From assembly GCA_013335535.1 (NCBI GenBank), contig JAAXVL010000001.1, positions 79,764-143,763 on the forward strand: 64,000 bases of DNA, written 5' to 3'. The position numbers were made by a program, and so were the translations under genes. Within the stretch, counting starts at the first letter, position 1. Every line of letters begins with the position of its first letter. A model generated the notes under the pieces. That model saw only the letters and a list, made by a program, of their open reading frames with translations, had not been told where the DNA came from and did no database searches. This document shows, piece by piece, positions 1-64,000 of the stretch. The DNA is from Azonexaceae bacterium (GTDB lineage: Bacteria; Pseudomonadota; Gammaproteobacteria; Burkholderiales; Rhodocyclaceae).

Positions 1-1344
1 CTTGATCACCGTGTCGTGGTGCGCGATAACGACCTCACCGTGGCGGGTAATCGAGGTCCAGTCATCCGTCTGTCCAACAACAACGGCCTTGTCAAAATGG
101 CGCACCAGTGCAGCAACCGTGACACCATGCGGCCAGTCAATCTGATCGATACGCTTGCCAATGATCTGCGATGTCTTGGCGTCGCCGTGGGCAACCAGTT
201 CCAGTGCTTCAGCCGCACCGCGCCGCAGCGAATGCACTTCTGCCACGTCACCTTGTCGAACATGCGCCAGCAATGCACCGATAGAAACCTGGGCCGGTGA
301 GATGCCAATATCAATGGGGCCGCCCTCGATCATCTCGGCATAGGCGCGACGGTTGATCAGGGCAACAACCCGTTTGCTCCCCAAACGCTTGGCCAGGCTA
401 CCGGCCATGATGTTGTCTTCATCATCGTTGGTGACAGCCAGGAAAAGATCCATCTCGGCGATGTTTTCCCGCTCGAGCAATTCCTCATCTGTCGCATCGC
501 CGAGCAGGACCAGCGTATTGTCCAACTCGTTGGCGATCAATTCGGCTCTTTCCTTACGCCCTTCGATAAGCTTGATTTCGTAGCGTTTCTCGAGCGACTT
601 GGCGAGGCGCAGACCGATATTGCCCCCCCCGGCAATCATGATCCGCTCAACCGGCTTCATCATTCGCCGAAGCTGGCGCAAAACCTGGCGAATATGCTCG
701 GCCGCGGCAAGAAGGAAGACTTCATCCCCGGCCTCGACCACGGTGTCGCCTTCCGGAAAAACTGGCTGGTCACGACGAAAAATGGCGGCGATCCGGGCGT
801 CCATGTCGGGCGGTAGCAACTCCCGCATTTCCTTGATCTGCTTGCCGACCAGCAAGCCACCCTCATAGGCCCGCACGGCGACAAGGCTGACCCGCCCATT
901 GGCAAAATTCAGGACCTGCAGCGCTTCGGGAAACTCGATAAGACGACGGATGTAATCGGTGATCACCTGCTCCGGACAAAGCGCGTAGTCCACCGCAAAG
1001 TTTTCCGGCGAAAGCAGGCTTTCGTCCTCGAGAAAATCGCGGGAACGCAGGCGGGCAATCCGCGTCGGCACATTGAACACGCTGTGGGCGAGCTTGCAGG
1101 CCACCAGATTGGACTGGTCGCTCTGGGTCACCGCGATAACCATGTCGGCATCCTGAGCCCCGGCATCGCGCAGCGCCGAGGGGGTCGCGGCATTGCCGAC
1201 CACCGTGCGCAAGTCGAGCCTGTCCTGCAATTGCGCCAGTCGCGCCGCATCGTTATCGACGACGGTGATGTCGTTTTCCTCCGACACCAAGCCTTCAGCA
1301 ACGCTGGCACCGACCTGCCCGGCACCGAGAATGATGACTTTCAT
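1..1344 (-). CDS. trkA: Trk system potassium uptake protein TrkA (3' end cut by window edge)
   Basis: Reading down from an ATG at 1344, the minus strand stays open for 448 codons to the window edge, close to the roughly 458 residues of known TrkA, so only a few C-terminal residues are missing. The N-terminus MKVIILGAGQVGASVAEGL is a dinucleotide-binding Rossmann fold (RCK_N), followed by an acidic VVDND motif, as expected for the NAD(H)-binding cytoplasmic regulator that gates the TrkH/TrkG potassium channel. TrkA usually contains two RCK_N/RCK_C pairs. The gene lies 22 bp downstream of the NtrX-like regulator on the same strand, an arrangement familiar from betaproteobacteria (rsmB-ntrYX-trkA). 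Confidence 0.95.
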   Translation of the reverse strand, partial: MKVIILGAGQVGASVAEGLVSEENDITVVDNDAARLAQLQDRLDLRTVVGNAATPSALRDAGAQDADMVIAVTQSDQSNLVACKLAHSVFNVPTRIARLRSRDFLEDESLLSPENFAVDYALCPEQVITDYIRRLIEFPEALQVLNFANGRVSLVAVRAYEGGLLVGKQIKEMRELLPPDMDARIAAIFRRDQPVFPEGDTVVEAGDEVFLLAAAEHIRQVLRQLRRMMKPVERIMIAGGGNIGLRLAKSLEKRYEIKLIEGRKERAELIANELDNTLVLLGDATDEELLERENIAEMDLFLAVTNDDEDNIMAGSLAKRLGSKRVVALINRRAYAEMIEGGPIDIGISPAQVSIGALLAHVRQGDVAEVHSLRRGAAEALELVAHGDAKTSQIIGKRIDQIDWPHGVTVAALVRHFDKAVVVGQTDDWTSITRHGEVVIAHHDTVIK

Positions 1345-1366
1345 GTCGCCCCCCTTTAGCGGGTAA

Positions 1367-2632
1367 TTATTCTTCGCTGCGTTTGCCGAGCTTGACGTCG
1401 AGTTGCTTCAGTTTCCGATAAAGATGCGTGCGTTCCAGCCCGGAGCGATCAGCAAGTTTGGTCATGTTGCCACCTTCCAGACGCAGGTGATGTTCGAAGT
1501 ACATTTTTTCGAAGGCATCGCGCGCCTCGCGCAGGGGCTGATCGAACAACGGCAGCAGCGAAAGGATTTCCGGAGTGCCGGCAACATCGGCCGGCATGAC
1601 GCGAGCCACGTCTTCGGCGGAAATTTCCTCGTCCAGTGAGGTGATCGCCAGATTACGCACCAGCGTGTATAGATCGTTCCAGCTCGATTCCGGATTACTT
1701 TTCCACGACAAGGTACGCAGCGCGTTGAGCGCCGCGCTGGAGAGGCGTCGGGCCGGCACTTCGCCACGCTCGACAAAATTGCTCAGCAACAGGCTGGCAA
1801 TTTCCGGCAATTCGTCGCCATGCCCGGCCAGCGAGGGCATGGCCACCCAGATTTCGCCCAGACGAGCTAGCAGCTTACTGTCCCACCCCGCTTCGCCGAG
1901 CGCGCTGGCACTGGTCACGGTGGCGGCAATCAGTTGAAGATTGAGTTTTTCGAGACGCTCGACGGCAAAAGCCATGTTCATTTGCTGCATCTTGCCAAGC
2001 CCAGCCATATCCGGCACGAACAGGATGCCCCCCGTCACCTTTTCAAGCATTTCCTGCGTCAGAGCACTACTCACGCCGGAAAGGTCGAGCCATGGAGCCC
2101 GTGGTGGCTGCAAGGTACGGGCACATATTTCGGCCATCCCGCCATTGGCGCCCTTGATCAGCAAGATGGGCGACTTGGTTGCAGCCTGCTCGAGACGCCG
2201 CTTGAATTCCTTGACGAACGAAAGGCGGCTGAAGGCTTCCAGCGTCAGCGCTACGCGCGCCGGTGACTTCTCGTGTTTAAGGGCTTTTTGGACCGTTGAA
2301 AGCAGTTTTTGAAGCGCGATGGGTTTTTCGAGGAAATCGAAGGCACCAAAGCGCGTTGCCTCAACCGCCGTGTCGATCGTGCCGTGTCCGGACATCATGA
2401 CCACCGGCATGTTGAGATGTCCGGCCGCGTGCCACTCCTTGAGCAGTGTGATGCCGTCGGTATCTGGCATCCAGATGTCGAGCAGTACGAGATCCGGGCG
2501 CAGTTCATTGCGAATCTGACGGGCGACCGTCGCATTTTCGGCGACGCGCACGTCGTAGCCTTCGTCGATCAGGATTTCCGACAACAGTTCGCGTATGCCG
2601 ACTTCGTCGTCAACGACCAGAATGATTGCCAT
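1367..2632 (-). CDS. NtrX-like response regulator with a degenerate AAA+ domain
   Basis: This 421-residue protein has an N-terminal receiver domain (about 1-120, phospho-acceptor Asp in LVLLDIWMPD) and a C-terminal Fis-type helix-turn-helix (GGNMTKLADRSGLERTHLYR). The middle region occupies the place of a sigma-54-activator AAA+ domain, but the usual Walker A GESGTGKE is replaced by IKGANGGMAE, the Walker B LDE is lost (ILFVPDMAG) and no GAFTGA loop is visible. It should therefore bind DNA and respond to phosphorylation without hydrolysing ATP or remodelling sigma-54 polymerase. It overlaps the end of the kinase gene by 23 bp, so the two are presumably translated together and act as a pair. 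Confidence 0.88.
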   Translation of the reverse strand: MAIILVVDDEVGIRELLSEILIDEGYDVRVAENATVARQIRNELRPDLVLLDIWMPDTDGITLLKEWHAAGHLNMPVVMMSGHGTIDTAVEATRFGAFDFLEKPIALQKLLSTVQKALKHEKSPARVALTLEAFSRLSFVKEFKRRLEQAATKSPILLIKGANGGMAEICARTLQPPRAPWLDLSGVSSALTQEMLEKVTGGILFVPDMAGLGKMQQMNMAFAVERLEKLNLQLIAATVTSASALGEAGWDSKLLARLGEIWVAMPSLAGHGDELPEIASLLLSNFVERGEVPARRLSSAALNALRTLSWKSNPESSWNDLYTLVRNLAITSLDEEISAEDVARVMPADVAGTPEILSLLPLFDQPLREARDAFEKMYFEHHLRLEGGNMTKLADRSGLERTHLYRKLKQLDVKLGKRSEE

Positions 2633-4766
2633 TTTTGGCTTCCTCCGCTTTCACCAGAGGCAACCGGATATTGATCCGTGCGCCGCCTTCGGGTGCATTG
2701 CTTATTTCGATGGTACCAAGGTGTTCTTCAACGATTTTCTTGACGATGGGCAGGCCTAGCCCCGTACCACGGGCCTTGGTGGTGACATAGGGCTCGAAGA
2801 TCCGTGGCAGCAGTTCTACCGGGAAACCAGGACCGTTGTCGGCAATCGTCAGGCTGGCTTGCCTTCCGGCAGCTTCGGTCTGTATCAAGATGCGTGTGCC
2901 GTCGCGGCTTTCCAGTGCATCTTCTGCATTGCGCAGCAGGTTGTGAATGATCTGCCGTAGTTGGGTCGCATCGCCGAGAATCGGTGGTAAATCGGCGGCC
3001 AGCCGGGTTTCGATGGTCGCCGACGAGCTTTCGTAGAGCCCCAGCACTTCGCCAATTAATTCGTTGAGGTCGAGCTCGGCAACTTCGGGTGCCGGCATCC
3101 GGGCGTAATCGCGGAAATCGTCGACCATGCGCTTCATGGCCTGAACCTGGTTGATGATCGTCTGCGTGCCGCGCGCCAGCATGTCGGCATCACCATTGGA
3201 TAACTTGTCGGCCAACTTGAATTGCAGGCGCTCGGCCGAAAGCTGGATCGGCGTCAGGGGATTCTTGATCTCGTGCGCCAGACGACGTGCCACTTCGCCC
3301 CAGGCCGCACTGCGCTGGGCTGCGATCAGGCGGGTGACGTCATCGAAAACGACAACATCGCCACCACCGCTTCCTTCCGGCAAGCGCGAACCGCGCAGCA
3401 GCAACACCTGCGGCATGCCGTTCGGCCGTTCCATTTCGAGCTGGGCTTGCCACTCAGCTTCTTCCGTGCCGGAAAAATGCTCGCGAATGAAGGCGCCTAG
3501 CGCCTGCTGGCGCGGCCAATTTTCGGCCGCGGCGCCAACTAGGTCCATGAAATCGTCGTTCAAGATCGTCAGCGCCCCTTCGTTGACCGTACGCAGGACG
3601 AAATGGCGGTCAAACACGAGTACGCCGGTCGACAAATTGGCGAGGATCGATTCGAGATAGCCGCGCGCCGACTCCAGTTCCGCTCGATGGCGTTCAGTTT
3701 CGCGGCGGGCATCATCGAGCTGGCGGGTCATCCGGTTAAAGGACTGGGTCAGAACGCCAAGTTCGTCACCGCTGTAGATCGCCTGACGTGGCGAAAAGTC
3801 GCCCTGCGCCACAGCCTGGGTGCCTTCGGCCAGAATGTAGAGTGGCGCCGCCAGCCGACGGGCCATCACGTAGGCCAGCGCGAAGGCGCCGAACAGCGCC
3901 ACGAGTACGGTCAACGTCAGCGTCAGGGCATAAATGCGGGTCAGGCCTTCACGGGCCAGATGCAATTCCTGATAGTCGCGGTAAACGCCCTGCACCGCGT
4001 CGGCGTCATGTGCCAGGCCCGGTGGCACGGGTTGGGTCATTTGCAGAATGCGCGGCTCTTCAAACATGCCCCGAGCGCTGACCGGCACCAGCACGCGCAA
4101 GTAGAGTTTGCCGCCATCGCCTTCGATGGTGCTCACCATCTGGGTGCTGCGCGCCTGCTTCAGTTGGGCCTGGCTGGGTAAATCGGGAAGCAGGCTGGAG
4201 AGTTCAGTGGTTGCGCTCGACAGCAATTGGCCGCCTACTGAAAACAGCGCGACCGACTGGACACCTTTTTCTTCACGCAGGCGCAACAGGGCTGAGCGAC
4301 GGGACGATTCCTGAATGTCCGACAATTCGGCAGCGACGCTGCGCGCCTTCTCGCCGAGATCAAGCAACAGGGAATCGAGTGCCGAGCGACCAAGCTGCAG
4401 ACCCGATTCAAGGGCTTTCTCGACACGAACATCGAACCAGCTTTCGATGGAGCGGGTAACGAACTGGACCGAAACGCCATAGACCAGCGCCCCCGGCAAA
4501 ACAGCAATGACCCCGAACATCAGCATCAGGCGCAGCTTGAGACGCGCACCGAAGACCTGGGCCTGATAGTCACGCCACAAGGTGCGCAACTGCCAGCCGA
4601 CCAGGCCGAGCATGCCGAGCGCCAGCGCAACGTTGAGCGCGATGAGTAGCGGGTAATTGCGGGAGAAGAGAACGGTATCCGCCGCTGTCGACATGAGCAG
4701 CAGGAACCACAGGATGCCGCCGATGGCTGCCGCAAATGCCCCGCCAGCTGCGACGATGCGCTTCAC
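2610..4766 (-). CDS. NtrY-like membrane sensor histidine kinase
   Basis: This is a sensor kinase of about 718 residues. It starts with transmembrane segments (AAIGGILWFLLL and a second stretch near LNVALALGMLGLVGW) and a large extracytoplasmic region, then a membrane segment and HAMP (MARRLAAPLYILAEGT), a PAS-like domain, a HisKA dimerisation helix with the phospho-acceptor His near residue 498 in RLAHEIKNPLTP, and a HATPase_c domain with N (HNLLRNAEDA) and G (DNGPGFP, GTGLGLPI) boxes. I place the start at GTG 4766, which forms a GTGA overlap with the upstream stop; an ATG further upstream at 4826 would overlap that gene by 64 bp. The layout matches NtrY of the NtrYX family; the stimulus is unknown. 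Confidence 0.9.
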   Translation of the reverse strand: MKRIVAAGGAFAAAIGGILWFLLLMSTAADTVLFSRNYPLLIALNVALALGMLGLVGWQLRTLWRDYQAQVFGARLKLRLMLMFGVIAVLPGALVYGVSVQFVTRSIESWFDVRVEKALESGLQLGRSALDSLLLDLGEKARSVAAELSDIQESSRRSALLRLREEKGVQSVALFSVGGQLLSSATTELSSLLPDLPSQAQLKQARSTQMVSTIEGDGGKLYLRVLVPVSARGMFEEPRILQMTQPVPPGLAHDADAVQGVYRDYQELHLAREGLTRIYALTLTLTVLVALFGAFALAYVMARRLAAPLYILAEGTQAVAQGDFSPRQAIYSGDELGVLTQSFNRMTRQLDDARRETERHRAELESARGYLESILANLSTGVLVFDRHFVLRTVNEGALTILNDDFMDLVGAAAENWPRQQALGAFIREHFSGTEEAEWQAQLEMERPNGMPQVLLLRGSRLPEGSGGGDVVVFDDVTRLIAAQRSAAWGEVARRLAHEIKNPLTPIQLSAERLQFKLADKLSNGDADMLARGTQTIINQVQAMKRMVDDFRDYARMPAPEVAELDLNELIGEVLGLYESSSATIETRLAADLPPILGDATQLRQIIHNLLRNAEDALESRDGTRILIQTEAAGRQASLTIADNGPGFPVELLPRIFEPYVTTKARGTGLGLPIVKKIVEEHLGTIEISNAPEGGARINIRLPLVKAEEAKNGNHSGR

Positions 4767-5332
4767 TTGGCCTCCGCTGTCGGCAAGTTGGCAGGCCATG
4801 TTTTCCAGTCGGAACCGAGGCTCCAATCCTTGTTGCCGAGGGCACTGATCTGGAAGGGACGTGGCAGTTGGGTAATGTCGAGCCGTAAGCGCAGCGATGC
4901 TTCGTAGGGCTCGCCAGGGCGAACCTGTTTTTCATTCTTGTCGATGACCGTCCAGCTGCGTAGCCGGGAGAGCACCAGCATGGCCTCGGACAGTGTCTGG
5001 AACGACTGGTGCAGGCCCCCCGTCGATAACCGGTATTGACGGGTCAGTGCATGGTAGGAGAGACGATAGGTCTGGCTGCGGCTAACCAGCTTTTCATCAA
5101 GCCAGTACCAGCGGGCCTTGCTCAGCTCGAAGTCGGCAACAAAATAGAGCACGACGCCCTTGGTCACCGCCTCTTCGAGGCGCGGATTCAGTTCGAATTT
5201 GAAATCGGCGGAGAGAACATAGCCATCTTCGCTGGCTGATAGCTGCGGATTGCTGATATCAATTTCGGCGGCCCACGCCAAAATAGGGACGAAAAGCAGC
5301 AACAGCAGCCATCGGCGCAGAGGGTCAAGCAC
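4763..5332 (-). CDS. DUF4390 family exported protein
   Basis: The protein has about 189 residues and begins with a clear signal peptide (VLDPLRRWLLLLLFVPILAWAA, then EIDIS). The GTG at 5332 overlaps the rsmB stop by 8 bp and is preferred over the long in-frame upstream extension, which is an rsmB shadow with an arginine/serine-rich composition. The mature part resembles the DUF4390 family, whose members sit between rsmB and ntrY in many betaproteobacteria. The function is not known; the location suggests a periplasmic accessory to the kinase encoded next, but that is inference from neighbourhood only. Confidence 0.8.
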   Translation of the reverse strand: MLDPLRRWLLLLLFVPILAWAAEIDISNPQLSASEDGYVLSADFKFELNPRLEEAVTKGVVLYFVADFELSKARWYWLDEKLVSRSQTYRLSYHALTRQYRLSTGGLHQSFQTLSEAMLVLSRLRSWTVIDKNEKQVRPGEPYEASLRLRLDITQLPRPFQISALGNKDWSLGSDWKTWPANLPTAEAK

Positions 5333-6584
5333 GCTTTTCGAGCAAGCAGTAGAAAAAGCCATCGTGTTCAGCGGTCGGTAAGAGCTGTTCTTCGTGACAA
5401 CGGTGAGCCTGCGGCTGGCGCGCGAGAAAACGGGCAATCTGCCCGCCATTTTCGGCCGGGAAAACCGAACAGGTGACGTAGAGCAGTTTACCGCCCGGCC
5501 GTACGACCTGCCACAAGGCATCGATGATGCGCGACTGGGCGGCGGCAAAACTGGCGATGTCCGCCTCGCGGCGCAACCACTTGGCATCCGGATTGCGACG
5601 CACGACGCCGCTGGCAGTGCACGGGACGTCCGCGAGCACAGCGTCGAAGGGCCGGCCATCCCACCACGTCGTCAGTTTGGCGCAGTCGGCATCCTGAATC
5701 TCGGCGCTCAGGCCGAGCCTCGACAGACCTTCGGCGATGCGCCGGCAACGCGAGGGCTTCAGATCAAGCGCCAGCAAATCGATTTCACCGCGTTCAAGCA
5801 GATGTGCCGTCTTGCCGCCCGGTGCGGCGCACGCGTCAAGCACACGACTGCGCGGCGCCGGATCGAGCAACGTGGCGGCTATTTGGGCACCGGGGTCCTG
5901 GACTGAAACGAGGCCATCGGCAAAACCTGGCAGCGCGTCGACTGGAACTGGCTTGTCGAGCGCCAGCCCGCACTCGCCGACCGGCCTGGCAGAAATATCT
6001 TCGGCCGCCAGCTTCGCGCTGTAGTCGTCGCGTGAAATTCGGCGGGTATTGACGCGCAGGCCCATCGGCGGCGGCGAATTGCCGGCGGCGACGATGGCTG
6101 GCCAATCCTCTGGATAGGCAGCCTGCAACTGGGCCAGCCACCAATCCGGATGCATGGCTGACGCAACGGGGTCGGCCGCAAAATCGGCCGTCAAAGCTGC
6201 TTGCTGGCGCAGGAAGTTGCGCAACACGCCATTGACCAGCGCCTTGAAATTTCCCCCGGCCACCTCGGCTGCCGCTGAAACGGCCTGATCGACAACGGTA
6301 TGCGCGGCATCCGGCCGGGTTTCCAGGCGATAGAGGGCGACCAGCAGCAGGGCACGTACTTCGTCGCTGGCCAGCGGCTTTTGCAGCAGCCGGGACAGAA
6401 AGAAATCGCCGCGCCCGTAGGCGCGCAGGCTGCCGTAGACGAGATCCTGCACAGCGGGACGAGCGGCCGGCTCCACGCGGCCAAGCAGGCCGTCGGCCAA
6501 GCTCTGCCCACCGAACACGGCGGTATCGATGCGGGAGGCCTGCAACAGGGCGTAAGCGAGTGAGTTGAGCGGCAAACTGGACAT
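5325..6584 (-). CDS. rsmB: 16S rRNA (cytosine-967-C5)-methyltransferase RsmB
   Basis: This 419-residue protein has the family's usual length. An N-terminal NusB-like RNA-binding domain (AHTVVDQAVSAA, NGVLRNFLR) is followed by a Rossmann SAM-methyltransferase domain with the AdoMet-binding motif DACAAPGGKT. Both cysteines of the Nol1/Nop2/Sun mechanism are present, in ADVPCTASGVVRR and YVTCSVFPAEN. It methylates C967 of 16S rRNA on the naked or partly assembled small subunit. It heads the rsmB-DUF4390-kinase-regulator-trkA run, with overlaps at each early junction. Confidence 0.96.
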   Translation of the reverse strand: MSSLPLNSLAYALLQASRIDTAVFGGQSLADGLLGRVEPAARPAVQDLVYGSLRAYGRGDFFLSRLLQKPLASDEVRALLLVALYRLETRPDAAHTVVDQAVSAAAEVAGGNFKALVNGVLRNFLRQQAALTADFAADPVASAMHPDWWLAQLQAAYPEDWPAIVAAGNSPPPMGLRVNTRRISRDDYSAKLAAEDISARPVGECGLALDKPVPVDALPGFADGLVSVQDPGAQIAATLLDPAPRSRVLDACAAPGGKTAHLLERGEIDLLALDLKPSRCRRIAEGLSRLGLSAEIQDADCAKLTTWWDGRPFDAVLADVPCTASGVVRRNPDAKWLRREADIASFAAAQSRIIDALWQVVRPGGKLLYVTCSVFPAENGGQIARFLARQPQAHRCHEEQLLPTAEHDGFFYCLLEKRA

Positions 6585-6618
6585 AGGCGGCCATTATCGC
6601 ACGCGGCATAATGGCCGA

Positions 6619-7506
6619 ATGCGGCAAATCCTCCTCGCCCTGCTTTTCTTTGCCGTGCACATGCCCGCCAGTGCCTGGAACGCGGCCGGCCATCGGCTGA
6701 CCGCCGTCATTGCCTGGCAGCAACTGTCGCCGACGACGCAGACGGCGATCAGCGAAGCACTGTCCCGACACCCTGACTATGAACGCTGGATGGAAAGATC
6801 ACGCTCCTCTGCTGGCGTCGATATTTTCGCCGAAGCTTCGACCTGGCCGGACGATATTCGCAACGATCCCCGCTTTTACGACGAGAGTAGAGACCCCGCT
6901 ACGCCAGCCCTGCCCGGACTTCCCGACACGGCGCGTCACAAGCACTGGCACTACGTGGACCTGGACGCTGGCGGCCGGACGAAATCCGGCGAACTGGACG
7001 CCCAAATCGAGCGCCTGAACCGACTTCTACGGTCAACCGGAAAAAAGGCCGAAATTTCAAATACCCTGCCCTGGCTCGCCCACCTCGTCGCCGACATCCA
7101 CCAGCCGCTGCACGTCGGCCACCACGGCGACGGAGGTGGCAACGACGTTGAAATCGAAAATCCGTTCAACAAACGCCTGCCATTCAGCAGCCTGCATGTT
7201 TACTGGGACGATCTGCCCGGCCCGCCCTGGTTGCGCGGCAAGCGCCTGCAACAAAACGCGGAACGCCTGCTCGAAAATCATCCAGCACCAAGGCAGGGCA
7301 ATGTCGCACTGTGGCGCGATGAAAGTCATCGCCTGCTTGCCGAAGCCTATCCGGATGCCAGTGGCAGCCTGCTGCCGATCATCAGCGAGGAGTTCCGCCG
7401 GCACAGTCGGGAAATCGCCGAGCGCCGCATCGTCGAGGCCGGCTACCGACTGGGCGGACTGCTCGAAGCCATTTTCGGCCAGCGCGTTTCACGTGAAACG
7501 CCATAG
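6619..7506 (+). CDS. Secreted S1/P1-type zinc nuclease
   Basis: The ATG at 6619 gives a 295-residue protein starting with a signal peptide (MRQILLALLFFAVHMPASA) and a mature end beginning WNAAGHRL. S1/P1 nucleases use the amino-terminal Trp itself as a zinc ligand, so this fixes both start and cleavage site. Other ligand-bearing motifs are visible: HYVDLD and LPWLAHLVADIHQPLHVGHHGDGGGND. It is expected to degrade single-stranded DNA and RNA in the periplasm or outside the cell, perhaps for nutrient recovery. The reading frame contains one copy of the dispersed element (7027-7062), and its last codons (RVSRET) are a parS-like palindrome. It diverges from rsmB. Confidence 0.92.
   Translation: MRQILLALLFFAVHMPASAWNAAGHRLTAVIAWQQLSPTTQTAISEALSRHPDYERWMERSRSSAGVDIFAEASTWPDDIRNDPRFYDESRDPATPALPGLPDTARHKHWHYVDLDAGGRTKSGELDAQIERLNRLLRSTGKKAEISNTLPWLAHLVADIHQPLHVGHHGDGGGNDVEIENPFNKRLPFSSLHVYWDDLPGPPWLRGKRLQQNAERLLENHPAPRQGNVALWRDESHRLLAEAYPDASGSLLPIISEEFRRHSREIAERRIVEAGYRLGGLLEAIFGQRVSRETP
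7027..7062 (-). repeat. Dispersed T-tract/TCCGGTTGACCGTGG element, copy 1
   Basis: On the minus strand this reads as an A/T-rich lead, TTTCGGCC, a T-run, then TTCCGGTTGACCGTAG; one base differs from the core. It lies in frame inside the S1/P1 nuclease gene, encoding RSTGKKAEISN just before the conserved LPWLAH motif. Confidence 0.75.
7485..7500. promoter_or_regulatory. parS-like site 1 (CGTTTCACGTGAAACG)
   Basis: A perfect 16-bp palindrome that matches the bacterial parS consensus TGTTTCACGTGAAACA at the 14 central bases. It lies in the final codons of the nuclease gene. ParB (Spo0J) is expected to bind it and nucleate the partition complex near the origin. Confidence 0.85.
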
Positions 7507-7515
7507 AATTGTCAT

Positions 7516-7902
7516 ATGAACGGCCTGCACCTCATTGCTGACCTCCACGACTGCCGCTGCCCCCCGGGCTTCTTGCTCGACGCCCCGGCGCTCGAATCAT
7601 TCTGCATCGACGCCTGTCAGCGCCACGGACTGACTGTCGTGGGACGCCTGTTCCATACCTTCCACGATGCTGCCGGCCAGCCGGCCGGCGTCACCGGCAC
7701 CGTCGTCCTCGCCGAATCCCACCTCGCCGTGCACACCTGGCCCGAGATCGCCAGCGTCACGCTGGATGTTTATGTCTGCAACTTCAGCTGCGATAACAGC
7801 TCAAAGGCCAATGCCCTGTTCGACGAAGTCATCGACCGCTTCGCGCCGGAAAGCCGACAGTGCACGCGCGTCGGACGCGGCCGCCTGGCACCGGCAACAT
7901 AG
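7516..7902 (+). CDS. speD: S-adenosylmethionine decarboxylase proenzyme
   Basis: This 128-residue protein has the size of the short bacterial/archaeal AdoMetDC. The self-processing site is clear: the motif LAESHLAVHTWPE holds Glu67-Ser68, where autocleavage turns the Ser into the pyruvoyl cofactor, and the adjacent His is conserved. The Cys of the proton-donor region is probably in NFSCDNSSK. The enzyme makes decarboxylated AdoMet, the aminopropyl donor for spermidine. It starts 9 bp after the nuclease stop and converges on fmt. Confidence 0.95.
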   Translation: MNGLHLIADLHDCRCPPGFLLDAPALESFCIDACQRHGLTVVGRLFHTFHDAAGQPAGVTGTVVLAESHLAVHTWPEIASVTLDVYVCNFSCDNSSKANALFDEVIDRFAPESRQCTRVGRGRLAPAT

Positions 7903-7913
7903 CGGCCAACCCA

Positions 7914-8837
7914 TCAGGCCGGAATATCGAAGCGGTCTCCTGCCTTCAGCGGATGCCCGGCCAGGAACTGCTGCACCGGCAAACGCTTGCCACCGGCCTT
8001 CTGCAATTCGCTGACCGCCAGCGCACCGGCACCACAGGCAACGACAACGCTGTTCCGGTCAACAGACAAAATGGTGCCAATTTCACCCTCTCCGGCCACC
8101 GGGGCCGCCTGCCACAACTTCACCGTCTGGCCGCCAAACACGGCCTGCGCACCGGGGAAGGGATTGAAGGCACGGATATGCCGATCCAGCTCGGCCGCGC
8201 TCTTTGACCAATCGATCAGCGCCTCGGCCTTCTCAATCTTGTGCGCATAAGTTACGCCGTCGGCCGGTTGCGGCTCGACGGGCAAAGGCAGCTTGCCCAG
8301 CGCCTCGACAACTAGTTGGGCGCCAAGCTCGGCCAGTCGGTCATGCAGAGAGGCCGTGGTATCACCGGCTTCGATGGGAAAAGCACCGCGCAACAGTACC
8401 GGCCCGGTATCCAGGCCAGCCTCCATCTGCATGATGCAAACGCCCGTTTCCGCATCACCCGCCAGCAAGGCTCGCTGGATCGGGGCCGCACCACGCCAGC
8501 GCGGCAGCAGCGAGCCGTGGATATTGATGCAACCAAAACGCGGCATGTCGAGGACCACCTGCGGCAGGATCAAGCCATAGGCAGCGACCACCATGACCTC
8601 GGCACCAATCGCCGCGATCTTCGCCTGCGCCTCGGTATCCCTCAAGGTCAGAGGCTGGAAAACTTCGATGCCATGCTCCAACGCCACTTTCTTGACTGCC
8701 GATGGCTGCAAGCTCATGCCACGCCCGGCCGGACGATCCGGCTGAGTCAGCACCAAGGCCACATCGTGCCCGGCAGCAACAATGGCCCGCAAGGCCTGGG
8801 CGGCAAATTCCGGTGTCCCGGCAAAGATCAGCTTCAT
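7914..8837 (-). CDS. fmt: Methionyl-tRNA formyltransferase
   Basis: The ATG at 8837 ([16 protein letters not shown]) gives 307 residues, the usual length; the 38-residue in-frame extension upstream is def sequence read in another frame. The formyltransferase core shows the folate-binding/active-site run [20 protein letters not shown] and the family Asp in [18 protein letters not shown]. It formylates the initiator tRNA using 10-formyl-THF. The start overlaps the def stop as ATGA, so the two are translationally coupled. Confidence 0.97.
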
Positions 8838-9337
8838 GCGGTAACACGCGCCTGTTTGGCCATCTTGTTCTTGATTCGCGTCTGCTTGAGCAGCGAAAGG
8901 TGATCGACGAAAACCGTCCCGTTCAGATGATCGATTTCGTGCTGGATACACACCGCCAGAAGACCCTCCGCCTCCAACGTGTGCTGCTTGCCATCAAGGT
9001 CGAGGTAGGTCACCGACACCCGCTCGGCACGCTCCACCTTGTCGTAAATACCAGGCACCGACAGACAGCCCTCCTCGCCAGTCTGCGACCCCTCGCAGCG
9101 GCCGAGCGTCGGATTGATGAAAACCTGCAGATCACTCTTGTCTTCAGAAACATCGATCACGACGATGCGCTTGTGGACGTCGACCTGAGTCGCCGCCAAA
9201 CCGATTCCCGGTGCCTCGTACATGGTTTCTGCCATGTCGGCGACCAGTTTTCGGGTGCTGTCATCGATCTTGGTAACAAGGGCTGCCACCTTTTTCAGAC
9301 GCGGGTCGGGGAAACGCAAAATGGGTAAGAGGGCCAT
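8834..9337 (-). CDS. def: Peptide deformylase
   Basis: This 167-residue protein contains all three deformylase motifs in order: [17 protein letters not shown] (metal-ligand Cys) and QHEIDHLNG (two ligand His and the catalytic Glu). It removes the N-formyl group added through fmt, with which it is coupled. The 146-bp gap upstream, between it and the divergent LysM gene, should hold promoters for both. Confidence 0.97.
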
Positions 9338-9483
9338 ATGAAAATAGGAATAAAAGCTTGCTCGATTAGGTTATTACGTGCAGAATCTAAAGCAATTCCC
9401 GAGATATGGAACGCAAATTGATCGCCGCTGTATTGAGACTGCGACGACGGTAATGCGTTCCGCCGGCACGTGAGGTTACGACT

Positions 9484-10515
9484 ATGGTTCGCATTATATC
9501 CGCGCTCATCCTGGCCGTGACGGCCGCCTGCGCATCGGCCGCCGAGCCGCTAACGCTCGTCGATAACCCGCCTGACCGACACATCGTCGTCAAGGGCGAC
9601 ACTCTCTGGGGCATTTCGGGCAAATTCCTCAAGCAACCTTGGCGCTGGCCAGAAATCTGGCAAATGAACAAGGAAGAAATCAAGAACCCGCACTGGATCT
9701 ACCCGGGCGACATCATCCTGCTCGATACATCGAGCGGATCGCCGCGCCTGAGAATGGCCAAGCGCGTCACCGGCCAGGACGGCAAGGTCCAGCCGATGGT
9801 TCATAGCACCCCCGGCGAACTGGTGATTCCAAGCATTCCGTCGAACATCATCGAGCCGTTCATTTCCCAGCCGCTGATCGTCGAATCCAACGGAACCAAC
9901 AGTGAAGCAGTAATCGTCGCAGCCCAGGAAGACCGCATGTTGCTCGGAACCGGCGACTCTTTCTACGCCAAAGGGATCCCCGACGGCAGCATCGAAAAAT
10001 GGCAAATTTTCCGTAAAGGCAAGCCGCTCAAGGATCCGAAAACCGGAGAGGTCCTAGCTTATGAAGCCTTCTACCTCGGCAATGCCCGTCTGATCAAACC
10101 AGGCGAGCCAGCTACGCTACGCGTCACGCTGGCCAAAGAAGAAATCGCACGAGGCGATGAACTGATTCCGGCTCAGCCACCGGAAATCATTACCTATGTT
10201 CCGCATCGTCCTGAGCAGGGAATTGAAGCCAGCGTCATGTCGATCTACGGCGGCGTTCAGGAAGGCGGAACAACATCCGTCGTATCTCTGACCCGCGGCA
10301 AGAACGATGGACTTGAAGTCGGCCACGTCGTTGCGCTATTCCGCAATCGCATTTCAACAAATATCGACGATAACGGAGTTCGCTCCGATACGCCTGTTCC
10401 GGAAGAACGCTACGGACTGGCCTTCGTCTTCCGGGTCTTCGACAGGGTTGCCTACGCTCTGGTCGTCAGCTCATCCAAATCCGTCATCATCGGGGATTCG
10501 GCAAGAAATCCGTGA
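9484..10515 (+). CDS. LysM domain exported protein
   Basis: The protein has 343 residues. A signal peptide (MVRIISALILAVTAACASAAEP) precedes one LysM domain (HIVVKGDTLWGISGKFLKQPWRWPEIW to IYPGDIILL, about residues 37-80), which should bind peptidoglycan glycan strands in the periplasm. The remaining 250 residues are a family-specific extension without a recognisable catalytic motif. The gene regularly lies between def and dprA in related bacteria, and its stop overlaps the dprA start as GTGA. Confidence 0.88.
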   Translation: MVRIISALILAVTAACASAAEPLTLVDNPPDRHIVVKGDTLWGISGKFLKQPWRWPEIWQMNKEEIKNPHWIYPGDIILLDTSSGSPRLRMAKRVTGQDGKVQPMVHSTPGELVIPSIPSNIIEPFISQPLIVESNGTNSEAVIVAAQEDRMLLGTGDSFYAKGIPDGSIEKWQIFRKGKPLKDPKTGEVLAYEAFYLGNARLIKPGEPATLRVTLAKEEIARGDELIPAQPPEIITYVPHRPEQGIEASVMSIYGGVQEGGTTSVVSLTRGKNDGLEVGHVVALFRNRISTNIDDNGVRSDTPVPEERYGLAFVFRVFDRVAYALVVSSSKSVIIGDSARNP

Positions 10516-11588
10516 TCATCTCCGAAGGCCTGGCCGCTTGGCTTCGGCTGACGCTTATCCCCGGTATCGGCGGCGAGTCGCAAAGAAAGCTACTCGCCGC
10601 TTTCGGTTTACCCGAGGCTGTTTTCGCGGCCGGACGGCTCGCTGCGCGCAGCGTTGTCGGTGACCGAGCCGACCTGCTCTTTGATTTTGATCCGGCGGCA
10701 GAGATTGACCGCAGCATTGAGTGGGCCAGTCAGCCAGGACAGCACATCCTGACTCTCGCCGACGAGACCTACCCGAAGGCCCTGCTCGAAATCGCCGACC
10801 CGCCCAGCCTGCTCTACGTTCGCGGCAATTCAGCGTTGCTCCAGAAACGCGGGCTGGCCATGGTCGGTAGCCGCAATGCAACGCCACAAGGTCTGCAAAC
10901 AGCCGAAAACTTTGCCCGGACGCTGGCGGCAAAAGGCCTTTGCATCGTCAGCGGCCTAGCCCTGGGGATCGATGCAGCTGCTCACCGCGGCGCGCTATCA
11001 GCCGGTGGTGACACAATTGCCGTCATCGGCACCGGCGCCGATCGCATCTACCCGGCTCGCAACAAGGAACTGGCCTTGGCCATCGTCGAACACGGTGCGG
11101 TGATTTCCGAATTTCCCCTCGGCACACCGGCCATTGCTGCCAACTTTCCACGCCGCAACCGTATCATTTCAGGCCTCTCACGTGGGGTGCTGGTCGTCGA
11201 AGCGGCCCCCGAAAGCGGCTCGCTGATCACTGCACGCCTTGCCGGCGAACAAGGACGGGAAGTTTTCGCCATCCCCGGTTCCATTCACTCGCCGGTAGCT
11301 CGCGGTTGTCACAAATTGATCAAGCAAGGCGCCAAGCTGGTCGAAACTGCCAACGATGTTCTGGAGGAGCTGGGTAACTTCACCTCTCCTGAAGAACCGG
11401 CGGAAAGCGCGCCGACAGAAGACGAACACCCGGTACTCGCCGCCCTTGGGCATGATCCGTGCAGTCTGGATGACCTGCTCGAACATACCGGACAAAGCGC
11501 TGAACAATTGCTGCCAGAACTCCTGATGCTCGAACTCTCGGGCAAAATCGCCCCCCTGCCCGGCAACCGCTACCAGCGCCTGAGCTAG
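10512..11588 (+). CDS. dprA: DNA-processing protein DprA
   Basis: This 358-residue protein starts at GTG 10512, overlapping the LysM gene stop. An N-terminal SAM-like/HhH region (LTLIPGIGGESQRKLLAAFG) is followed by the extended Rossmann fold with AMVGSRNATPQG and SGLALGIDAAAHRGAL, and a C-terminal winged-helix domain (VLAALGHDPCSLDDLLEHTG). DprA binds incoming single-stranded DNA and loads RecA during natural transformation. Its presence makes competence conceivable, though dprA is widespread in bacteria not known to be competent. Confidence 0.96.
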   Translation: MIISEGLAAWLRLTLIPGIGGESQRKLLAAFGLPEAVFAAGRLAARSVVGDRADLLFDFDPAAEIDRSIEWASQPGQHILTLADETYPKALLEIADPPSLLYVRGNSALLQKRGLAMVGSRNATPQGLQTAENFARTLAAKGLCIVSGLALGIDAAAHRGALSAGGDTIAVIGTGADRIYPARNKELALAIVEHGAVISEFPLGTPAIAANFPRRNRIISGLSRGVLVVEAAPESGSLITARLAGEQGREVFAIPGSIHSPVARGCHKLIKQGAKLVETANDVLEELGNFTSPEEPAESAPTEDEHPVLAALGHDPCSLDDLLEHTGQSAEQLLPELLMLELSGKIAPLPGNRYQRLS

Positions 11589-11664
11589 GCCCCCCATATA
11601 TAGAGACGGCTTGCCAAGCCGCGCACCGGGCACTTATCATGCCCCGGACTCCACAGGCCCCAAC

Positions 11665-14190
11665 ATGACCAAAAAGCTGATAATTGCCGAGAAACCTTCC
11701 GTCGCTGCCGACATCGCCAAGGCGTTGGGGGGCTTCACCAAGCACGACGACTATTTCGAAAGTGACACCCACGTCATTTCCTCGGCCGTCGGTCACCTGC
11801 TGGAGCTGGCCTGCCCTGAAGAATTCGAGGTCAAGCGCGGCAAATGGTCGTTTGCCCATCTTCCAGTCATTCCGCCGCACTTTGCGCTGAAGCCGATCGA
11901 AAAGACTGAATCCCGCCTCAAGGTGCTGGCCAAACTCATCAAGCGCAAGGATGTCAGCGCCCTGATCAATGCCTGTGACGCGGGGCGCGAAGGCGAGTTG
12001 ATCTTCAATTACATCGCCCAGCACACCAAGTCCGGCAAGCCCGTTCAACGCCTGTGGCTGCAGTCAATGACGCAAGGTGCGATCCGCGACGGATTCTCGC
12101 GCCTGCGCAATGGCAGCGAAATGCAGGGGCTTGGCGACGCTGCCGTCTGCCGTTCGGAATCCGACTGGCTAGTCGGCATCAACGGCACGCGCGCGATGAC
12201 CGCCTTCAATTCGAAAACCGGCGGCTTCCACCTGACCACCGTCGGCCGCGTCCAGACCCCGACGCTGGCCATCGTCGTCGAACGCGAAAAACGCATCCGC
12301 GAATTCAAGCCGCGCGATTACTGGGAAGTAGAAGCCGAATTCACCGCCAAAGCCGGCAATTACAAAGGCAAATGGTTCGACGAAGGCTTCAAGGGCAAAA
12401 ACGACGACGAACACGCCCGGGCTGACCGCCTGTGGGAACAATCCAAAGCCGACGCGATCCGAGCCGCCACTCTTGGCAAACCTGGCGACGTAACCGAAGA
12501 AGCCAAGCCGGAAACCCGAATGTCACCGGGCCTCTTCGATCTGACTACCCTGCAGCGCGAAGCCAACAGCCGTTTCGGCTTCTCGGCGAAGACCACGCTG
12601 TCGCTGGCCCAGGCGTTGTACGAAAAGCACAAGGTTCTCACCTATCCACGGACCGACTCGCGCTGCCTGCCGGAAGATTACCTGCCCACCGTCAAGGAAA
12701 CGCTGGCCGTGCTGACCGGCGAAGGAGCCGGAAAGGGTCACGACGAGGTGCTGCTCGCACGCTATTCGCCGTTTGCCCACCAGATTTTGGCCCGCAACTG
12801 GGTGTTGCCGAACAAGCGCATCTTCAATAACGCCAAGATCAGCGATCACTTCGCCATCATTCCGACGCCGCAGGCCCCGAAAAGCCTCAATGAACTGGAA
12901 CAGAAGCTGTACGACTTCGTCGTTCGCCGCTTCCTGTCCGTCTTCTTCCCGGCTGCCGAGTACATGGTAACCACCCGCATCACCCGCGTCGAAGGCCACC
13001 CCTTCAAGACCGAGGGCAAGGTGCTGGTCAATCCGGGCTGGCTCGCCGTACATGGCAAGGAAGGCCAGGACGGCGACGAAGGCAATCTCGTTGCGGTCGA
13101 CGCCAAGGAAAAGGTCAAAGCCGAAGAAGTCACCGTCAAGGCCAACGCCACCAAGCCGCCGCCACGTTACTCGGAAGCCACCCTGCTCTCCGCCATGGAA
13201 GGCGCCGGCAAGATGGTCGACGATGAGGAACTCAAGGCGGCGATGGCTGGCCGCGGCCTCGGCACCCCGGCAACGCGCGCCCAGATCATCGAAAATCTGC
13301 TCGGCGAGCAATACATGCATCGCGAAGGTCGCGAACTGATTCCGACGGCCAAGGCTTTCTCGCTCATGACCCTTTTGAACGGCCTCGGTGTCAATGAACT
13401 GACTCAGCCTGAACTGACCGGCGATTGGGAATGGAAGCTCGGCCGCATCGAAAAGGGTGAATTCACGCGCGAGGAATTCATGCGTGAAATCGCCGAAATG
13501 ACCCGCCACATGGTCGAACGCGCCAAACACTATGAAGCCGATACGATTCCCGGCGATTTCGGCGTGTTGACCGCAAAATGCCCTCGCTGCGGTGGCGAGA
13601 TTCGTGAAACCTACAAGAAATTCCAGTGCGGCGGCTGCGACTACTCGCTGTGGAAGATCGTTGCCGGCCGCCAGTTCGAACCGGCTGAAATCGACACCTT
13701 GATCAACGAAGGTACGATTGGCCCGCTGACCGGCTTCCGCAACAAGATGGGCCGTACCTTCGCCGCGGCGATCAAGCTCAACGAGGACAAATTGCCGGAA
13801 TTCGACTTCGGTCAGGACAAGGCCGATGCCGCAGACGCCGAGCCGGTCGACTTCTCGGCGCAGGAAAGCATCGGCAAATGTCCGAAATGCACCGGCAGTG
13901 TTTTCGAACACGGCAACTCCTACGTCTGCGAAAAATCAGTCGGACCGGAAAAGAGCTGCGACTTCCGCTCCGGCAAGATCATTCTTCAGCAACCGATTGA
14001 CCTCGCCCAGATGAAGAAACTGCTGGCCGATGGCAAAACTGACCTGCTCAAGGAATTTGTCTCCAACCGCACGCGTCGCAAGTTCTCGGCCTATCTGGTC
14101 GCCAAGGACGGCAAGGTCGGCTTCGAGTTCGAGAAAAAAGTTGCCAAACCCAAGGCGCCGCCCAAGAAAAAGGCCGAAGCAGCAAGCTGA
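11665..14190 (+). CDS. topB: DNA topoisomerase III (type IA)
   Basis: From ATG 11665 the protein has 841 residues. The Toprim domain begins KKLIIAEKPSVAADIAKALGG with the acidic triad in NACDAGREGELIF. The active-site Tyr is in TYPRTDSRCLPEDY, the form typical of TopB rather than TopA (TYMRTDST). The C-terminus has two zinc-ribbon-like motifs, CPRCGGEI...CGGCDYS and CPKCTGSV...C, and a basic tail. It relaxes negatively supercoiled DNA and decatenates. A strong terminator follows. The long open frame on the opposite strand of this gene is a composition shadow. Confidence 0.94.
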   Translation: MTKKLIIAEKPSVAADIAKALGGFTKHDDYFESDTHVISSAVGHLLELACPEEFEVKRGKWSFAHLPVIPPHFALKPIEKTESRLKVLAKLIKRKDVSALINACDAGREGELIFNYIAQHTKSGKPVQRLWLQSMTQGAIRDGFSRLRNGSEMQGLGDAAVCRSESDWLVGINGTRAMTAFNSKTGGFHLTTVGRVQTPTLAIVVEREKRIREFKPRDYWEVEAEFTAKAGNYKGKWFDEGFKGKNDDEHARADRLWEQSKADAIRAATLGKPGDVTEEAKPETRMSPGLFDLTTLQREANSRFGFSAKTTLSLAQALYEKHKVLTYPRTDSRCLPEDYLPTVKETLAVLTGEGAGKGHDEVLLARYSPFAHQILARNWVLPNKRIFNNAKISDHFAIIPTPQAPKSLNELEQKLYDFVVRRFLSVFFPAAEYMVTTRITRVEGHPFKTEGKVLVNPGWLAVHGKEGQDGDEGNLVAVDAKEKVKAEEVTVKANATKPPPRYSEATLLSAMEGAGKMVDDEELKAAMAGRGLGTPATRAQIIENLLGEQYMHREGRELIPTAKAFSLMTLLNGLGVNELTQPELTGDWEWKLGRIEKGEFTREEFMREIAEMTRHMVERAKHYEADTIPGDFGVLTAKCPRCGGEIRETYKKFQCGGCDYSLWKIVAGRQFEPAEIDTLINEGTIGPLTGFRNKMGRTFAAAIKLNEDKLPEFDFGQDKADAADAEPVDFSAQESIGKCPKCTGSVFEHGNSYVCEKSVGPEKSCDFRSGKIILQQPIDLAQMKKLLADGKTDLLKEFVSNRTRRKFSAYLVAKDGKVGFEFEKKVAKPKAPPKKKAEAAS

Positions 14191-14200
14191 TCCGGCCCAA

Positions 14201-14243
14201 CAACAAAAAGCCCCTGGCGTAACGGCCGGGGGCTTTTGTTTGG
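14201..14243 (+). terminator. Rho-independent terminator after topB
   Basis: The AAAAGCCCCtGGC arm pairs with GGCCGGGGGCTTTT around a short loop, followed by a T-rich run. It starts 10 bp after the topB stop and is also A-rich on the 5' side, so it may work in both directions. Confidence 0.9.
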
Positions 14244-14264
14244 TACCGGGGAAAGCTACTAATT

Positions 14265-15206
14265 TCGACACGACTTCCGACTGCTCGTGGATCACCTCGA
14301 CCACGCGGGTCGCGCCGTTACGCATCTGCTGGATTGCGTCGCCCGCGTTACTGGCCAGTTCGACCCCTTTCAACACTCAGTCCGCTGCTCATGCGGCTGC
14401 TCATCGAAGCAGTTTCTGCCTGAATACCCTGGATCATCTGGCCGATCTCAGCAGTCGATTTGCTCGTTCGCTCGGCCAGTTTCCGGACTTCGTCGGCCAC
14501 CACGGCAAAACCGCCGCCGCTTTCGCCGGCTCGGGCAGCCTCGATGGCCGCGTTGAGAGCCAGAAGGTTGGTCTGGTCGGCGATTTCCTTGATGGTATTG
14601 ACGATGGTGATGATACGCGTCGTCTGCTCGCCCAGAGCCTCGAGCAGACCAACCGATTGCTCGCCAATGGCGGCGATGGACTGCATCTTGGTCACCGTTT
14701 CACGAATGAATGGCCTCGCCTTTTTGCGAGATGCCCCGGGTTTCCAGCGCGACCTCGTAGGCGGTGGCAGCACTTTGCTTTTCGGCCTGATGACGCGGCA
14801 CCTGATCAGTCACCTCGGAGACGAACTTGACGATTTTCTGGACCTTGCCATCCGGCCCGAATACCGGGTTGTAGCTGGCTTCCAGCCAAATTTCGCGCCC
14901 CTGCCGGTCTACCCGGGCAAACTGGCCGACGAGAAACTCGCCGCGCCCCAGGCTTGCCCAAAAATTGGCGTACTCGGCCCCGGAAGCGAAATCGAGGGCA
15001 CAGGCCATACGGTGCTGACAGCCGACAATGTCGTTGAGTAAATAGCCCATGGTGGAGCAGAAGTTATCGTTGGCCGCGATGAACTGGCCATCGATGGCCA
15101 GTTCAATGATCGCCGTCGAGCGATCGAGGGCATTTTGCACGGCCCTAGCGTCCTTGAGTTCGCTTTCGAGTATTGAAATTTGTTGGATATATTTACCGCA
15201 AAACAT
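14265..15206 (-). pseudogene. PAS-domain methyl-accepting chemotaxis protein, frameshifted and truncated
   Basis: Three minus-strand frames make up one chemoreceptor of the PAS-MCP type. Frame 1 from ATG 15206 encodes an N-terminal helix and a PAS domain (FIAANDNFCSTMGY ... VTDQV). A tandem duplication of GAAT (plus strand, 14704-14711) breaks the frame; deleting one copy restores [11 protein letters not shown]. Frame 2 encodes the signalling tip ([40 protein letters not shown] in pieces). A second shift near 14366-14390 moves to frame 3 ([18 protein letters not shown]). Homology ends near 14265, beside the topB terminator, so the C-terminal helix is missing. It is probably not functional, unless the frameshifts are assembly errors. 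Confidence 0.85.
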
Positions 15207-15300
15207 CCAAATCCGCCTGGTCAGCAGATGAAAACGCTTTGTATGGCAAACTGGTGACCAAGCCATCCCGCGGAACCTGGCCAATACTGGCCAGGCCAAG

Positions 15301-15316
15301 CGTTTCACGTGAAACT
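15301..15316. promoter_or_regulatory. parS-like site 2 (CGTTTCACGTGAAACT)
   Basis: The 14-bp core GTTTCACGTGAAAC is complete. The site is intergenic, abutting the oxyR stop codon and lying about 95 bp upstream of the decayed chemoreceptor. Confidence 0.85.
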
Positions 15317-16231
15317 TCAGCGAACTGCCGAGGCTCCTGGTAGCTGGCACGCGAGCAGGGCAGCGCGGACTGCATCGATGGCTTGGGAGCGCGGGAAGGT
15401 GATGCGCCAGACCAGACCGACGGTGCGTTTGGGCTGAACACCGGCAAACGGCAGCACTTTGACCATCGGTTCCTTGGTGATCAGCGGATCGGCCGCCGTG
15501 CTCGGCATCACCGCGACGCCGGCACCGCTGGCCACCATGTAGCGGATGGTTTCGAGCGAACTGCCTTCGAGCGAGTGTTCGAGCGCATCCGGTGCACTGA
15601 GGCGGGGACAGGACTCAAGCACCTGGTCACGGAAGCAGTTGCCTTGGCCGAGCAGCAGCAGGTTCTGGCCATCGAGCTCGTCGCCATTCACCTCCGCCCG
15701 GCTTGCCCACGGGTGGCTGGCCGGGACGACGACGCGGAAGGGCTCGTCGTACACTGGCTGGGCAACCAGGCCGGGTTCGGCGAAGGGCAAGGCGATGACG
15801 ATGACGTCGAGCTCCCCGGCCTTGAGTGCCGGAATGAGATTGGCCGTGAAATCTTCCTTGAGGAAGAGCGGCATGTTCGGCGCCTGCTTGCTCAGCGCCG
15901 GAATCAATTGGGGCAGCAGGTAGGGCGCGATGGTGTAGATGATGCCGACGCGCAGCTGGCCGCTCAGCGGCTCACCCGTCGCTTCGGCGATCTCCTCGAG
16001 CTTGACCGCTTCTTCCAGCACCCGGGTGGCCTGGGTAACGATGCGCTCGCCAAGTGGCGTGATGCGGACATCGCTGGCACCGCGTTCAAAGAGCGGCGAG
16101 CCGAGCTGACCCTCGACCTTCTTGAGCGCCACCGACAGCGTCGGCTGGCTGACGTGACAAGCCTCGGCGGCCTTGCCGAAATGGCGCTCGCGGGCCAAGG
16201 CCACGATATAGCGCATTTCGGTCAGGGTCAT
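15317..16231 (-). CDS. oxyR: LysR-family peroxide sensor OxyR
   Basis: From ATG 16231 the protein has 304 residues. A winged HTH (MTLTEMRYIVALARERHFGKAAEACHVSQPTLS) is followed by a substrate-binding-like regulatory domain. The two redox cysteines of OxyR are present with the canonical spacing: GNC-FRDQVLES-C, at my count Cys199 and Cys208, the same numbers as in E. coli OxyR. This makes a peroxide-responsive regulator far more likely than a generic LysR protein. The start overlaps the pseudouridine synthase stop as ATGA, an unusual coupling for oxyR. Confidence 0.9.
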   Translation of the reverse strand: MTLTEMRYIVALARERHFGKAAEACHVSQPTLSVALKKVEGQLGSPLFERGASDVRITPLGERIVTQATRVLEEAVKLEEIAEATGEPLSGQLRVGIIYTIAPYLLPQLIPALSKQAPNMPLFLKEDFTANLIPALKAGELDVIVIALPFAEPGLVAQPVYDEPFRVVVPASHPWASRAEVNGDELDGQNLLLLGQGNCFRDQVLESCPRLSAPDALEHSLEGSSLETIRYMVASGAGVAVMPSTAADPLITKEPMVKVLPFAGVQPKRTVGLVWRITFPRSQAIDAVRAALLACQLPGASAVR

Positions 16232-16935
16232 TGCGAATAGCCCAGTTTTTGCAGATCGGCGGCAGAGAGCCAGCGCCACTCGCCCGGCTTGAGATCGGGC
16301 GGCAGGGTCAGTTCGCCAACGGCTTCCCGATGCAGCGCCTCGACGCGGTTGCTGACGGCAGCAACCATGCGCTTGACCTGATGGTATTTGCCTTCAGTCA
16401 GGGTCAGGCGCAGCTGGTTGGGGCCGACGATTTCGGCGGCAGCCGCGGCGATCGTTTCGTATTCGTCGGCGAGCAGGACACCAGCCAGCAACTGATCGAT
16501 CTGCGCCTGATCGAGCGGATGCTTGGTTGTCGCCAGATAGACTTTCGGCACCTTGCGCTTGGCCGAGGACAGTTGATGATTCAACTGGCCGTCGTCGGTA
16601 ATCAGGAGCAGGCCGGTGGTGTCTTCGTCGAGGCGGCCGATCGGCTGCACGTCACGCTCGCGCAACGGCACGGGCAGCAGTTCGAGGACGCCCGCGTGAT
16701 GCTTCGGCTTGCGCGAGCACTCGTAGCCGGCCGGCTTGTTGAGCATGAGCGTGGCAAATTCAGCGTAGGGCCAATCGACGCCATCGACGGTGAAAACAAG
16801 GCCATCGGTGTCGAGCTCGACGAAAGGATCGTCGCAAACCTGGCCGTTGATCGCGACGCGTTCGCGACGGATGAGGCCCCGGCATTCCCGGCGGGAACCG
16901 AAACCATGCTTTTGGAGGATACGTTCTAGTTGCAT
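16228..16935 (-). CDS. rsuA: RsuA-family ribosomal pseudouridine synthase
   Basis: The ATG at 16935 (MQLERILQKHGFGSRREC) gives 235 residues, typical for RsuA. The in-frame upstream extension overlaps the divergent SRPBCC gene and is rejected. An N-terminal S4 RNA-binding domain is followed by the synthase domain with the catalytic Asp in GRLDEDTTGLLLITDDG and the C-terminal EGKYHQVKRM motif. RsuA makes pseudouridine 516 in 16S rRNA; RluE/RluF-type specificities cannot be excluded from sequence reading alone. It is divergent from the gene at 16960. Confidence 0.88.
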   Translation of the reverse strand: MQLERILQKHGFGSRRECRGLIRRERVAINGQVCDDPFVELDTDGLVFTVDGVDWPYAEFATLMLNKPAGYECSRKPKHHAGVLELLPVPLRERDVQPIGRLDEDTTGLLLITDDGQLNHQLSSAKRKVPKVYLATTKHPLDQAQIDQLLAGVLLADEYETIAAAAAEIVGPNQLRLTLTEGKYHQVKRMVAAVSNRVEALHREAVGELTLPPDLKPGEWRWLSAADLQKLGYSQ

Positions 16936-16959
16936 GGCCGGGATGTTAACATCCGCCCT

Positions 16960-17430
16960 ATGAATTTCGAACATCTTATCCAGATCAACGACCCGGAAAA
17001 CCCGCTGGTCGAATCCATGACCCGCGACCAGCTGTGGAGCGGACTGCTCCACCGCGTCGAAAATGCCGTCCCTTTCCTGCCCGGGCTGGAGTCCTGCACT
17101 ATTCTCGAACGCCAGGCCGATACCCTGCTCCGTGAGCTCGACTTCGGCCCGGCCGTGATTCATGACCGCGTCACGTTGGTGCACATGGTGTCCGTGCGTT
17201 TCGACATCCAGCCCTCCGAGGTCCATCCCGGCGGCAGCCTCATGATCACCATCGAGGAGCCGGAACCGGGCTTCCTGTTCCTGCGCTTTGCTTACCAGAC
17301 GACGCTGGCGACCGACCCGAACTCCGAGGAACGGGCCTATATCGAGTACGTGAAGTCGGCCTATCACCAGTCCGACGTCGATTGCGTGCGCATCATCCGC
17401 ACGCTGGCTGCCGGCGGCAAGATTCAATAA
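16960..17430 (+). CDS. SRPBCC-superfamily protein (DUF1857)
   Basis: This 156-residue soluble protein begins MNFEHLIQINDPENPLVESMTRDQLWSGLLHRVENA and carries the FLPGLESCTILER and HDRVTLVHMVSVRFDI patterns of the DUF1857/AtaL-like START-fold family. Members have a hydrophobic ligand cavity; no ligand is established. It is divergent from the pseudouridine synthase, with 24 bp between start codons, and is followed by a strong terminator. No catalytic motif is visible. Confidence 0.78.
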   Translation: MNFEHLIQINDPENPLVESMTRDQLWSGLLHRVENAVPFLPGLESCTILERQADTLLRELDFGPAVIHDRVTLVHMVSVRFDIQPSEVHPGGSLMITIEEPEPGFLFLRFAYQTTLATDPNSEERAYIEYVKSAYHQSDVDCVRIIRTLAAGGKIQ

Positions 17431-17433
17431 CAA

Positions 17434-17464
17434 AAAGGCCGAAACGCACCGCGTTTCGGCCTTT
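17434..17464 (+). terminator. Rho-independent terminator
   Basis: AAGGCCGAAACGC pairs perfectly with GCGTTTCGGCCTT around the loop ACC, directly after the stop of the SRPBCC gene. Confidence 0.93.
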
Positions 17465-17481
17465 GTCGGTCAAACCGGGCG

Positions 17482-17520
17482 TTGCCACGGTCAACCGGAA
17501 AAATCAGCTAAAAATGAAAT
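17482..17520 (-). repeat. Dispersed T-tract/TCCGGTTGACCGTGG element, copy 2
   Basis: Intergenic copy with a full core on the minus strand: TTTCATTTTTAGCTGA, T-run, TTCCGGTTGACCGTGGCAAC. It lies between the SRPBCC terminator and the end of the ABC-F gene. Confidence 0.85.
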
Positions 17521-17533
17521 TGCTGTTTCCGGC

Positions 17534-19156
17534 TTATTCGACACCCTGCGAGGCCAGATAGTCTTCATAGCCACCGAGGTAGTCGATGATCCGGCCGTCG
17601 TTCTTGACTTCGAAAACGCGGGTGGACAGCGACGAAACGAACTCACGGTCGTGTGAAACGAAGACCAGCGTACCGGGGAATTTTTCCAGACCGCTGTTCA
17701 GCGCTTCGATCGATTCCATGTCGAGGTGATTGGTCGGCTCGTCCATGAGCAGCACGTTGTGTTTCGACAGCATGAGCTTGCCGAACAGCATGCGGCCCTG
17801 CTCGCCGCCGGAAATGACGTTGACCGGTTTCTTGACCTCGTCGCCAGAGAAAAGCAGACGGCCGAGCGTGCCGCGGATCAGCGTTTCCAGATCGCCACCG
17901 TCCTCGATGGTGGCGCGGGCGTAGCCGGCGATCCAGTCGGTCAGGCTCTCGGTGCCGGCGAACTGGGCGCTGTGGTCCTGCGCGTAGTAGCCCGGGAAAG
18001 CCTTTTCCGCCCACTTGATGGTACCGAACTGCGGCGTCACTTCGCCCATCAGCAGCTTGAGGAAAGTCGTCTTGCCGACGCCGTTTTCACCGATCACGGC
18101 AATCTTTTCACCGGCGTTGATGGTCAGCGTCAGGTTGTTGAAGATCTTGCGCTCGCCACCTTCGTAGGTGAAGGAAACATTCTCGATCTCGACCGCCTGG
18201 CGATGCAGCTTCTGCTTCTCGTCGTAATCGAAGCGAATCCACGGGTACTGGCGCGACGACGGTTTGACGTCTTCCGGCTTGAGTTTTTCGATCAGCTTGA
18301 CGCGGCTGGTCGCCTGCTTGGCCTTGGAAGCGTTGGCCGAGAAGCGGCGGACGAAGGTCTGCAGTTCGGCGATGCGCTCCTTGGCCTTGGCGTTGGCATT
18401 GGACAGGCGCTCGCGGGCGGCCTGGGCGGCTTCCATGAAGTCGTCGTAGTTGCCGGCGTAGGTGGTGATCTTGCCGTAGTCGAGGTCGGCCATGTGGGTA
18501 CAGACCTGGTTCAGGAAGTGACGGTCGTGGGAGATGATGATCATCGTCGAGTCACGATTGTTGAGCACGTCTTCCAGCCAGCGGATGGTGTTGATGTCGA
18601 GGTTGTTGGTCGGTTCGTCGAGCAACAGGATGTCCGGATTGGCAAACAGCGCCTGGCAGAGCAGGACACGCAGCTTCCAGCCGGGGGCCACTTCGCTCAT
18701 CGGGCCGTTGTGCTGTTCGGTCGGGATGCCGACGCCAAGCAGCAGTTCGCCAGCGCGCGATTCGGCCGTGTAGCCGTCCATCTCACCGAACTGATGCTCA
18801 AGATCGGCCGCCTTCATGTAGTCGTCTTCGGTCGCTTCGGGATTGGCGTAGATGGCGTCGCGCTCGCTCATGCAGGCCCACATTTCCTCGTGGCCCATCA
18901 GTACGACGTCGAGAACACGCATATCTTCGTAGGCGAATTGGTCCTGCTTGAGGTAGGCCATACGCTCGTGCTTGTCTTTCGAGACATTGCCAGCCGAAGG
19001 TTCGAGCGCGCCGCACAGAATCTTCATGAAGGTCGACTTGCCGGCGCCGTTGGCGCCGATCAGGCCGTAGCGATAGCCTTCGCCGAATTTGACATTGACG
19101 TTCTCGAACAGGGGTTTGACCCCGAACTGCATGGTGATGTTGGCGGCGACGAGCAC
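17534..19156 (-). CDS. ABC-F family ATPase (YbiT/EttA-like)
   Basis: This 540-residue protein starting at GTG 19156 has two tandem ABC domains and no membrane segment. Walker A motifs are GANGAGKST and GENGVGKTT; Walker B regions are [11 protein letters not shown] and [11 protein letters not shown]; the second domain has the signature VISGGEQGR. The linker between them (about 240-320) is charged and helical, as in the P-site tRNA interaction motif of ABC-F translation factors. It should act on ribosomes rather than in transport. The sequence style is closest to YbiT; the precise subfamily is uncertain. Confidence 0.92.
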
Positions 19157-19303
19157 AGCGATTCCGATCTCAAAATAACGCTAAAACGAAGGGCCGAATT
19201 TTACCTGTTTTCAGGGGGTTAACGGCAGCAAGGGCGCACTTTTGCTGCACTGCGGTGTAAGATTTGCAGCCAAAATAAAAACCACTGGATTGAGAGACAG
19301 CAC

Positions 19304-20590
19304 ATGGTTCCACACCTCACCACCGCCCTCACCGGCCCACTGCTCGAACTAGAGCGCCGCTTCCTTGCCGCCAGCCCGCAGATCGAACACTGGCTGCGCG
19401 GCCAATGGCTCGAACACACGCCGCCGTTTTATTCATCGTGCGACCTGCGCAATTCCGGCTTCAAGCTGGCGCCGGTCGACACCAATCTTTTCCCCGGCGG
19501 CTTCAACAACTTGAACCCGGCCTTCCTGCCGCTGTGCGTGCAGGCGGCGATGAGCGCCATCGAGAAGTTCTGCCCGGAAGCGCGCAGCCTGCTGCTCATT
19601 CCCGAGAACCACACGCGCAATCAGTTCTACCTGCAGAACGTCGCGCAGATCGCCGCCATCCTCAAGCAGACCGGCCTCAACGTGCGCCTCGGCTCACTGA
19701 ACCCGGAAATCACCCAGCCGACACCGGTCGATCTGCCCAATGGCCAGCAACTGCTGCTCGAACCGCTCGTGCGCACCCAGCACCGCCTCGGCCTCGATGG
19801 CTTCGATCCCTGCGCCATCCTGCTCAACAACGACCTGTCGGCCGGCATTCCGGCCATCCTGCAAGGCCTGCACGAGCAGGTCGTGCTACCGCCGGTGCAT
19901 GCCGGCTGGGCCGTGCGCCGCAAGTCCAACCACTTCGCTGCCTACGACCAGGTCGCCAACGATTTCGCCAAGGCCATCGGTATCGACCCGTGGCGCATCA
20001 ACCCGGCCTTCTCGGTATGCCGCAGCGTCAATTTCCACGAACGTCAGGGCGAAGAATGTCTGGCCGCCAACGTCTCGGCCGTGCTCGACATCGTCAAGGA
20101 AAAATACCGCGAATACGACATCGAAGAGACGCCCTACGTCGTCGTCAAGGCCGATGCCGGCACCTACGGCATGGGCATCATGACGGTGCGCAACGTCGAC
20201 GAAGTCATCGCCCTGAACCGCAAGCAGCGCAACAAGATGAGCGTCGTCAAGGAAGGTCTTGAAGTTTCGGAAGTGCTGATTCAGGAAGGCGTTCATTCCT
20301 TTGAGACGCTCAACGAAGCGGTGGCCGAGCCGGTCATTTACATGATCGACCGCTACGTCGTCGGCGGCTTCTATCGCGTGCATACGGGGCGTGGCAAGGA
20401 CGAAAATCTCAACGCGCCGGGCATGCATTTTGAGCCGCTGGCCTTCGAGACCGGCTGCAACATGCCTGACTACGGCTGCAACAACCCGGATGCCGCGCCC
20501 AACCGCTTCTACGCCTATGGCGTGGTTGGCCGGCTGGCCTGCCTGGCAGCAGCCATCGAACTCGAGCGCACAGCGCCGGAAGAAGCCTGA
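19304..20590 (+). CDS. gshA: Glutamate-cysteine ligase
   Basis: This 428-residue protein is of the proteobacterial gshA type that differs from E. coli GshA and is seen in Acidithiobacillus and betaproteobacteria (the TIGR02049-like family, recognised by style). Recognisable runs include SSCDLRNSGFKLAPVDTNLFPGG in the N-terminal third and VVVKADAGTYGMGIMTV, an ATP-grasp-like nucleotide-binding loop. It makes gamma-glutamylcysteine from Glu, Cys and ATP. The next gene, 5 bp downstream, encodes glutathione synthetase, so the pathway is complete here. Confidence 0.9.
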   Translation: MVPHLTTALTGPLLELERRFLAASPQIEHWLRGQWLEHTPPFYSSCDLRNSGFKLAPVDTNLFPGGFNNLNPAFLPLCVQAAMSAIEKFCPEARSLLLIPENHTRNQFYLQNVAQIAAILKQTGLNVRLGSLNPEITQPTPVDLPNGQQLLLEPLVRTQHRLGLDGFDPCAILLNNDLSAGIPAILQGLHEQVVLPPVHAGWAVRRKSNHFAAYDQVANDFAKAIGIDPWRINPAFSVCRSVNFHERQGEECLAANVSAVLDIVKEKYREYDIEETPYVVVKADAGTYGMGIMTVRNVDEVIALNRKQRNKMSVVKEGLEVSEVLIQEGVHSFETLNEAVAEPVIYMIDRYVVGGFYRVHTGRGKDENLNAPGMHFEPLAFETGCNMPDYGCNNPDAAPNRFYAYGVVGRLACLAAAIELERTAPEEA

Positions 20591-20595
20591 GCGCC

Positions 20596-21615
20596 GTGGC
20601 TCAGCAACTGCATTTCGAGAAACACCTGCTCGGCGGCAGCGCCAGGTCGCTGAAGATCGCCTTCATCGTCGATCCCCTAGAGCACCTGAAGGCCTGGAAG
20701 GACTCGTCGGTGGCCATGATGCGCGCCGCCGAAAACCACGGTCACGATGTTTACGCCATCGACGCTGCAACGCTCGGCTGGCGCAAGCCGGAGACCGCCC
20801 ATGCCGGGGGCGTGGTCGGCGAGGCGACGCACCTGCTGCTGCGCCCGGACGACCACGACTGGTACCGTGAAACCGGCCGCGAATGGATGGCGCTGACCGC
20901 TTTCGACGCGGTGATCATGCGCAAGGATCCGCCTTTCGATTTCGAATACCTGACGGCGACCTGGCTGCTCGAACGGGCCGAAGCGGATGGGGTCAAGGTT
21001 TTCAACCGGCCACGGGCCCTGCGCGATCATTCGGAAAAGCTGGCGCTCATGGAGTTCGCCCACTTTGCGCCGACCACCGCGATCAGCCGCGACATGGCGC
21101 AAATTCATCATTTCATCGACGAAGAGCGCGACGTCATCCTCAAGCCCCTCGACGGCATGGGCGGCAGCCAGATTTTCCGCGTCCATCGCAACGACCCGAA
21201 CCGCAACGTCATCGTCGAAACGCTGACCCACGACGGTGCACGGACGATCATGGCGCAGCGCTACCTGCCCGAGATCAGCCACGGCGACAAACGCATCCTG
21301 ATCATCGCCGGCAAGCCGGTGCCCTTTTGCCTGGCACGCATCCCCAAGGCCGGCGAAACACGCGGCAACCTCGCCGTCGGCGGCACTGGCGTCGCCCAGG
21401 AACTCTCGGCCCGCGACCGGGAAATTGCCGAAGCCCTCGGCCCCATTCTCTTCAAGCGCGGGCTCATGCTGATCGGCATCGACGTCATCGGCGACCGACT
21501 CACCGAAATCAACGTCACCAGCCCGACCTGCATGGTCGAAATCCGCCAGCAGTCAGGGTTCGATGCGGCCGGCGCTTTCATTACCGCCATCGAACACGCA
21601 TGCGGGATTTCCTGA
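20596..21615 (+). CDS. gshB: Glutathione synthetase
   Basis: Starting at GTG 20596 the protein has 339 residues. The family's usual N-terminus (KIAFIVDPLEHLKAWKDSS) appears 20 residues in, so the true start may be slightly later. ATP-grasp motifs are visible: MRKDPPFDFEYL, VILKPLDGMGGSQIFR and the metal-binding GIDVIGDRLTEINVTSPTCM. It joins glycine to gamma-glutamylcysteine. Its 3' end overlaps apbE by 16 bp. Confidence 0.96.
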   Translation: MAQQLHFEKHLLGGSARSLKIAFIVDPLEHLKAWKDSSVAMMRAAENHGHDVYAIDAATLGWRKPETAHAGGVVGEATHLLLRPDDHDWYRETGREWMALTAFDAVIMRKDPPFDFEYLTATWLLERAEADGVKVFNRPRALRDHSEKLALMEFAHFAPTTAISRDMAQIHHFIDEERDVILKPLDGMGGSQIFRVHRNDPNRNVIVETLTHDGARTIMAQRYLPEISHGDKRILIIAGKPVPFCLARIPKAGETRGNLAVGGTGVAQELSARDREIAEALGPILFKRGLMLIGIDVIGDRLTEINVTSPTCMVEIRQQSGFDAAGAFITAIEHACGIS

Positions 21616-22640
21616 AACTTTTCCTGACGGCGATCTGCGCCCTGCTCCTCGCCGCCTGCGGACGCACGCCGCTGCAGGAACAACAGGCCTACGTCTTCGG
21701 CACCCGCGTCGAAGTGCTCGTCGTCAGCGAAGACCCTGAACAAGGACGCAAAGCCATCGCCGCCGTGCTGCGCGAGTTCGACCGCCTGCATCGCGCCTAT
21801 CATGCCTGGCAGGACTCCGAACTGACGGCTTTGAATTCGGCCATTTTTTCCGGTCGACCGTGGAAAGTCAGCCCGGAACTCGCCAACTTCGTTCAGGAGG
21901 CCCAGGCGCTGGCCAAACAGGGCGACTACCTGTTCGACCCCGGCATCGGCCAGCTGATCAAACTGTGGGGTTTCCAGGCCGACGAGTTCAAGGCCGAATT
22001 GCCGCCCGCTAACGACATCAAGGCCTGGCTGGCCAGCAAGCCGTCGATTGCCGACATTGCCATCGATGGCCAGACGATCAGCAGCCGCAACCGCCATGTC
22101 GCCCTCGACTTCGGCGGCTATCTCAAAGGCGTTGCGCTCGACCGCGCCGCCGTCATCCTGCGCGCCCAGGGCATCAATAACGCGCTGATCAACATCGGCG
22201 GCAACGTCATGGCGCTCGGCAGCAAGCAAGGCAAGCCCTGGCGCGTCGGCATCCAGCACCCGCGCCAGCCCGGGCCGCTGGCTACCGTGACGCTGGCCGA
22301 CGGCGAAGCAATTGGCACCTCGGGCGACTACCAGCGTTTCTTCGAGGTCGGCAACCAGCGCTACGCCCACCTGCTCGATCCCCGCACCGGCTACCCGGCC
22401 GACCACACCCAGGCCGTCACCGTCCTCATTCCCGCCGGGTCACGCGCCGGCACCTTGTCCGACGCCACCTCCAAGCCGATCTTCATCGCCGGCCCAGAAA
22501 GCTGGCGCGACATGGCGCGCAAGATGGAAATCGGCCTCGTTCTGCGCGTCGACCGCGACAACCGGATTTTCGTCACCGAAGCCCTGCGCCAGCGCCTCGA
22601 ATTCATCGGCCAGGCGCCTGAAATCACCGTCGTTCCCTGA
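21600..22640 (+). CDS. apbE: FAD:protein FMN transferase ApbE (lipoprotein)
   Basis: From ATG 21600 the protein has 346 residues. It begins with a lipoprotein signal (RDFLKLFLTAICALLLAAC, lipid-attachment Cys in LLAAC). ApbE landmarks follow: YVFGTRVEV, FDPGIGQLIKLWGF, ALDFGGYLKGVALDRA, NIGGNVMALG, GTSGDYQRFFEV and HLLDPRTGYPADH, which includes the flavin and magnesium-binding residues. ApbE attaches FMN covalently to Thr in partner proteins such as the Nqr/Rnf subunits. The long open extension upstream of ATG is a gshB shadow. A dispersed-element copy falls in the codons for AIFSGRPWKV. Confidence 0.94.
   Translation: MRDFLKLFLTAICALLLAACGRTPLQEQQAYVFGTRVEVLVVSEDPEQGRKAIAAVLREFDRLHRAYHAWQDSELTALNSAIFSGRPWKVSPELANFVQEAQALAKQGDYLFDPGIGQLIKLWGFQADEFKAELPPANDIKAWLASKPSIADIAIDGQTISSRNRHVALDFGGYLKGVALDRAAVILRAQGINNALINIGGNVMALGSKQGKPWRVGIQHPRQPGPLATVTLADGEAIGTSGDYQRFFEVGNQRYAHLLDPRTGYPADHTQAVTVLIPAGSRAGTLSDATSKPIFIAGPESWRDMARKMEIGLVLRVDRDNRIFVTEALRQRLEFIGQAPEITVVP
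21831..21868 (+). repeat. Dispersed element, copy 3 (in apbE)
   Basis: GAATTCGGCC, a T-run and TTCCGGTCGACCGTGG, a one-base core variant (GTCGACC). It encodes part of the apbE segment before the conserved VSPEL and appears to add no insertion relative to the usual family pattern. Confidence 0.78.
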
Positions 22641-22757
22641 CAAAATCATTCTCCTGACATGTATACCTGCGAGGCGGATATCTCGTAACATTGCTTCTGG
22701 TATAAAAATAATAATTCGTCGTCGGGAGAGCGTAGGCATTCACGTGGAGGGAAAAGA

Positions 22758-25700
22758 ATGCTGCGGGGTGGTTTCTTCAACAAGCCGGGGTTTGCCAACA
22801 GTCTGGTACTGCGTATCGGCCTGCTCATCCTGCTATCCCTCGCCGTCTTCGCCTTCGCTGCGTATCAGCTCGTCGGCCGGCCCAGCGTCGACCGGCTGGC
22901 CGAATCCCAGATGCGGCTCGCCGCCGAACAGCTTGAAGCCCGCGTCACGCGCCTGTTCAAAACCGTCGAAGTAACCCTGCGCAGCAGCCAGGGCTGGGGC
23001 CTCAACAACGACATCGACCAGGCACAACTGCTGCGCTTCAACGAATTCTTCTTTCCCATCATCGCCAATCACGGCGAAATCACCTCGGTCATCTTTGCCC
23101 ACGAGTCAGGGCGTGAAATCCTGCTCCTGATGACCGACGACGGCCGCTGGACCAACCGCATCAGCAACCCGGCCGAATGGGGCAACCAGACTTACTGGAT
23201 CACCTGGAACAAGAACCGCGAGATCGAAAACGTCGAGATGCGCGAACGCAACTACGACGCCCGCCAACGCCCGTGGTTCAAGGGTGCCATGGCACTGACC
23301 GATGCCCAGGCGGTGCACTGGACCGAGCCCTACATCTTCTTCACCACCAAGGAGCCAGGCGTCACGGCCGCCATGCGGTGGACGGCGAAAGACGGCTCGA
23401 CCTACGTCATCGGCCACGACGTCCGGCTCATCGACATTGCCGAATTCACCACCCGCATGACCGTCGGCACACAAGGCAAGGCGGCGCTGTTTCTCAAGGA
23501 AGGCAAGCTCATCGCGCCGCCGCGCGATCCTCGCTTCAACGACCGTCAGGCCATCAACCAGGCGCTGCTCAAGACATCGGAAGAACTCGCGTTGCCGGAT
23601 TTTGCCGATGCTTTTCAACGCTGGCAGGCGCTGCCGGCGGCTGTCCAGGGTGTTCAGCATTTCGATCGTCCCGACGGGCCCTGGGTCAGCCTGTTCCGTC
23701 CGCTCGAAGGCAACGCCAGCGGCATCCTGCTCAGCGTAATCGCCCCGGAAATCGACTTCATTCCCATTTCCCGCGAAGACCTGCTGCTCCTCGCCCTCAT
23801 CACCCTCTCCGCCCTGGCGCTGGGCATGGCCGTCGCCATCCACATCGCCCGCCGCTTCGGCGAGCCGCTCCACGCCCTGGCCGAGGACAGCGCGCGCATC
23901 GGCCGGCTCGAACTCGACCAGCCGGTAGCCACCGAAGCACCGTGGCGTGAAGTCACCCAGCTCGCCGCTGCCCTCGAAGGCATGCGCGAGCATCTGCGCA
24001 GCGCCCGCCGGGCACAGGAAGATGCCCAGATCGAGCTGGAACTCAAGGTCGCCAAACGCACCCAGGCCTTGCGCCAGAGCCAGGAAATCCTGCAAAAGCG
24101 CGAAGCCTTTTTCCGCGCCATTTTCGACAACGCCGCAGTCGGCATCGTCAGCCTCAACCCGGAGCGCCAGCCGACACTAGTCAATCCGGCCTTTGCCCGC
24201 TTCGTCGGCCAGCCCATCGACGTCCTGCTGGCGCATCCCGAAGAGATTGTCTTCCCGCCTGAAATCCAGGCCCGGATGAGTGAAATCCTGCCCCAGATAG
24301 CCACCGGGCAAAGCAAAAGCGTGCGTCAGGAGTTCGAGTTCGTCGATGCGAATGGCAAGACGTGTTGGGGTGACGTCCAGATCGCCCCAATTCGCGACGA
24401 GGACGGCAAGCTCGACTCGCTGCTCGTCACCATCCTCGACATTAGCGACCGGCGCGAAATTGAAATCGAGCTGATTCGCCAGTTCGCCTTCCTGCAAGCG
24501 CTGCTCGACACCATTCCCAACGCCATTTTCTACAAGGGCGCGCACACCCGTTTCCTCGGTTGTAACCGCGCCTACGAGGCGTTTTTCGGCGTCGACCGCC
24601 ACCATTTCATTGGCAAGCGCGTGCTCGATCTCGACTACCTGCCGGAAGAAGCCCGTCTGGCCTACCAGGCCGAAGACGAAAAGGTCATTGCCGAATGCGG
24701 CAGGGTGACGCGCGAAGTACAGATGCCGGATGCTGAGGGCCAGCTCCGCGACACGCTCTACTCGATCAGCGGCTTTCGCTCACCCGACGGCTCGCCGGGT
24801 GGCCTGATCGGCATCATCGTCGACATCTCGCCGCTCAAGGAGGCCAAGCGCGCCGCCGAAAAGGCACAGGCGGCGGCCGAGTCGGCAGCGGCCGCCAAGG
24901 CCGATTTCCTGGCCAACATGAGCCACGAAATCCGCACGCCGATGAACGCTATCATCGGCATGACCCACCTTGCCCTGCAGACCGAGCTGACCGCACGGCA
25001 GAAGAATTACCTGAGCAAGGTCGACAACGCCGCCAAGGGCTTGCTCGGCATCATCAACGACATCCTCGACCTGTCGAAGATCGAGGCCGGCATGATGCAT
25101 TTCGAGCAGGTACCTTTCAGTCTCGATGCCAGCCTGCGCCACCTCGGCGACCTGTGCGCACAGAAAGCGCGCGAACGCGGCCTCGAACTGCTCTACGACG
25201 TCGCAGCCGACGTGCCCGACCGCCTGATCGGCGATTCGCTGCGCCTCGGCCAGGTCCTGCTCAATCTCGTCGGCAACGCCATCAAATTTACCGAGGCCGG
25301 CGAAATCACCGTTGTCGTTCATAAGCTGACTGGTGGCGAAAACCACGTCGAGCTCGCTTTCGAAGTGCGCGACACCGGCATCGGCATGAGCCTCGAACAG
25401 CAGGAACAACTGTTCTCGGCCTTCACCCAGGCCGATACCTCGACCACGCGCAAATACGGTGGCACCGGCCTTGGCCTGTCGATCTGCAAGCGCATCGTCG
25501 ACCTGCAGGGCGGCAGTATCGGCGTCACCAGCCGGCCGGGCGCCGGCAGCTGCTTCAACTTCCGCCTCGGCTTCGGCCTCGCCATTGGTGAGGACGCGAT
25601 GCCGCGACGCATCGGACTGCCCGATGACCTGCGCGCGCTCGTTGTCGATGACAGCGCCGGTGCCTGCGAAATCTTTACGCAGATGCTGACCGGGCTGGGT

Positions 25701-27074
25701 ATCTCCAGTCATGCCGCACCCGGCGGCCAGGCCGCGCTCAGCGAACTGGCAAGGGCCAGCGAGTCCGGCCAGCCTTACGGCCTGCTCATCGTCGACTGGA
25801 AAATGCCGGACATGGACGGGGTCGAACTGATCCGCCAGATCGGCCTGAGCGGGCTGTCCGACAACGCAGCCATCGTGATGACCACGGCCTTCGATCACGA
25901 GGAACTTCAAGCAGCACTCGGCAATCAGGAAGTCGGCGCCATCCTGAGCAAGCCGGCCACGCCGTCATCGCTGTTCGACTGCATCATGGTCGCGCTGCAT
26001 CGCGATACGGGCCCGGTCGCCGTGCCAACGGTGACATCGGACAATCAGACCCGCCATTTCTCGGGGCGGCGCGTGCTGCTGGTCGAGGACAATGAGGTCA
26101 ACCGCGAACTGGCTCAGGAAATGTTGAGCAACATCGGACTCAGTGTCGATACGGCTGAAAATGGGCAGCAGGCCGTCGATGCCGTCCAACGCACAGCTTA
26201 CGAGCTGGTGCTGATGGATTGCCAGATGCCGGTCATGGACGGCTACGTGGCCACCGCCAAGATCCGCGACGAATTGCAGATGCGCCAGCTGCCCATCGTC
26301 GCGATGACCGCCAACGCGCTGGCCAGCGACCGCGAACGCTGCCTGACGGCGGGCATGAACGACCATATTCCCAAGCCCATCGACGTCGCGGTCCTCCATG
26401 CCACGCTGGCGCGCTGGCTCAAGCCAGGGGACGGCGACAGCCTGCCCCGTCCCACCGTCGTCATGCCCGAAAGCCCGAAGGCGTCGGCCGAAATCGACAC
26501 AGCCATCGCCCTGGCCCGGATGGGTGGCAATCGCAGCATGTTTGACCGGCTGCTCGTCCGTTTCCGCGAGAATCAGAGCGATGCGGTCGACCGCCTACGC
26601 GCCGACCGGGCTGCGGGCGACAGCCCGGCCATGATCCTGCGCGCCCATACCTTGCGCGGTCTGGCTGGCAATATCGGGGCGCTCAGCCTCGCTTTTCTCG
26701 CTGGCGAGCTGGAAGACAGGCTCAGGAAGGGAATGCCGGTCAGCGACGAAGCTGTCGACGCCTTGCTGGACAAGCTGGACGCAGCCCTGCCGGGGGCCCT
26801 GTCCATTCCGCCAACCCAGCCGGCCGAGGCGGCGCCGCTGCTGGTGCCGGCCCCCGATCTTGACGTTCAGGCGCAAGCGCTTTCCGCGCTGGACCAGCTG
26901 CTGAAAAGCGCCGATGCCGGCGCCGTCCGACTTTTCGAAGAAATAGCCGCCTGGCTTCGCCCGCAATGCGACGCGCTTCTGGTTGAGCAGCTCGCCCGGC
27001 AGATCGGGCGATACGATTTCGAAGAGGCATCTGCCACACTGCAACAAATTGTCCAGAATCCACGCAACACTTGA
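22758..27074 (+). CDS. Giant hybrid sensor kinase (sensor-HAMP-PAS-PAS-HisKA-HATPase-REC-REC-HPt)
   Basis: This protein has 1438 residues, with a good RBS (GGAGGG) before ATG 22758. In order: a membrane segment (LGLLILLSLAVFAFAAYQLV region), a large periplasmic sensor to about residue 330 (Cache-like WYxxA pattern RQRPWFKGAMA), a second membrane segment, HAMP, two PAS domains (FRAIFDNAAVGIV; LLDTIPNAIFYKG), HisKA with His near 723 (NMSHEIRTPMNAIIG), HATPase_c, receiver 1 with Asp near 1013 (LIVDWKMPDMDG), receiver 2 with Asp near 1154 (LMDCQMPVMDG), and an HPt domain with His near 1297 (RAHTLRGLAGN). It is a complete phosphorelay in one chain, and the HD-GYP regulator that follows is a likely partner. 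Confidence 0.93.
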   Translation: MLRGGFFNKPGFANSLVLRIGLLILLSLAVFAFAAYQLVGRPSVDRLAESQMRLAAEQLEARVTRLFKTVEVTLRSSQGWGLNNDIDQAQLLRFNEFFFPIIANHGEITSVIFAHESGREILLLMTDDGRWTNRISNPAEWGNQTYWITWNKNREIENVEMRERNYDARQRPWFKGAMALTDAQAVHWTEPYIFFTTKEPGVTAAMRWTAKDGSTYVIGHDVRLIDIAEFTTRMTVGTQGKAALFLKEGKLIAPPRDPRFNDRQAINQALLKTSEELALPDFADAFQRWQALPAAVQGVQHFDRPDGPWVSLFRPLEGNASGILLSVIAPEIDFIPISREDLLLLALITLSALALGMAVAIHIARRFGEPLHALAEDSARIGRLELDQPVATEAPWREVTQLAAALEGMREHLRSARRAQEDAQIELELKVAKRTQALRQSQEILQKREAFFRAIFDNAAVGIVSLNPERQPTLVNPAFARFVGQPIDVLLAHPEEIVFPPEIQARMSEILPQIATGQSKSVRQEFEFVDANGKTCWGDVQIAPIRDEDGKLDSLLVTILDISDRREIEIELIRQFAFLQALLDTIPNAIFYKGAHTRFLGCNRAYEAFFGVDRHHFIGKRVLDLDYLPEEARLAYQAEDEKVIAECGRVTREVQMPDAEGQLRDTLYSISGFRSPDGSPGGLIGIIVDISPLKEAKRAAEKAQAAAESAAAAKADFLANMSHEIRTPMNAIIGMTHLALQTELTARQKNYLSKVDNAAKGLLGIINDILDLSKIEAGMMHFEQVPFSLDASLRHLGDLCAQKARERGLELLYDVAADVPDRLIGDSLRLGQVLLNLVGNAIKFTEAGEITVVVHKLTGGENHVELAFEVRDTGIGMSLEQQEQLFSAFTQADTSTTRKYGGTGLGLSICKRIVDLQGGSIGVTSRPGAGSCFNFRLGFGLAIGEDAMPRRIGLPDDLRALVVDDSAGACEIFTQMLTGLGISSHAAPGGQAALSELARASESGQPYGLLIVDWKMPDMDGVELIRQIGLSGLSDNAAIVMTTAFDHEELQAALGNQEVGAILSKPATPSSLFDCIMVALHRDTGPVAVPTVTSDNQTRHFSGRRVLLVEDNEVNRELAQEMLSNIGLSVDTAENGQQAVDAVQRTAYELVLMDCQMPVMDGYVATAKIRDELQMRQLPIVAMTANALASDRERCLTAGMNDHIPKPIDVAVLHATLARWLKPGDGDSLPRPTVVMPESPKASAEIDTAIALARMGGNRSMFDRLLVRFRENQSDAVDRLRADRAAGDSPAMILRAHTLRGLAGNIGALSLAFLAGELEDRLRKGMPVSDEAVDALLDKLDAALPGALSIPPTQPAEAAPLLVPAPDLDVQAQALSALDQLLKSADAGAVRLFEEIAAWLRPQCDALLVEQLARQIGRYDFEEASATLQQIVQNPRNT

Positions 27075-27100
27075 GCAAAACTGACGAAAGCCGATAGCCC

Positions 27101-28240
27101 ATGCCCTCCCTTCTCCCCAAACAATGCATCCTGGTCGTGGATGACAGCCCGGAAAATATCGATCTGCTCAGCGAAGTGCTGCGCGACGAATACCGGATCC
27201 GCATCGCCACCTCGGGCGAGAAGGCACTCAAGATCGCCTATTCCGACGAGCCGCCCGACCTTATCCTGCTCGACATCATGATGCCCGGCCTCTCCGGCCT
27301 GGAAATCTGCCGGCGTCTCAAGGCCAACCCGGACCGCCGGCGCATTCCGATCATCTTCGTCACGGCCATGACCAGTACCGAGGACGAACAGCGCGGCCTG
27401 GAAACCGGTGCCGTCGACTACATCACCAAGCCGATCAGCCCACCCATCGTCAAGGCACGCGTGCGCACCCATCTCGCCCTCTACGACCAGTCGCGCGAAC
27501 TCGAGCGCATGGTCCGCCAGCGTACCCACGAACTGCTCACGACGCGCCAGCAGATCATCCGTCGTCTTGGCCGGGCGGCCGAATTCAAGGACAACGAAAC
27601 CGGCAACCACGTGCTGCGCATGAGCCATTACGCCCGCATCATCGCTGTCGCCCATGGCCTCGGCGAAGAGGCGGCGAATATCATCTTCCACACGGCGCCA
27701 ATGCACGATATCGGCAAGATCGGCATTCCCGACGCCATTCTGCTCAAACCGGGAAAGCTCGATGCCGCCGAATGGGCCATCATGCACCAGCACCCGATCA
27801 TGGGCGCCGAAATCATCGGCAAGCACGAAAACGAACTGCTCGAAACCTCCCGCACCATCGCCCTGACCCACCACGAAAAATGGGACGGCAGCGGCTATCC
27901 GCAAAAACTCAAGGGCGAAGACATCCCGCTCGAGGGGCGGATTGTCGCCATCGCCGACGTCTTCGATGCCCTGGTTTCGGTCCGCCCGTACAAAGGCGCG
28001 GTGCCGCTCGACGAAGCGCTGCAGTATCTCTACGAGCAGTCCGGTCAACATTTCGACCCGACCCTGATCGAAGCCTTCAAGCGTGCCCTGCCAGAAATCC
28101 TGCGCATCAAGGAAATCTACGCCGACGAGCATGGCGCCCTCACCGACCTCGAGTTCCAGATCAACGAGATTTTTCATCACAAGAACAATCCGACCGGCTA
28201 CCCCGGTGTGCTTTCCAGTACCGAAAGCGGCTTGGAATAA
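27101..28240 (+). CDS. Response regulator with HD-GYP c-di-GMP phosphodiesterase domain
   Basis: This 379-residue protein starts 26 bp after the hybrid kinase. The N-terminal receiver (VVDDSPENIDLLSEVL, phospho-Asp in LILLDIMMPG, Lys in YITKPIS) is joined by a helical linker to an HD-GYP domain: HDIGKIGIPD, MHQHPIMGAEI, LTHHEKWDGSGYP and ADVFDALVSVRPYKG. All metal ligands of the family look present, so it probably hydrolyses cyclic di-GMP under control of the upstream kinase. Confidence 0.95.
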   Translation: MPSLLPKQCILVVDDSPENIDLLSEVLRDEYRIRIATSGEKALKIAYSDEPPDLILLDIMMPGLSGLEICRRLKANPDRRRIPIIFVTAMTSTEDEQRGLETGAVDYITKPISPPIVKARVRTHLALYDQSRELERMVRQRTHELLTTRQQIIRRLGRAAEFKDNETGNHVLRMSHYARIIAVAHGLGEEAANIIFHTAPMHDIGKIGIPDAILLKPGKLDAAEWAIMHQHPIMGAEIIGKHENELLETSRTIALTHHEKWDGSGYPQKLKGEDIPLEGRIVAIADVFDALVSVRPYKGAVPLDEALQYLYEQSGQHFDPTLIEAFKRALPEILRIKEIYADEHGALTDLEFQINEIFHHKNNPTGYPGVLSSTESGLE

Positions 28241-28249
28241 GGCAGGATG

Positions 28250-28293
28250 ATTTCAAAATTCAGCCTTTTTCCCGGTTGACCGTGGAAGTTGCC
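28250..28293 (+). repeat. Dispersed element, copy 4
   Basis: Starts 10 bp after the HD-GYP stop: TTTCAAAATTCAGCC, T-run, CCCGGTTGACCGTGGAAG. It fills most of the gap before the sirtuin start. Confidence 0.85.
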
Positions 28294-28303
28294 GGAGAAA
28301 GCC

Positions 28304-29140
28304 TTGCCTGACTCGCAGCAGGCCGCGGATATCTCCCGGGCCGCGGCATGGCTGCACCAGGCCGATGGCCTGCTGATCACCTCCGGCGCCGGCATGGGCA
28401 TCGATTCCGGGCTGCCCGATTTTCGCGGGCCAGGCGGATTCTGGTCAGTTTATCCGGCGCTGGGCCGGGCCAGAATCGCCTTCGAATCCATCGCCAACCC
28501 GGCCGCCTTTGAAACCGACCCGCGCCTCGCCTGGGGCTTCTATGGGCATCGCCTCGACCTCTACCGGAAAACCGCGCCGCACGCCGGTTTCACGCTGCTC
28601 CGCGATCTGGCGAAAGACATGCCGCACGGCATCCGCGCCTTTACGAGCAATGTCGACGGCCAATTTCAGAAAGCCGGGTTCACCGCCGATCAAGTCTGCG
28701 AAATCCACGGCTCCATCCATTATCTGCAATGCACCGCGGGCTGCAGTGCCCGCATCTGGACGGCCAACGACTTTCATCCCGAAATCGATGCCACCAACTG
28801 CCGTTTGCTCGGCGAATTGCCCCATTGCCCACACTGCGGCGCCCTCGCCCGACCCAACATCCTCATGTTCGGCAACTGGGGCTGGGTGGACCAACGCACG
28901 ACGCTGCAATATCAGCGCCTGCAACAATGGCTGGGCGCGGTCGAACGCCTTGTTTGCATCGAAATTGGCGCCGGGACGAATATCGCCACCGTCCGCCATT
29001 TTTCCGAAGACTACGGCGGCAAGCTCATCCGTATCAACCCCGGCGAGCCGGAAGTGCCTGACACGGTCAAAGGCATCGGGCTGGCCAGTGGCGGCCTCGA
29101 GGGCATACGTCGCCTGCACGCGGCCTTTGCCAGCACCTGA
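28304..29140 (+). CDS. Sir2-family NAD-dependent deacylase-like protein
   Basis: The sirtuin NAD-binding motif appears as ITSGAGMGIDSGLPDFRGPGG, with TSNVDGQFQKAG and the catalytic His in VCEIHGSIHY. Zinc-ligand candidates are in LQCTAGC and PHCPHCG. I prefer TTG 28304, which has GGAG six bases upstream, over the in-frame TTG at 28289; this gives about 278 residues. No ATG is available at the N-terminus. Substitutions such as GMGIDSG and NILMFGNWGW differ from classical CobB, so it may have a distinct acyl specificity or use a different substrate. Confidence 0.85.
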   Translation: MPDSQQAADISRAAAWLHQADGLLITSGAGMGIDSGLPDFRGPGGFWSVYPALGRARIAFESIANPAAFETDPRLAWGFYGHRLDLYRKTAPHAGFTLLRDLAKDMPHGIRAFTSNVDGQFQKAGFTADQVCEIHGSIHYLQCTAGCSARIWTANDFHPEIDATNCRLLGELPHCPHCGALARPNILMFGNWGWVDQRTTLQYQRLQQWLGAVERLVCIEIGAGTNIATVRHFSEDYGGKLIRINPGEPEVPDTVKGIGLASGGLEGIRRLHAAFAST

Positions 29141-29144
29141 AAGC

Positions 29145-29597
29145 CTACTCCGGCGCCTTCGAGTCGATACTCAGCGTCACCGGTCCGTCGTTGATCAGGC
29201 TGACTTCCATGTCCGCCCCGAAAACCCCGGTCGGCACTGGCTTGCCCAGTTCAGCCGACAACCTGGCGACAAACTGCTCGAACAGCGGCTGTGACACATC
29301 GCCGCGTGCCGCCCGGCTCCACGACGGCCGATTCCCTTTTTTCACCGAGGCATAAAGCGTGAATTGCGAGACGGCAAGAATCGCCCCGCCAGCCTCGACG
29401 ACACTGCGGTTCATCGCCCCGTTCTCGTCGCCAAACAACCGCAGGCGAACGATCTTGCCGGCCATCCAGTCGAGGTCAGCCTCGGCGTCTGACTCTTCAA
29501 ACCCGGCCAGGACGAGCAAGCCGGATTCTATTTTTCCGCAAATTTTCCGGTTGACCGTGACACTCGCTTCCTTGACCCGCTGAACGACTACCCGCAT
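29145..29597 (-). CDS. dtd: D-aminoacyl-tRNA deacylase
   Basis: From ATG 29597 ([15 protein letters not shown]) this is a 150-residue protein of standard DTD length. The hallmark motifs are present: [17 protein letters not shown] and the Gly-cisPro region in [24 protein letters not shown]. It hydrolyses D-amino acids from mischarged tRNA. It converges on the sirtuin gene. One dispersed-element copy overlaps its 5' codons ([13 protein letters not shown]), where the family normally has a variable but length-conserved strand. Confidence 0.96.
29525..29563 (+). repeat. Dispersed element, copy 5 (in dtd)
   Basis: ATTCTATTTTTCCGCAAA, then TTTTCCGGTTGACCGTGAC, carrying a full GGTTGACCGTG core on the plus strand and antisense to dtd. 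There is no gap or insertion in the encoded protein relative to the usual DTD pattern. Confidence 0.75.
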
Positions 29598-29653
29598 ACC
29601 GAATTCCTTGTCAAAATGAACCAAACACCCGAATAACCACCGCTAAAGCTGCA

Positions 29654-29899
29654 ATGAACGATATCCTCAGCACCGCGCTCACCCGCCCCATCGTGACCAA
29701 CGCCATGCGTATTGCACTTGTAGTCGGCAGTGTGCTGAACCTGATAAACCAAGGGGAGGCGCTGCTTTCGCAGTCTGAAATTTCCTGGCCCCATGTCGTC
29801 CTCAACTTTATCGTGCCCTATTGCGTCGCCAGCTACAGCGCTGCCAAAAACCAAGTGAATAACGGCGAGAAAGAAGCGGCGTGCAAGCAATCCAAATAA
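29654..29899 (+). CDS. Small membrane protein, NrtS-like
   Basis: This 81-residue protein has two predicted membrane helices (AMRIALVVGSVLNLINQG and HVVLNFIVPYCVASYSA). The INQGEAL and VPYCVASY patterns fit the NrtS family, first described in cyanobacteria as a nitrate/nitrite transporter built from small two-helix subunits. The call rests on motif memory rather than alignment. It stands alone in a plus-strand slot between the divergent dtd and the convergent gyrB, with a terminator 5 bp after its stop. Confidence 0.7.
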   Translation: MNDILSTALTRPIVTNAMRIALVVGSVLNLINQGEALLSQSEISWPHVVLNFIVPYCVASYSAAKNQVNNGEKEAACKQSK

Positions 29900-29904
29900 A
29901 GACG

Positions 29905-29927
29905 AAAGGCCCCGAATAGGGGCCTTT
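29905..29927. terminator. Bidirectional terminator between the NrtS-like gene and gyrB
   Basis: AAAGGCCCC pairs with GGGGCCTTT around a five-base loop. It is flanked by A-rich and T-rich sequence and lies 41 bp beyond the gyrB stop, so it can serve both converging genes. Confidence 0.9.
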
Positions 29928-29967
29928 CTGTGCTCAGAATAACAAGAATTTTTCCGATATTTTTATA

Positions 29968-32480
<2,513 letters not shown>

Positions 32481-32482
32481 AC

Positions 32483-32512
32483 AAAAGGCCTGCCCGGCTG
32501 GACAGACCTTCT
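32483..32512 (-). terminator. Terminator of dnaN
   Basis: On the minus strand AAGGTCTGTCC pairs with GGGCAGGCCTT (with two G-U pairs) around a four-base loop and is followed by TTTT. It lies about 20 bp after the dnaN stop. Confidence 0.82.
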
Positions 32513-32532
32513 TTGATTTGAAGCTCGGTCAA

Positions 32533-33639
32533 TCAGATGCGCATCGGCATCACGACGTACTTGAAGCGGTCGTTGCCGGGGACGGTAATCAGCGCGCTGG
32601 AATTGGCGTCGTTGAAACTCCACTGAATTTCTTCAGTGTGGATGTTGTTGAGCACGTCGAGCAGATAACCAACGTTGAAGCCAACGTCGATGACATCGCC
32701 GGTGTAGTCCACTTCGATTTCTTCGACGGCTTCTTCCTGCTCGGCATTGGCAGCGATCAGCTTGAGGCTGTTTTCACCCAGAACGACGCGAACACCACGG
32801 AATTTTTCGTTGGTCAGAATGGCGGCGCGCTGCATGGCCTGCATCAGCGTCTGACGACCAACCTTCATGTGGTTCTTCAGGGTCGCCGGGACAACTCGCT
32901 CGTAATCCGGGAACTTGCCGTCGATCAGCTTGGAAACCAGGACCACGGAGCCAAAAGCGAAACGCACCTGGTTAGGCGTCAGCGTGATGTTCAGCGCATC
33001 GTCGTTATCAAGTAGCAGGCGATTCAGTTCAAGCACAGTCTTGCGCGGCAGGATCATTTCCTGACGCGGCAGGTCGGTGTCGATCTCGACGCTAGCATAC
33101 GCCAGACGGTGACCATCGGTCGCCACGGCGCGCAGTTCCTTGCCTTCGACCAGCAACAGCAGGCCGTTCAGGTAATAACGTACATCCTGCGCCGCCATCG
33201 AATATTGGGTCTTGCTGATCAGTTGACGGAAAGCCTTTTGCGACATCGAAAACTGTTTGGTTTCGCCCTCATTGACCGTCATCCGCGGGAAATCGTCGGC
33301 CGGCAGTGTCTGCAGGCTGAACCGGCTTTTGCCGCCACGAACCAACAGGCGCTTGTCTTCGAGAACCAGGCTAACTTCGGTGGTATCAGGCAGCGAGCGC
33401 AGGATTTCCTGCAGCTTGCGGGCACCCACCGTCACCGCACCGTCACCATCGCCGCCGGCACCTTCGGTGCTCGTGGTGATCTGGATTTCGATGTCGGTAG
33501 CCAGCAGCGTCAGGCGATCACCCTTCTTTTCCAGCAATACGTTGGACAGGATAGGCAGCGTATGACGACGCTCGACAATTCCCGATACCGACTGCAGCGG
33601 GGCCAGAAGCGTGTCTCTTTGGGTTTTGATAAGAACCAT
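32533..33639 (-). CDS. dnaN: DNA polymerase III beta subunit (sliding clamp)
   Basis: This 368-residue protein has the three-fold clamp architecture. It begins MVLIKTQRDTLLAPLQSVSGIVERRHTLPILSNVLLE and ends with FKYVVMPMRI, the conserved C-terminal MPMR(I/L) that lines the partner-binding cleft. It forms the ring that tethers polymerase III. It follows dnaA on the same strand after a 209-bp gap with DnaA-box-like sequences, and is closed by its own terminator. Confidence 0.98.
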   Translation of the reverse strand: MVLIKTQRDTLLAPLQSVSGIVERRHTLPILSNVLLEKKGDRLTLLATDIEIQITTSTEGAGGDGDGAVTVGARKLQEILRSLPDTTEVSLVLEDKRLLVRGGKSRFSLQTLPADDFPRMTVNEGETKQFSMSQKAFRQLISKTQYSMAAQDVRYYLNGLLLLVEGKELRAVATDGHRLAYASVEIDTDLPRQEMILPRKTVLELNRLLLDNDDALNITLTPNQVRFAFGSVVLVSKLIDGKFPDYERVVPATLKNHMKVGRQTLMQAMQRAAILTNEKFRGVRVVLGENSLKLIAANAEQEEAVEEIEVDYTGDVIDVGFNVGYLLDVLNNIHTEEIQWSFNDANSSALITVPGNDRFKYVVMPMRI

Positions 33640-33848
33640 AAATTAAATTCCTAAGTAGACTATATCGGGAACAATTCTGTGAATAACTGAAAAATATTAT
33701 TTAATTTCAGATGCTTGAATCAAATTTTACGGTCTGCGAAAACAACTGGATTGCCTGTGGGTGAAATCCGGATAATTTTCCCACAAAGTGGGTATTTCCA
33801 TATGATCCACAATTAACACACAGCTTTTCCACAGACTTATCGACAGCC
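33640..33848 (-). promoter_or_regulatory. dnaA-dnaN intergenic region with DnaA-box-like sequences
   Basis: AT-rich spacer of 209 bp. DnaA-box-like nonamers are TGTGAATAA (33678-33686), TGATCCACA (33803-33811) and TTTTCCACA (33825-33833), each one mismatch from TTATCCACA or its complement. A short inverted repeat, CCCAC-AAA-GTGGG, lies at 33780-33792. It should hold the dnaN promoter and may bind DnaA for autoregulation or initiation. Confidence 0.6.
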
Positions 33849-35240
33849 TCATCCTTTCAATACCTGCAGCAACACATGCAGGTCATGGTTGAGTTCGTTT
33901 TCTTTGGTACGCAGACTGTCAATCGTCTTAACTGCATGGATAACCGTCGTGTGGTCACGACCGCCGAAGGCATCGCCAATTTCCGGAAAACTGTGTGACG
34001 TCACTTCCCGACAGAGCCACATGGCGACTTGGCGCGGCCGGGCAATGGCGCGAGTACGCTTTTTCGAGAACAGTTCGGCAACCTTCATCTTGTAGTAGTC
34101 GGCGACTGTCTTCTGGATATTGTCGATACCGACATTGCGCGCCGAACCGATGACGTCCTTGAGTGCTTCCTTGGTCAGGTCGAGCGCAATGGCGCGACCA
34201 TGGAAAGACGAATAGGCGAGCACTTTCTTCAATGCTCCTTCAAGTTCGCGCACATTGGAGCGCAGATGCTTGGCGATGAAGAATGGAACCTCATCATCAA
34301 GATGGATACCTTCCGCCTCGGCCTTCTTTTTCAGAATGGCGACCCGCATTTCCAGTTCAGGTGGCTCGATCTGCACGGTCAGCCCCCAGTCGAAGCGGGT
34401 GACCAGACGATCATCGAGGCCGTTGATATCCTTCGGATAGGTATCGCAGGTGATGATGATCTGTTTGCGTGCCTCAATCAGTGCGTTGAACAGGAAGAAG
34501 AACTCCTCCTGCGAGCGGTTCTTGCCGTTGAAGAACTGGACATCGTCGAGGAGCAACACATCGAGCGAACGATAGGTGCGCTTGAAACTATCGAAAGACT
34601 TTTGCTGATAGGCGCGCACAACGTCCGAGTAATAATCCTCGGCATGCACGTAGCGGACAATCTTTTCGGGGTTTTCGGCAACGATGGCATTGCCGATGGC
34701 GTGAATCAGGTGGGTCTTGCCGAGGCCGGCACCGCCGTAGATGAACAACGGGTTGTAGGCGCCGCCGGGATTGTTGGCCACCTGAACGGCTGCCGCGCGC
34801 GCCAAATCGTTGGCCTTGCCGACTACCAAATTGTCAAAAGTGAAGGACTGGAAGAGCCGGGATTTTTCGTAATTGCCGCTCTTGGCGCGCGGTTTCTCGG
34901 GCGCCGCGGCCTTCTTTTCGCTGCCGGATACGGGCTTGGTCGGTGCTTTTTCGCCTGTATCACTACCGGCTTCAACACGGGTAGCTGTTTTTCCACTACC
35001 AATGACTAGCGCGATGCTGACCGGGCCGGAGAAAAAGCTGCGACTGTATTCTTCAATTCGAGTCAGGTAGCGGTCGCGTACCCACTTCAAGATAAAAGTG
35101 TTCGGCGCTATGAGGCGCAGGCCGTCATCCAGAGCCGTGGTTTCGCCCTCGAGTCGTAAAGGTCTGATCCAGGTATTGAATTGCTGCGCAGGCAATTCCT
35201 GCTCGAAGCGCTGCAAACAGGATTCCCAGAAACCGGCCAT
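33849..35240 (-). CDS. dnaA: Chromosomal replication initiator DnaA
   Basis: From ATG 35240 (MAGFWESCLQRFEQELPAQQFNTWIRPL) the protein has 463 residues; a GTG four codons upstream, directly after GGAGGA, is an alternative. Domain I is followed by a low-complexity Ala/Lys/Pro linker, then the AAA+ domain with Walker A GGAGLGKTHLIHA and Walker B VLLLDDVQFF, and the C-terminal DNA-binding domain with the signature helix GGRDHTTVIHA. It opens the origin and loads DnaB helicase. It is divergent from rpmH. Confidence 0.98.
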   Translation of the reverse strand: MAGFWESCLQRFEQELPAQQFNTWIRPLRLEGETTALDDGLRLIAPNTFILKWVRDRYLTRIEEYSRSFFSGPVSIALVIGSGKTATRVEAGSDTGEKAPTKPVSGSEKKAAAPEKPRAKSGNYEKSRLFQSFTFDNLVVGKANDLARAAAVQVANNPGGAYNPLFIYGGAGLGKTHLIHAIGNAIVAENPEKIVRYVHAEDYYSDVVRAYQQKSFDSFKRTYRSLDVLLLDDVQFFNGKNRSQEEFFFLFNALIEARKQIIITCDTYPKDINGLDDRLVTRFDWGLTVQIEPPELEMRVAILKKKAEAEGIHLDDEVPFFIAKHLRSNVRELEGALKKVLAYSSFHGRAIALDLTKEALKDVIGSARNVGIDNIQKTVADYYKMKVAELFSKKRTRAIARPRQVAMWLCREVTSHSFPEIGDAFGGRDHTTVIHAVKTIDSLRTKENELNHDLHVLLQVLKG

Positions 35241-35475
35241 CGACGAAAACACTCCTCCCCGCGCATTCGATTTGGACCTCGATGGCGGTTATTAGATACT
35301 TGATTTAAAAATCGTTTTTTGAATAAGCTGGAGACCGGACGGAGACCAGCGAAGGCAAGATTCTACCCGCCATCCGGGAAGTTATCCACAGCTTTGGAAA
35401 ATAATTGATCTTGACAAAGCACCTCCTAACAGAGTGTAATCACGCGTTTTTCTTCGCACATCAAGGGACAACAAC
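35241..35475. promoter_or_regulatory. dnaA-rpmH divergent intergenic region
   Basis: This 235-bp region separates the divergent dnaA and rpmH starts. It holds one perfect DnaA box, TTATCCACA (35382-35390), AT-rich stretches near 35290-35325, and the rpmH promoter. It is a secondary oriC candidate; with a single perfect box it may instead serve DnaA autoregulation. Confidence 0.6.
35411..35440 (+). promoter_or_regulatory. Predicted sigma-70 promoter for rpmH
   Basis: A consensus -35 TTGACA (35411-35416) and a -10-like TGTAAT (35435-35440) are 18 bp apart, 35 bp upstream of the rpmH ATG. A DnaA box lies 20 bp upstream of the -35. Confidence 0.7.
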
Positions 35476-35610
35476 ATGAAACGCACGTATCAACCGTCGG
35501 TCGTGCGCCGCAAGCGCACCCATGGCTTCCTGGTCCGTATGCGCACCAAGGGTGGCCGTGCAGTCATTGCTGCTCGCCGCGCCAAGGGTCGCACGCGTCT
35601 GGCCGTATAA
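35476..35610 (+). CDS. rpmH: 50S ribosomal protein L34
   Basis: A 44-residue highly basic protein, [18 protein letters not shown] at the N-terminus and [11 protein letters not shown] at the C-terminus, is a full-length L34. AAGGGA lies upstream of the ATG at RBS distance. It heads the conserved rpmH-rnpA-yidD-yidC-mnmE operon. Confidence 0.98.
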
Positions 35611-35627
35611 ACCGGACGTTCGGCGAG

Positions 35628-35996
35628 GTGGAACAAACCTTCGCCCGACGCTATCGCCTGACAAAAACGGATGAGTTCTCATCCGTTTTTGGTTTCAGGA
35701 GGGCAATTCGCGGCAAGCTGCTGATGTTGCATTATCAGCCGCGCCCCGAAGGAAATACCGAAGCACGCTTGGGTCTTGTCGTTGCCAAGAAACTGCTCAA
35801 ACGGGCAATCGACCGCAACAAGGTCAAGCGCGTGGTTCGCGAGCAGTTTCGGTTGCGATTGGCAGGCTTGCCGCCAGTCGATCTGGTAGTCAGGCTGGCA
35901 GCAAAACCTGCACCGCTCGACGGTAAGTTGCTGGCCGAAGATTTCCTCGCCCTGCTGAATAAACTGCAACGGCCTCGGCCGAAGCGGGAAGAATGA
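35628..35996 (+). CDS. rnpA: Ribonuclease P protein component
   Basis: This 122-residue basic protein starts at GTG 35628. The RNR signature is in [18 protein letters not shown], and the N-terminal [17 protein letters not shown] is typical. It is the protein subunit that assists RNase P RNA in 5' maturation of tRNA. Its stop overlaps the yidD start. Confidence 0.96.
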
Positions 35997-36205
35997 TGAA
36001 GCACCTGCTGATTGGTCTGATTCGCGTCTATCAATACGCGATCAGCCCCTTCCTCGGGCGCAGCTGTCGTCATACGCCGAGTTGCTCGGCGTATATGGTG
36101 GAAGCTGTACAGAAATATGGCGCCTTCCGGGGCGGCTGGCTAGGCTTGAAAAGAGTCGGCCGTTGCCACCCATGGCATCCTGGTGGGTATGATCCTGTAC
36201 CCTGA
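35993..36205 (+). CDS. yidD: Membrane protein insertion efficiency factor YidD
   Basis: This 70-residue protein has the family pattern [30 protein letters not shown] and the C-terminal [17 protein letters not shown]. It is membrane-associated and helps YidC-dependent insertion. It overlaps rnpA by 4 bp (ATGA) and precedes yidC by 26 bp. Confidence 0.96.
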
Positions 36206-36231
36206 TTCAAGAATTCTTTTGTAGGTTGTTC

Positions 36232-37878
36232 ATGGATACTCGACGCCTGATACTGGTCATGATCTTCACTTTCTCGAGCTTCATGCTCTGGGAAAACTGG
36301 CAGAAATATAACCAGCCGAAGCCAACCGCCGACGCGGTAGCAACCACCCCTGCCGGCAGTGCCGCGCCAATACCGTCTGCCTCGCTGCAGGCCAAGGCTT
36401 CTCCCATCACTCCTGCCGTTTCGGCGCCGGTTACCACCGCCGAAACTTTTACAGTGACCACCGATTTGCTGAAGGCAACCATTTCCGCTCAGGGTGGCGA
36501 TCTGGTCGGTCTTGAACTACTCAAGTACAAGGAACATGACAACAAGGACAAGACCTTTGTCCTGTTCGACCCGGCACACCAGTATCTGGCTCAGGCCGGC
36601 CTGATTGGCGAAGGTTTGCCGACCCATCGTTCAGCTTTCAAGCGAGTTGAAGGCGCCACCACACTGACTGACGGTGCAAACGAGCTGAAACTGCGTCTGG
36701 AATCAACGGATCAGAACGGCATCAAGGTTGCCAAGATCCTTACTTTCAAGCGCGCTTCTTACCAGATCGATGTCGCCTGGGAAATTGCCAACGGCAGCGA
36801 CAAAGCGATAGCACCGCACGCTTACTTCCAGTTGCAACGTGATGATGTGGCGCCGGCAGGCGAAACCAAAATGGTCTCGACCTTCACTGGCCCGGCCGTA
36901 TATACCGACGCCGACAAATACCAGAAGGTCGATTTCGGTCATATCGCCGACAACAAGGCCAAGTTTGCCAAGACAGCCGATAACGGCTGGCTGGCCATGG
37001 TTCAGCATTACTTCGTGGCAGCCTGGGTTCCTAAGGAAAAAACCCAGCGCGAGTTCTACATGCGCAAGGTCGAAGGCAGCAACGTCTTCCAGACCGGCGT
37101 TATTGTGCCGGTCGCCGAAATTGCACCGGGTGCCAAGGGTGAGGCCTCAGTCAGCCTGTATGCAGGCCCGCAGGAACAATCGACCCTCAAGCAAGTGGCG
37201 GCCGGGCTCGATCTGGTCGTTGACTATGGCTGGCTGACCGTCGTTGCTGCACCCATTTTCTGGGCGCTCGAGGCTATCCACAAGCTGGTAGGGAACTGGG
37301 GCTGGGCGATCGTCATTTTGACCATCATCATCAAGGCCATCTTTTTCCCGCTGTCGGCTGCTTCGTACAAGTCGATGGCCAAGATGAAGGTCCTGACACC
37401 CCGCCTGACGCAGCTCAAGGAACGGTTTGGCGACGACAAACAGCGCCTGAATCAGGAAATGATGAAGATGTACCAGACTGAAAAGGTGAATCCGCTCGGC
37501 GGCTGCCTTCCTATCCTGGTCCAGATTCCGGTTTTCATTTCGCTCTACTGGGTACTGCTTGGCGCGGTCGAAATGCGCGATGCGCCGTGGATTCTGTGGA
37601 TCAAGGATCTGGCGTCGGCTGACCCGTATTACATCCTGCCGGTCATCATGATGGTTTCGATGTTCGTCCAGACCAAGCTTAACCCGACACCGCCGGATCC
37701 GATCCAAGCCAAGGTCATGATGGCCATGCCGCTTATCTTCGGTTTCATGTTCTTCTGGTTTCCGGCTGGTCTGGTGCTCTACTGGGTGGTTAACAACGTG
37801 CTTTCCATTGCCCAGCAATGGCAAATCACGCGAGTTATCGACGCTGGCGGCAAGGCTGCCAATGATGCGAAAGCTTAA
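36232..37878 (+). CDS. yidC: Membrane protein insertase YidC
   Basis: From ATG 36232 (MDTRRLILVMIFTFSSFMLWENW) the protein has 548 residues. An N-terminal membrane anchor and a Pro/Ala-rich linker precede the large periplasmic P1 domain of Gram-negative YidC. The conserved insertase core follows, with membrane segments from about residue 335 (WGWAIVILTIIIKAIFFPLSAASYKSMAKM; GGCLPILVQIPVFISLYWVL; the final FWFPAGLVLYWVVNNVLSIAQQW). It inserts membrane proteins alone or with SecYEG. Confidence 0.98.
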   Translation: MDTRRLILVMIFTFSSFMLWENWQKYNQPKPTADAVATTPAGSAAPIPSASLQAKASPITPAVSAPVTTAETFTVTTDLLKATISAQGGDLVGLELLKYKEHDNKDKTFVLFDPAHQYLAQAGLIGEGLPTHRSAFKRVEGATTLTDGANELKLRLESTDQNGIKVAKILTFKRASYQIDVAWEIANGSDKAIAPHAYFQLQRDDVAPAGETKMVSTFTGPAVYTDADKYQKVDFGHIADNKAKFAKTADNGWLAMVQHYFVAAWVPKEKTQREFYMRKVEGSNVFQTGVIVPVAEIAPGAKGEASVSLYAGPQEQSTLKQVAAGLDLVVDYGWLTVVAAPIFWALEAIHKLVGNWGWAIVILTIIIKAIFFPLSAASYKSMAKMKVLTPRLTQLKERFGDDKQRLNQEMMKMYQTEKVNPLGGCLPILVQIPVFISLYWVLLGAVEMRDAPWILWIKDLASADPYYILPVIMMVSMFVQTKLNPTPPDPIQAKVMMAMPLIFGFMFFWFPAGLVLYWVVNNVLSIAQQWQITRVIDAGGKAANDAKA

Positions 37879-37881
37879 GGT

Positions 37882-39240
37882 GTGAATGTTGTAAAACCTG
37901 CTGACACCATCGCCGCCATCGCTACGGCCCCAGGCCGTGGTGGTGTCGGCGTCATTCGTGTATCGGGCAGCAATTTGCTGCCCTTTGCATTTGCATTGAC
38001 CGGAAAATCACCCAAGCCGCGCTACGCGACACTGGCTGACTTCAAGGCAGCGGATGGTTCCACGGTCGATAGCGGAATATTGCTGTTTTTCCCGAATCCC
38101 CAATCGTTTACCGGCGAAGACGTTCTTGAGTTGCAAGGTCATGGTGGTCCGGTCGTCTTGCAGATGTTGCTCGGCCGCTGTCTTGATCTCGGGGCGAGGC
38201 TGGCCGAACCGGGCGAATTCAGCCGTCGCGCCTTCATGAACGGCAAGATGGACTTGGCCCAGGCCGAAGCAGTTGCCGACCTCATCGACGCAGCCACAAC
38301 CAGCGCCGCCCGTTCTGCGGTGCGTTCCCTGCAAGGCGAGTTCTCACGCGCTATCGGGCAACTTACTGACGAACTGATAAATCTGCGCATGCTGGTTGAA
38401 GCAACGTTGGATTTTCCGGAAGAAGACATTGATTTTCTGAAGGCCGCGAATGCCTTTGGCCGTCTTGATGCCCTGCAACTCAAACTGGCTGAGATTTTTG
38501 ATAAGGCCAGTCAGGGAAAACTGCTGCAATCGGGCCTGCATGTCGTCTTGGCTGGCCAACCTAACGTTGGCAAATCCTCACTACTCAACCGGCTCTCCGG
38601 CGACGATCTGGCCATCGTTACGCCCATTGCGGGCACCACGCGTGACGCGCTTCGTTCGACTATCCAGATTGAAGGTATCCCGCTACATATCATCGATACT
38701 GCCGGCCTTCGTGAAACCGAAGACGAGGTTGAGAAAATTGGCATAGCCCGTAGCTGGAAGGAAATTGAACGGGCAGATGCAGTCCTGCTGCTCGTTGACG
38801 CAAGAACCGGCGTCAGCAATGCCGACCGCGAAATTCTCGCCCGTCTGCCAGAAAACCTGCAGCGGGTCACCATCTACAACAAGATTGACCTCTCCGGCGC
38901 TCAGGCCGAACGACACAATGAGCCCGATAGCACGGCAATTTCACTCTCTGCCCGTTCTGGCGAGGGAATAGATTTGCTGCGTCAGGAGTTACTGAGAATT
39001 GCCGGATGGCATCAGGCTGAAGACGTCTTCATTGCCCGTGAACGCCATCTGCGTGCATTGTCCGATGCACAGGAACACATCGCCGCAGCTCGGAATATTG
39101 TTGAAAGCCCTTTTCCTGCACTCGAACTTTTTGCCGAAGAGCTCCGTCTGACACAACAATCCCTGGGCCAAATTACTGGCGAATTCACCGCCGACGACCT
39201 TCTAGGCGTTATTTTCAGCCGGTTTTGTATCGGAAAATAG
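37882..39240 (+). CDS. mnmE: tRNA uridine-5-carboxymethylaminomethyl modification GTPase MnmE
   Basis: This 452-residue protein starts at GTG 37882. The N-terminal folate-binding domain begins [22 protein letters not shown]; the G domain has [22 protein letters not shown] and NKID; the C-terminus ends with the invariant FSRFCIGK, whose Cys is essential. With MnmG it modifies wobble U34. The usual neighbours mnmG-rsmG-parA-parB do not follow here, so the partition genes that would read the parS sites are outside the window. Confidence 0.98.
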
Positions 39241-39265
39241 CCAGCATTTACACAATGACTTTCAA

Positions 39266-39649
39266 ATGAATACTCGTAACGTACTCAACCGTTGGAAAAT
39301 CATTCATGCGAAAGCGCCAGAAAATGGTCAGTACCTTGCATGCATCGAAGGAGAAGTAGCGAGTTCGAACCCTCGTTTCCCGCAAGCATCGATTATCCGT
39401 ACTTCATATCTGACCGCTTATGAGATAGAAGGGACTTCGTTTGTTGTTATCACGGCCCGTCGATCCGAATATGTCCTGGGTACCCGAAATCCTTTAGAGT
39501 TTCTTACTGATGATTTTTTGAAAAGCGTCTTGCCGGAGCGGAAAAAAGCGCCATCAGCATCTAACTTTGATGGTGCTGGCAGTCAGATCGTTGCCTACAA
39601 CGAGATTGATGACCTGAATGATCACGCTTCCGAAACAGACAAGCCCTGA
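39266..39649 (+). CDS. Hypothetical protein, unrecognised, next to the origin candidate
   Basis: This 127-residue soluble protein begins MNTRNVLNRWKIIHAKAPENGQYLACIEGEV. No signal peptide, membrane helix or catalytic motif is visible. A beta-rich core (IIRTSYLTAYEIEGTSFVVITARRSEYVLG) precedes an acidic, Asp-rich tail. The base composition is more AT-rich than its neighbours. It starts 25 bp after mnmE and occupies the position where mnmG often lies. The open frame with an ATG and the operon-like spacing make it a plausible gene, but it could be a recent acquisition. Confidence 0.65.
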   Translation: MNTRNVLNRWKIIHAKAPENGQYLACIEGEVASSNPRFPQASIIRTSYLTAYEIEGTSFVVITARRSEYVLGTRNPLEFLTDDFLKSVLPERKKAPSASNFDGAGSQIVAYNEIDDLNDHASETDKP

Positions 39650-39717
39650 ATAGAACGTCGATATAACGTTAAAACCGCTGCTACGAAGCTTTTTTCAAAG
39701 TTTCTATTCGATAAAAC

Positions 39718-39743
39718 AACCCGGCCTCGCGCCGGGTTTCGCA
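39718..39743 (+). terminator. Terminator-like hairpin
   Basis: AACCCGGC pairs with GCCGGGTT around CTCGC, followed by TCGCATTTTT. It lies 69 bp after the stop of the unknown gene and could end the rpmH-mnmE operon before the origin candidate. Confidence 0.75.
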
Positions 39744-39792
39744 TTTTTGGACCGATGCCGTGTTCAGAACTCTGTATCTATAGCCTGTTGTG

Positions 39793-39820
39793 AGCTTGTC
39801 AATAAACCTGTGTACAAGCT
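39793..39820. repeat. Inverted repeat in origin candidate
   Basis: AGCTTGT and ACAAGCT are perfect 7-bp arms separated by 14 bp that include the weak box TGTGTACAA. There is no T-run after it, so it is more likely a protein-binding site than a terminator. Confidence 0.5.
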
Positions 39821-40057
39821 GTCCAGCGATTGTGGGCAAGTCGGCAATTCTCAAAATTTGAAAAACTGTCCCGAATTCATCCACAGGCAAGCCAGTAGGT
39901 TACCAAGCGAGATAATTCGGTTTCAACGTTATGAAAATAAGAGACTATTTGTATTTATCCACAGACTTGTTGCTAAGTTATTCTCAGTAGTAGGTTTACA
40001 TATAGTTATTATCAAAAACCTTATACACCGCGCTAACTTGAAACTTGGATCCCCGAC

Positions 40058-40834
40058 TTGGACTTCATCACATCCGAAATAGTTGTTTTGTTGTTTGCTG
40101 CCCTGATGGCAGGTGCTGTTGATGCCGTGGTTGGCGGTGGTGGACTGATTCAAATTCCAGCACTGTTTGCCGTTCATCCAGGAGAGTCGGCTGCGACACT
40201 ATTTGGCACCAATAAGTTTGCCAGCGTTTTTGGAACTGCTAACGCTACCTGGCGCTACGCCAAGCAGGTTGCCATGCCGTGGCGAACGATTTTGCCGGCA
40301 GCTGTTGCAGCATTTGTTTTTTCTTATCTCGGTGCTGCAGTGGTTGCCTGGCTCCCCAAGGATATCGTTCGGCCACTGATTTTGCTGTTGCTGATCGTGG
40401 CTGCGATTTACACGTTAAAACGCAAAAATTTCGGGTTGATTCACAAACCGACCCATGCTGGTAACAACGAGCTGGTTTTTGCCGTTTTGCTGGGTGGGAT
40501 CATTGGTTTTTATGATGGTTTTTTTGGACCGGGGACCGGTAGTTTTCTGATTTTTCTGTTTGTCCGCTTCTTTGGATTCGACTTCCTGCATGCCTCGGCA
40601 GGTGCGAAGGTGGTCAATGTGGCCACCAATCTTGCGGCACTTGGCTATTTTTTGCCGCACGGCCATGTTTTACCGTTGCTGGCGGCGGGGATGGCCCTAG
40701 CCAACGTCACGGGTTCGGTGATTGGTACGCGCCTGGCCTTGAAACATGGCAGTGGCTTCATTCGCCAGCTGTTTCTGATTTCAGTCGCTGTCTTGATCGT
40801 GAAATTTTCATGGGATACGTTCAGGCTTTTGTAA
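40058..40834 (+). CDS. TauE/SafE-family membrane transporter
   Basis: This 258-residue protein with about eight hydrophobic segments starts at TTG 40058 and has the N-terminal family signature LLFAALMAGAVDAVVGGGGLIQIPAL and the second repeat with FYDGFFGPGTGSFLIFLFVRFFG. TauE/SafE proteins export sulfur-containing or other organic anions (sulfite, sulfoacetate and similar); the substrate cannot be told here. It stands alone at the right border of the origin candidate. Confidence 0.9.
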   Translation: MDFITSEIVVLLFAALMAGAVDAVVGGGGLIQIPALFAVHPGESAATLFGTNKFASVFGTANATWRYAKQVAMPWRTILPAAVAAFVFSYLGAAVVAWLPKDIVRPLILLLLIVAAIYTLKRKNFGLIHKPTHAGNNELVFAVLLGGIIGFYDGFFGPGTGSFLIFLFVRFFGFDFLHASAGAKVVNVATNLAALGYFLPHGHVLPLLAAGMALANVTGSVIGTRLALKHGSGFIRQLFLISVAVLIVKFSWDTFRLL

Positions 40835-40904
40835 TACTTTTTCCGGAACTGAAGTGCGTGGGCATTTTCAAATAAAATTCAGCCACTTCGTTTGAGGAAA
40901 CCCG

Positions 40905-42551
40905 ATGCGCGTCACGCTTGTTCATCCTGCTGGCTTCAATTTCGTGCCTGGGCAACCGGATTTTTCGGTTCTGGCCAACCGCATGCCACCCATCGGCATC
41001 ATGCAACTGGCCTCATGGCTGGAAAAATTTGGGCACAGTGTGCAATTACATGACTGTCTTGGCCCATATGCACCGCCGACAACGGCCGAAAACGCCGAAA
41101 TTGTGCTCGCTACCGATCCGGAAATGGTCGGTTTTTCGGCAACAACCTCGGGTTTCATGGATGCTTTCGAGATCGCCGCCTATATTCGCGAGCGACGGCC
41201 GGAAATCAAGATCGTTTTCGGTAACGTCCATGTTTCTTCGCTCGGTGCACCCATTCTCGAAAAATTTCCGGAAATCGATTATCTGGTCATTGGCGAAGGT
41301 GAAGGTGCCATGCTCGAACTGGCCGATGGCAAGCCCCTGGCATCAATCGGTAACCTGATTTGGCGCAACGAGACCGGACGTATCGTCGCCAATCCGCGCC
41401 GAGATCGCATCACGAGTCTTGATGAACTGCCCTTCCCAGCCTATGAAAAGCTGGCTGGTTTTCCGCACGCCTATCATTTGCCGCTGTTTGCTTATGAAAA
41501 GCGCTACGGCGCGACGATGATCACCTCGCGCGGTTGTCCCTATACCTGCTCATTCTGCGACCGGACGGTTTTCGAGAGGGCCTACAAGACCAATTCGCCG
41601 CAATATATCTACGATCACATGAAGTATTTGCGAGACAACTTCGGTGTCTGGCACATCAACATGTACGACGACCTGTTCACGGCCAAGAAGCAGCGTGTTC
41701 TCGACCTGTGTGAACTGTTGATTGAAAAGCCACTCGGCATGCAGTTCAACTGCGCAATCCGGGCCGGTCATACGTCGGATGAAATGCTGGCCAAGCTCAA
41801 ATTGGCCGGCGCGCTCATGGTATCGATCGGCATCGAGTCGGCCGACCCGGAAATGATGGAACGGCACAAGGCTGGCGTGACGCTCGAAGCGGTGCGCGAA
41901 ACGGTTCGGTCCATTCACGCCGCAGGTTTGCGTGCCAAGGGCTTGTTCATTTTTGGCATGCCCGGCGAAACGCCGGAAACCGTGCGGACAACGAGCGATT
42001 TCATCCTGTCGCTCGAACTTGATGAAATGAACATGACCAAGTTCAGTCCTCTGCACGGGGCGCCGATCTGGGACGAGTGCATCAACGATCCTACCGGCGA
42101 TTTCGTTGAGGATTGGCGCCTCATGAACTGCCTGAACTTCGTGTACCTGCCGGAGGGATTCAAGTCGCGCGAAGAGATGGATGCGCTGTACAACTGGCAC
42201 GTCAAGCGCTTCTACGACAGCAAGGGTTACCGCCGGCGTTTCGCTAAGCGGTTGTGGCAGCATCGTTGGAGCCTCTGGCATGTGCTCAAGCATCTGCCGG
42301 AAACTATTGCAGCAGCACGTTACTTCAGTTCCAACAAGGAACAACTGGAGAAGGCTGCGCGTGAATTCAAGCTGCATCCGCGTCAGCCGCTTGGCCTCAA
42401 GCCGCAACTATCGACCGAGCTGCTGATCGACAATATCGTCTCGTTGTCGCCGGTCAAGCTGACCCGGCGCGATGCGGCCAAGCAGATCATTCCCGTCGTC
42501 TATGAAGGCTCGGCATGCTGTACGCCGCCAGCCACACAGGCAGCGGTATAA
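40905..42551 (+). CDS. B12-binding-domain radical SAM protein
   Basis: This 548-residue protein has an N-terminal cobalamin-binding-type Rossmann region (MRVTLVHPAGFNF to IDYLVIGEGEGAML, about 1-150), though the DxHxxG motif for base-off cobalamin is not visible. The radical SAM core follows with the 4Fe-4S motif CPYTCSFC (SRGCPYTCSFCDRTVFE) and GIESADPEMM. The C-terminal 130 residues are charged and helical. Relatives include BchE-like cyclases, methylases and oxidases. It lies immediately upstream of the lipoprotein and halogenase genes on the same strand, which suggests but does not prove a role in tailoring the same product. Confidence 0.88.
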   Translation: MRVTLVHPAGFNFVPGQPDFSVLANRMPPIGIMQLASWLEKFGHSVQLHDCLGPYAPPTTAENAEIVLATDPEMVGFSATTSGFMDAFEIAAYIRERRPEIKIVFGNVHVSSLGAPILEKFPEIDYLVIGEGEGAMLELADGKPLASIGNLIWRNETGRIVANPRRDRITSLDELPFPAYEKLAGFPHAYHLPLFAYEKRYGATMITSRGCPYTCSFCDRTVFERAYKTNSPQYIYDHMKYLRDNFGVWHINMYDDLFTAKKQRVLDLCELLIEKPLGMQFNCAIRAGHTSDEMLAKLKLAGALMVSIGIESADPEMMERHKAGVTLEAVRETVRSIHAAGLRAKGLFIFGMPGETPETVRTTSDFILSLELDEMNMTKFSPLHGAPIWDECINDPTGDFVEDWRLMNCLNFVYLPEGFKSREEMDALYNWHVKRFYDSKGYRRRFAKRLWQHRWSLWHVLKHLPETIAAARYFSSNKEQLEKAAREFKLHPRQPLGLKPQLSTELLIDNIVSLSPVKLTRRDAAKQIIPVVYEGSACCTPPATQAAV

Positions 42552-42589
42552 TCGTCGATCTTTCGTCATGGGCATCGGGGGGCACTGAC

Positions 42590-43228
42590 ATGAAGGAACA
42601 TTTCATTTTTGGCCGTTTTTTCCGGTTGACCGTGGCAACCTGCGTCGTTGTGGTGCTGGGTGCCTGCAAGGGAAACGAAACGAAGCCCGAAGACGGTAGT
42701 CCGACGGCCGAGGTGAAAAAGGATAATGCGGTGCGTACCGGCTACGCCTGCTGCAACCTGCATTACTCGGGCGACTGGATCAGCGATTCGAATCTGGCCC
42801 AATTGCCGTTCATACCGGCTGGCACGCCGATCAGGGTTTTGAAGATCGACGGTTATCGCGCCAATATCGAAGTCGAAGGCAAGCCGTATCGCCTCGGCCA
42901 CGATTTCGGCCGGGCCGAGGAAACGACCGAGCAGTGGGTCAGCAAGATGGTGGTGCTCGATGATCCGAAAGTGAAGATGGCGAAATTTTCGCCGGCTGTG
43001 CGCAATGCGATCGCCAAGGGTCAGCTCATGAAAGGCATGACCAAAGAGCAGGTCATCATGGCGGTCGGCCACCCGCAGACCAATGAAAATCCGCGCCTGG
43101 ACGGTCCCTACTGGCGCTACTGGTGGTCGAGCTTCGGCCCCTATTACGTGTATTGGGCCAAGGGAAGCGTCAGCAAGATCGACGGCCATTCCGAAACAGT
43201 GGGCTACATGACCTACAAAGGCAAATAA
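42590..43228 (+). CDS. Lipoprotein, BamE/SmpA-like C-terminal part
   Basis: From ATG 42590 the protein has 212 residues. It has a lipoprotein signal ending VVVVLGAC. The mature part has a CC pair (YACCNLHYSGDWIS), an SH3-like section (AGTPIRVLKIDGYRANIEVEGKPYR), and a C-terminal KGMTKEQVIMAVGHPQTNENP segment resembling BamE/SmpA-type outer-membrane lipoproteins. The n-region of the signal peptide is encoded by a dispersed-element copy. It sits 36 bp upstream of the halogenase gene. The function is unknown; localisation to the outer-membrane inner leaflet is inferred. Confidence 0.78.
   Translation: MKEHFIFGRFFRLTVATCVVVVLGACKGNETKPEDGSPTAEVKKDNAVRTGYACCNLHYSGDWISDSNLAQLPFIPAGTPIRVLKIDGYRANIEVEGKPYRLGHDFGRAEETTEQWVSKMVVLDDPKVKMAKFSPAVRNAIAKGQLMKGMTKEQVIMAVGHPQTNENPRLDGPYWRYWWSSFGPYYVYWAKGSVSKIDGHSETVGYMTYKGK
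42601..42640 (+). repeat. Dispersed element, copy 7 (best-preserved; encodes signal peptide start)
   Basis: TTTCATTTTTGGCCG, a seven-base T-run, CCGGTTGACCGTGGCAACC. T-tract centres are about 11 bp apart. It begins four codons after the lipoprotein ATG and encodes FIFGRFFRLTVAT. Confidence 0.9.
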
Positions 43229-43264
43229 CTCATCGCCGCCGCAGAGAGAAAAATAAGGGTTTCA

Positions 43265-44599
43265 ATGATGGAACAAGTGCAGGGAGTGGAGCGAAAGCAG
43301 TGCGATGTGCTGGTCATCGGCGGCGGGCCGGCCGGATGTACCGTGGCGCCGATGCTGGCGGAAAAGGGCTACAAGGTGGTGGTACTCGAAAAAGCGCACC
43401 ACCCGCGTTTTCATATCGGCGAATCGCTGCTGCCAGCTAACCTGCCGCTTTTCGAGAGCATGGGCATCGCCGAGGAAGTGAAAGCCATCGGCATGCACAA
43501 GCCGGGCGCCGAGTTCGTTTCGCCGCACCATGACATGTCCTCGGTCTTCGTTTTTGCCGAAGCCTGGGACAAGACCATGCCCCACGCCTACCAGGTCAAG
43601 CGCGACCAGTTCGATACCATCCTGATCCGCAACGCTGCCAGGAAAGGCGTTGAAGTGCATGAAGGCTGCAAGGCCAAGGCGGTCGAATTCCTGCCGGACA
43701 ATACGGCTACCGTCCGCGCCATGCACGATGACGGTCGGGAAACCGAATGGCAGGCCCGCTTCGTCGTCGATGCTTCCGGCCGCGACACCTTCCTGGCCAA
43801 CCGCTTCCAGATCAAGCACCGCAACCCTAAGCACAACAGTTCGGCCATCTATGGTCATTTCACCGGCTGCAAGCGCCACGAAGGCGTGGCCGAGGGCAAC
43901 ATCACCATTTTCTGGTTCGAGCACGGCTGGTTCTGGTTCATCCCGATGCAGAACGACGTGACCAGCATCGGTATGGTGACCTGGCCGTATTACATGAAGA
44001 CCAAGGGTGAGCGCAGCCTTGAGCAATTCCTGCGCGACGGCTTCGCCCAGTGCCCGAAGCTGACCGAGCGTCTCAAGGACGCCAAGCTGGTCAACGAGAT
44101 CGAGGCCACTGGCAACTTCTCTTATGTTTCCGAGCGCAATCACGGCAACAACTACGTCATGCTCGGCGACGCCTACGCCTTCATCGACCCGGTTTTCTCA
44201 TCGGGTGTGCTGCTCGCCATGAACAGTGGCGTGATCGCTGCCGAAGCCATCGATACCTGTCTGAAAAATCCGGCCAAGGCGCCGGCAGCGCTCAAAAAGT
44301 TCGATGCGCTCATGAAACACGGACCCAAGGAATTTTCGTGGTTCATCTACCGTGTGACCAATCCGATCATGCGCGAATTCTTCATGGGACCGCGCAACCT
44401 GTTCCGCACCAAGGAAGCTGTACTTTCCATGCTGGCTGGTGACATCTTTGGCAAGACGCCGATCTGGTCGTCGATTTTCGCCTTCAAGATGCTTTATTAC
44501 ATCGCCAACATCATGCAGCCGCGGAAAGCCTACATGGGCTGGAAACGACGCAAGTTCAACATTCGCAAGGTCGACGACGCGGTCGTTTACAACGCATAG
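43265..44599 (+). CDS. Flavin-dependent halogenase-like oxidoreductase
   Basis: This 444-residue protein starts at ATG 43265 or 43268. The FAD-binding motif VIGGGPAGCTVAPMLAEKG is at residues 17-35, followed by GESLLPANLPLFESMG typical of the tryptophan-halogenase superfamily. The halogenase fingerprint WxWxIP is met exactly by WFWFIP (residues 222-227), and the FAD-side motif DPVFSSGVLLAMNSG is present. Xanthomonadin loci contain a comparable gene. By established mechanism such enzymes form HOX from reduced flavin, O2 and chloride or bromide. Phenol- or carrier-type substrate is inferred. Its stop overlaps the chorismatase start by one base. Confidence 0.85.
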   Translation: MMEQVQGVERKQCDVLVIGGGPAGCTVAPMLAEKGYKVVVLEKAHHPRFHIGESLLPANLPLFESMGIAEEVKAIGMHKPGAEFVSPHHDMSSVFVFAEAWDKTMPHAYQVKRDQFDTILIRNAARKGVEVHEGCKAKAVEFLPDNTATVRAMHDDGRETEWQARFVVDASGRDTFLANRFQIKHRNPKHNSSAIYGHFTGCKRHEGVAEGNITIFWFEHGWFWFIPMQNDVTSIGMVTWPYYMKTKGERSLEQFLRDGFAQCPKLTERLKDAKLVNEIEATGNFSYVSERNHGNNYVMLGDAYAFIDPVFSSGVLLAMNSGVIAAEAIDTCLKNPAKAPAALKKFDALMKHGPKEFSWFIYRVTNPIMREFFMGPRNLFRTKEAVLSMLAGDIFGKTPIWSSIFAFKMLYYIANIMQPRKAYMGWKRRKFNIRKVDDAVVYNA

Positions 44600-45603
44600 T
44601 GGCACTCCAGTTTGTTACCTCGCCGTCTGCTGTTTCACGTGAAACCGGCAGCGAACTCGGTGGTTCCCTGGTCGGCGAGCCGCCGAGCGGTGCCGTTCCG
44701 GCCTGGCCGGTGCAGCGGGTTTTCGCCCCGTTGCTCGGGGCGACTTCGGCCGCCATCCACGAAACCTGGCTCAGCGATGAGCCGGTAATCGCCGGCCGCA
44801 GCGAAGGCATAGTCTGGCGGCGCACGAACGGCTTGCTTTACGGCGTGATCGAACTCGACGAAGCCGATTTCACGGCGACGGCCAACGCTTCCCCCCTGCA
44901 GGTGGCCAGCGAAGAAGCCTATAACCGCATCTTCCGCCTGCTCGATGCCGAACAGGTGCCGCATCTGTGGCGGGTGTGGAATTATCTGTCGGCGATCAAT
45001 CTGGAAACCGACGGCCTCGAACGCTACCGTCAGTTCAACATCGGCCGGCAGGATGCTTTCCTCGAATGCCATCGCGGCGCCACCGGCAATGTGCCGGCAG
45101 CCTGTGCCATCGGTCTGGCCGGCAGCCCGCTCAGCATTGCCTTCATGGCAGGTGCGACGCCGGCTGTGCCGCTCGAGAACCCACGCCAGGTCAGTGCCTA
45201 CAACTATCCGGCCGATTACGGCCCACGCAGCCCGACCTTTTCGCGTGGCGCGCTGGTTTATCCCCCGGCTCAGGAAATTCTGTTCATTTCGGGCACGGCG
45301 AGCATCGTCGGTCATCAAACCGTGGCTTCAGGCGATGTGGCCGGGCAATGCTGCGAATCGATGGCCAATATTGCTGCCGTGGTTGCCGAAGCCAATCGGG
45401 TATGCCGCACGGCGCCGTACGCGCTGACGGCTCTTTCCTACCGTGTCTATGTCCGTCAGGCTGCCGATTTCCGGATCATCCGAGAAACCTTGGCCCCGCT
45501 GATTGGCCAAGCCGAAATTGTCTACATGCAGGCGGATATCTGCCGGCATGACCTGTTGCTGGAAATCGAGGCGATGGCCTCACATTCGCTGGAGGAAGCT
45601 TGA
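44599..45603 (+). CDS. Chorismatase (XanB2/FkbO/Hyg5 family)
   Basis: This 334-residue protein starts at GTG 44599. Chorismatase hallmarks are visible: HLWRVWNYLSAINLETDGLERYRQFNIGRQDAF in the middle, ALSYRVYVR, and the C-terminal LLLEIEA with the Glu that fits the FkbO/Hyg5 catalytic acid. These enzymes hydrolyse or eliminate chorismate to hydroxybenzoates or a cyclohexadiene acid; XanB2 makes 3- and 4-hydroxybenzoate for xanthomonadin and ubiquinone. Older annotation may call it pteridine-dependent deoxygenase. The first 20 residues contain a parS site (AVSRETG) and look like a non-family extension. Confidence 0.87.
   Translation: MALQFVTSPSAVSRETGSELGGSLVGEPPSGAVPAWPVQRVFAPLLGATSAAIHETWLSDEPVIAGRSEGIVWRRTNGLLYGVIELDEADFTATANASPLQVASEEAYNRIFRLLDAEQVPHLWRVWNYLSAINLETDGLERYRQFNIGRQDAFLECHRGATGNVPAACAIGLAGSPLSIAFMAGATPAVPLENPRQVSAYNYPADYGPRSPTFSRGALVYPPAQEILFISGTASIVGHQTVASGDVAGQCCESMANIAAVVAEANRVCRTAPYALTALSYRVYVRQAADFRIIRETLAPLIGQAEIVYMQADICRHDLLLEIEAMASHSLEEA
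44631..44646. promoter_or_regulatory. parS-like site 4 (TGTTTCACGTGAAACC)
   Basis: Matches 15 of the 16 consensus bases. It lies inside the chorismatase gene 5' end, 4.6 kb right of the origin candidate. Confidence 0.87.
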
Positions 45604-46451
45604 TGGCCATGTCGAAAAAGTTGAGCAAGGGCGCGCTGGCCGCGCTGAGTCTGGTCGCCATGGCGAACGGTGTGCAGGCTGCCGGCGACCAGCCGCTGTG
45701 GGAGGTCGGGGCCGGCCTGGCCGCCTTCAGCTTTCCGTCCTATCGCGGCTCGGACCAGACCCACAACTTCCTGATGCCGGTGCCGCATTTCACCTACCAC
45801 GGTGATTTTTTCAAGGCTGACCGCCAGGGTATTCGTGGCAGTTTCTTCGACTCCGACCGACTCGACCTTACCGTCAGCCTGGCGCTTGCTCCACCTGTGA
45901 GCAGCGACGACATCACGGCGCGTGCCGGCATGCCTGACCTCAAGGGCACATTCGAAATCGGGCCGCAGATGGACGTCACCTTCTGGCGTTCGGAAAACCG
46001 GGCCCGCTTCGTCAAGCTGCTCCTGCCCCTGCGTACCGCCATCACCGTCGAAGGTTCGCCGAAGAGTATCGGCTGGGTCTTCCATCCCAAGCTCAACATG
46101 GACATCACCGACATTCCCGGCATGGGCGGCTGGAATCTCGGCATGCTGGCCGGCCCGCTGTTCGGCGACAAGCGCCAGCACGCCTACTACTACACCGTCG
46201 CCCCGCAGTACGCGACGGCCGTTCGTCCGGCATATGAAGCCGATGCGGGCTATGCCGGCATGCAGTATCTCGTCGCACTGTCCAAGCGCTTCCCTAAATA
46301 CTGGGTCGGCGGCTTCGTGCGTTACGACAACCTGAGCGGCGCCACCTTCGAGAACAGCCCGCTGGTTCGCCAGAAGGATTACTTCGCCGCTGGCGTCGCC
46401 TTCACCTGGGTATTCGGAGAGTCGTCGACCCGCGTCAAGGTCGATGACTGA
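45603..46451 (+). CDS. MipA/OmpV-family outer membrane protein
   Basis: This 282-residue protein has a signal peptide (KGALAALSLVAMANGVQA). It begins its mature part with the family pattern PLWEVGAGLAAFSFPSYRGSDQTHNFLMPVPHFTYHG and ends with alternating aromatic strands (YFAAGVAFTWVFGESS). It probably forms a small outer-membrane barrel. The start overlaps the chorismatase stop (TGATG). In this operon it may anchor or pass the pigment or its lipid; other MipA proteins are scaffolds or porins. Confidence 0.87.
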   Translation: MAMSKKLSKGALAALSLVAMANGVQAAGDQPLWEVGAGLAAFSFPSYRGSDQTHNFLMPVPHFTYHGDFFKADRQGIRGSFFDSDRLDLTVSLALAPPVSSDDITARAGMPDLKGTFEIGPQMDVTFWRSENRARFVKLLLPLRTAITVEGSPKSIGWVFHPKLNMDITDIPGMGGWNLGMLAGPLFGDKRQHAYYYTVAPQYATAVRPAYEADAGYAGMQYLVALSKRFPKYWVGGFVRYDNLSGATFENSPLVRQKDYFAAGVAFTWVFGESSTRVKVDD

Positions 46452-47226
46452 ACGTTCGCGCGCAGGCAATCCCTTGTGGATGGCCTACGAGTACTTTGCC
46501 ATGGTTGTCGGTCTGGGCTCGCTGGCCGTGCTTTGTCTGATCTGGCTGCCCTGCGCGCTGATCCTGAATTTCCTGCTGCCCAGGCGCCTTGGCCAAATGG
46601 TCGGCCGGGTCGTCATTTCTTGGGGGTTCCGGCTTTATCTGAACATTTTGACTGTTTTCTGCGCCTGTCGTTTCGACCTGACCGAGATCGATCGTCTGCG
46701 TGACCAGGGACCGCTCATCCTCGCCGCTAACCACCCTTCCCTGCTCGATGCGGTGATGATCGTCTCCCGGCTGCCCAACGCTGTCTGCGTCATGAAGGCG
46801 GCGCTCATGGACAACCTGCTGTTCGGCGCTGCTGCCCGGTTGGCTCGCTACATCCGCAACGACGCGGCGCTCGACATGATTCTCGGGGCCCGCGACGAAT
46901 TGCAGCAAGGCGCCCATCTGGTCATTTTTCCCGAAGGCTCGCGCACGCTCGAGTTTCCCTTCGATGCCAGTTCGCCGAGCGTCGGCCTGATCGCCAGTCG
47001 CAGCAAGGTCGATATCCAGACGCTGCTCATCGAATTTTCCACCCCGTATCTCGGCAAGACCTGGCCGCTTTTCCGCCGCCCCGAACTGCCGCTGACTTGC
47101 CGGATCCGCCTCGGTCGCCGCTTTCCGCCGCCAACCAATATCCAGGCCTTTACGTCCGAGCTCGACGCCTATTTTCATTTCGAATTTGGCCAAAATTTCC
47201 GGTCGACCGTGGCATTCGCCGCCTGA
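46444..47226 (+). CDS. Lysophospholipid-type acyltransferase (PlsC-like)
   Basis: This 260-residue protein has an N-terminal membrane anchor (FAMVVGLGSLAVLCLIWLPCALILNFLL). The acyltransferase motifs are NHPSLLD (the HX4D form) and IFPEGSR. It overlaps the porin gene by 8 bp. Aryl-polyene clusters carry such acyltransferases, believed to attach the polyene to a glycerolipid or sugar head group. The last codons (FGQNFRSTVAFAA) are a dispersed-element copy. Confidence 0.87.
   Translation: MTERSRAGNPLWMAYEYFAMVVGLGSLAVLCLIWLPCALILNFLLPRRLGQMVGRVVISWGFRLYLNILTVFCACRFDLTEIDRLRDQGPLILAANHPSLLDAVMIVSRLPNAVCVMKAALMDNLLFGAAARLARYIRNDAALDMILGARDELQQGAHLVIFPEGSRTLEFPFDASSPSVGLIASRSKVDIQTLLIEFSTPYLGKTWPLFRRPELPLTCRIRLGRRFPPPTNIQAFTSELDAYFHFEFGQNFRSTVAFAA
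47173..47216 (+). repeat. Dispersed element, copy 8 (acyltransferase 3' end)
   Basis: TTTCATTTCGAATTTGGCC, AAAATTTCCGGTCGACCGTGGCA: both T-tracts and the core with one change (GTCGACC). It supplies the C-terminal codons of the acyltransferase. Confidence 0.83.
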
Positions 47227-47251
47227 ACCCCTTGTCCGAACCCTTTTCACC

Positions 47252-48007
47252 ATGTCCGTCGCATCAAAAACCCATCTTGTCCTGATTCCCAGCTACAACC
47301 CCGGCCCCAAGGTGCTCGACACCGTGCGCGCCGCCCGGGCGCAATGGACGCCGGTCTGGGTCGTGGTCGATGGCAGCACTGACGGCAGCGCCGAAAAGCT
47401 GCAGGCGCTGGCCGCTGGCGACGATGGACTGAAAGTCATCGTCTTGCCGGAAAATTGCGGCAAGGGCGCGGCCGTGCTCGAAGGCATCACGCAGGCCGCC
47501 GCTGCAGGGTTCACCCATGCCCTGACCATGGATTCCGACGGCCAGCACCCGGCCGACCTGATCCCGGCCTTCATGGCCGCCTCGCAGGCGGAAACCGACA
47601 AGATGGTGCTCGGCAAGCCGGTCTTTGCTGCCGATGCTCCGGCCCTGCGCGTCAATGGCCGCAAGGTCTCGAACGGCTGGGCCAATCTCGAAACGTTGTG
47701 GATGGGTATCGGTGATTCGCTGTACGGTTTCCGCGTCTACCCGATCCAGCCGCTTATCAAAATCATGCGCGCCAACCGCTTCATGCGGCGTTTCGATTTC
47801 GATCCGGAAGCGGTGGTTCGCCTGTGCTGGTCAGGGGTTCGCCCGATCAACATCGATGCCCCCGTGCGCTATTTCCGGGCCGACGAGGGCGGTGTTTCCC
47901 ATTTCAAATACCTGCGCGACAACACGCTGCTGACCTGGATGCACACCCGCCTGTTCATCGGCTTCGTGCTGCGCCTGCCCTTGCTGATCCTCCACCGCCT
48001 GACATGA
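47252..48007 (+). CDS. Family 2 glycosyltransferase
   Basis: This 251-residue protein from ATG 47252 has a GT-A fold with nucleotide-binding LIPSYNPG, WVVVDGSTDGS, NCGKGAAVLEGI and the DxD-like TMDSDGQHPADL. A C-terminal hydrophobic stretch (FIGFVLRLPLLILHRL) may associate with the membrane. A GT2 enzyme is a standard part of aryl-polyene loci. Its stop overlaps the antiporter start (ATGA). Confidence 0.9.
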   Translation: MSVASKTHLVLIPSYNPGPKVLDTVRAARAQWTPVWVVVDGSTDGSAEKLQALAAGDDGLKVIVLPENCGKGAAVLEGITQAAAAGFTHALTMDSDGQHPADLIPAFMAASQAETDKMVLGKPVFAADAPALRVNGRKVSNGWANLETLWMGIGDSLYGFRVYPIQPLIKIMRANRFMRRFDFDPEAVVRLCWSGVRPINIDAPVRYFRADEGGVSHFKYLRDNTLLTWMHTRLFIGFVLRLPLLILHRLT

Positions 48008-49203
48008 ACACGACCGAAATCTTCCTGATCGCCATGGCGATCATCTTCACCGTGCCCTACCTGATCTGGCGGCTCGGCAGGACTGACTATTACGCACCAC
48101 TCGTCGTCGTCCAGATCATCACCGGCATCCTGCTTGGCCCCGGCATCCTCGGCAAGGTTTTCCCCGAGTATTACCAGTTCGTCTTCAATCCGGCCGTGAT
48201 CCAGTCGCTCAATGGCATCGCCTGGTGGGCGGTGATGCTCTTCGTCATGATCGCCGGCATCGAGCTCGACCTTCGCAAGGCCTGGGCCCATCGCCGCGAA
48301 AGCGGCATCACGGCCGGGCTGGCACTCGGTACGCCGCTGCTCTTCGGCTGTGCCGCAGCGGCGCTCATGCTCAGTGTTGACGGCTGGATGGGGCCAAAGG
48401 CGTTGACCTGGCAATTCGTCGTCGGTGTCGGCATGGCCTGCGCGGTCACCGCCCTGCCCATTCTCATTTTGCTCATGGAAAAGCTCGAAGTCCTGCGCCA
48501 GCCCATCGGTCAGCGCATCCTGCGCTACGCCAGCCTCGACGATATCGCGATCTGGGGCGTCCTGGCCATTATCCTGATGGACTGGGAACGCATCGGCCGC
48601 CAGGGCACCTTCCTCGTCGCCTTCGTGGTCGCTGCCTGGCTTTTCCACAAGCTCATGCTCCGGCTGGCCGAACGCGACCGCTGGTATGTCGCGCTGATCT
48701 GGCTGGCCGTCGTCTCCTTCGGTGCCGACTGGGCCGGGCTGCACTTCATGGTTGGTGCTTTCCTGGCCGGGGCGAGCATGGAGGCCGACTGGTTCGATCA
48801 GGAAAAAATGGACCTGCTGCGCCACCATGTCCTGCTCGTCGTCATGCCCGTTTTCTTCCTGTCGACAGGGCTGCGCACGAACTGGAATGTCGGCGGCGCC
48901 GCCGTTTTCATCGCCGCCGCCGTGTTGCTGTTCGCTTCGGTCAGCGGCAAGCTGATCGGTGTCCGCATCGCTGGCCGCATCCTCAAGTGGGCGCCGGGTG
49001 AAGCCAGCATCATCGGCTGGTTGCTGCAGACCAAGGCGCTGATCATGATCATTTTCGCCAACATCCTGCTCGACAAGCAGATCATCACGAGCGAAACCTT
49101 CACCGCCCTGCTTCTCATGGCCGTGCTTAGCACCATGCTGACGGTGCCGCTGGTCGCCCCGAAGCTGGCGCAATTGAAAGAACTGATCCTGCGGTCGGCC
49201 TGA
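48004..49203 (+). CDS. CPA2-type cation/proton antiporter
   Basis: This 399-residue protein has about 12 hydrophobic segments and no cytoplasmic RCK domain. Family features are LVVVQIITGILLGPGILGKVFP, MIAGIELDLRKAW, CAVTALPILILLMEK and the transport-site region LRYASLDDIAIWG with paired Asp. Members exchange Na+ or K+ for H+. Translational coupling to the glycosyltransferase ties it to the pigment operon, which is not part of the canonical aryl-polyene set; the reason is unknown. Confidence 0.9.
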   Translation: MNTTEIFLIAMAIIFTVPYLIWRLGRTDYYAPLVVVQIITGILLGPGILGKVFPEYYQFVFNPAVIQSLNGIAWWAVMLFVMIAGIELDLRKAWAHRRESGITAGLALGTPLLFGCAAAALMLSVDGWMGPKALTWQFVVGVGMACAVTALPILILLMEKLEVLRQPIGQRILRYASLDDIAIWGVLAIILMDWERIGRQGTFLVAFVVAAWLFHKLMLRLAERDRWYVALIWLAVVSFGADWAGLHFMVGAFLAGASMEADWFDQEKMDLLRHHVLLVVMPVFFLSTGLRTNWNVGGAAVFIAAAVLLFASVSGKLIGVRIAGRILKWAPGEASIIGWLLQTKALIMIIFANILLDKQIITSETFTALLLMAVLSTMLTVPLVAPKLAQLKELILRSA

Positions 49204-49213
49204 GGAGACAAGC

Positions 49214-49531
49214 ATGGGATACGTGGCCAACTATTCAGAAATAGTGCCGGACCGAGCCGAGATCGACGCCCTGCCCGGCCTGCTGCTGATCGAATTCGGC
49301 GTCGACGGGTGCCCGCACTGTCAGCGAGCCCAGTCGTGCATTGAGACAGCCATGCAGGCACGACCTGAGCTGCGCCACATCAAGGTGGAGGATGGCCCGG
49401 GCCGTCGGCTCGGGCGCACGTTTCGCGTGAAACTATGGCCGACGCTGATCGTCATGCGCGACGGTCAGGAAATCGGCCGCGCCGTTCGCCCGACCAGCAC
49501 GCAGGAAATCAGCGAACTGCTCGCCGGCTGA
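49214..49531 (+). CDS. Thioredoxin-family protein
   Basis: This 105-residue protein has the redox motif GCPHC (FGVDGCPHCQRAQS) and the cis-Pro region LWPTLIVMRDGQEIGRAVRP. It has no signal peptide, so it is cytoplasmic. It starts 10 bp after the antiporter stop with GAGGAGAC as RBS. The CPHC rather than CGPC motif suggests a variant redox potential. A partner is not evident. Confidence 0.9.
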   Translation: MGYVANYSEIVPDRAEIDALPGLLLIEFGVDGCPHCQRAQSCIETAMQARPELRHIKVEDGPGRRLGRTFRVKLWPTLIVMRDGQEIGRAVRPTSTQEISELLAG

Positions 49532-49536
49532 TTTGT

Positions 49537-49806
49537 TCAGGCCGGCTGGCGGCTCTGCTGCCAGGCGTCCAGTTCGGCGCGTTCGATGAAGGTTTCCAGC
49601 CGGTTGATATTGCCCGGCAACTGTCGTCCTTCCCATTGCTCTGTCGCCCAGCGCTTTACATTGGCGTGCAGTTCACCGTGTTCGATGGCATGGGCCAGGG
49701 CGACTTCGGTCGCATGCTGGTCATCCGGCCCGGTGGCCAGTGCTTGCGCCGCATCGTACAGGCTCAGACTGCTGTCATTGGGGGGATTCATGGCCTTCTC
49801 CTTCAA
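49537..49806 (-). CDS. Hypothetical small protein
   Basis: This 89-residue soluble protein may begin at 49806 or at the second Met (MNPPNDSSLSLYDAAQAL, 49791). It is rich in Ala, Gln and Trp, probably helical, and has no recognised domain. It is convergent with the thioredoxin gene and 38 bp downstream of the next minus-strand gene, with which it may be transcribed. Confidence 0.6.
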   Translation of the reverse strand: MKEKAMNPPNDSSLSLYDAAQALATGPDDQHATEVALAHAIEHGELHANVKRWATEQWEGRQLPGNINRLETFIERAELDAWQQSRQPA

Positions 49807-49844
49807 GGTTTCAGCAACTTGATTCTAGCCCCGGACAGTCGTTA

Positions 49845-50270
49845 TCAAGCGCGTTTTGTGACCTTTTTCGCCGTCCGGTGGCCGGCCTTGATCTGCTCCA
49901 CGGCCTCGAGCTGGAAGCGCAGCTTGGTGATGGCATCGCGCTCGGCGGGCGCCAGTTCATCGAGTTTGACGTGCTTGATGAGCACCGCCAGCGCATCACC
50001 GATGCAGCCGAGCTGCTTGCCGTAGCTGCCAACCTCGTCGAGCACTTCCTGTTCGATTTCGGGGTTGCCGCTACGCCCGAGGTTGATGTTGACCAGCCCG
50101 ATCTGGCCCGTGCTCCACGACCACGGGTTGATGGCCTGCGTAACGTCGCCGGACAGCGGCATTGCGAAGGACTGCCAGGCACTCAGCGGGTTCTGGAAAA
50201 ACTCAAGCGCGATGGCCGGCTTTGCGTCACCTGACGATTTCGCGGTGATTCTGGGGTAGAAATTAGGCAT
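49845..50270 (-). CDS. Hypothetical protein
   Basis: From ATG 50270 (MPNFYPRITAKSSGDAKPA) the protein has 141 residues. A Trp/Ser-rich section (INPWSWSTGQIGLVNINLG) is followed by a helical region (EIEQEVLDEVGSYGKQLGCIGDALAVLIKHVKLDELAPAERDAI in pieces) and a Lys-rich tail. No family was recognised; the size and helical profile vaguely recall phasin-like proteins, but I do not claim this. Confidence 0.6.
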   Translation of the reverse strand: MPNFYPRITAKSSGDAKPAIALEFFQNPLSAWQSFAMPLSGDVTQAINPWSWSTGQIGLVNINLGRSGNPEIEQEVLDEVGSYGKQLGCIGDALAVLIKHVKLDELAPAERDAITKLRFQLEAVEQIKAGHRTAKKVTKRA

Positions 50271-50400
50271 CGTGCGTTCTCCGTGAGCTTGATATGAACG
50301 GGTCATCACAGTTTATGGCGGTTGATTGCGTTAGTGGGAGATTTTCGGGCTGTACGCCATGGCCGTTATTCGCTGGGGTAATACCTAGGTTGGCGATGAC

Positions 50401-52023
50401 ATGTTTGCGGTTACATTGAAATTTGCTAATTTTGGCCGCGTTCTTCCCCTTCGCAATTTCATGATCCCAGCTGTTGCCGTCGTTCCCAGCTTCATTGCCC
50501 GCCGCCGATGGTGGATGTTGCTGCTGCTCGCCTGGGCGGCAGTCGTCGGCGGATCGCTGGTCTCGCATTTTGACGAACTGGAAGAGCATTCGCAGCGGGT
50601 GGCCGTCGAAGGCGCGCGCAACATGTTCCGCATGGTCGTCCTCATGCGGGAGTGGAATGCGCAGCATGGCGGGGTCTATCTGCCGGTTAGCGACAAGTTG
50701 CAGCCGAATCCCTACCTCGAGCATCCGCGCCGCGATCTGGTGACCCGTGACGGGCGGGCGCTGACGATGGTCAACCCGGCTTACATGACCCGGCTTGTCA
50801 GCGAATTGGCCAAGGCCAAAGCGGGCGCCAGCTTCCATATCACCAGCCTGAAGCCGATCCGCCCCGGCAACCAGCCTGATTCGTGGGAGCGCAAGGCGCT
50901 GTCGTCCTTCGAGGCAGGGGCGAGCGAAGCCGTCGAGCTGTTGCCGGTCGATGCGAGCAGCGGGCGGCAGTTGCGCTACATGGCACCGCTGTTCGTGACC
51001 AAGGCGTGCCTGCCCTGCCACGCCAGGCAGGGATACAGCGAAGGCGACATCCGTGGCGGAATCAGCGTAACGACCCCCTTCTCCCAGGTCGACGATGCCA
51101 TCGGCTACGGTCGGCAACAGACGGCGCTCAAACATTTGGCCATTTTCCTGCTGGGAACGCTTGTCGGCCTGGGCTTGCTCGAAATGCTCCGGCGTCGCTG
51201 GTTCAGGCTCAGCGAAACCATCGGCGAACTGCAGGCGACGCGCGCCGATCTCGATCAATCGAACCAGGCCTTGCGCCAGGCCAAGGACGTCGCCGAGGCG
51301 GCCAATCTGGCCAAGAGCGAGTTTCTGGCCAATATGAGCCACGAATTGCGGACGCCGCTCAACGCCATTACGGGATTCAGCCATTTACTCAAACATGCGC
51401 TGACCGATCCGCAAATGCAGGGCAATCTCGGGCAGATCCAGAAGGCGTCGGGCCGTCTGCTCGAGATGATCGAGCAACTTCTGCAACTATCCAGGGCCGA
51501 TACCGGGAAACTGGAGCAGGTTCCCGAGCGCTTCGAGGTATCGCAGCTGGTCGACGAGGCTTACGCGCAGCTGCAGGCCATTGCTAAAGAAAAGGGGCTG
51601 GCGACCCGGCTCGTCATCGACCGGGCTGCGATGCCCTGCTGGCTGTACGGCGATCACCGGCATATTGCGACCGTGCTCAAACACTATCTGGTCAACGCCG
51701 TGAAGTTCAGCGAACGTGGCGAGATCTCGCTCATCGTCGACTGCAAGCCGGCTGGCGACGGCTACACCCTGCTCCATCTCGAGGTGCGGGATCAGGGAAT
51801 CGGCATTGCCAGCGAGCACCTGCCGGGCCTGTTCACCCTCTTCCATCAAGTCGATGCGTCGCTGAGCCGCCGCCATGGCGGCAACGGCATTGGGTTGATC
51901 CTGTGCAAGCGTCTGGCTGAACTGATGGGTGGCGAAGTCGGCGTCGCCAGCACCCGGGGCAAAGGCAGCCGCTTCTGGCTGGATGTCCGTCTGGCCGACC
52001 AGCCTGAGGCGACAGCCCGCTGA
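50401..52023 (+). CDS. Sensor histidine kinase with DUF3365-type heme-binding domain
   Basis: This protein has 540 residues from ATG 50401; ATG 50461 would remove 20 residues. An N-terminal membrane helix (WWMLLLLAWAAVVGGSLVSHF) precedes a periplasmic domain with a c-type heme motif CLPCH (residues 203-207) inside KACLPCHARQGY, typical of DUF3365/Tll0287-like sensors. A second helix leads to HisKA with His near 314 (NMSHELRTPLNAI) and HATPase_c (RDQGIGIA; GNGIGLILCKRL). No receiver is fused or adjacent, so it is an orphan kinase, probably sensing redox or a gas. Confidence 0.88.
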   Translation: MFAVTLKFANFGRVLPLRNFMIPAVAVVPSFIARRRWWMLLLLAWAAVVGGSLVSHFDELEEHSQRVAVEGARNMFRMVVLMREWNAQHGGVYLPVSDKLQPNPYLEHPRRDLVTRDGRALTMVNPAYMTRLVSELAKAKAGASFHITSLKPIRPGNQPDSWERKALSSFEAGASEAVELLPVDASSGRQLRYMAPLFVTKACLPCHARQGYSEGDIRGGISVTTPFSQVDDAIGYGRQQTALKHLAIFLLGTLVGLGLLEMLRRRWFRLSETIGELQATRADLDQSNQALRQAKDVAEAANLAKSEFLANMSHELRTPLNAITGFSHLLKHALTDPQMQGNLGQIQKASGRLLEMIEQLLQLSRADTGKLEQVPERFEVSQLVDEAYAQLQAIAKEKGLATRLVIDRAAMPCWLYGDHRHIATVLKHYLVNAVKFSERGEISLIVDCKPAGDGYTLLHLEVRDQGIGIASEHLPGLFTLFHQVDASLSRRHGGNGIGLILCKRLAELMGGEVGVASTRGKGSRFWLDVRLADQPEATAR

Positions 52024-52026
52024 TTT

Positions 52027-52749
52027 TCAGATCATCGCGCCGTTGATCGAGATGACCTGGCCAGAAATGTAGGCGGCCTTGTCCGAGGTCAGGAAGGCGA
52101 CGAGGTCGGCGACTTCTTCAGGCTTGCCAGCACGCTTCATCGGCACGAGGTTCTTGATCGAGTCGGCATCAAACGTGCCGTCGATCATGTCGGTGGCGAT
52201 GATGCCCGGGGCCACGGCATTGACCGTGATGCCACGGCTGGCCAGCTCGAGGGCCAGCGACTTGCTGGCCGCGTGCAAGGCGCCCTTGGCGGCCGAATAA
52301 TTGACCTGGCCGCGGTTGCCGGTGATGCCGGCAATTGACGAAATAGTCACGATGCGGCCCCAGCGCGTGCGGATCATCGGCATGGTCAGCGGCTGGGTGA
52401 CGTTAAAAAAGCCGTTGAGCGAGACATCGATTACCGAGTGCCACTGTTCGGCGCTCATGCCGGGAAAAACGGCGTCGGCGTGGATGCCGGCATTGTTGAC
52501 GAGAATCTGGATCGGCCCCGGTTCGAGCAGCTTTTCCAGAGCCGCAGCCGTCGCGGCACGTTCGGTGACATCGAAGGCGACGGCTTCGGCGCTGCCGCCG
52601 ACGGCAAGGATTTCGGCGACCACGGCTTCGGCCTTTTCAAGGCTGCGATTGGCATGGACGATGACGTGATGGCCGTCAGCCGCAAGGCGCTTGCAGATCG
52701 CAGCGCCGATGCCGCCGCTGCCGCCGGTGATGAGAGCGCGTTTTTTCAT
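52027..52749 (-). CDS. 3-ketoacyl-ACP reductase, FabG/ApeQ-like
   Basis: This 240-residue short-chain dehydrogenase starts at ATG 52749 (MKKRALITGGSGGIGAAICKRL). The cofactor loop is TGGSGGIG; NNAGIH and the catalytic Ser-Tyr-Lys are in ISSIAGITGNRGQVNYSAAKGAL. It reduces 3-ketoacyl-ACP during chain extension. It is the last gene of the minus-strand pigment operon, separated from the dehydratase gene by a 281-bp gap with no gene but one dispersed element. Confidence 0.9.
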   Translation of the reverse strand: MKKRALITGGSGGIGAAICKRLAADGHHVIVHANRSLEKAEAVVAEILAVGGSAEAVAFDVTERAATAAALEKLLEPGPIQILVNNAGIHADAVFPGMSAEQWHSVIDVSLNGFFNVTQPLTMPMIRTRWGRIVTISSIAGITGNRGQVNYSAAKGALHAASKSLALELASRGITVNAVAPGIIATDMIDGTFDADSIKNLVPMKRAGKPEEVADLVAFLTSDKAAYISGQVISINGAMI

Positions 52750-52989
52750 CCTTGAAACCCCGGTTGACTGCTTATCCATATCTGATCAGCTGCGAAATGC
52801 ATGGCTTTCGAGCCTCGGAGGAGACTCACCCATGGAGTGGCAGCGCTACTTGGCCGCTGACACGCCCGGTCGGGCGTCCGGCTTTGGCGCTCCTTCTTGC
52901 CAGCATGAGCCTGCCGCGGCGTCGCTTCGCGCCGGCCATCCCGTCCAGTCGCGCCATCAGCCACGTCCAACTGAGGGTTCAAGGATGAC

Positions 52990-53027
52990 ATTTCCATTTT
53001 GGCCATTATTTCCGGTTGACCGTGCAA
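52990..53027 (+). repeat. Dispersed element, copy 9
   Basis: TTTCCATTTTGGCC, ATTATTTCCGGTTGACCGTG, CAA. Intergenic, starting in the gap upstream of fabG and ending within a few bases of the dehydratase stop. Confidence 0.87.
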
Positions 53028-53030
53028 TGT

Positions 53031-53468
53031 TCAGCCCAGCGCTGACGCGTCGAGCACGACGGCAGCGCGGCCTTCGAGCAGGCAGCGGCCGGCATGGCTG
53101 AGCGAGAACTGGTAGAGGATGTTGTTGGCGTCGCCCGACAGGCGTTCGGCCTGGACGTCGAGTTCGCCCGGCAGGTCGTCGAGGCGCGCGACATGCAGGC
53201 TGACGCTGCGCACGCTGGTCAGGTAACCCTGGCGCGGAGCGGCATCGTCGCCGGCGATCAGCGCACCGTGAATGGCCATGGCCTGCGCGGCGTATTCGAT
53301 GCCGTTGGCGGCACCGAGCCGTCCTTCGGCGCGCAGCGGATTGGCCGGGTCGGTATGGCTGCTGGTGCGGCAGGCGATGGCGGTGTCGGACCATTCGGTT
53401 ACCGCATCAAGCAGGCACATGCTGCCCTGATGCGGGATGTGGGCAGCGATCCAGGCGCGGTCTAGCAC
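53031..53468 (-). CDS. Hotdog-fold 3-hydroxyacyl-ACP dehydratase, ApeP-like
   Basis: This protein of about 145 residues starts at GTG 53468, overlapping the upstream stop (GTGCTAG). AAHIPHQGSMCLLDAV is the active-site region seen in the ApeP/ApeI-type aryl-polyene dehydratases. NGIEYAAQAMAIHGAL is the central hotdog helix. It should dehydrate the 3-hydroxyacyl-ACP intermediate; with no enoyl reductase nearby, double bonds would be retained, as a polyene requires. Confidence 0.85.
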   Translation of the reverse strand: MLDRAWIAAHIPHQGSMCLLDAVTEWSDTAIACRTSSHTDPANPLRAEGRLGAANGIEYAAQAMAIHGALIAGDDAAPRQGYLTSVRSVSLHVARLDDLPGELDVQAERLSGDANNILYQFSLSHAGRCLLEGRAAVVLDASALG

Positions 53469-54262
53469 AGCCCGATGTCGACTTGCAGTTGCATGGGTGG
53501 CAGGTAGTCCAGGCAGACCTGACCGGCTTCGCCGCACGCCAGTTTTTGCAGCAGCGGCAGTGCGCGCAGGGCTGGAATCGAGACACGCAGCGCTTCGAGG
53601 GCGGCGTCGGCCAGTGGCTCGGCGGCTGCGCTGGCAGGCGTGACGGTAATCGATGCGAGCGAGCGCTCACTGCGTTCAGGTGTCAGCAGCAGCGCGACGC
53701 CAGCGACATCCGGCACCGGCCGCTTGGCGAAGAGCGGCTCGGGGTATTCGCTGTCGTAGGCGATCAAAAGGGTCGGCTGGTGGTCGAGAACGACCTGCCC
53801 GAGCGCGTCGATCAGGCCCGCACCGAAGCTCGCATCGTAGGCGCAGATGACCTGGCAAGGTGCCATCGCACCGGTGGCGATGCCCCAGTAACCGGCGGCG
53901 GCGTTATGCACCGAGTTGTGGAAACGGGTCGGCGAAATCTGGCGGTCGTCGGTGGCCAGCTGCTCGCACAGGGCGTGGCAGTTGTGACCGTCGGCGCCCG
54001 AGGCAGAAAAGACGGTGGCCAGCGTTGCGACGTCGGCGCCGGCATGGGCGGCAGCTTCGAGGCCGACGGCCAGCGTGAGCTTGACGACGCGGCTGGCCCG
54101 GCGGCGCTCGGCCGCTGGCAGGATGCTCGGTGCCGGCAAAACGGAGGGGGCCACGGTCAACGGCATTTCGTCGCGCAAAACAGCACGGGCGGTCGGCCAG
54201 TCCGGCAGGCCGGGAGCGAGGAAACCAATGCCTTCGATCCAGGCAGTCAGCGGGCGGCTCAT
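53462..54262 (-). CDS. Beta-ketoacyl synthase chain-length-factor-like protein
   Basis: This 266-residue protein from ATG 54262 (MSRPLTAWIEGIGFLAPGLPDW) is shorter than a normal ketosynthase. It keeps a partial thiolase-like fold: ATVFSASGADGHNCHALCEQL, SPTRFHNSVHNAAAGYWGIATG and CQVICAYDASFGAGLIDAL. The normal active-site Cys context and the two His motifs are not evident. It fits the family of aryl-polyene chain-length factors that pair with the neighbouring active ketosynthase. ATGA overlap with that gene supports a stoichiometric complex. Confidence 0.84.
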   Translation of the reverse strand: MSRPLTAWIEGIGFLAPGLPDWPTARAVLRDEMPLTVAPSVLPAPSILPAAERRRASRVVKLTLAVGLEAAAHAGADVATLATVFSASGADGHNCHALCEQLATDDRQISPTRFHNSVHNAAAGYWGIATGAMAPCQVICAYDASFGAGLIDALGQVVLDHQPTLLIAYDSEYPEPLFAKRPVPDVAGVALLLTPERSERSLASITVTPASAAAEPLADAALEALRVSIPALRALPLLQKLACGEAGQVCLDYLPPMQLQVDIGLC

Positions 54263-55449
54263 TTGGCGACTCCCAGAATCAGGCTGCAATTGCTGCCACC
54301 GAAGCCGAAGGAATTGGTCAAGGCGCGGCTGACTTTGCCGTCGCGGGTTTTCAGCAGGTAATCGACGGGAATGGCCGGGTCGACGTTTTCGGTGCCCGGA
54401 CTGCCGGGCAGGAAGCCGTCGGTCAGCGTCAGGGCGCAGATGATGGCTTCGACCGCGCCGGCGGCGCCGAGCGTGTGGCCGGTGGCGCCCTTGGTCGAAC
54501 TGCACGGTACGCGGTTGGCGAACAGCGCGCTGACAGCTTTGCCCTCGGCGGCGTCGTTGGCCGGTGTCGAGGTGCCGTGCAGGTTGATGTAGTCGATGTC
54601 ACCGGCCGTCAGCCCGGCCGAACGCAGGGCGGCTTCCATGGCCATCCTGGCACCCAGGCCTTCCGGGTGCGGCGACGACATGTGATAGGCGTCGCTCGAT
54701 TCGCCGGTGCCGAGCAGCAGGACCGAGCCCGGAGCCGGCTGCTCACAGCGTTCGAGCAGCGCGAAAGCGGCACCCTCGCCGACCGAAATGCCGTTGCGCG
54801 CCGCGTCATACGGGCGGCAGGGCTGGGCCGAGGTCAGTTGCAGCGAGGCGAAGCCGTAGAGCGTGGTCAGGCACAGCGTATCGACGCCGCCGACGATGGC
54901 CGCGTCGATTGTGCCGAGTTCAAGCTGGCGGGCAGCGGCGGCGAAGACCTTGGCGCTTGACGAACAGGCCGTCGAAATGGCCATCGCCATGCCTTCCAGC
55001 CCGAAATAGTCGCGCGTGAATTCGGCCAGCGAGAAGGAGTTGTGTGTCGTGCGGTAGTGGAAATCGTCGGGCAGCGCGCCGGTTTCGGCATCGCGGCGGC
55101 GATAGGCGAGCTCGGTCTGCAAAATGCCGGCTGTGCTGGTGCCGAGGAAGACGCCGACCCGCGACTTGCCGTAGTGGGCGATGGCTTCGCGCACGCGGTC
55201 GGCGAAGCCGTCGGTTTCGAGGCCCATCTGGGTCAGGCGGTTGTTGCGGCAATCGTAGATGGCCAGCGCAGCCGGCAACTGCTCGGCGTCGACCTTGGCC
55301 ACTTCGCCCATCCAGGTGTCGAGCTGCACGGTTTCGAAGGTACAGGGCACCAGCCCGCTTCGCCCGGCGCGCAAGGCGTTGCGCGTGGCATCAAGGCCGC
55401 GGCCGAGGCAGGTCGTAGCGGTGTAGGCGGAAAGCAGCAGCGGGGTCAC
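54259..55449 (-). CDS. 3-oxoacyl-ACP synthase (ApeO/FabF-like)
   Basis: This 396-residue protein starts at GTG 55449. The Cys-His-His triad is visible: Cys162 in AISTACSSSAK, His in NLHGTSTPANDAAE, and His in STKGATGHTLGAAGAVEA. The C-terminus NSFGFGGSNCSLIL is classic KAS. It extends the aryl starter with malonyl-ACP. It is divergent from the secreted hydrolase gene; the 192-bp gap between them should contain the promoter of the KS-CLF-dehydratase-reductase segment. Confidence 0.92.
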   Translation of the reverse strand: MTPLLLSAYTATTCLGRGLDATRNALRAGRSGLVPCTFETVQLDTWMGEVAKVDAEQLPAALAIYDCRNNRLTQMGLETDGFADRVREAIAHYGKSRVGVFLGTSTAGILQTELAYRRRDAETGALPDDFHYRTTHNSFSLAEFTRDYFGLEGMAMAISTACSSSAKVFAAAARQLELGTIDAAIVGGVDTLCLTTLYGFASLQLTSAQPCRPYDAARNGISVGEGAAFALLERCEQPAPGSVLLLGTGESSDAYHMSSPHPEGLGARMAMEAALRSAGLTAGDIDYINLHGTSTPANDAAEGKAVSALFANRVPCSSTKGATGHTLGAAGAVEAIICALTLTDGFLPGSPGTENVDPAIPVDYLLKTRDGKVSRALTNSFGFGGSNCSLILGVAK

Positions 55450-55641
55450 GGTGGCGCTCGAGAAGGGATGGGCCTGATTTTAGCAGAGGGTAAGGCAGCC
55501 GACGGCGGCGAATCGTATGCGCTGGACGGCCCGGCGAATGGTTAAACTGGCTGCATCGCCGACGGTGCGAATTGAACACCTAAACCCGCTTTTCCGATGC
55601 CAGGCATTCCCGGTATTGGGCGAGCTTTCCGGGGGGCAACG

Positions 55642-56433
55642 ATGAATAAGACGATCAAGATTGCGCTGGCCTGCATGTGCTGGCTTTTGGCCTTGCCCCT
55701 GCGGGCCGAGGTCGAGCCCCGGGTGGTCGATATCCCGACGCGACCGGGCGTCACGCAACGTCTGCTGGTGCTGGCGCCTGCGGCGCCGAAGGCGGCAGTG
55801 ATCCTGTTTGCCGGCGGTCACGGTGGCCTGCAGATTGCGCCGGATGGCGCATTCGGCTGGGGCAAGGGCAATTTCCTGGTGCGCAGCCGGCAGCTGTTTG
55901 TCGATCAGGGCTTGCTGACGGTGGTGATCGATGCGCCGTCGGATCGACAGTCGCCGCCCTACCTCGCGGGATACCGGCAGGGGCCGGAGCACGCGGCCGA
56001 TGTGCAGGCGGTGATCGCCTGGGTTCGCCAGCAGTCGGGATTGCCGGTGTGGCTGGTCGGGACGAGCCGGGGGACGCAGTCGATTGCTGCGGTGGCGACG
56101 CGCCTGAGCAAGGCCGATGGGCCGGATGGCCTGGTGCTGACGTCGACCATCCTGAGCGACCCGAAAGCGCCGTCGGTGCCGGCCATGGCGCTCGACAGGC
56201 TGGGCATCCCGGTGATCGTCGCGCATCACGAACTCGATGGCTGCAGTCATTGCGCCTACGGCGACATACCGAACCTGATGCAGAAGCTGGAGAACTCGCC
56301 GCGCAAACAGTTACTTTCCTTCCGCACCGGCATCAGCCGGGGCGATCCCTGCGAGGCGATGGCCTATCACGGCTTCAACGGCATCGAATCGGAGGTGGTC
56401 GGGCAGATCGCCGGCTGGGTCTTGGCGCGCTGA
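55642..56433 (+). CDS. Exported alpha/beta-hydrolase-like protein
   Basis: From ATG 55642 (MNKTIKIALACMCWLLALPLRA) the protein has 263 residues with a signal peptide. An alpha/beta-hydrolase core shows VILFAGGHGGLQI (oxyanion region) and a nucleophile elbow WLVGTSRGTQS, with a possible catalytic His in VAHHELDGC or MAYHGF. Two Cys pairs (CSHC, and DPC) may form disulfides. The substrate is unknown. It is oriented opposite to the surrounding biosynthetic genes and ends at a dispersed element. Confidence 0.8.
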   Translation: MNKTIKIALACMCWLLALPLRAEVEPRVVDIPTRPGVTQRLLVLAPAAPKAAVILFAGGHGGLQIAPDGAFGWGKGNFLVRSRQLFVDQGLLTVVIDAPSDRQSPPYLAGYRQGPEHAADVQAVIAWVRQQSGLPVWLVGTSRGTQSIAAVATRLSKADGPDGLVLTSTILSDPKAPSVPAMALDRLGIPVIVAHHELDGCSHCAYGDIPNLMQKLENSPRKQLLSFRTGISRGDPCEAMAYHGFNGIESEVVGQIAGWVLAR

Positions 56434-56439
56434 TTCCGG

Positions 56440-56480
56440 ATTTCAATTTTGGGCAATTTTTCCGGTTGACCGTGGCAAGT
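56440..56480 (+). repeat. Dispersed element, copy 10
   Basis: ATTTCAATTTTGGGC, AATTTTTCCGGTTGACCGTG, GCAAG. It begins within 7 bp of the hydrolase stop codon and lies upstream of the dicarboxylate carrier gene. Confidence 0.9.
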
Positions 56481-56615
56481 TCCGCCTGGGCTGATGCAGG
56501 TCAACTGCCGTGCAGATTTACCTTGCCGGCGACCTCTTATCGCCGATCCCGATGTGGCATAGTGAGCTGAAATTGCTGCGTTGCAGCATATAAGGTTTTG
56601 CTTAAGGGGATCATC

Positions 56616-57941
56616 ATGTTCGATTTCTGGATTCAGTTTGCGCTGGTTCTGACCGCTATCCTGATCGGTATCCGGCGCGGTGGTGTGGCGCTTGGGCTGA
56701 TCGGCGGGCTCGGCGTTGCCGTGCTCAGTTTCGGCTTTCGCGTGGCACCGCAGGAGCCGCCGATTACCGTGATGTTGATCATCCTCGCCGTGGTCACCGC
56801 CTCGGCGACGCTGCAGGTAGCGGGCGGCCTCGACTGGCTGGTCCAGCTGGCCGAGCGCCTGATGCGCAAGCATCCGCAGCAAATCACTTTCCTCGCGCCG
56901 CTGTCCACCTTCCTGCTCACGGTTTGCGTCGGCACCGGCCACGCCGTTTATTCGCTGCTGCCGGTCATCGCCGACGTCGCGCTGAAGACCAAAATCCGCC
57001 CGGAACGGCCGATGGCCATTTCCAGCGTCGCCTCGCAGATGGGCATCACGGCCAGCCCGGTAGCGGCGGCTGTGACGACCTTTCTGGCGATGACGGCGAA
57101 GACCGATGCGCCGGTGACGCTGGCCCAGATTCTCATGGTGACCTTGCCGGCCGGCCTGATCGGCGTGCTGGCGGCGGCCTTCTGGAGCATGAATCGGGGC
57201 CTCGATCTGGACAAGGACCCGGAATATCAGGCGCGCCTGCAGGATCCCGATTTCCGCGCCTCGGTCGAAAAATCGGTGACCACGCTCGACAAGGAACTGC
57301 CCAAGTCGGCCCGCCTGTCGGTCGTGCTGTTCTTCACCGGCATCCTGACCATTGTCGCCCTCGCCCTCTACCCGAGCGTGCTGCCGCTGGCCAAGGGCAA
57401 GCCGATCCCGATGACGACGGTCGTCCAGCTCGTCATGCTCGCCTTCGGCGCCTTCATTTTGTTCGCGGCCGATGTCAAGGCGTCGGCCATCGCCAAGTCG
57501 GAGGTATTCACGGCCGGCATGATCGCCGTCGTCTCGATCTTCGGGATCGCCTGGATGAGCGACACCTTCGTCAAGGCCAACGAGGCTTTCCTGGTGGAAA
57601 ACATCAAGGCCATGGTCGAGTACGCACCGTGGACCTTCGCGCTGGCCATGTTCGCCGTCTCGGCATTTGTGAAGAGCCAGGCGGCGACGCTGACCATCAT
57701 GCTGCCCTTCGGCCTGGCGCTGGGCCTCAGCCCGCAACTGCTGCTCGGCCTCATGCCGTCCTGCTACGCCTACTTCTTCTTCGCCTTCTACCCGAGCGAT
57801 CTGGCGGCAATCAACATGGACCGCAGCGGCACGACGCGCATCGGCAAATACCTGCTCAACCACAGCTTCATGATTCCCGGCTGGATCGGCGTCATCACCT
57901 CGACCATCGTCGCCTACGGGCTGGCGCAGCTTTATTTCTGA
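56616..57941 (+). CDS. Anaerobic C4-dicarboxylate carrier (DcuA/DcuB family)
   Basis: From ATG 56616 (RBS AAGGGGA) the protein has 441 residues with about ten hydrophobic segments. Family features are ALVLTAILIGIRRGGVALGLIGGLGVAV, MLIILAVVTASATLQVAGGLDWLVQLAE, GTGHAVYSLLPVIADVA and ITASPVAAAVTTFLAM. Dcu carriers exchange fumarate, aspartate or malate for succinate during anaerobic growth. It has no evident link with the pigment genes that surround it and is flanked by element copies 10 and 11. Confidence 0.94.
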   Translation: MFDFWIQFALVLTAILIGIRRGGVALGLIGGLGVAVLSFGFRVAPQEPPITVMLIILAVVTASATLQVAGGLDWLVQLAERLMRKHPQQITFLAPLSTFLLTVCVGTGHAVYSLLPVIADVALKTKIRPERPMAISSVASQMGITASPVAAAVTTFLAMTAKTDAPVTLAQILMVTLPAGLIGVLAAAFWSMNRGLDLDKDPEYQARLQDPDFRASVEKSVTTLDKELPKSARLSVVLFFTGILTIVALALYPSVLPLAKGKPIPMTTVVQLVMLAFGAFILFAADVKASAIAKSEVFTAGMIAVVSIFGIAWMSDTFVKANEAFLVENIKAMVEYAPWTFALAMFAVSAFVKSQAATLTIMLPFGLALGLSPQLLLGLMPSCYAYFFFAFYPSDLAAINMDRSGTTRIGKYLLNHSFMIPGWIGVITSTIVAYGLAQLYF

Positions 57942-57980
57942 TTTGGATTTTGGCCGGAATTTCCGGTTGACCGTGGCAGC
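57941..57980 (+). repeat. Dispersed element, copy 11
   Basis: ATTTGGATTTTGGCC, GGAATTTCCGGTTGACCGTG, GCAG. It starts at the last base of the Dcu stop codon and fills the gap before the convergent DUF1615 gene. Confidence 0.9.
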
Positions 57981-57995
57981 CGGTCGGAGCCGCGC

Positions 57996-59180
57996 CTACT
58001 TGCCGCTGCTTCGGCCCAGACAGCTCCGGTAGCGTCCTTCAACCTTGCGCGCGAACCATTCGGTCGTCAGTTTTCGGCTGATTTTCGGGCTTTTCAGGTC
58101 AATTTGCGGCAGGGCCTGACGGGCCATCGGCTTCCCGCCCTTTTCGGCCAGTTCGAAAACACGATTGAAGAGCGGGCTGCGGCCAAAAGTTTGGGTTTTT
58201 TCGAGGAGCAGGTCACGGCGAATTTGCGGACGGCTCATGTCGAGTTGTCGGGCGATGCCAATGGCGGCCTCCTCGACGCTGCTCGGCACGCTCGCCGGCT
58301 GGCCGTTTTCATAGCGCAGCAGATCGCCGTCCGGGGCCAGCGGCTTGCCGGTGAGCTTGCCGAGCGCCAGCTGGAAAGCCGCGTTGCGGCTGCTGTAGCG
58401 GCCGGCGTTGAAGTCGGCGAAGCGATAGACGATGGTGTCGTAGGGCACCTCGTAATCGAGCAGGATGGCGCTGCCGAAATAGACGCCGCCGCGCCGCGTG
58501 AACACCTCGTCGCGGACCTTTTTCGGCATCGGGTACGGGTAGTCGCGTTCCTTCACGTGCTGCGTGGCGAATTCGACGCTGACCTGCATCGGCCCGCCGG
58601 TGCGTACCGGGTTGTAGTCGGCGAAGAGCTGGCGGCCGAAGGGCAGCTCGCCGGTCATGTCCTCGAACAACGAATTGACCTGTTTTTCGGTCTTGAGCGC
58701 GTCGATGCGCTCGTTGTAGCTCTTGCCGTCGGGCGATTTCTTGCCCAGCGCGGCGTTGACGAGCAGCGACGGCACGCCGTAGCGACCGGCCCGGCTCTCC
58801 AGTTCACGGCGGACGATGGCAGGCAGGCCGGGTACCGTCGGATCGGCCTGGAAGCTCGATTCCTGCTCGATGATGGCAATGGCGGCGCAATAAGTCTGCG
58901 TCGCGTGCGCTACCTCGAGCGTCCTGAAGGCGGTATGCAGGTCGTCGGCCCAGCCCTGCCGGTCTTTGGCGTAGCCGGGGATGAGCCGAACGATGCGCTT
59001 TTTGACTTCAGCCTCGGGCAGCGATGTCGGCCAGGCCGTGGCGGTCTTGCCGTCGGCGCGGCGGGCCATGTCAGGCGGTAGCGCCCCGCCCTCCTCCTCG
59101 CCTTCCTCGAACAGCGAGCAGCCGGCCAGGGTGGCGAGCAGCGTGGCGGACAGGACAGCGAGGCGGGTTTTCCGACGCAT
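57996..59180 (-). CDS. DUF1615 family lipoprotein
   Basis: This 394-residue protein has a lipoprotein signal (RRKTRLAVLSATLLATLAGC) followed by an acidic linker (EEGEEEGG). The domain begins IVRLIPGYAKDRQGWADDLHTAF; IIEQESSFQADPTVPG resembles a lysozyme/transglycosylase-like Glu context, and NPVRTGGPMQVSVEFA and YRFADFNAGRYSSRNAAFQ follow. DUF1615 proteins are outer-membrane lipoproteins of unknown function found near aryl-polyene genes. A peptidoglycan-cleaving role is a guess from the fold-like motifs. Confidence 0.82.
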   Translation of the reverse strand: MRRKTRLAVLSATLLATLAGCSLFEEGEEEGGALPPDMARRADGKTATAWPTSLPEAEVKKRIVRLIPGYAKDRQGWADDLHTAFRTLEVAHATQTYCAAIAIIEQESSFQADPTVPGLPAIVRRELESRAGRYGVPSLLVNAALGKKSPDGKSYNERIDALKTEKQVNSLFEDMTGELPFGRQLFADYNPVRTGGPMQVSVEFATQHVKERDYPYPMPKKVRDEVFTRRGGVYFGSAILLDYEVPYDTIVYRFADFNAGRYSSRNAAFQLALGKLTGKPLAPDGDLLRYENGQPASVPSSVEEAAIGIARQLDMSRPQIRRDLLLEKTQTFGRSPLFNRVFELAEKGGKPMARQALPQIDLKSPKISRKLTTEWFARKVEGRYRSCLGRSSGK

Positions 59181-59184
59181 CGAA

Positions 59185-59931
59185 TCAGGCTGGCGAGTTG
59201 GCCGGAGTGTTGGCCGGAACGCGGCAGACCAGCATGACGTTGGCGAAGGGCTTGATGTCGTTCATCGGGTCGGTTTCAACCGTGAAGCCGAGGCTTTCGA
59301 GCAGCGCAATCCACTCGGCCAGCGGCCGGCAGTAAAGGCGCGGCAGGCGGTGGCCGCGCACGAAAGTGACAGCGTGATCGACCCAGTTGCACAGGTGGTA
59401 AGGCAGGCCGGCCGAGGCGTCGCCGACGCGGGTGAGGAACAGGCCGCCGGGAGGCAACGCGGCACGGATACGCTTGATGACGTCCTTCTGGTGGGCGTGG
59501 TCGAAGTAATGCAGGGCGTCGAGGATGGTGATGACGTCGGCCTGGCCGAAATCGGCCTTGGTCATGTCGCCCTGCTCGATGCGCAGGACCGGGTGGTTGG
59601 CGCCGAAAGCGCGGGCAGCGCGGTCGACGTCCTTCTGCATGAGTTCGATGCCGCGCAGGCTCAGGGCTTTCGGTGCCGCCGGCCAGCCGGCCGGCCAGTT
59701 GCCGGCCTCGTAGAGCTTGCGGGCGGCGAGCAGCCAGGAAAACAGGCTGCCCTGGCCGCAGCCGAGGTCGAGGTAACGGGCTTCGGCCGGAAACAGGCCG
59801 CGCTTGAGAATCTCGCGGAAGATGCTGTCGGAGGACAGCTTGCCGCGCGAATAGTGGTAGGCAAAGTGGCCGCCACCCTGGAAGGGGCGGCTGGCTTCGT
59901 CGAGCAGGGTGCGCAGGAAACGCTTGGTCAT
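59185..59931 (-). CDS. SAM-dependent methyltransferase
   Basis: This 248-residue protein starts at ATG 59931 (MTKRFLRTLLDEASRPFQ). The AdoMet-binding motif is YLDLGCGQGSLFSWLLAARKL, with the later motif ADVITILDALHYFDH typical of class I enzymes. ApeB/XanM-like methyltransferases decorate the aryl ring; here the target is inferred from cluster context. The start overlaps the polysaccharide deacetylase stop (ATGA). Confidence 0.86.
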   Translation of the reverse strand: MTKRFLRTLLDEASRPFQGGGHFAYHYSRGKLSSDSIFREILKRGLFPAEARYLDLGCGQGSLFSWLLAARKLYEAGNWPAGWPAAPKALSLRGIELMQKDVDRAARAFGANHPVLRIEQGDMTKADFGQADVITILDALHYFDHAHQKDVIKRIRAALPPGGLFLTRVGDASAGLPYHLCNWVDHAVTFVRGHRLPRLYCRPLAEWIALLESLGFTVETDPMNDIKPFANVMLVCRVPANTPANSPA

Positions 59932-60728
59932 GATGTGGCGTCGGGCAGCGTGACGGGGTTGAGTGAATGTTGGCGGAGCGTGGTGATCAGGCGCGGCAGC
60001 ACGGCGAGGATGACCGGCTGGCCATCCGCCGTGCGGGCGGCGTGGCCGTCGTGCAGGAGCAGGATGTCGCCCGGGCCGAGGTCGCGGGTCAGGCGTTGCA
60101 GGACGATGTCCGGGTCGCCGCAGCGCGTGTCGTAGGGGCGGCGCGTCCAGCTCGCCAGCCTGAGGCCGAGGCCGTGCAGCACGGCGTCGAGGAAGGGATT
60201 GCGCAGGCCGGCCGTGGCGCGGAAGTAGCGCGGCGCTTGGCCGGTGATGTCGGTGAAGGTGGCTTGCGCCGCGGCGATGTCGGCCTTCATGCGGCCCGGG
60301 CCGAAGAAGGCGAAAGCCTTGGAATGGCTGTCGCCATGGTTTTCGACACGATGGCCGCGGGCGACGATTTCGCGGCACAGCGCCGGGTTTTCGCGGGCGC
60401 GCCAGCCGATGCAGAAGAAGGTGGCTTTGGCGCCAGCGGCATCGAGCAGGTCGAGAACTTTAGGGGTGACCTCCGGGTCGGGGCCGTCGTCGATGGTGAT
60501 GGCGACTTCGCGGCGGGCCACGGCGTCGTCCGGCAGGCAGTTGAGGTTGGGGCCGAGCAGCGTCGTGCGCGGCAGCAGGCCGGCCGTCGTGATGATGGCG
60601 TGGTTGATGACCAGCGCGCCGACGGCCCACGGCCAGATGGCCGGCGCCAGCACGCAGCCGACAGCCGCCGTGGCGTGCACGGCGAGGGTGGCTTTGATGG
60701 CGAAGGTCGGTTTCCAGCGCGTCGGCAT
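59928..60728 (-). CDS. Polysaccharide deacetylase family protein (NodB-like)
   Basis: From ATG 60728 (MPTRWKPTFAIKATLAVHA) the protein has 266 residues with one or two N-terminal membrane segments (WPWAVGALVINHAIITTAGLL). NodB motifs are VAITIDDGPDPE (catalytic and metal Asp), HGDSHSKAF (the H-x3-H ligand pair), RATAGLRNPF and LLLHDGHAA. It may deacetylate an N-acetyl sugar on the pigment head group. It is not in the E. coli aryl-polyene set, which makes it a distinguishing feature of this locus. Confidence 0.9.
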   Translation of the reverse strand: MPTRWKPTFAIKATLAVHATAAVGCVLAPAIWPWAVGALVINHAIITTAGLLPRTTLLGPNLNCLPDDAVARREVAITIDDGPDPEVTPKVLDLLDAAGAKATFFCIGWRARENPALCREIVARGHRVENHGDSHSKAFAFFGPGRMKADIAAAQATFTDITGQAPRYFRATAGLRNPFLDAVLHGLGLRLASWTRRPYDTRCGDPDIVLQRLTRDLGPGDILLLHDGHAARTADGQPVILAVLPRLITTLRQHSLNPVTLPDATS

Positions 60729-60729
60729 G

Positions 60730-61374
60730 TCAGGCGGCGAAGTGGCCAAGGTTGAGAAAATGTTCCCACAAGTCGCGCCACACCGGCCAGTCGTGGTCGC
60801 CCGGCAAGGCGCAGCGGGCGGCGGCCGGGAAGCGTTCGGCGATGGTCCGCATGCCTTCGGCGAAACGGTCTTCCGTGCCGTAGCCGACGAAAACGGGGAA
60901 GTCGGCCGGTGGCGACTTGAGCCAGCGCCAGGCGCGGAACTCGGGGTCGCTCAGGTCGACTTCCGTCGGCGCCCAGACATCAAGGCCGCCGGCACGGTGG
61001 ATGGCGTTGGTGGTCAGCCGGCTGCCGGGGTAAGGGGCGATCAGGCAGAGGCCATCGACGAGGCCGGGATGGTCGGCGTTGAGGCACAGCGCGAGCAGGC
61101 CGCCGAGCGAGATGCCGCCAAGCCAGACTTGCCGATATTGGGCGCGAGCCGGGACGAGGATCTGCTCGATGACCGCCGGCAGGGCATCGCCACTCGATAC
61201 CGCATCGAGGCCGAGGTCGACGGCAACGATGTCGAGCTTGAGGTGGCTCACGCTGACATCGGCGAAAAAGCCGTTGGCGACGAAATGCTCAGGCGTCATG
61301 TAGGCGCCGGGGAGCAGGACCAGCAAGCTGTCGCCGCCACCGTCATGGCGCAGGGTTCTAAGTGCGGCGCTCAT
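60730..61374 (-). CDS. Alpha/beta-hydrolase
   Basis: This 214-residue cytoplasmic protein has LLVLLPGAYMTPEHF as oxyanion region, the nucleophile elbow GGISLGG, Asp in YGTEDRFAEGM and His in PGDHDWPVW. It has the arrangement of thioesterase- or carboxylesterase-like hydrolases and may release the polyene from its carrier or trim the sugar. It ends one base before the deacetylase start. Confidence 0.82.
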   Translation of the reverse strand: MSAALRTLRHDGGGDSLLVLLPGAYMTPEHFVANGFFADVSVSHLKLDIVAVDLGLDAVSSGDALPAVIEQILVPARAQYRQVWLGGISLGGLLALCLNADHPGLVDGLCLIAPYPGSRLTTNAIHRAGGLDVWAPTEVDLSDPEFRAWRWLKSPPADFPVFVGYGTEDRFAEGMRTIAERFPAAARCALPGDHDWPVWRDLWEHFLNLGHFAA

Positions 61375-61379
61375 GCGGC

Positions 61380-61395
61380 GGTTTCACGTGAAACG
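61380..61395. promoter_or_regulatory. parS-like site 5 (GGTTTCACGTGAAACG)
   Basis: Complete 14-bp core, intergenic between the alpha/beta-hydrolase start and the MMPL stop, 5 bp from dispersed element 12. Confidence 0.86.
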
Positions 61396-61399
61396 TGGG

Positions 61400-61439
61400 A
61401 TTTCATTTTTGGCTGAAATTTCCGGTTGACCGTGGGAAT
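61400..61439 (+). repeat. Dispersed element, copy 12
   Basis: ATTTCATTTTTGGCT, GAAATTTCCGGTTGACCGTG, GGAA. Intergenic, directly beside parS-like site 5. Confidence 0.88.
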
Positions 61440-61455
61440 GGCTGCAAACAGGGTT

Positions 61456-63789
61456 TCAGTCACCTTGGCGCTCCGAAAAACAGGCCGAGAGCAGCAGCGC
61501 CAGCACGGCGCCCGGGCCGACGGTGATGCCGACGGCGTGCAGCACGGGCACGCTGGACAGGGCGAGGGTGCCGAAGCCGATGGCGGTGGTCAGGTTGGCG
61601 ATCGCCATCGAGGCCAGCGTCGGCGGATCGAGCCGGTGTTCATCGCCGGCCCGGTCGAAGAACAGCGCGTAATTGGAGCCGACGGCGACGATCAGCAACA
61701 TGCCGATCAGATGCATGAGATGCAGTTGTTCGCCCGACAGGTGCACGCCGGCGATGATCAGAATGACGGCGAGGAGCAGCGGCAGCAGCACGGCGCCAAG
61801 CCGGCGGGCCGAGCGCAACGTGACGGCGAGCAGCGCGACAATGGCGGCGAAACCGGCCAGCGAAAGCAGCGTCGCTTCGTCGAGGTAATCGTTGTAGAGG
61901 CGGTCGAATTCGGACTTCATGTCGATGAGCAGCGCATCGCTGCCAGCCAGTGCTGTCCGCACGGGTTGAATCCTGATTTCTGCATTCTTGTCGCCAGCCG
62001 GCGGGCGCAGCGGCAGCAGCACGCTCCAGCTATCCGGCCGTTGCATGAGCAGCGAATCGACGGCCAGCGCCAGGCCGGTGCCGTTGAGCGATTCGCGCGT
62101 GATGCCGCCCTGCTCTTTCGCCTTGGCAACTTCATCGAGAAAAGCGCCGAGCTTGTTGGCGGCGAGAGGCGAATCGGCTTGCGCCAATTGCAGGCGTGCC
62201 GCCAGTTCGTCGCCGGCCGGCAGGCTGGCCCGGCGGGCGGCCTGCATGGCCTGGCTGGGCAGAAAGCGGGCCGGGCTATCGTAACCGCCGATAACGCCCT
62301 GGACGACCAGTGTGTCGAGCTGCTGCCCGACCCGTTCGGCTGCCTGCAGCGCGGCTTCGCGGTCGGGCGCGGTGATGACGGCCATGTAGCGTGAATCCGG
62401 GGCGCCGATGTCGGCGCGCAGCGCCATGTCGATTGCGCCGTCTTCGGCGCTCACGGTGCTCAGGGCCGACAGGTTCGGGTGCCAGAGCTGGTGGCGGTCG
62501 ATGACGAGGACCGTGGTCGCGGCGATGGTGAGCAGAATGACCGGCCAGCGCAGGTGCTGCAGGGTCCGGATGCCCTCCTTGAGCGGCGCCGCGAGATGGC
62601 TCAGGTCGCGGACCGGGTGATCGTTGCCGGCCAGCGCCGGCAGGATGAAGCGGGTGACCAGCGCGGCGGTCAGCACGCCGCTCAGCGAATAGAGGCCGAG
62701 CTGGGCGAGGCCGGGGAAGCCGGAAAAGAGCAGCGCGGCGAAGCCGCAAATGGAGGTCAGTACGCCGAGACGGATGGTCGGCCAGAAGCGCGCCCGCCAT
62801 TCGGCCGCGCCGAGCCTCCCGGACTGGACGAAATAATAGATCGAGTAATCGACGGCCTCGCCGATCAGCGCCGACCCGAAGCCGACGGTGATGCCGAAGA
62901 CCGTGCCGTAGGCCAGGCTGACGGCGACAATGCCGGCCAGTGCGCCGCTGGCCACGGGCAGCAGGCCGAGGGTGAGCAGGCGGGCCGAGCGATAGACGAA
63001 GAAGAGCACGGCGATGATGGCCAGCGTGCTGATCGTGGACAGTTTGCTGACTTCGCTCTTGATCGTTTCGCGCGATTTGACGGCGAAGAGACCGGGGCCG
63101 GAAATCACGATCCGGGCGTCGCTGAACCCGGTTTCACGGGTGCTGTCGGCAAACTGGCTGCGGATGGTGGCAATGGCCTGTTCCTGGGCATCGGTATCGG
63201 AGCCGAGGGCGGCGCTCTGGATCAGCAGCATGGCGCGCTCGCCGTCGCGCGAGGCCCAGACGCCTTCGCGTACGTTGGGCTGGGCGCCGGCGTTGAGGGC
63301 GGAAAGCAGCTCGATCATTTCGCCGGTCGGGTCGCGGGGCAGCAAGGGCTTGATCATCATGCCGGCCGGCGAGGCGAGCAGGTCGACGCTGTTGGCGATG
63401 CTGGCACGCAGGCCGTCGACACTGAAACGTTCAGGCTTGACGGCCGGGCTGAGCAGGTAGCGGTGGCGGAACAGGAAGTCGCGGTCGGCATCGAGGCTGC
63501 CGGCCTGGCCGTTCTGGACGCTGACGAATTCGGGCAATTTTTCCAGTCGACCGTGCAACTGGCGCGAAACCACAGCCCGCTGGGCGGCGTCGCCGCCTTC
63601 GATGGCGACCATGAGCAGGCGCGTGACGACGCCCTCCTTCAACTGGTCGACCAGTACCTGCTGCGCCGCGCTCGGCCGACCCGGCAGGAAGAAGGACATG
63701 TCGGCCGAAAAGTGGCTGTTCCAGACGACCACCGCCCCGGCCAGCATGGCCAGCAGCCAGATCAGGAAGGCCCGGGCTGCCGCGCTCAT
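61456..63789 (-). CDS. MMPL/RND-type exporter, aryl-polyene (ApeM-like)
   Basis: This 777-residue protein has an N-terminal helix (RAFLIWLLAMLAGAVVVW), a large periplasmic loop, five clustered helices, a second loop and a final helix group, i.e. the two-fold MMPL layout with about 12 helices. Typical segments are AIIAVLFFVYRSARLLTLGLLPVASGALAGI and VGFGSALIGEAVDYSIYYF in the first half and LLIVAVGSNYALFFDRAG in the second. It should move the lipid-linked pigment across the inner membrane by proton motive force. The start overlaps the LolA-like stop (ATGA). Confidence 0.9.
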   Translation of the reverse strand: MSAAARAFLIWLLAMLAGAVVVWNSHFSADMSFFLPGRPSAAQQVLVDQLKEGVVTRLLMVAIEGGDAAQRAVVSRQLHGRLEKLPEFVSVQNGQAGSLDADRDFLFRHRYLLSPAVKPERFSVDGLRASIANSVDLLASPAGMMIKPLLPRDPTGEMIELLSALNAGAQPNVREGVWASRDGERAMLLIQSAALGSDTDAQEQAIATIRSQFADSTRETGFSDARIVISGPGLFAVKSRETIKSEVSKLSTISTLAIIAVLFFVYRSARLLTLGLLPVASGALAGIVAVSLAYGTVFGITVGFGSALIGEAVDYSIYYFVQSGRLGAAEWRARFWPTIRLGVLTSICGFAALLFSGFPGLAQLGLYSLSGVLTAALVTRFILPALAGNDHPVRDLSHLAAPLKEGIRTLQHLRWPVILLTIAATTVLVIDRHQLWHPNLSALSTVSAEDGAIDMALRADIGAPDSRYMAVITAPDREAALQAAERVGQQLDTLVVQGVIGGYDSPARFLPSQAMQAARRASLPAGDELAARLQLAQADSPLAANKLGAFLDEVAKAKEQGGITRESLNGTGLALAVDSLLMQRPDSWSVLLPLRPPAGDKNAEIRIQPVRTALAGSDALLIDMKSEFDRLYNDYLDEATLLSLAGFAAIVALLAVTLRSARRLGAVLLPLLLAVILIIAGVHLSGEQLHLMHLIGMLLIVAVGSNYALFFDRAGDEHRLDPPTLASMAIANLTTAIGFGTLALSSVPVLHAVGITVGPGAVLALLLSACFSERQGD
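63525..63562 (+). repeat. Dispersed element, copy 13 (in MMPL gene, diverged)
   Basis: GAATTCGGGCAATTTTTCCAGTCGACCGTG in two parts: A/T lead, then TTCCAGTCGACCGTGCAA with two core changes. It encodes LHGRLEKLPEF on the opposite strand. Confidence 0.6.
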
Positions 63790-64000
63790 TTGAGCTCGAT
63801 CGGCTCCATGTTGAGCACCGAGCGGTCACCGTCGGCCTGCAGGTACTCGATGCTGCGGACCAGCCCCTTGCTGCCGCTGACCGTGATGCGCAGGACCAGG
63901 GTCGAAATTTTCTGGTCGCTGGGCAGCAATGTGAGCACCCACTTGTCGGCATTGCCGGAAAGATGCAGGGCGTAGTTTTTCTCGAGCGCCGCCCGGTTGC
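63786..64000 (-). CDS. LolA-like outer-membrane lipoprotein carrier (C-terminal 71 residues; 5' end outside)
   Basis: The visible frame reads NRAALEKNYALHLSGNADKW, then VLTLLPSDQKISTLVLRITV and VRSIEYLQADGDRSVLNMEPI, a beta-strand-rich C-terminus like LolA-family carriers found beside the MMPL exporter in aryl-polyene loci. It runs off the right edge, so no signal peptide can be checked. It is translationally coupled to the MMPL gene and would carry the amphipathic product or a lipoprotein across the periplasm. Confidence 0.8.
   Translation of the reverse strand, partial: NRAALEKNYALHLSGNADKWVLTLLPSDQKISTLVLRITVSGSKGLVRSIEYLQADGDRSVLNMEPIELK

Follow-up and report, generated by a model that had tools for sequence, protein, structure and literature searches.

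To our knowledge, self-recognition tags for DNA uptake have so far been reported from only two bacterial families. Passages of PMC12616744 give the Pasteurellaceae USS as a 9-nt core, with GCGG as its inner core, and two AT-rich regions, spanning up to 32 nt, and the DUS as a contiguous sequence of up to ~13 nt with a CTG core; inverted pairs are said there to be frequent among both. Excerpts of PMC3630211 describe dialects of the Neisseriaceae DUS that share a constant inner core, and ~1900 DUS 10-mers per meningococcal genome. The element presented here is best read as a candidate family of DNA-uptake signals that differs from both DUS and USS and belongs to a third bacterial family; judged from its sequence and distribution, it probably serves as an uptake signal in natural transformation.

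The ~40-mer consensus, ATTTCAATTTTGGCCNWTTTTTCCGGTTGACCGTGGCAA, carries 51 bits, and its conservation ends sharply at both edges, rather than running on well beyond 40 bp as an earlier note on this DNA would have expected of a mobile element. On one side of the core lie two A/T-rich tracts at helical spacing, centred at ~-13.5 and ~-3; the note had likewise described two T-tracts about one helical turn apart. Across the whole genome (4.2 Mb), the core occurs 718 times at <=2 mismatches, whereas the reversed pattern occurs 13 times; the copies are dispersed on both strands (350/368) at a density of one per ~6 kb, and are not confined to a cluster in the 64-kb window (the whole stretch of DNA analysed). 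Within the window, TCCGGTTGACCGTGG gives 16 matches at <=3 mismatches (100 shuffles: mean 2.4, largest 6), and all 13 copies reported in the earlier note are among them, displaced by no more than 4 bp. By a 39-position weight matrix, trained partly on copies that it later scored, 11 of the 13 reach 45-67 bits and two are weak, at 24.3 and 28.7 bits; the best score over 20 shuffled windows was 1.9 bits, and the true matrix found 137 matches, the reversed one none.

The architecture resembles that of the USS (Hin AAGTGCGGT, Apl ACAAGCGGT), which likewise combines a core and, to one side of it, two A/T-rich tracts, and which also comes in many dispersed copies and in dialects. The core is, however, unrelated (GACCG, with no GCGG on either strand of the consensus), the element is longer (~40 bp) and its host is betaproteobacterial. 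As in the ComP-read DUS of the Neisseriaceae, dialects are arranged round a constant inner core, and a ComP_DUS-family pilin is present; but the element is a discontinuous ~40-mer that lacks CTG on either strand, whereas DUS are contiguous, and its ComP-like pilin does not track dialect. Copies are also fewer than the meningococcal 10-mers counted in the PMC3630211 excerpts (718 in 4.2 Mb at <=2 mismatches versus ~1900), and inverted pairs, which PMC12616744 describes as frequent in both DUS and USS, are rare (2 close pairs in 137 copies).

In congeners, the element occurs as dialects in which the layout of the A/T tracts is unchanged around GACCG, the second tract being strong in some lineages only. 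By two generic patterns, in which palindromic cores may be counted on both strands, 43 of the 76 genus genomes hold at least 100 matches, and 25 of the 76 hold fewer than 30 by the one-tract pattern, searched within the genus, and give no sign of dialect B; outside the genus, each of the 373 family members sampled has 0-4 matches to the two-tract pattern. The dialects cluster on a gyrB tree (22 of the 76 genomes; 8 of its 19 inner branches unresolved), on which the motif-less genome G169 falls inside the dialect A group. Moreover, at the shared sites seen, every genome carries its own dialect. Copies are spaced more evenly than random placement would give (CV 0.65 versus 0.91; 0 of 1000 simulations as low), with 6 of 99 gaps shorter than 1 kb against 19.5 expected, and they show no replication-strand polarity (58 leading and 67 lagging in 40 stretches of the closed genome G161). 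The dialects, the even spacing and the lack of polarity, together with absence of the motif from one genomic island (see below), add to the support for the uptake-signal interpretation first offered in the earlier note.

Some of these properties would also befit the binding site of a cytoplasmic DNA protein (a nucleoid organiser, a chromosome-handling protein or a global regulator) that needs the core together with A/T tracts: some cores are near-palindromic (CGGTYGACCG), several copies in G147 and G153 being full palindromes, the A/T tracts suit nucleoid proteins and the copies are evenly spread. We nevertheless consider such a site unlikely. The 51 bits carried by the motif far exceed the ~13.5 bits that would suffice to locate 718 sites, strand polarity is absent in the G161 sample and GGCCGACCG, the core of dialect B, does not form a palindrome. 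Additionally, it would be odd for a housekeeping site to shift its core between congeners, and for 25 of 76 genomes to fall below 30 one-tract matches with no sign of dialect B.

By our own reading of the ORFs, rather than by annotation, six of the window copies are intergenic and seven genic, in agreement with the earlier note. Intergenic copies lie at 17482..17520 (- strand, 61.2 bits), 28250..28288 (+, 49.3 bits; 10 bp past an HD-domain response regulator gene), 56440..56478 (+, 67.1 bits; 7 bp past the end of ORF 55597-56433) and 57941..57979 (+, 56.1 bits; beginning on the terminal base of a DcuA/DcuB-family gene's stop codon), and probably at 52990..53028 (+, 56.7 bits; overlapped only by short or unsupported ORFs) and 61400..61438 (+, 60.8 bits; adjoined by a TTTCACGTGAAA site at 61382). 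The genic copies are found within an S1/P1 nuclease gene (Pfam; ORF 6565-7506 +) at 7024..7062 (-, 56.0 bits), an ApbE family gene (ORF 20883-22640 +) at 21828..21866 (+, 45.6 bits) and dtd (D-Tyr-tRNA deacylase; ORF 29145-29624 -) at 29525..29563 (+, 47.1 bits), in the N-terminal part of a gene for a predicted lipoprotein (ATG 42593; signal peptide by eye) at 42600..42638 (+, 65.7 bits) and in the 3'-terminal part of a gene encoding an acyltransferase (46444-47226 +) at 47177..47215 (+, 56.3 bits). The two weak copies are those in gyrB (31955..31993, -, 24.3 bits), which is probably not working, and in an MMPL transporter gene (63521..63559, +, 28.7 bits; three core mismatches).

Among the 137 copies, rough ORF picks place 61 between genes, although non-coding bases make up 14% by the same picks, and 76 inside ORFs, in both orientations; convergent gene pairs flank 23 copies and divergent pairs 4, counts that are uncorrected for the frequency of such gaps. 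The T-run, the excess of convergent over divergent pairs and the few inverted pairs (L020 and L024, and the 2 found in the 137 copies) could be taken to indicate an element at gene ends that acts as a transcription terminator or as RNA. This is very improbable, given the number of copies inside ORFs in either orientation, the stem of only 4 bp that a single copy forms by eye and a search of the window against Rfam, which gave no match at gathering scores.

The origin of the copies can be followed in stretches of ten other genomes, where 24 of 134 copies have a spanning alignment; 35 of the 51 spanning alignments are gap-free and 16 are gapped. The copies in the ApbE family gene and in dtd align without gaps to orthologues that lack the motif and were therefore not inserted; on these alignments, both in-gene copies were made by point substitution. 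Of the two genes that the earlier note named for copies with no apparent insertion, dtd is borne out; gyrB we rejected as an example, for its copy is weak and mostly accounted for by conserved GVPVDR codons, present also in motif-less genomes. At the intergenic site 17482, the orthologous position in G175 and in G189 carries the dialect of the respective genome, and G169 is without most of the element, with 28-32 alignment positions gapped there relative to this copy and its G161 counterpart; taken with the 16 gapped alignments, this suggests that insertion or deletion at intergenic sites is possible.

REP and MITE repeats are short and dispersed, and many are intergenic. The element is likewise short, repeated, dispersed and biased towards intergenic positions, and the gaps in G169 and in 16 of the 51 alignments would suit a small repeat, mobile or REP/MITE-like, that has spread through transposition. 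It is, however, scarcely credible as such: as the earlier note had argued against a transposed MITE, transposition is contradicted for the in-gene copies tested by the gap-free ApbE and dtd alignments, and 35 of the 51 alignments are free of gaps, spacing is over-even, dialects at shared sites differ in situ and no strong hairpin is visible by eye. A Chi-kind recombination hotspot signal is just as hard to credit, for although one copy per ~6 kb resembles the density of Chi in E. coli, the Chi-like word GCTGGTGG, used as a positive control, is polar (52:16) in the same G161 stretches in which the element is not (58:67), counts on which we also rejected the KOPS/Chi-like polar signal first suspected from one contig, whose copies had, by an artefact, seemed to lie all on the plus strand. 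Nor does a 40-bp element with A/T tracts resemble Chi.

If the element is an uptake signal, a surface or pilus receptor would bind the GACCG-containing core of double-stranded DNA, and bending or opening of the duplex, as it is drawn inwards by type IV pili, may be made possible by the A/T tracts, of which there are one or two, spaced by roughly a turn of the helix. Fragments bearing the motif would be taken up preferentially and then recombined via the ComEC/DprA route, and recombination with such fragments could spread point changes by which copies arise or are restored. Under such a molecular drive, copies would accumulate by substitution, also in genes, and shifts in receptor specificity would give rise to dialects.

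Genes for such a route are present: a ComEC-family gene, pilins and, as the earlier note had pointed out, dprA in the window itself (10512..11588, +; PF02481, 1.7e-79, and DprA_WH). A ComEC-family match occurs in 71 of the 76 genus genomes, yet 10 of 14 controls have one as well. In the window's own strain, comEC is split by a 33.7-kb island, and this one island holds no copy of the motif against ~6 expected; in the motif-less G169, comEC is frameshifted. We rejected comEC loss as a general cause of motif absence, since most motif-less genomes also carry a ComEC-family match. A ComP_DUS-family pilin is found in 70 of the 76 genus genomes and in none of the 14 controls, its best match sitting in a minor-pilin operon that is variable between congeners. 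Its type varies among dialect A genomes, and it is found in motif-less genomes too; as the type of pilin does not follow the dialect, the ComP-like pilin is not supported as the receptor. The pilins compared from seven genomes, which are incomplete sets, include none that is specific to carriers, and the literature matches listed hold no report of natural transformation in Azonexus/Dechloromonas, though they do include one paper that concerns comEC together with Tn7-like elements.

It seems likely that this Rhodocyclaceae genus has a third, independently evolved self-DNA code for transformation, with GACCG dialects, that has converged on the Pasteurellaceae arrangement of a core and helically phased A/T tracts. 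Dialects in a third lineage would demonstrate that the uptake-sequence solution has evolved again, and would provide a fresh system for probing the reasons for uptake sequences and for the recurrence of A/T tracts. The genus includes close relatives of which some carry the motif and others lack it and, as the second tract is strong in some lineages only, gains or losses of that tract could be traced. On the same reading, the insertion of mobile elements in comEC would switch the trait off.

A plasmid search with a 61-base copy as query returned no match. The exact 19-mer is present in two viral-contig stretches, and each stretch examined contains two motif-like matches.

All 13 dispersed copies described for the window in the earlier note are present, each no more than 4 bp from where it had been placed; they are among 16 matches to the 15-bp core at up to three mismatches, against 2.4 expected. 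A weight matrix was built from 128 copies having at most one core mismatch, drawn from the window, 30 loci of its own genome (G000) and 40 stretches of the closed congener genome G161. The resulting consensus, ATTTCAATTTTGGCCNWTTTTTCCGGTTGACCGTGGCAA, runs from position −21 to about +18; of the 51.3 bits in its 39 positions, the core contributes ~25 and the tract side ~24. A and T are partly interchangeable within the tracts. The motif is sharply bounded: beyond these edges, conservation falls close to background, and the extended identity of a mobile element, raised earlier as a possibility, is not seen. By matrix score, 11 window copies reach 45–67 bits, and the weak ones are those in gyrB (24.3 bits) and at 63521 (28.7 bits). 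The gyrB copy proves a poor example of an in-gene element, as it is weak and sits on GVPVDR codons that are conserved in genomes both with and without the motif. The window also contains four TTTCACGTGAAA sites, at 7487, 15303, 44633 and 61382, a sequence resembling parS; the last directly precedes the motif copy at 61400.

The suggested genome-wide count bears out the abundance of the motif: at up to two mismatches, G000 (4.25 Mb in 72 contigs) contains 718 core copies, 350 and 368 on the two strands, against 13 matches to the reversed core pattern. Across 864 kb (the window plus 40 G161 stretches of 20 kb), a cutoff of 25 bits yields 137 copies with the matrix and zero with its reversed version. 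Rough ORF calls place 76 of the 137 within genes, where the coding fraction of 0.856 would predict 117, and the other 61 between genes; in raw counts, unscaled to the frequency of each gap type, the 58 intergenic copies with both neighbours called comprise 23 convergent, 4 divergent and 31 co-directed. The genic copies seldom use one of the reading frames (7 of 76). The spacing is over-even, with a CV of 0.65 versus 0.91 (sd 0.09) for random placement (0 of 1000 simulations as low). Relative to replication, the G161 copies face both ways about equally (58 leading, 67 lagging), whereas other words in the same stretches are biased: GCTGGTGG at 52:16 and GAGCAGG at 313:185. The latter bias, in stretches L031–L070, is towards the leading strand; the top-ranking words of several congeners, whether or not these carry the motif, include GAGCAGG-type ones, which may be a Chi- or KOPS-like signal in this genus. 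Additionally, two viral-contig stretches (L132 and L133) contain the motif's 19-mer exactly and have two motif-like matches each; they are possibly prophage ends with host DNA.

The proposal that the copies were not transposed holds best within genes. The ApbE (21828) and dtd (29525) orthologues of motif-free genomes are equal in length and differ in their letters at the place of the motif, with no insertion. Alignments drawn on stretches of ten other genomes span 24 of 134 copies, 35 alignments being gap-free and 16 gapped; the copies at 42600, 47177 and 63521 are gap-free against G193. The gapped set includes the copy in the S1/P1 nuclease gene (7024), where a diverged G193 sequence has 13 extra bases, and a number of intergenic sites, among them 17482 and its counterpart in G161, where 28–32 alignment positions are gapped in G169. 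The in-gene evidence thus favours substitution over insertion, whereas indels may have occurred at intergenic sites.

Within the genus (76 genomes, including G000), a generic pattern requiring both A/T tracts finds 106–497 matches in 17 genomes (reversed control, 0 or 1). A one-tract pattern, in which palindromic cores may count twice, finds at least 100 in 40 genomes (the highest count being 941; control, no more than 15); G189, G197 and G215 add 195–273 two-tract matches, giving 43 of 76. The remainder have 31–96 (eight genomes) or fewer than 30 (25 genomes) one-tract matches. Outside the genus, the two-tract pattern gives only 0–4 matches in each of 373 sampled family members, as does the core of dialect A, the G000/G161 type, at up to one mismatch in each of 146 genomes. 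Among named records, nine MAGs carry the full motif, at 61 loci in all; their labels are Azonexus, Dechloromonas, Rhodocyclaceae, or just Beta-, Gamma- or Proteobacteria.

A prior-free word count over 80–100 kb per genome returned as top words CACGGTCAACCGG in G161, CGACCGTAGCATT in G189 (20 in 100 kb), GTCGACCGCAGC in G175, and GTCGACCGC- or GACCGTG-type words in G160, G153 and G147; in G169, G112, G173, G193 and G165, the same count found no motif-type top words, and other kinds lead. When aligned, the dialects (that of G189 being GCCGACCG) have in common GACCG and one or more A/T tracts. Profiles centred on GTYGACCG have A/T peaks near −13 and, more weakly in some, −3 in G000, G161, G147, G153, G160 and G175; no such pair is seen in G173 and G169 or, less clearly, G165. 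Moreover, the orthologous sites compared carry each genome's own dialect: 17482 in G000 versus G175 and G189, and L032:9553 in G161 versus G189. A 22-genome gyrB tree, with 8 of its 19 inner branches unresolved, groups the 10 carriers of dialect A together, the motif-free G169 falling inside the group; dialect A requires 2 changes versus 7.4 when shuffled (0 of 500 as low).

At 51 bits against the 13.5 needed, the motif is over-informative; like in-gene substitution, dialects that change in place and over-even spacing, this matches molecular drive by biased uptake better than a binding site for a cytoplasmic protein. In the sequence-level features tested, the motif fits the general kind of uptake sequences, although by motif it is neither the DUS of Neisseriaceae nor the USS of Pasteurellaceae, the only families known for such motifs according to a 2025 paper (PMC12616744). 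Among the matches listed in the open-access literature, nothing relevant concerned uptake sequences in Rhodocyclales, Dechloromonas, Azonexus or other families, or the motif 12-mer.

Of the competence genes, dprA lies within the window, as noted earlier. Of the 76 genus genomes, 71 have a ComEC-family match, as do 10 of 14 controls, and comEC is split in G000; a ComP_DUS-family pilin is found in 70 of 76 versus 0 of 14. In G000, G195 and G169, this pilin is the first gene of a minor-pilin operon near ileS, adjoined by ispH in G000 and G195, with gene names assigned by eye. Its candidacy as the motif receptor is not supported, since its type varies between genomes sharing dialect A and fails to follow dialect. 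The operon is highly variable between congeners (L224–L232, L241–L243, L331 and L332), and pilE and fimT types differ even between same-dialect relatives.

In G000, residues 1–255 of ComEC and the remainder are separated by a 33.7-kb island of low G+C content, 51.5% (contig C33, 109600–143310; L350/L351), with a recombinase-like ORF, judged by eye, at its left end and CTATTAAAACGT shared by its ends as an inverted repeat. This one island has no motif copies, against 5.7–6.3 expected (P 0.002–0.003). Given the split, the strain is probably no longer transformable at present; the still-intact motif copies suggest that the interruption is recent. Homology to comEC also ends near codon 255 in G202 and G157, and near codon 240 in G193, G197, G158, G219 and G220, with the N-terminal part 23–49 kb away in G202, G193, G158 and G220; the repeats flanking the congeners' breaks (L276, L277 and L279–L283) differ. 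From these sequences, comEC looks like a repeated insertion target. In G169, the motif-free genome inside the dialect A group, comEC reads in two frames, a frameshift (L275).
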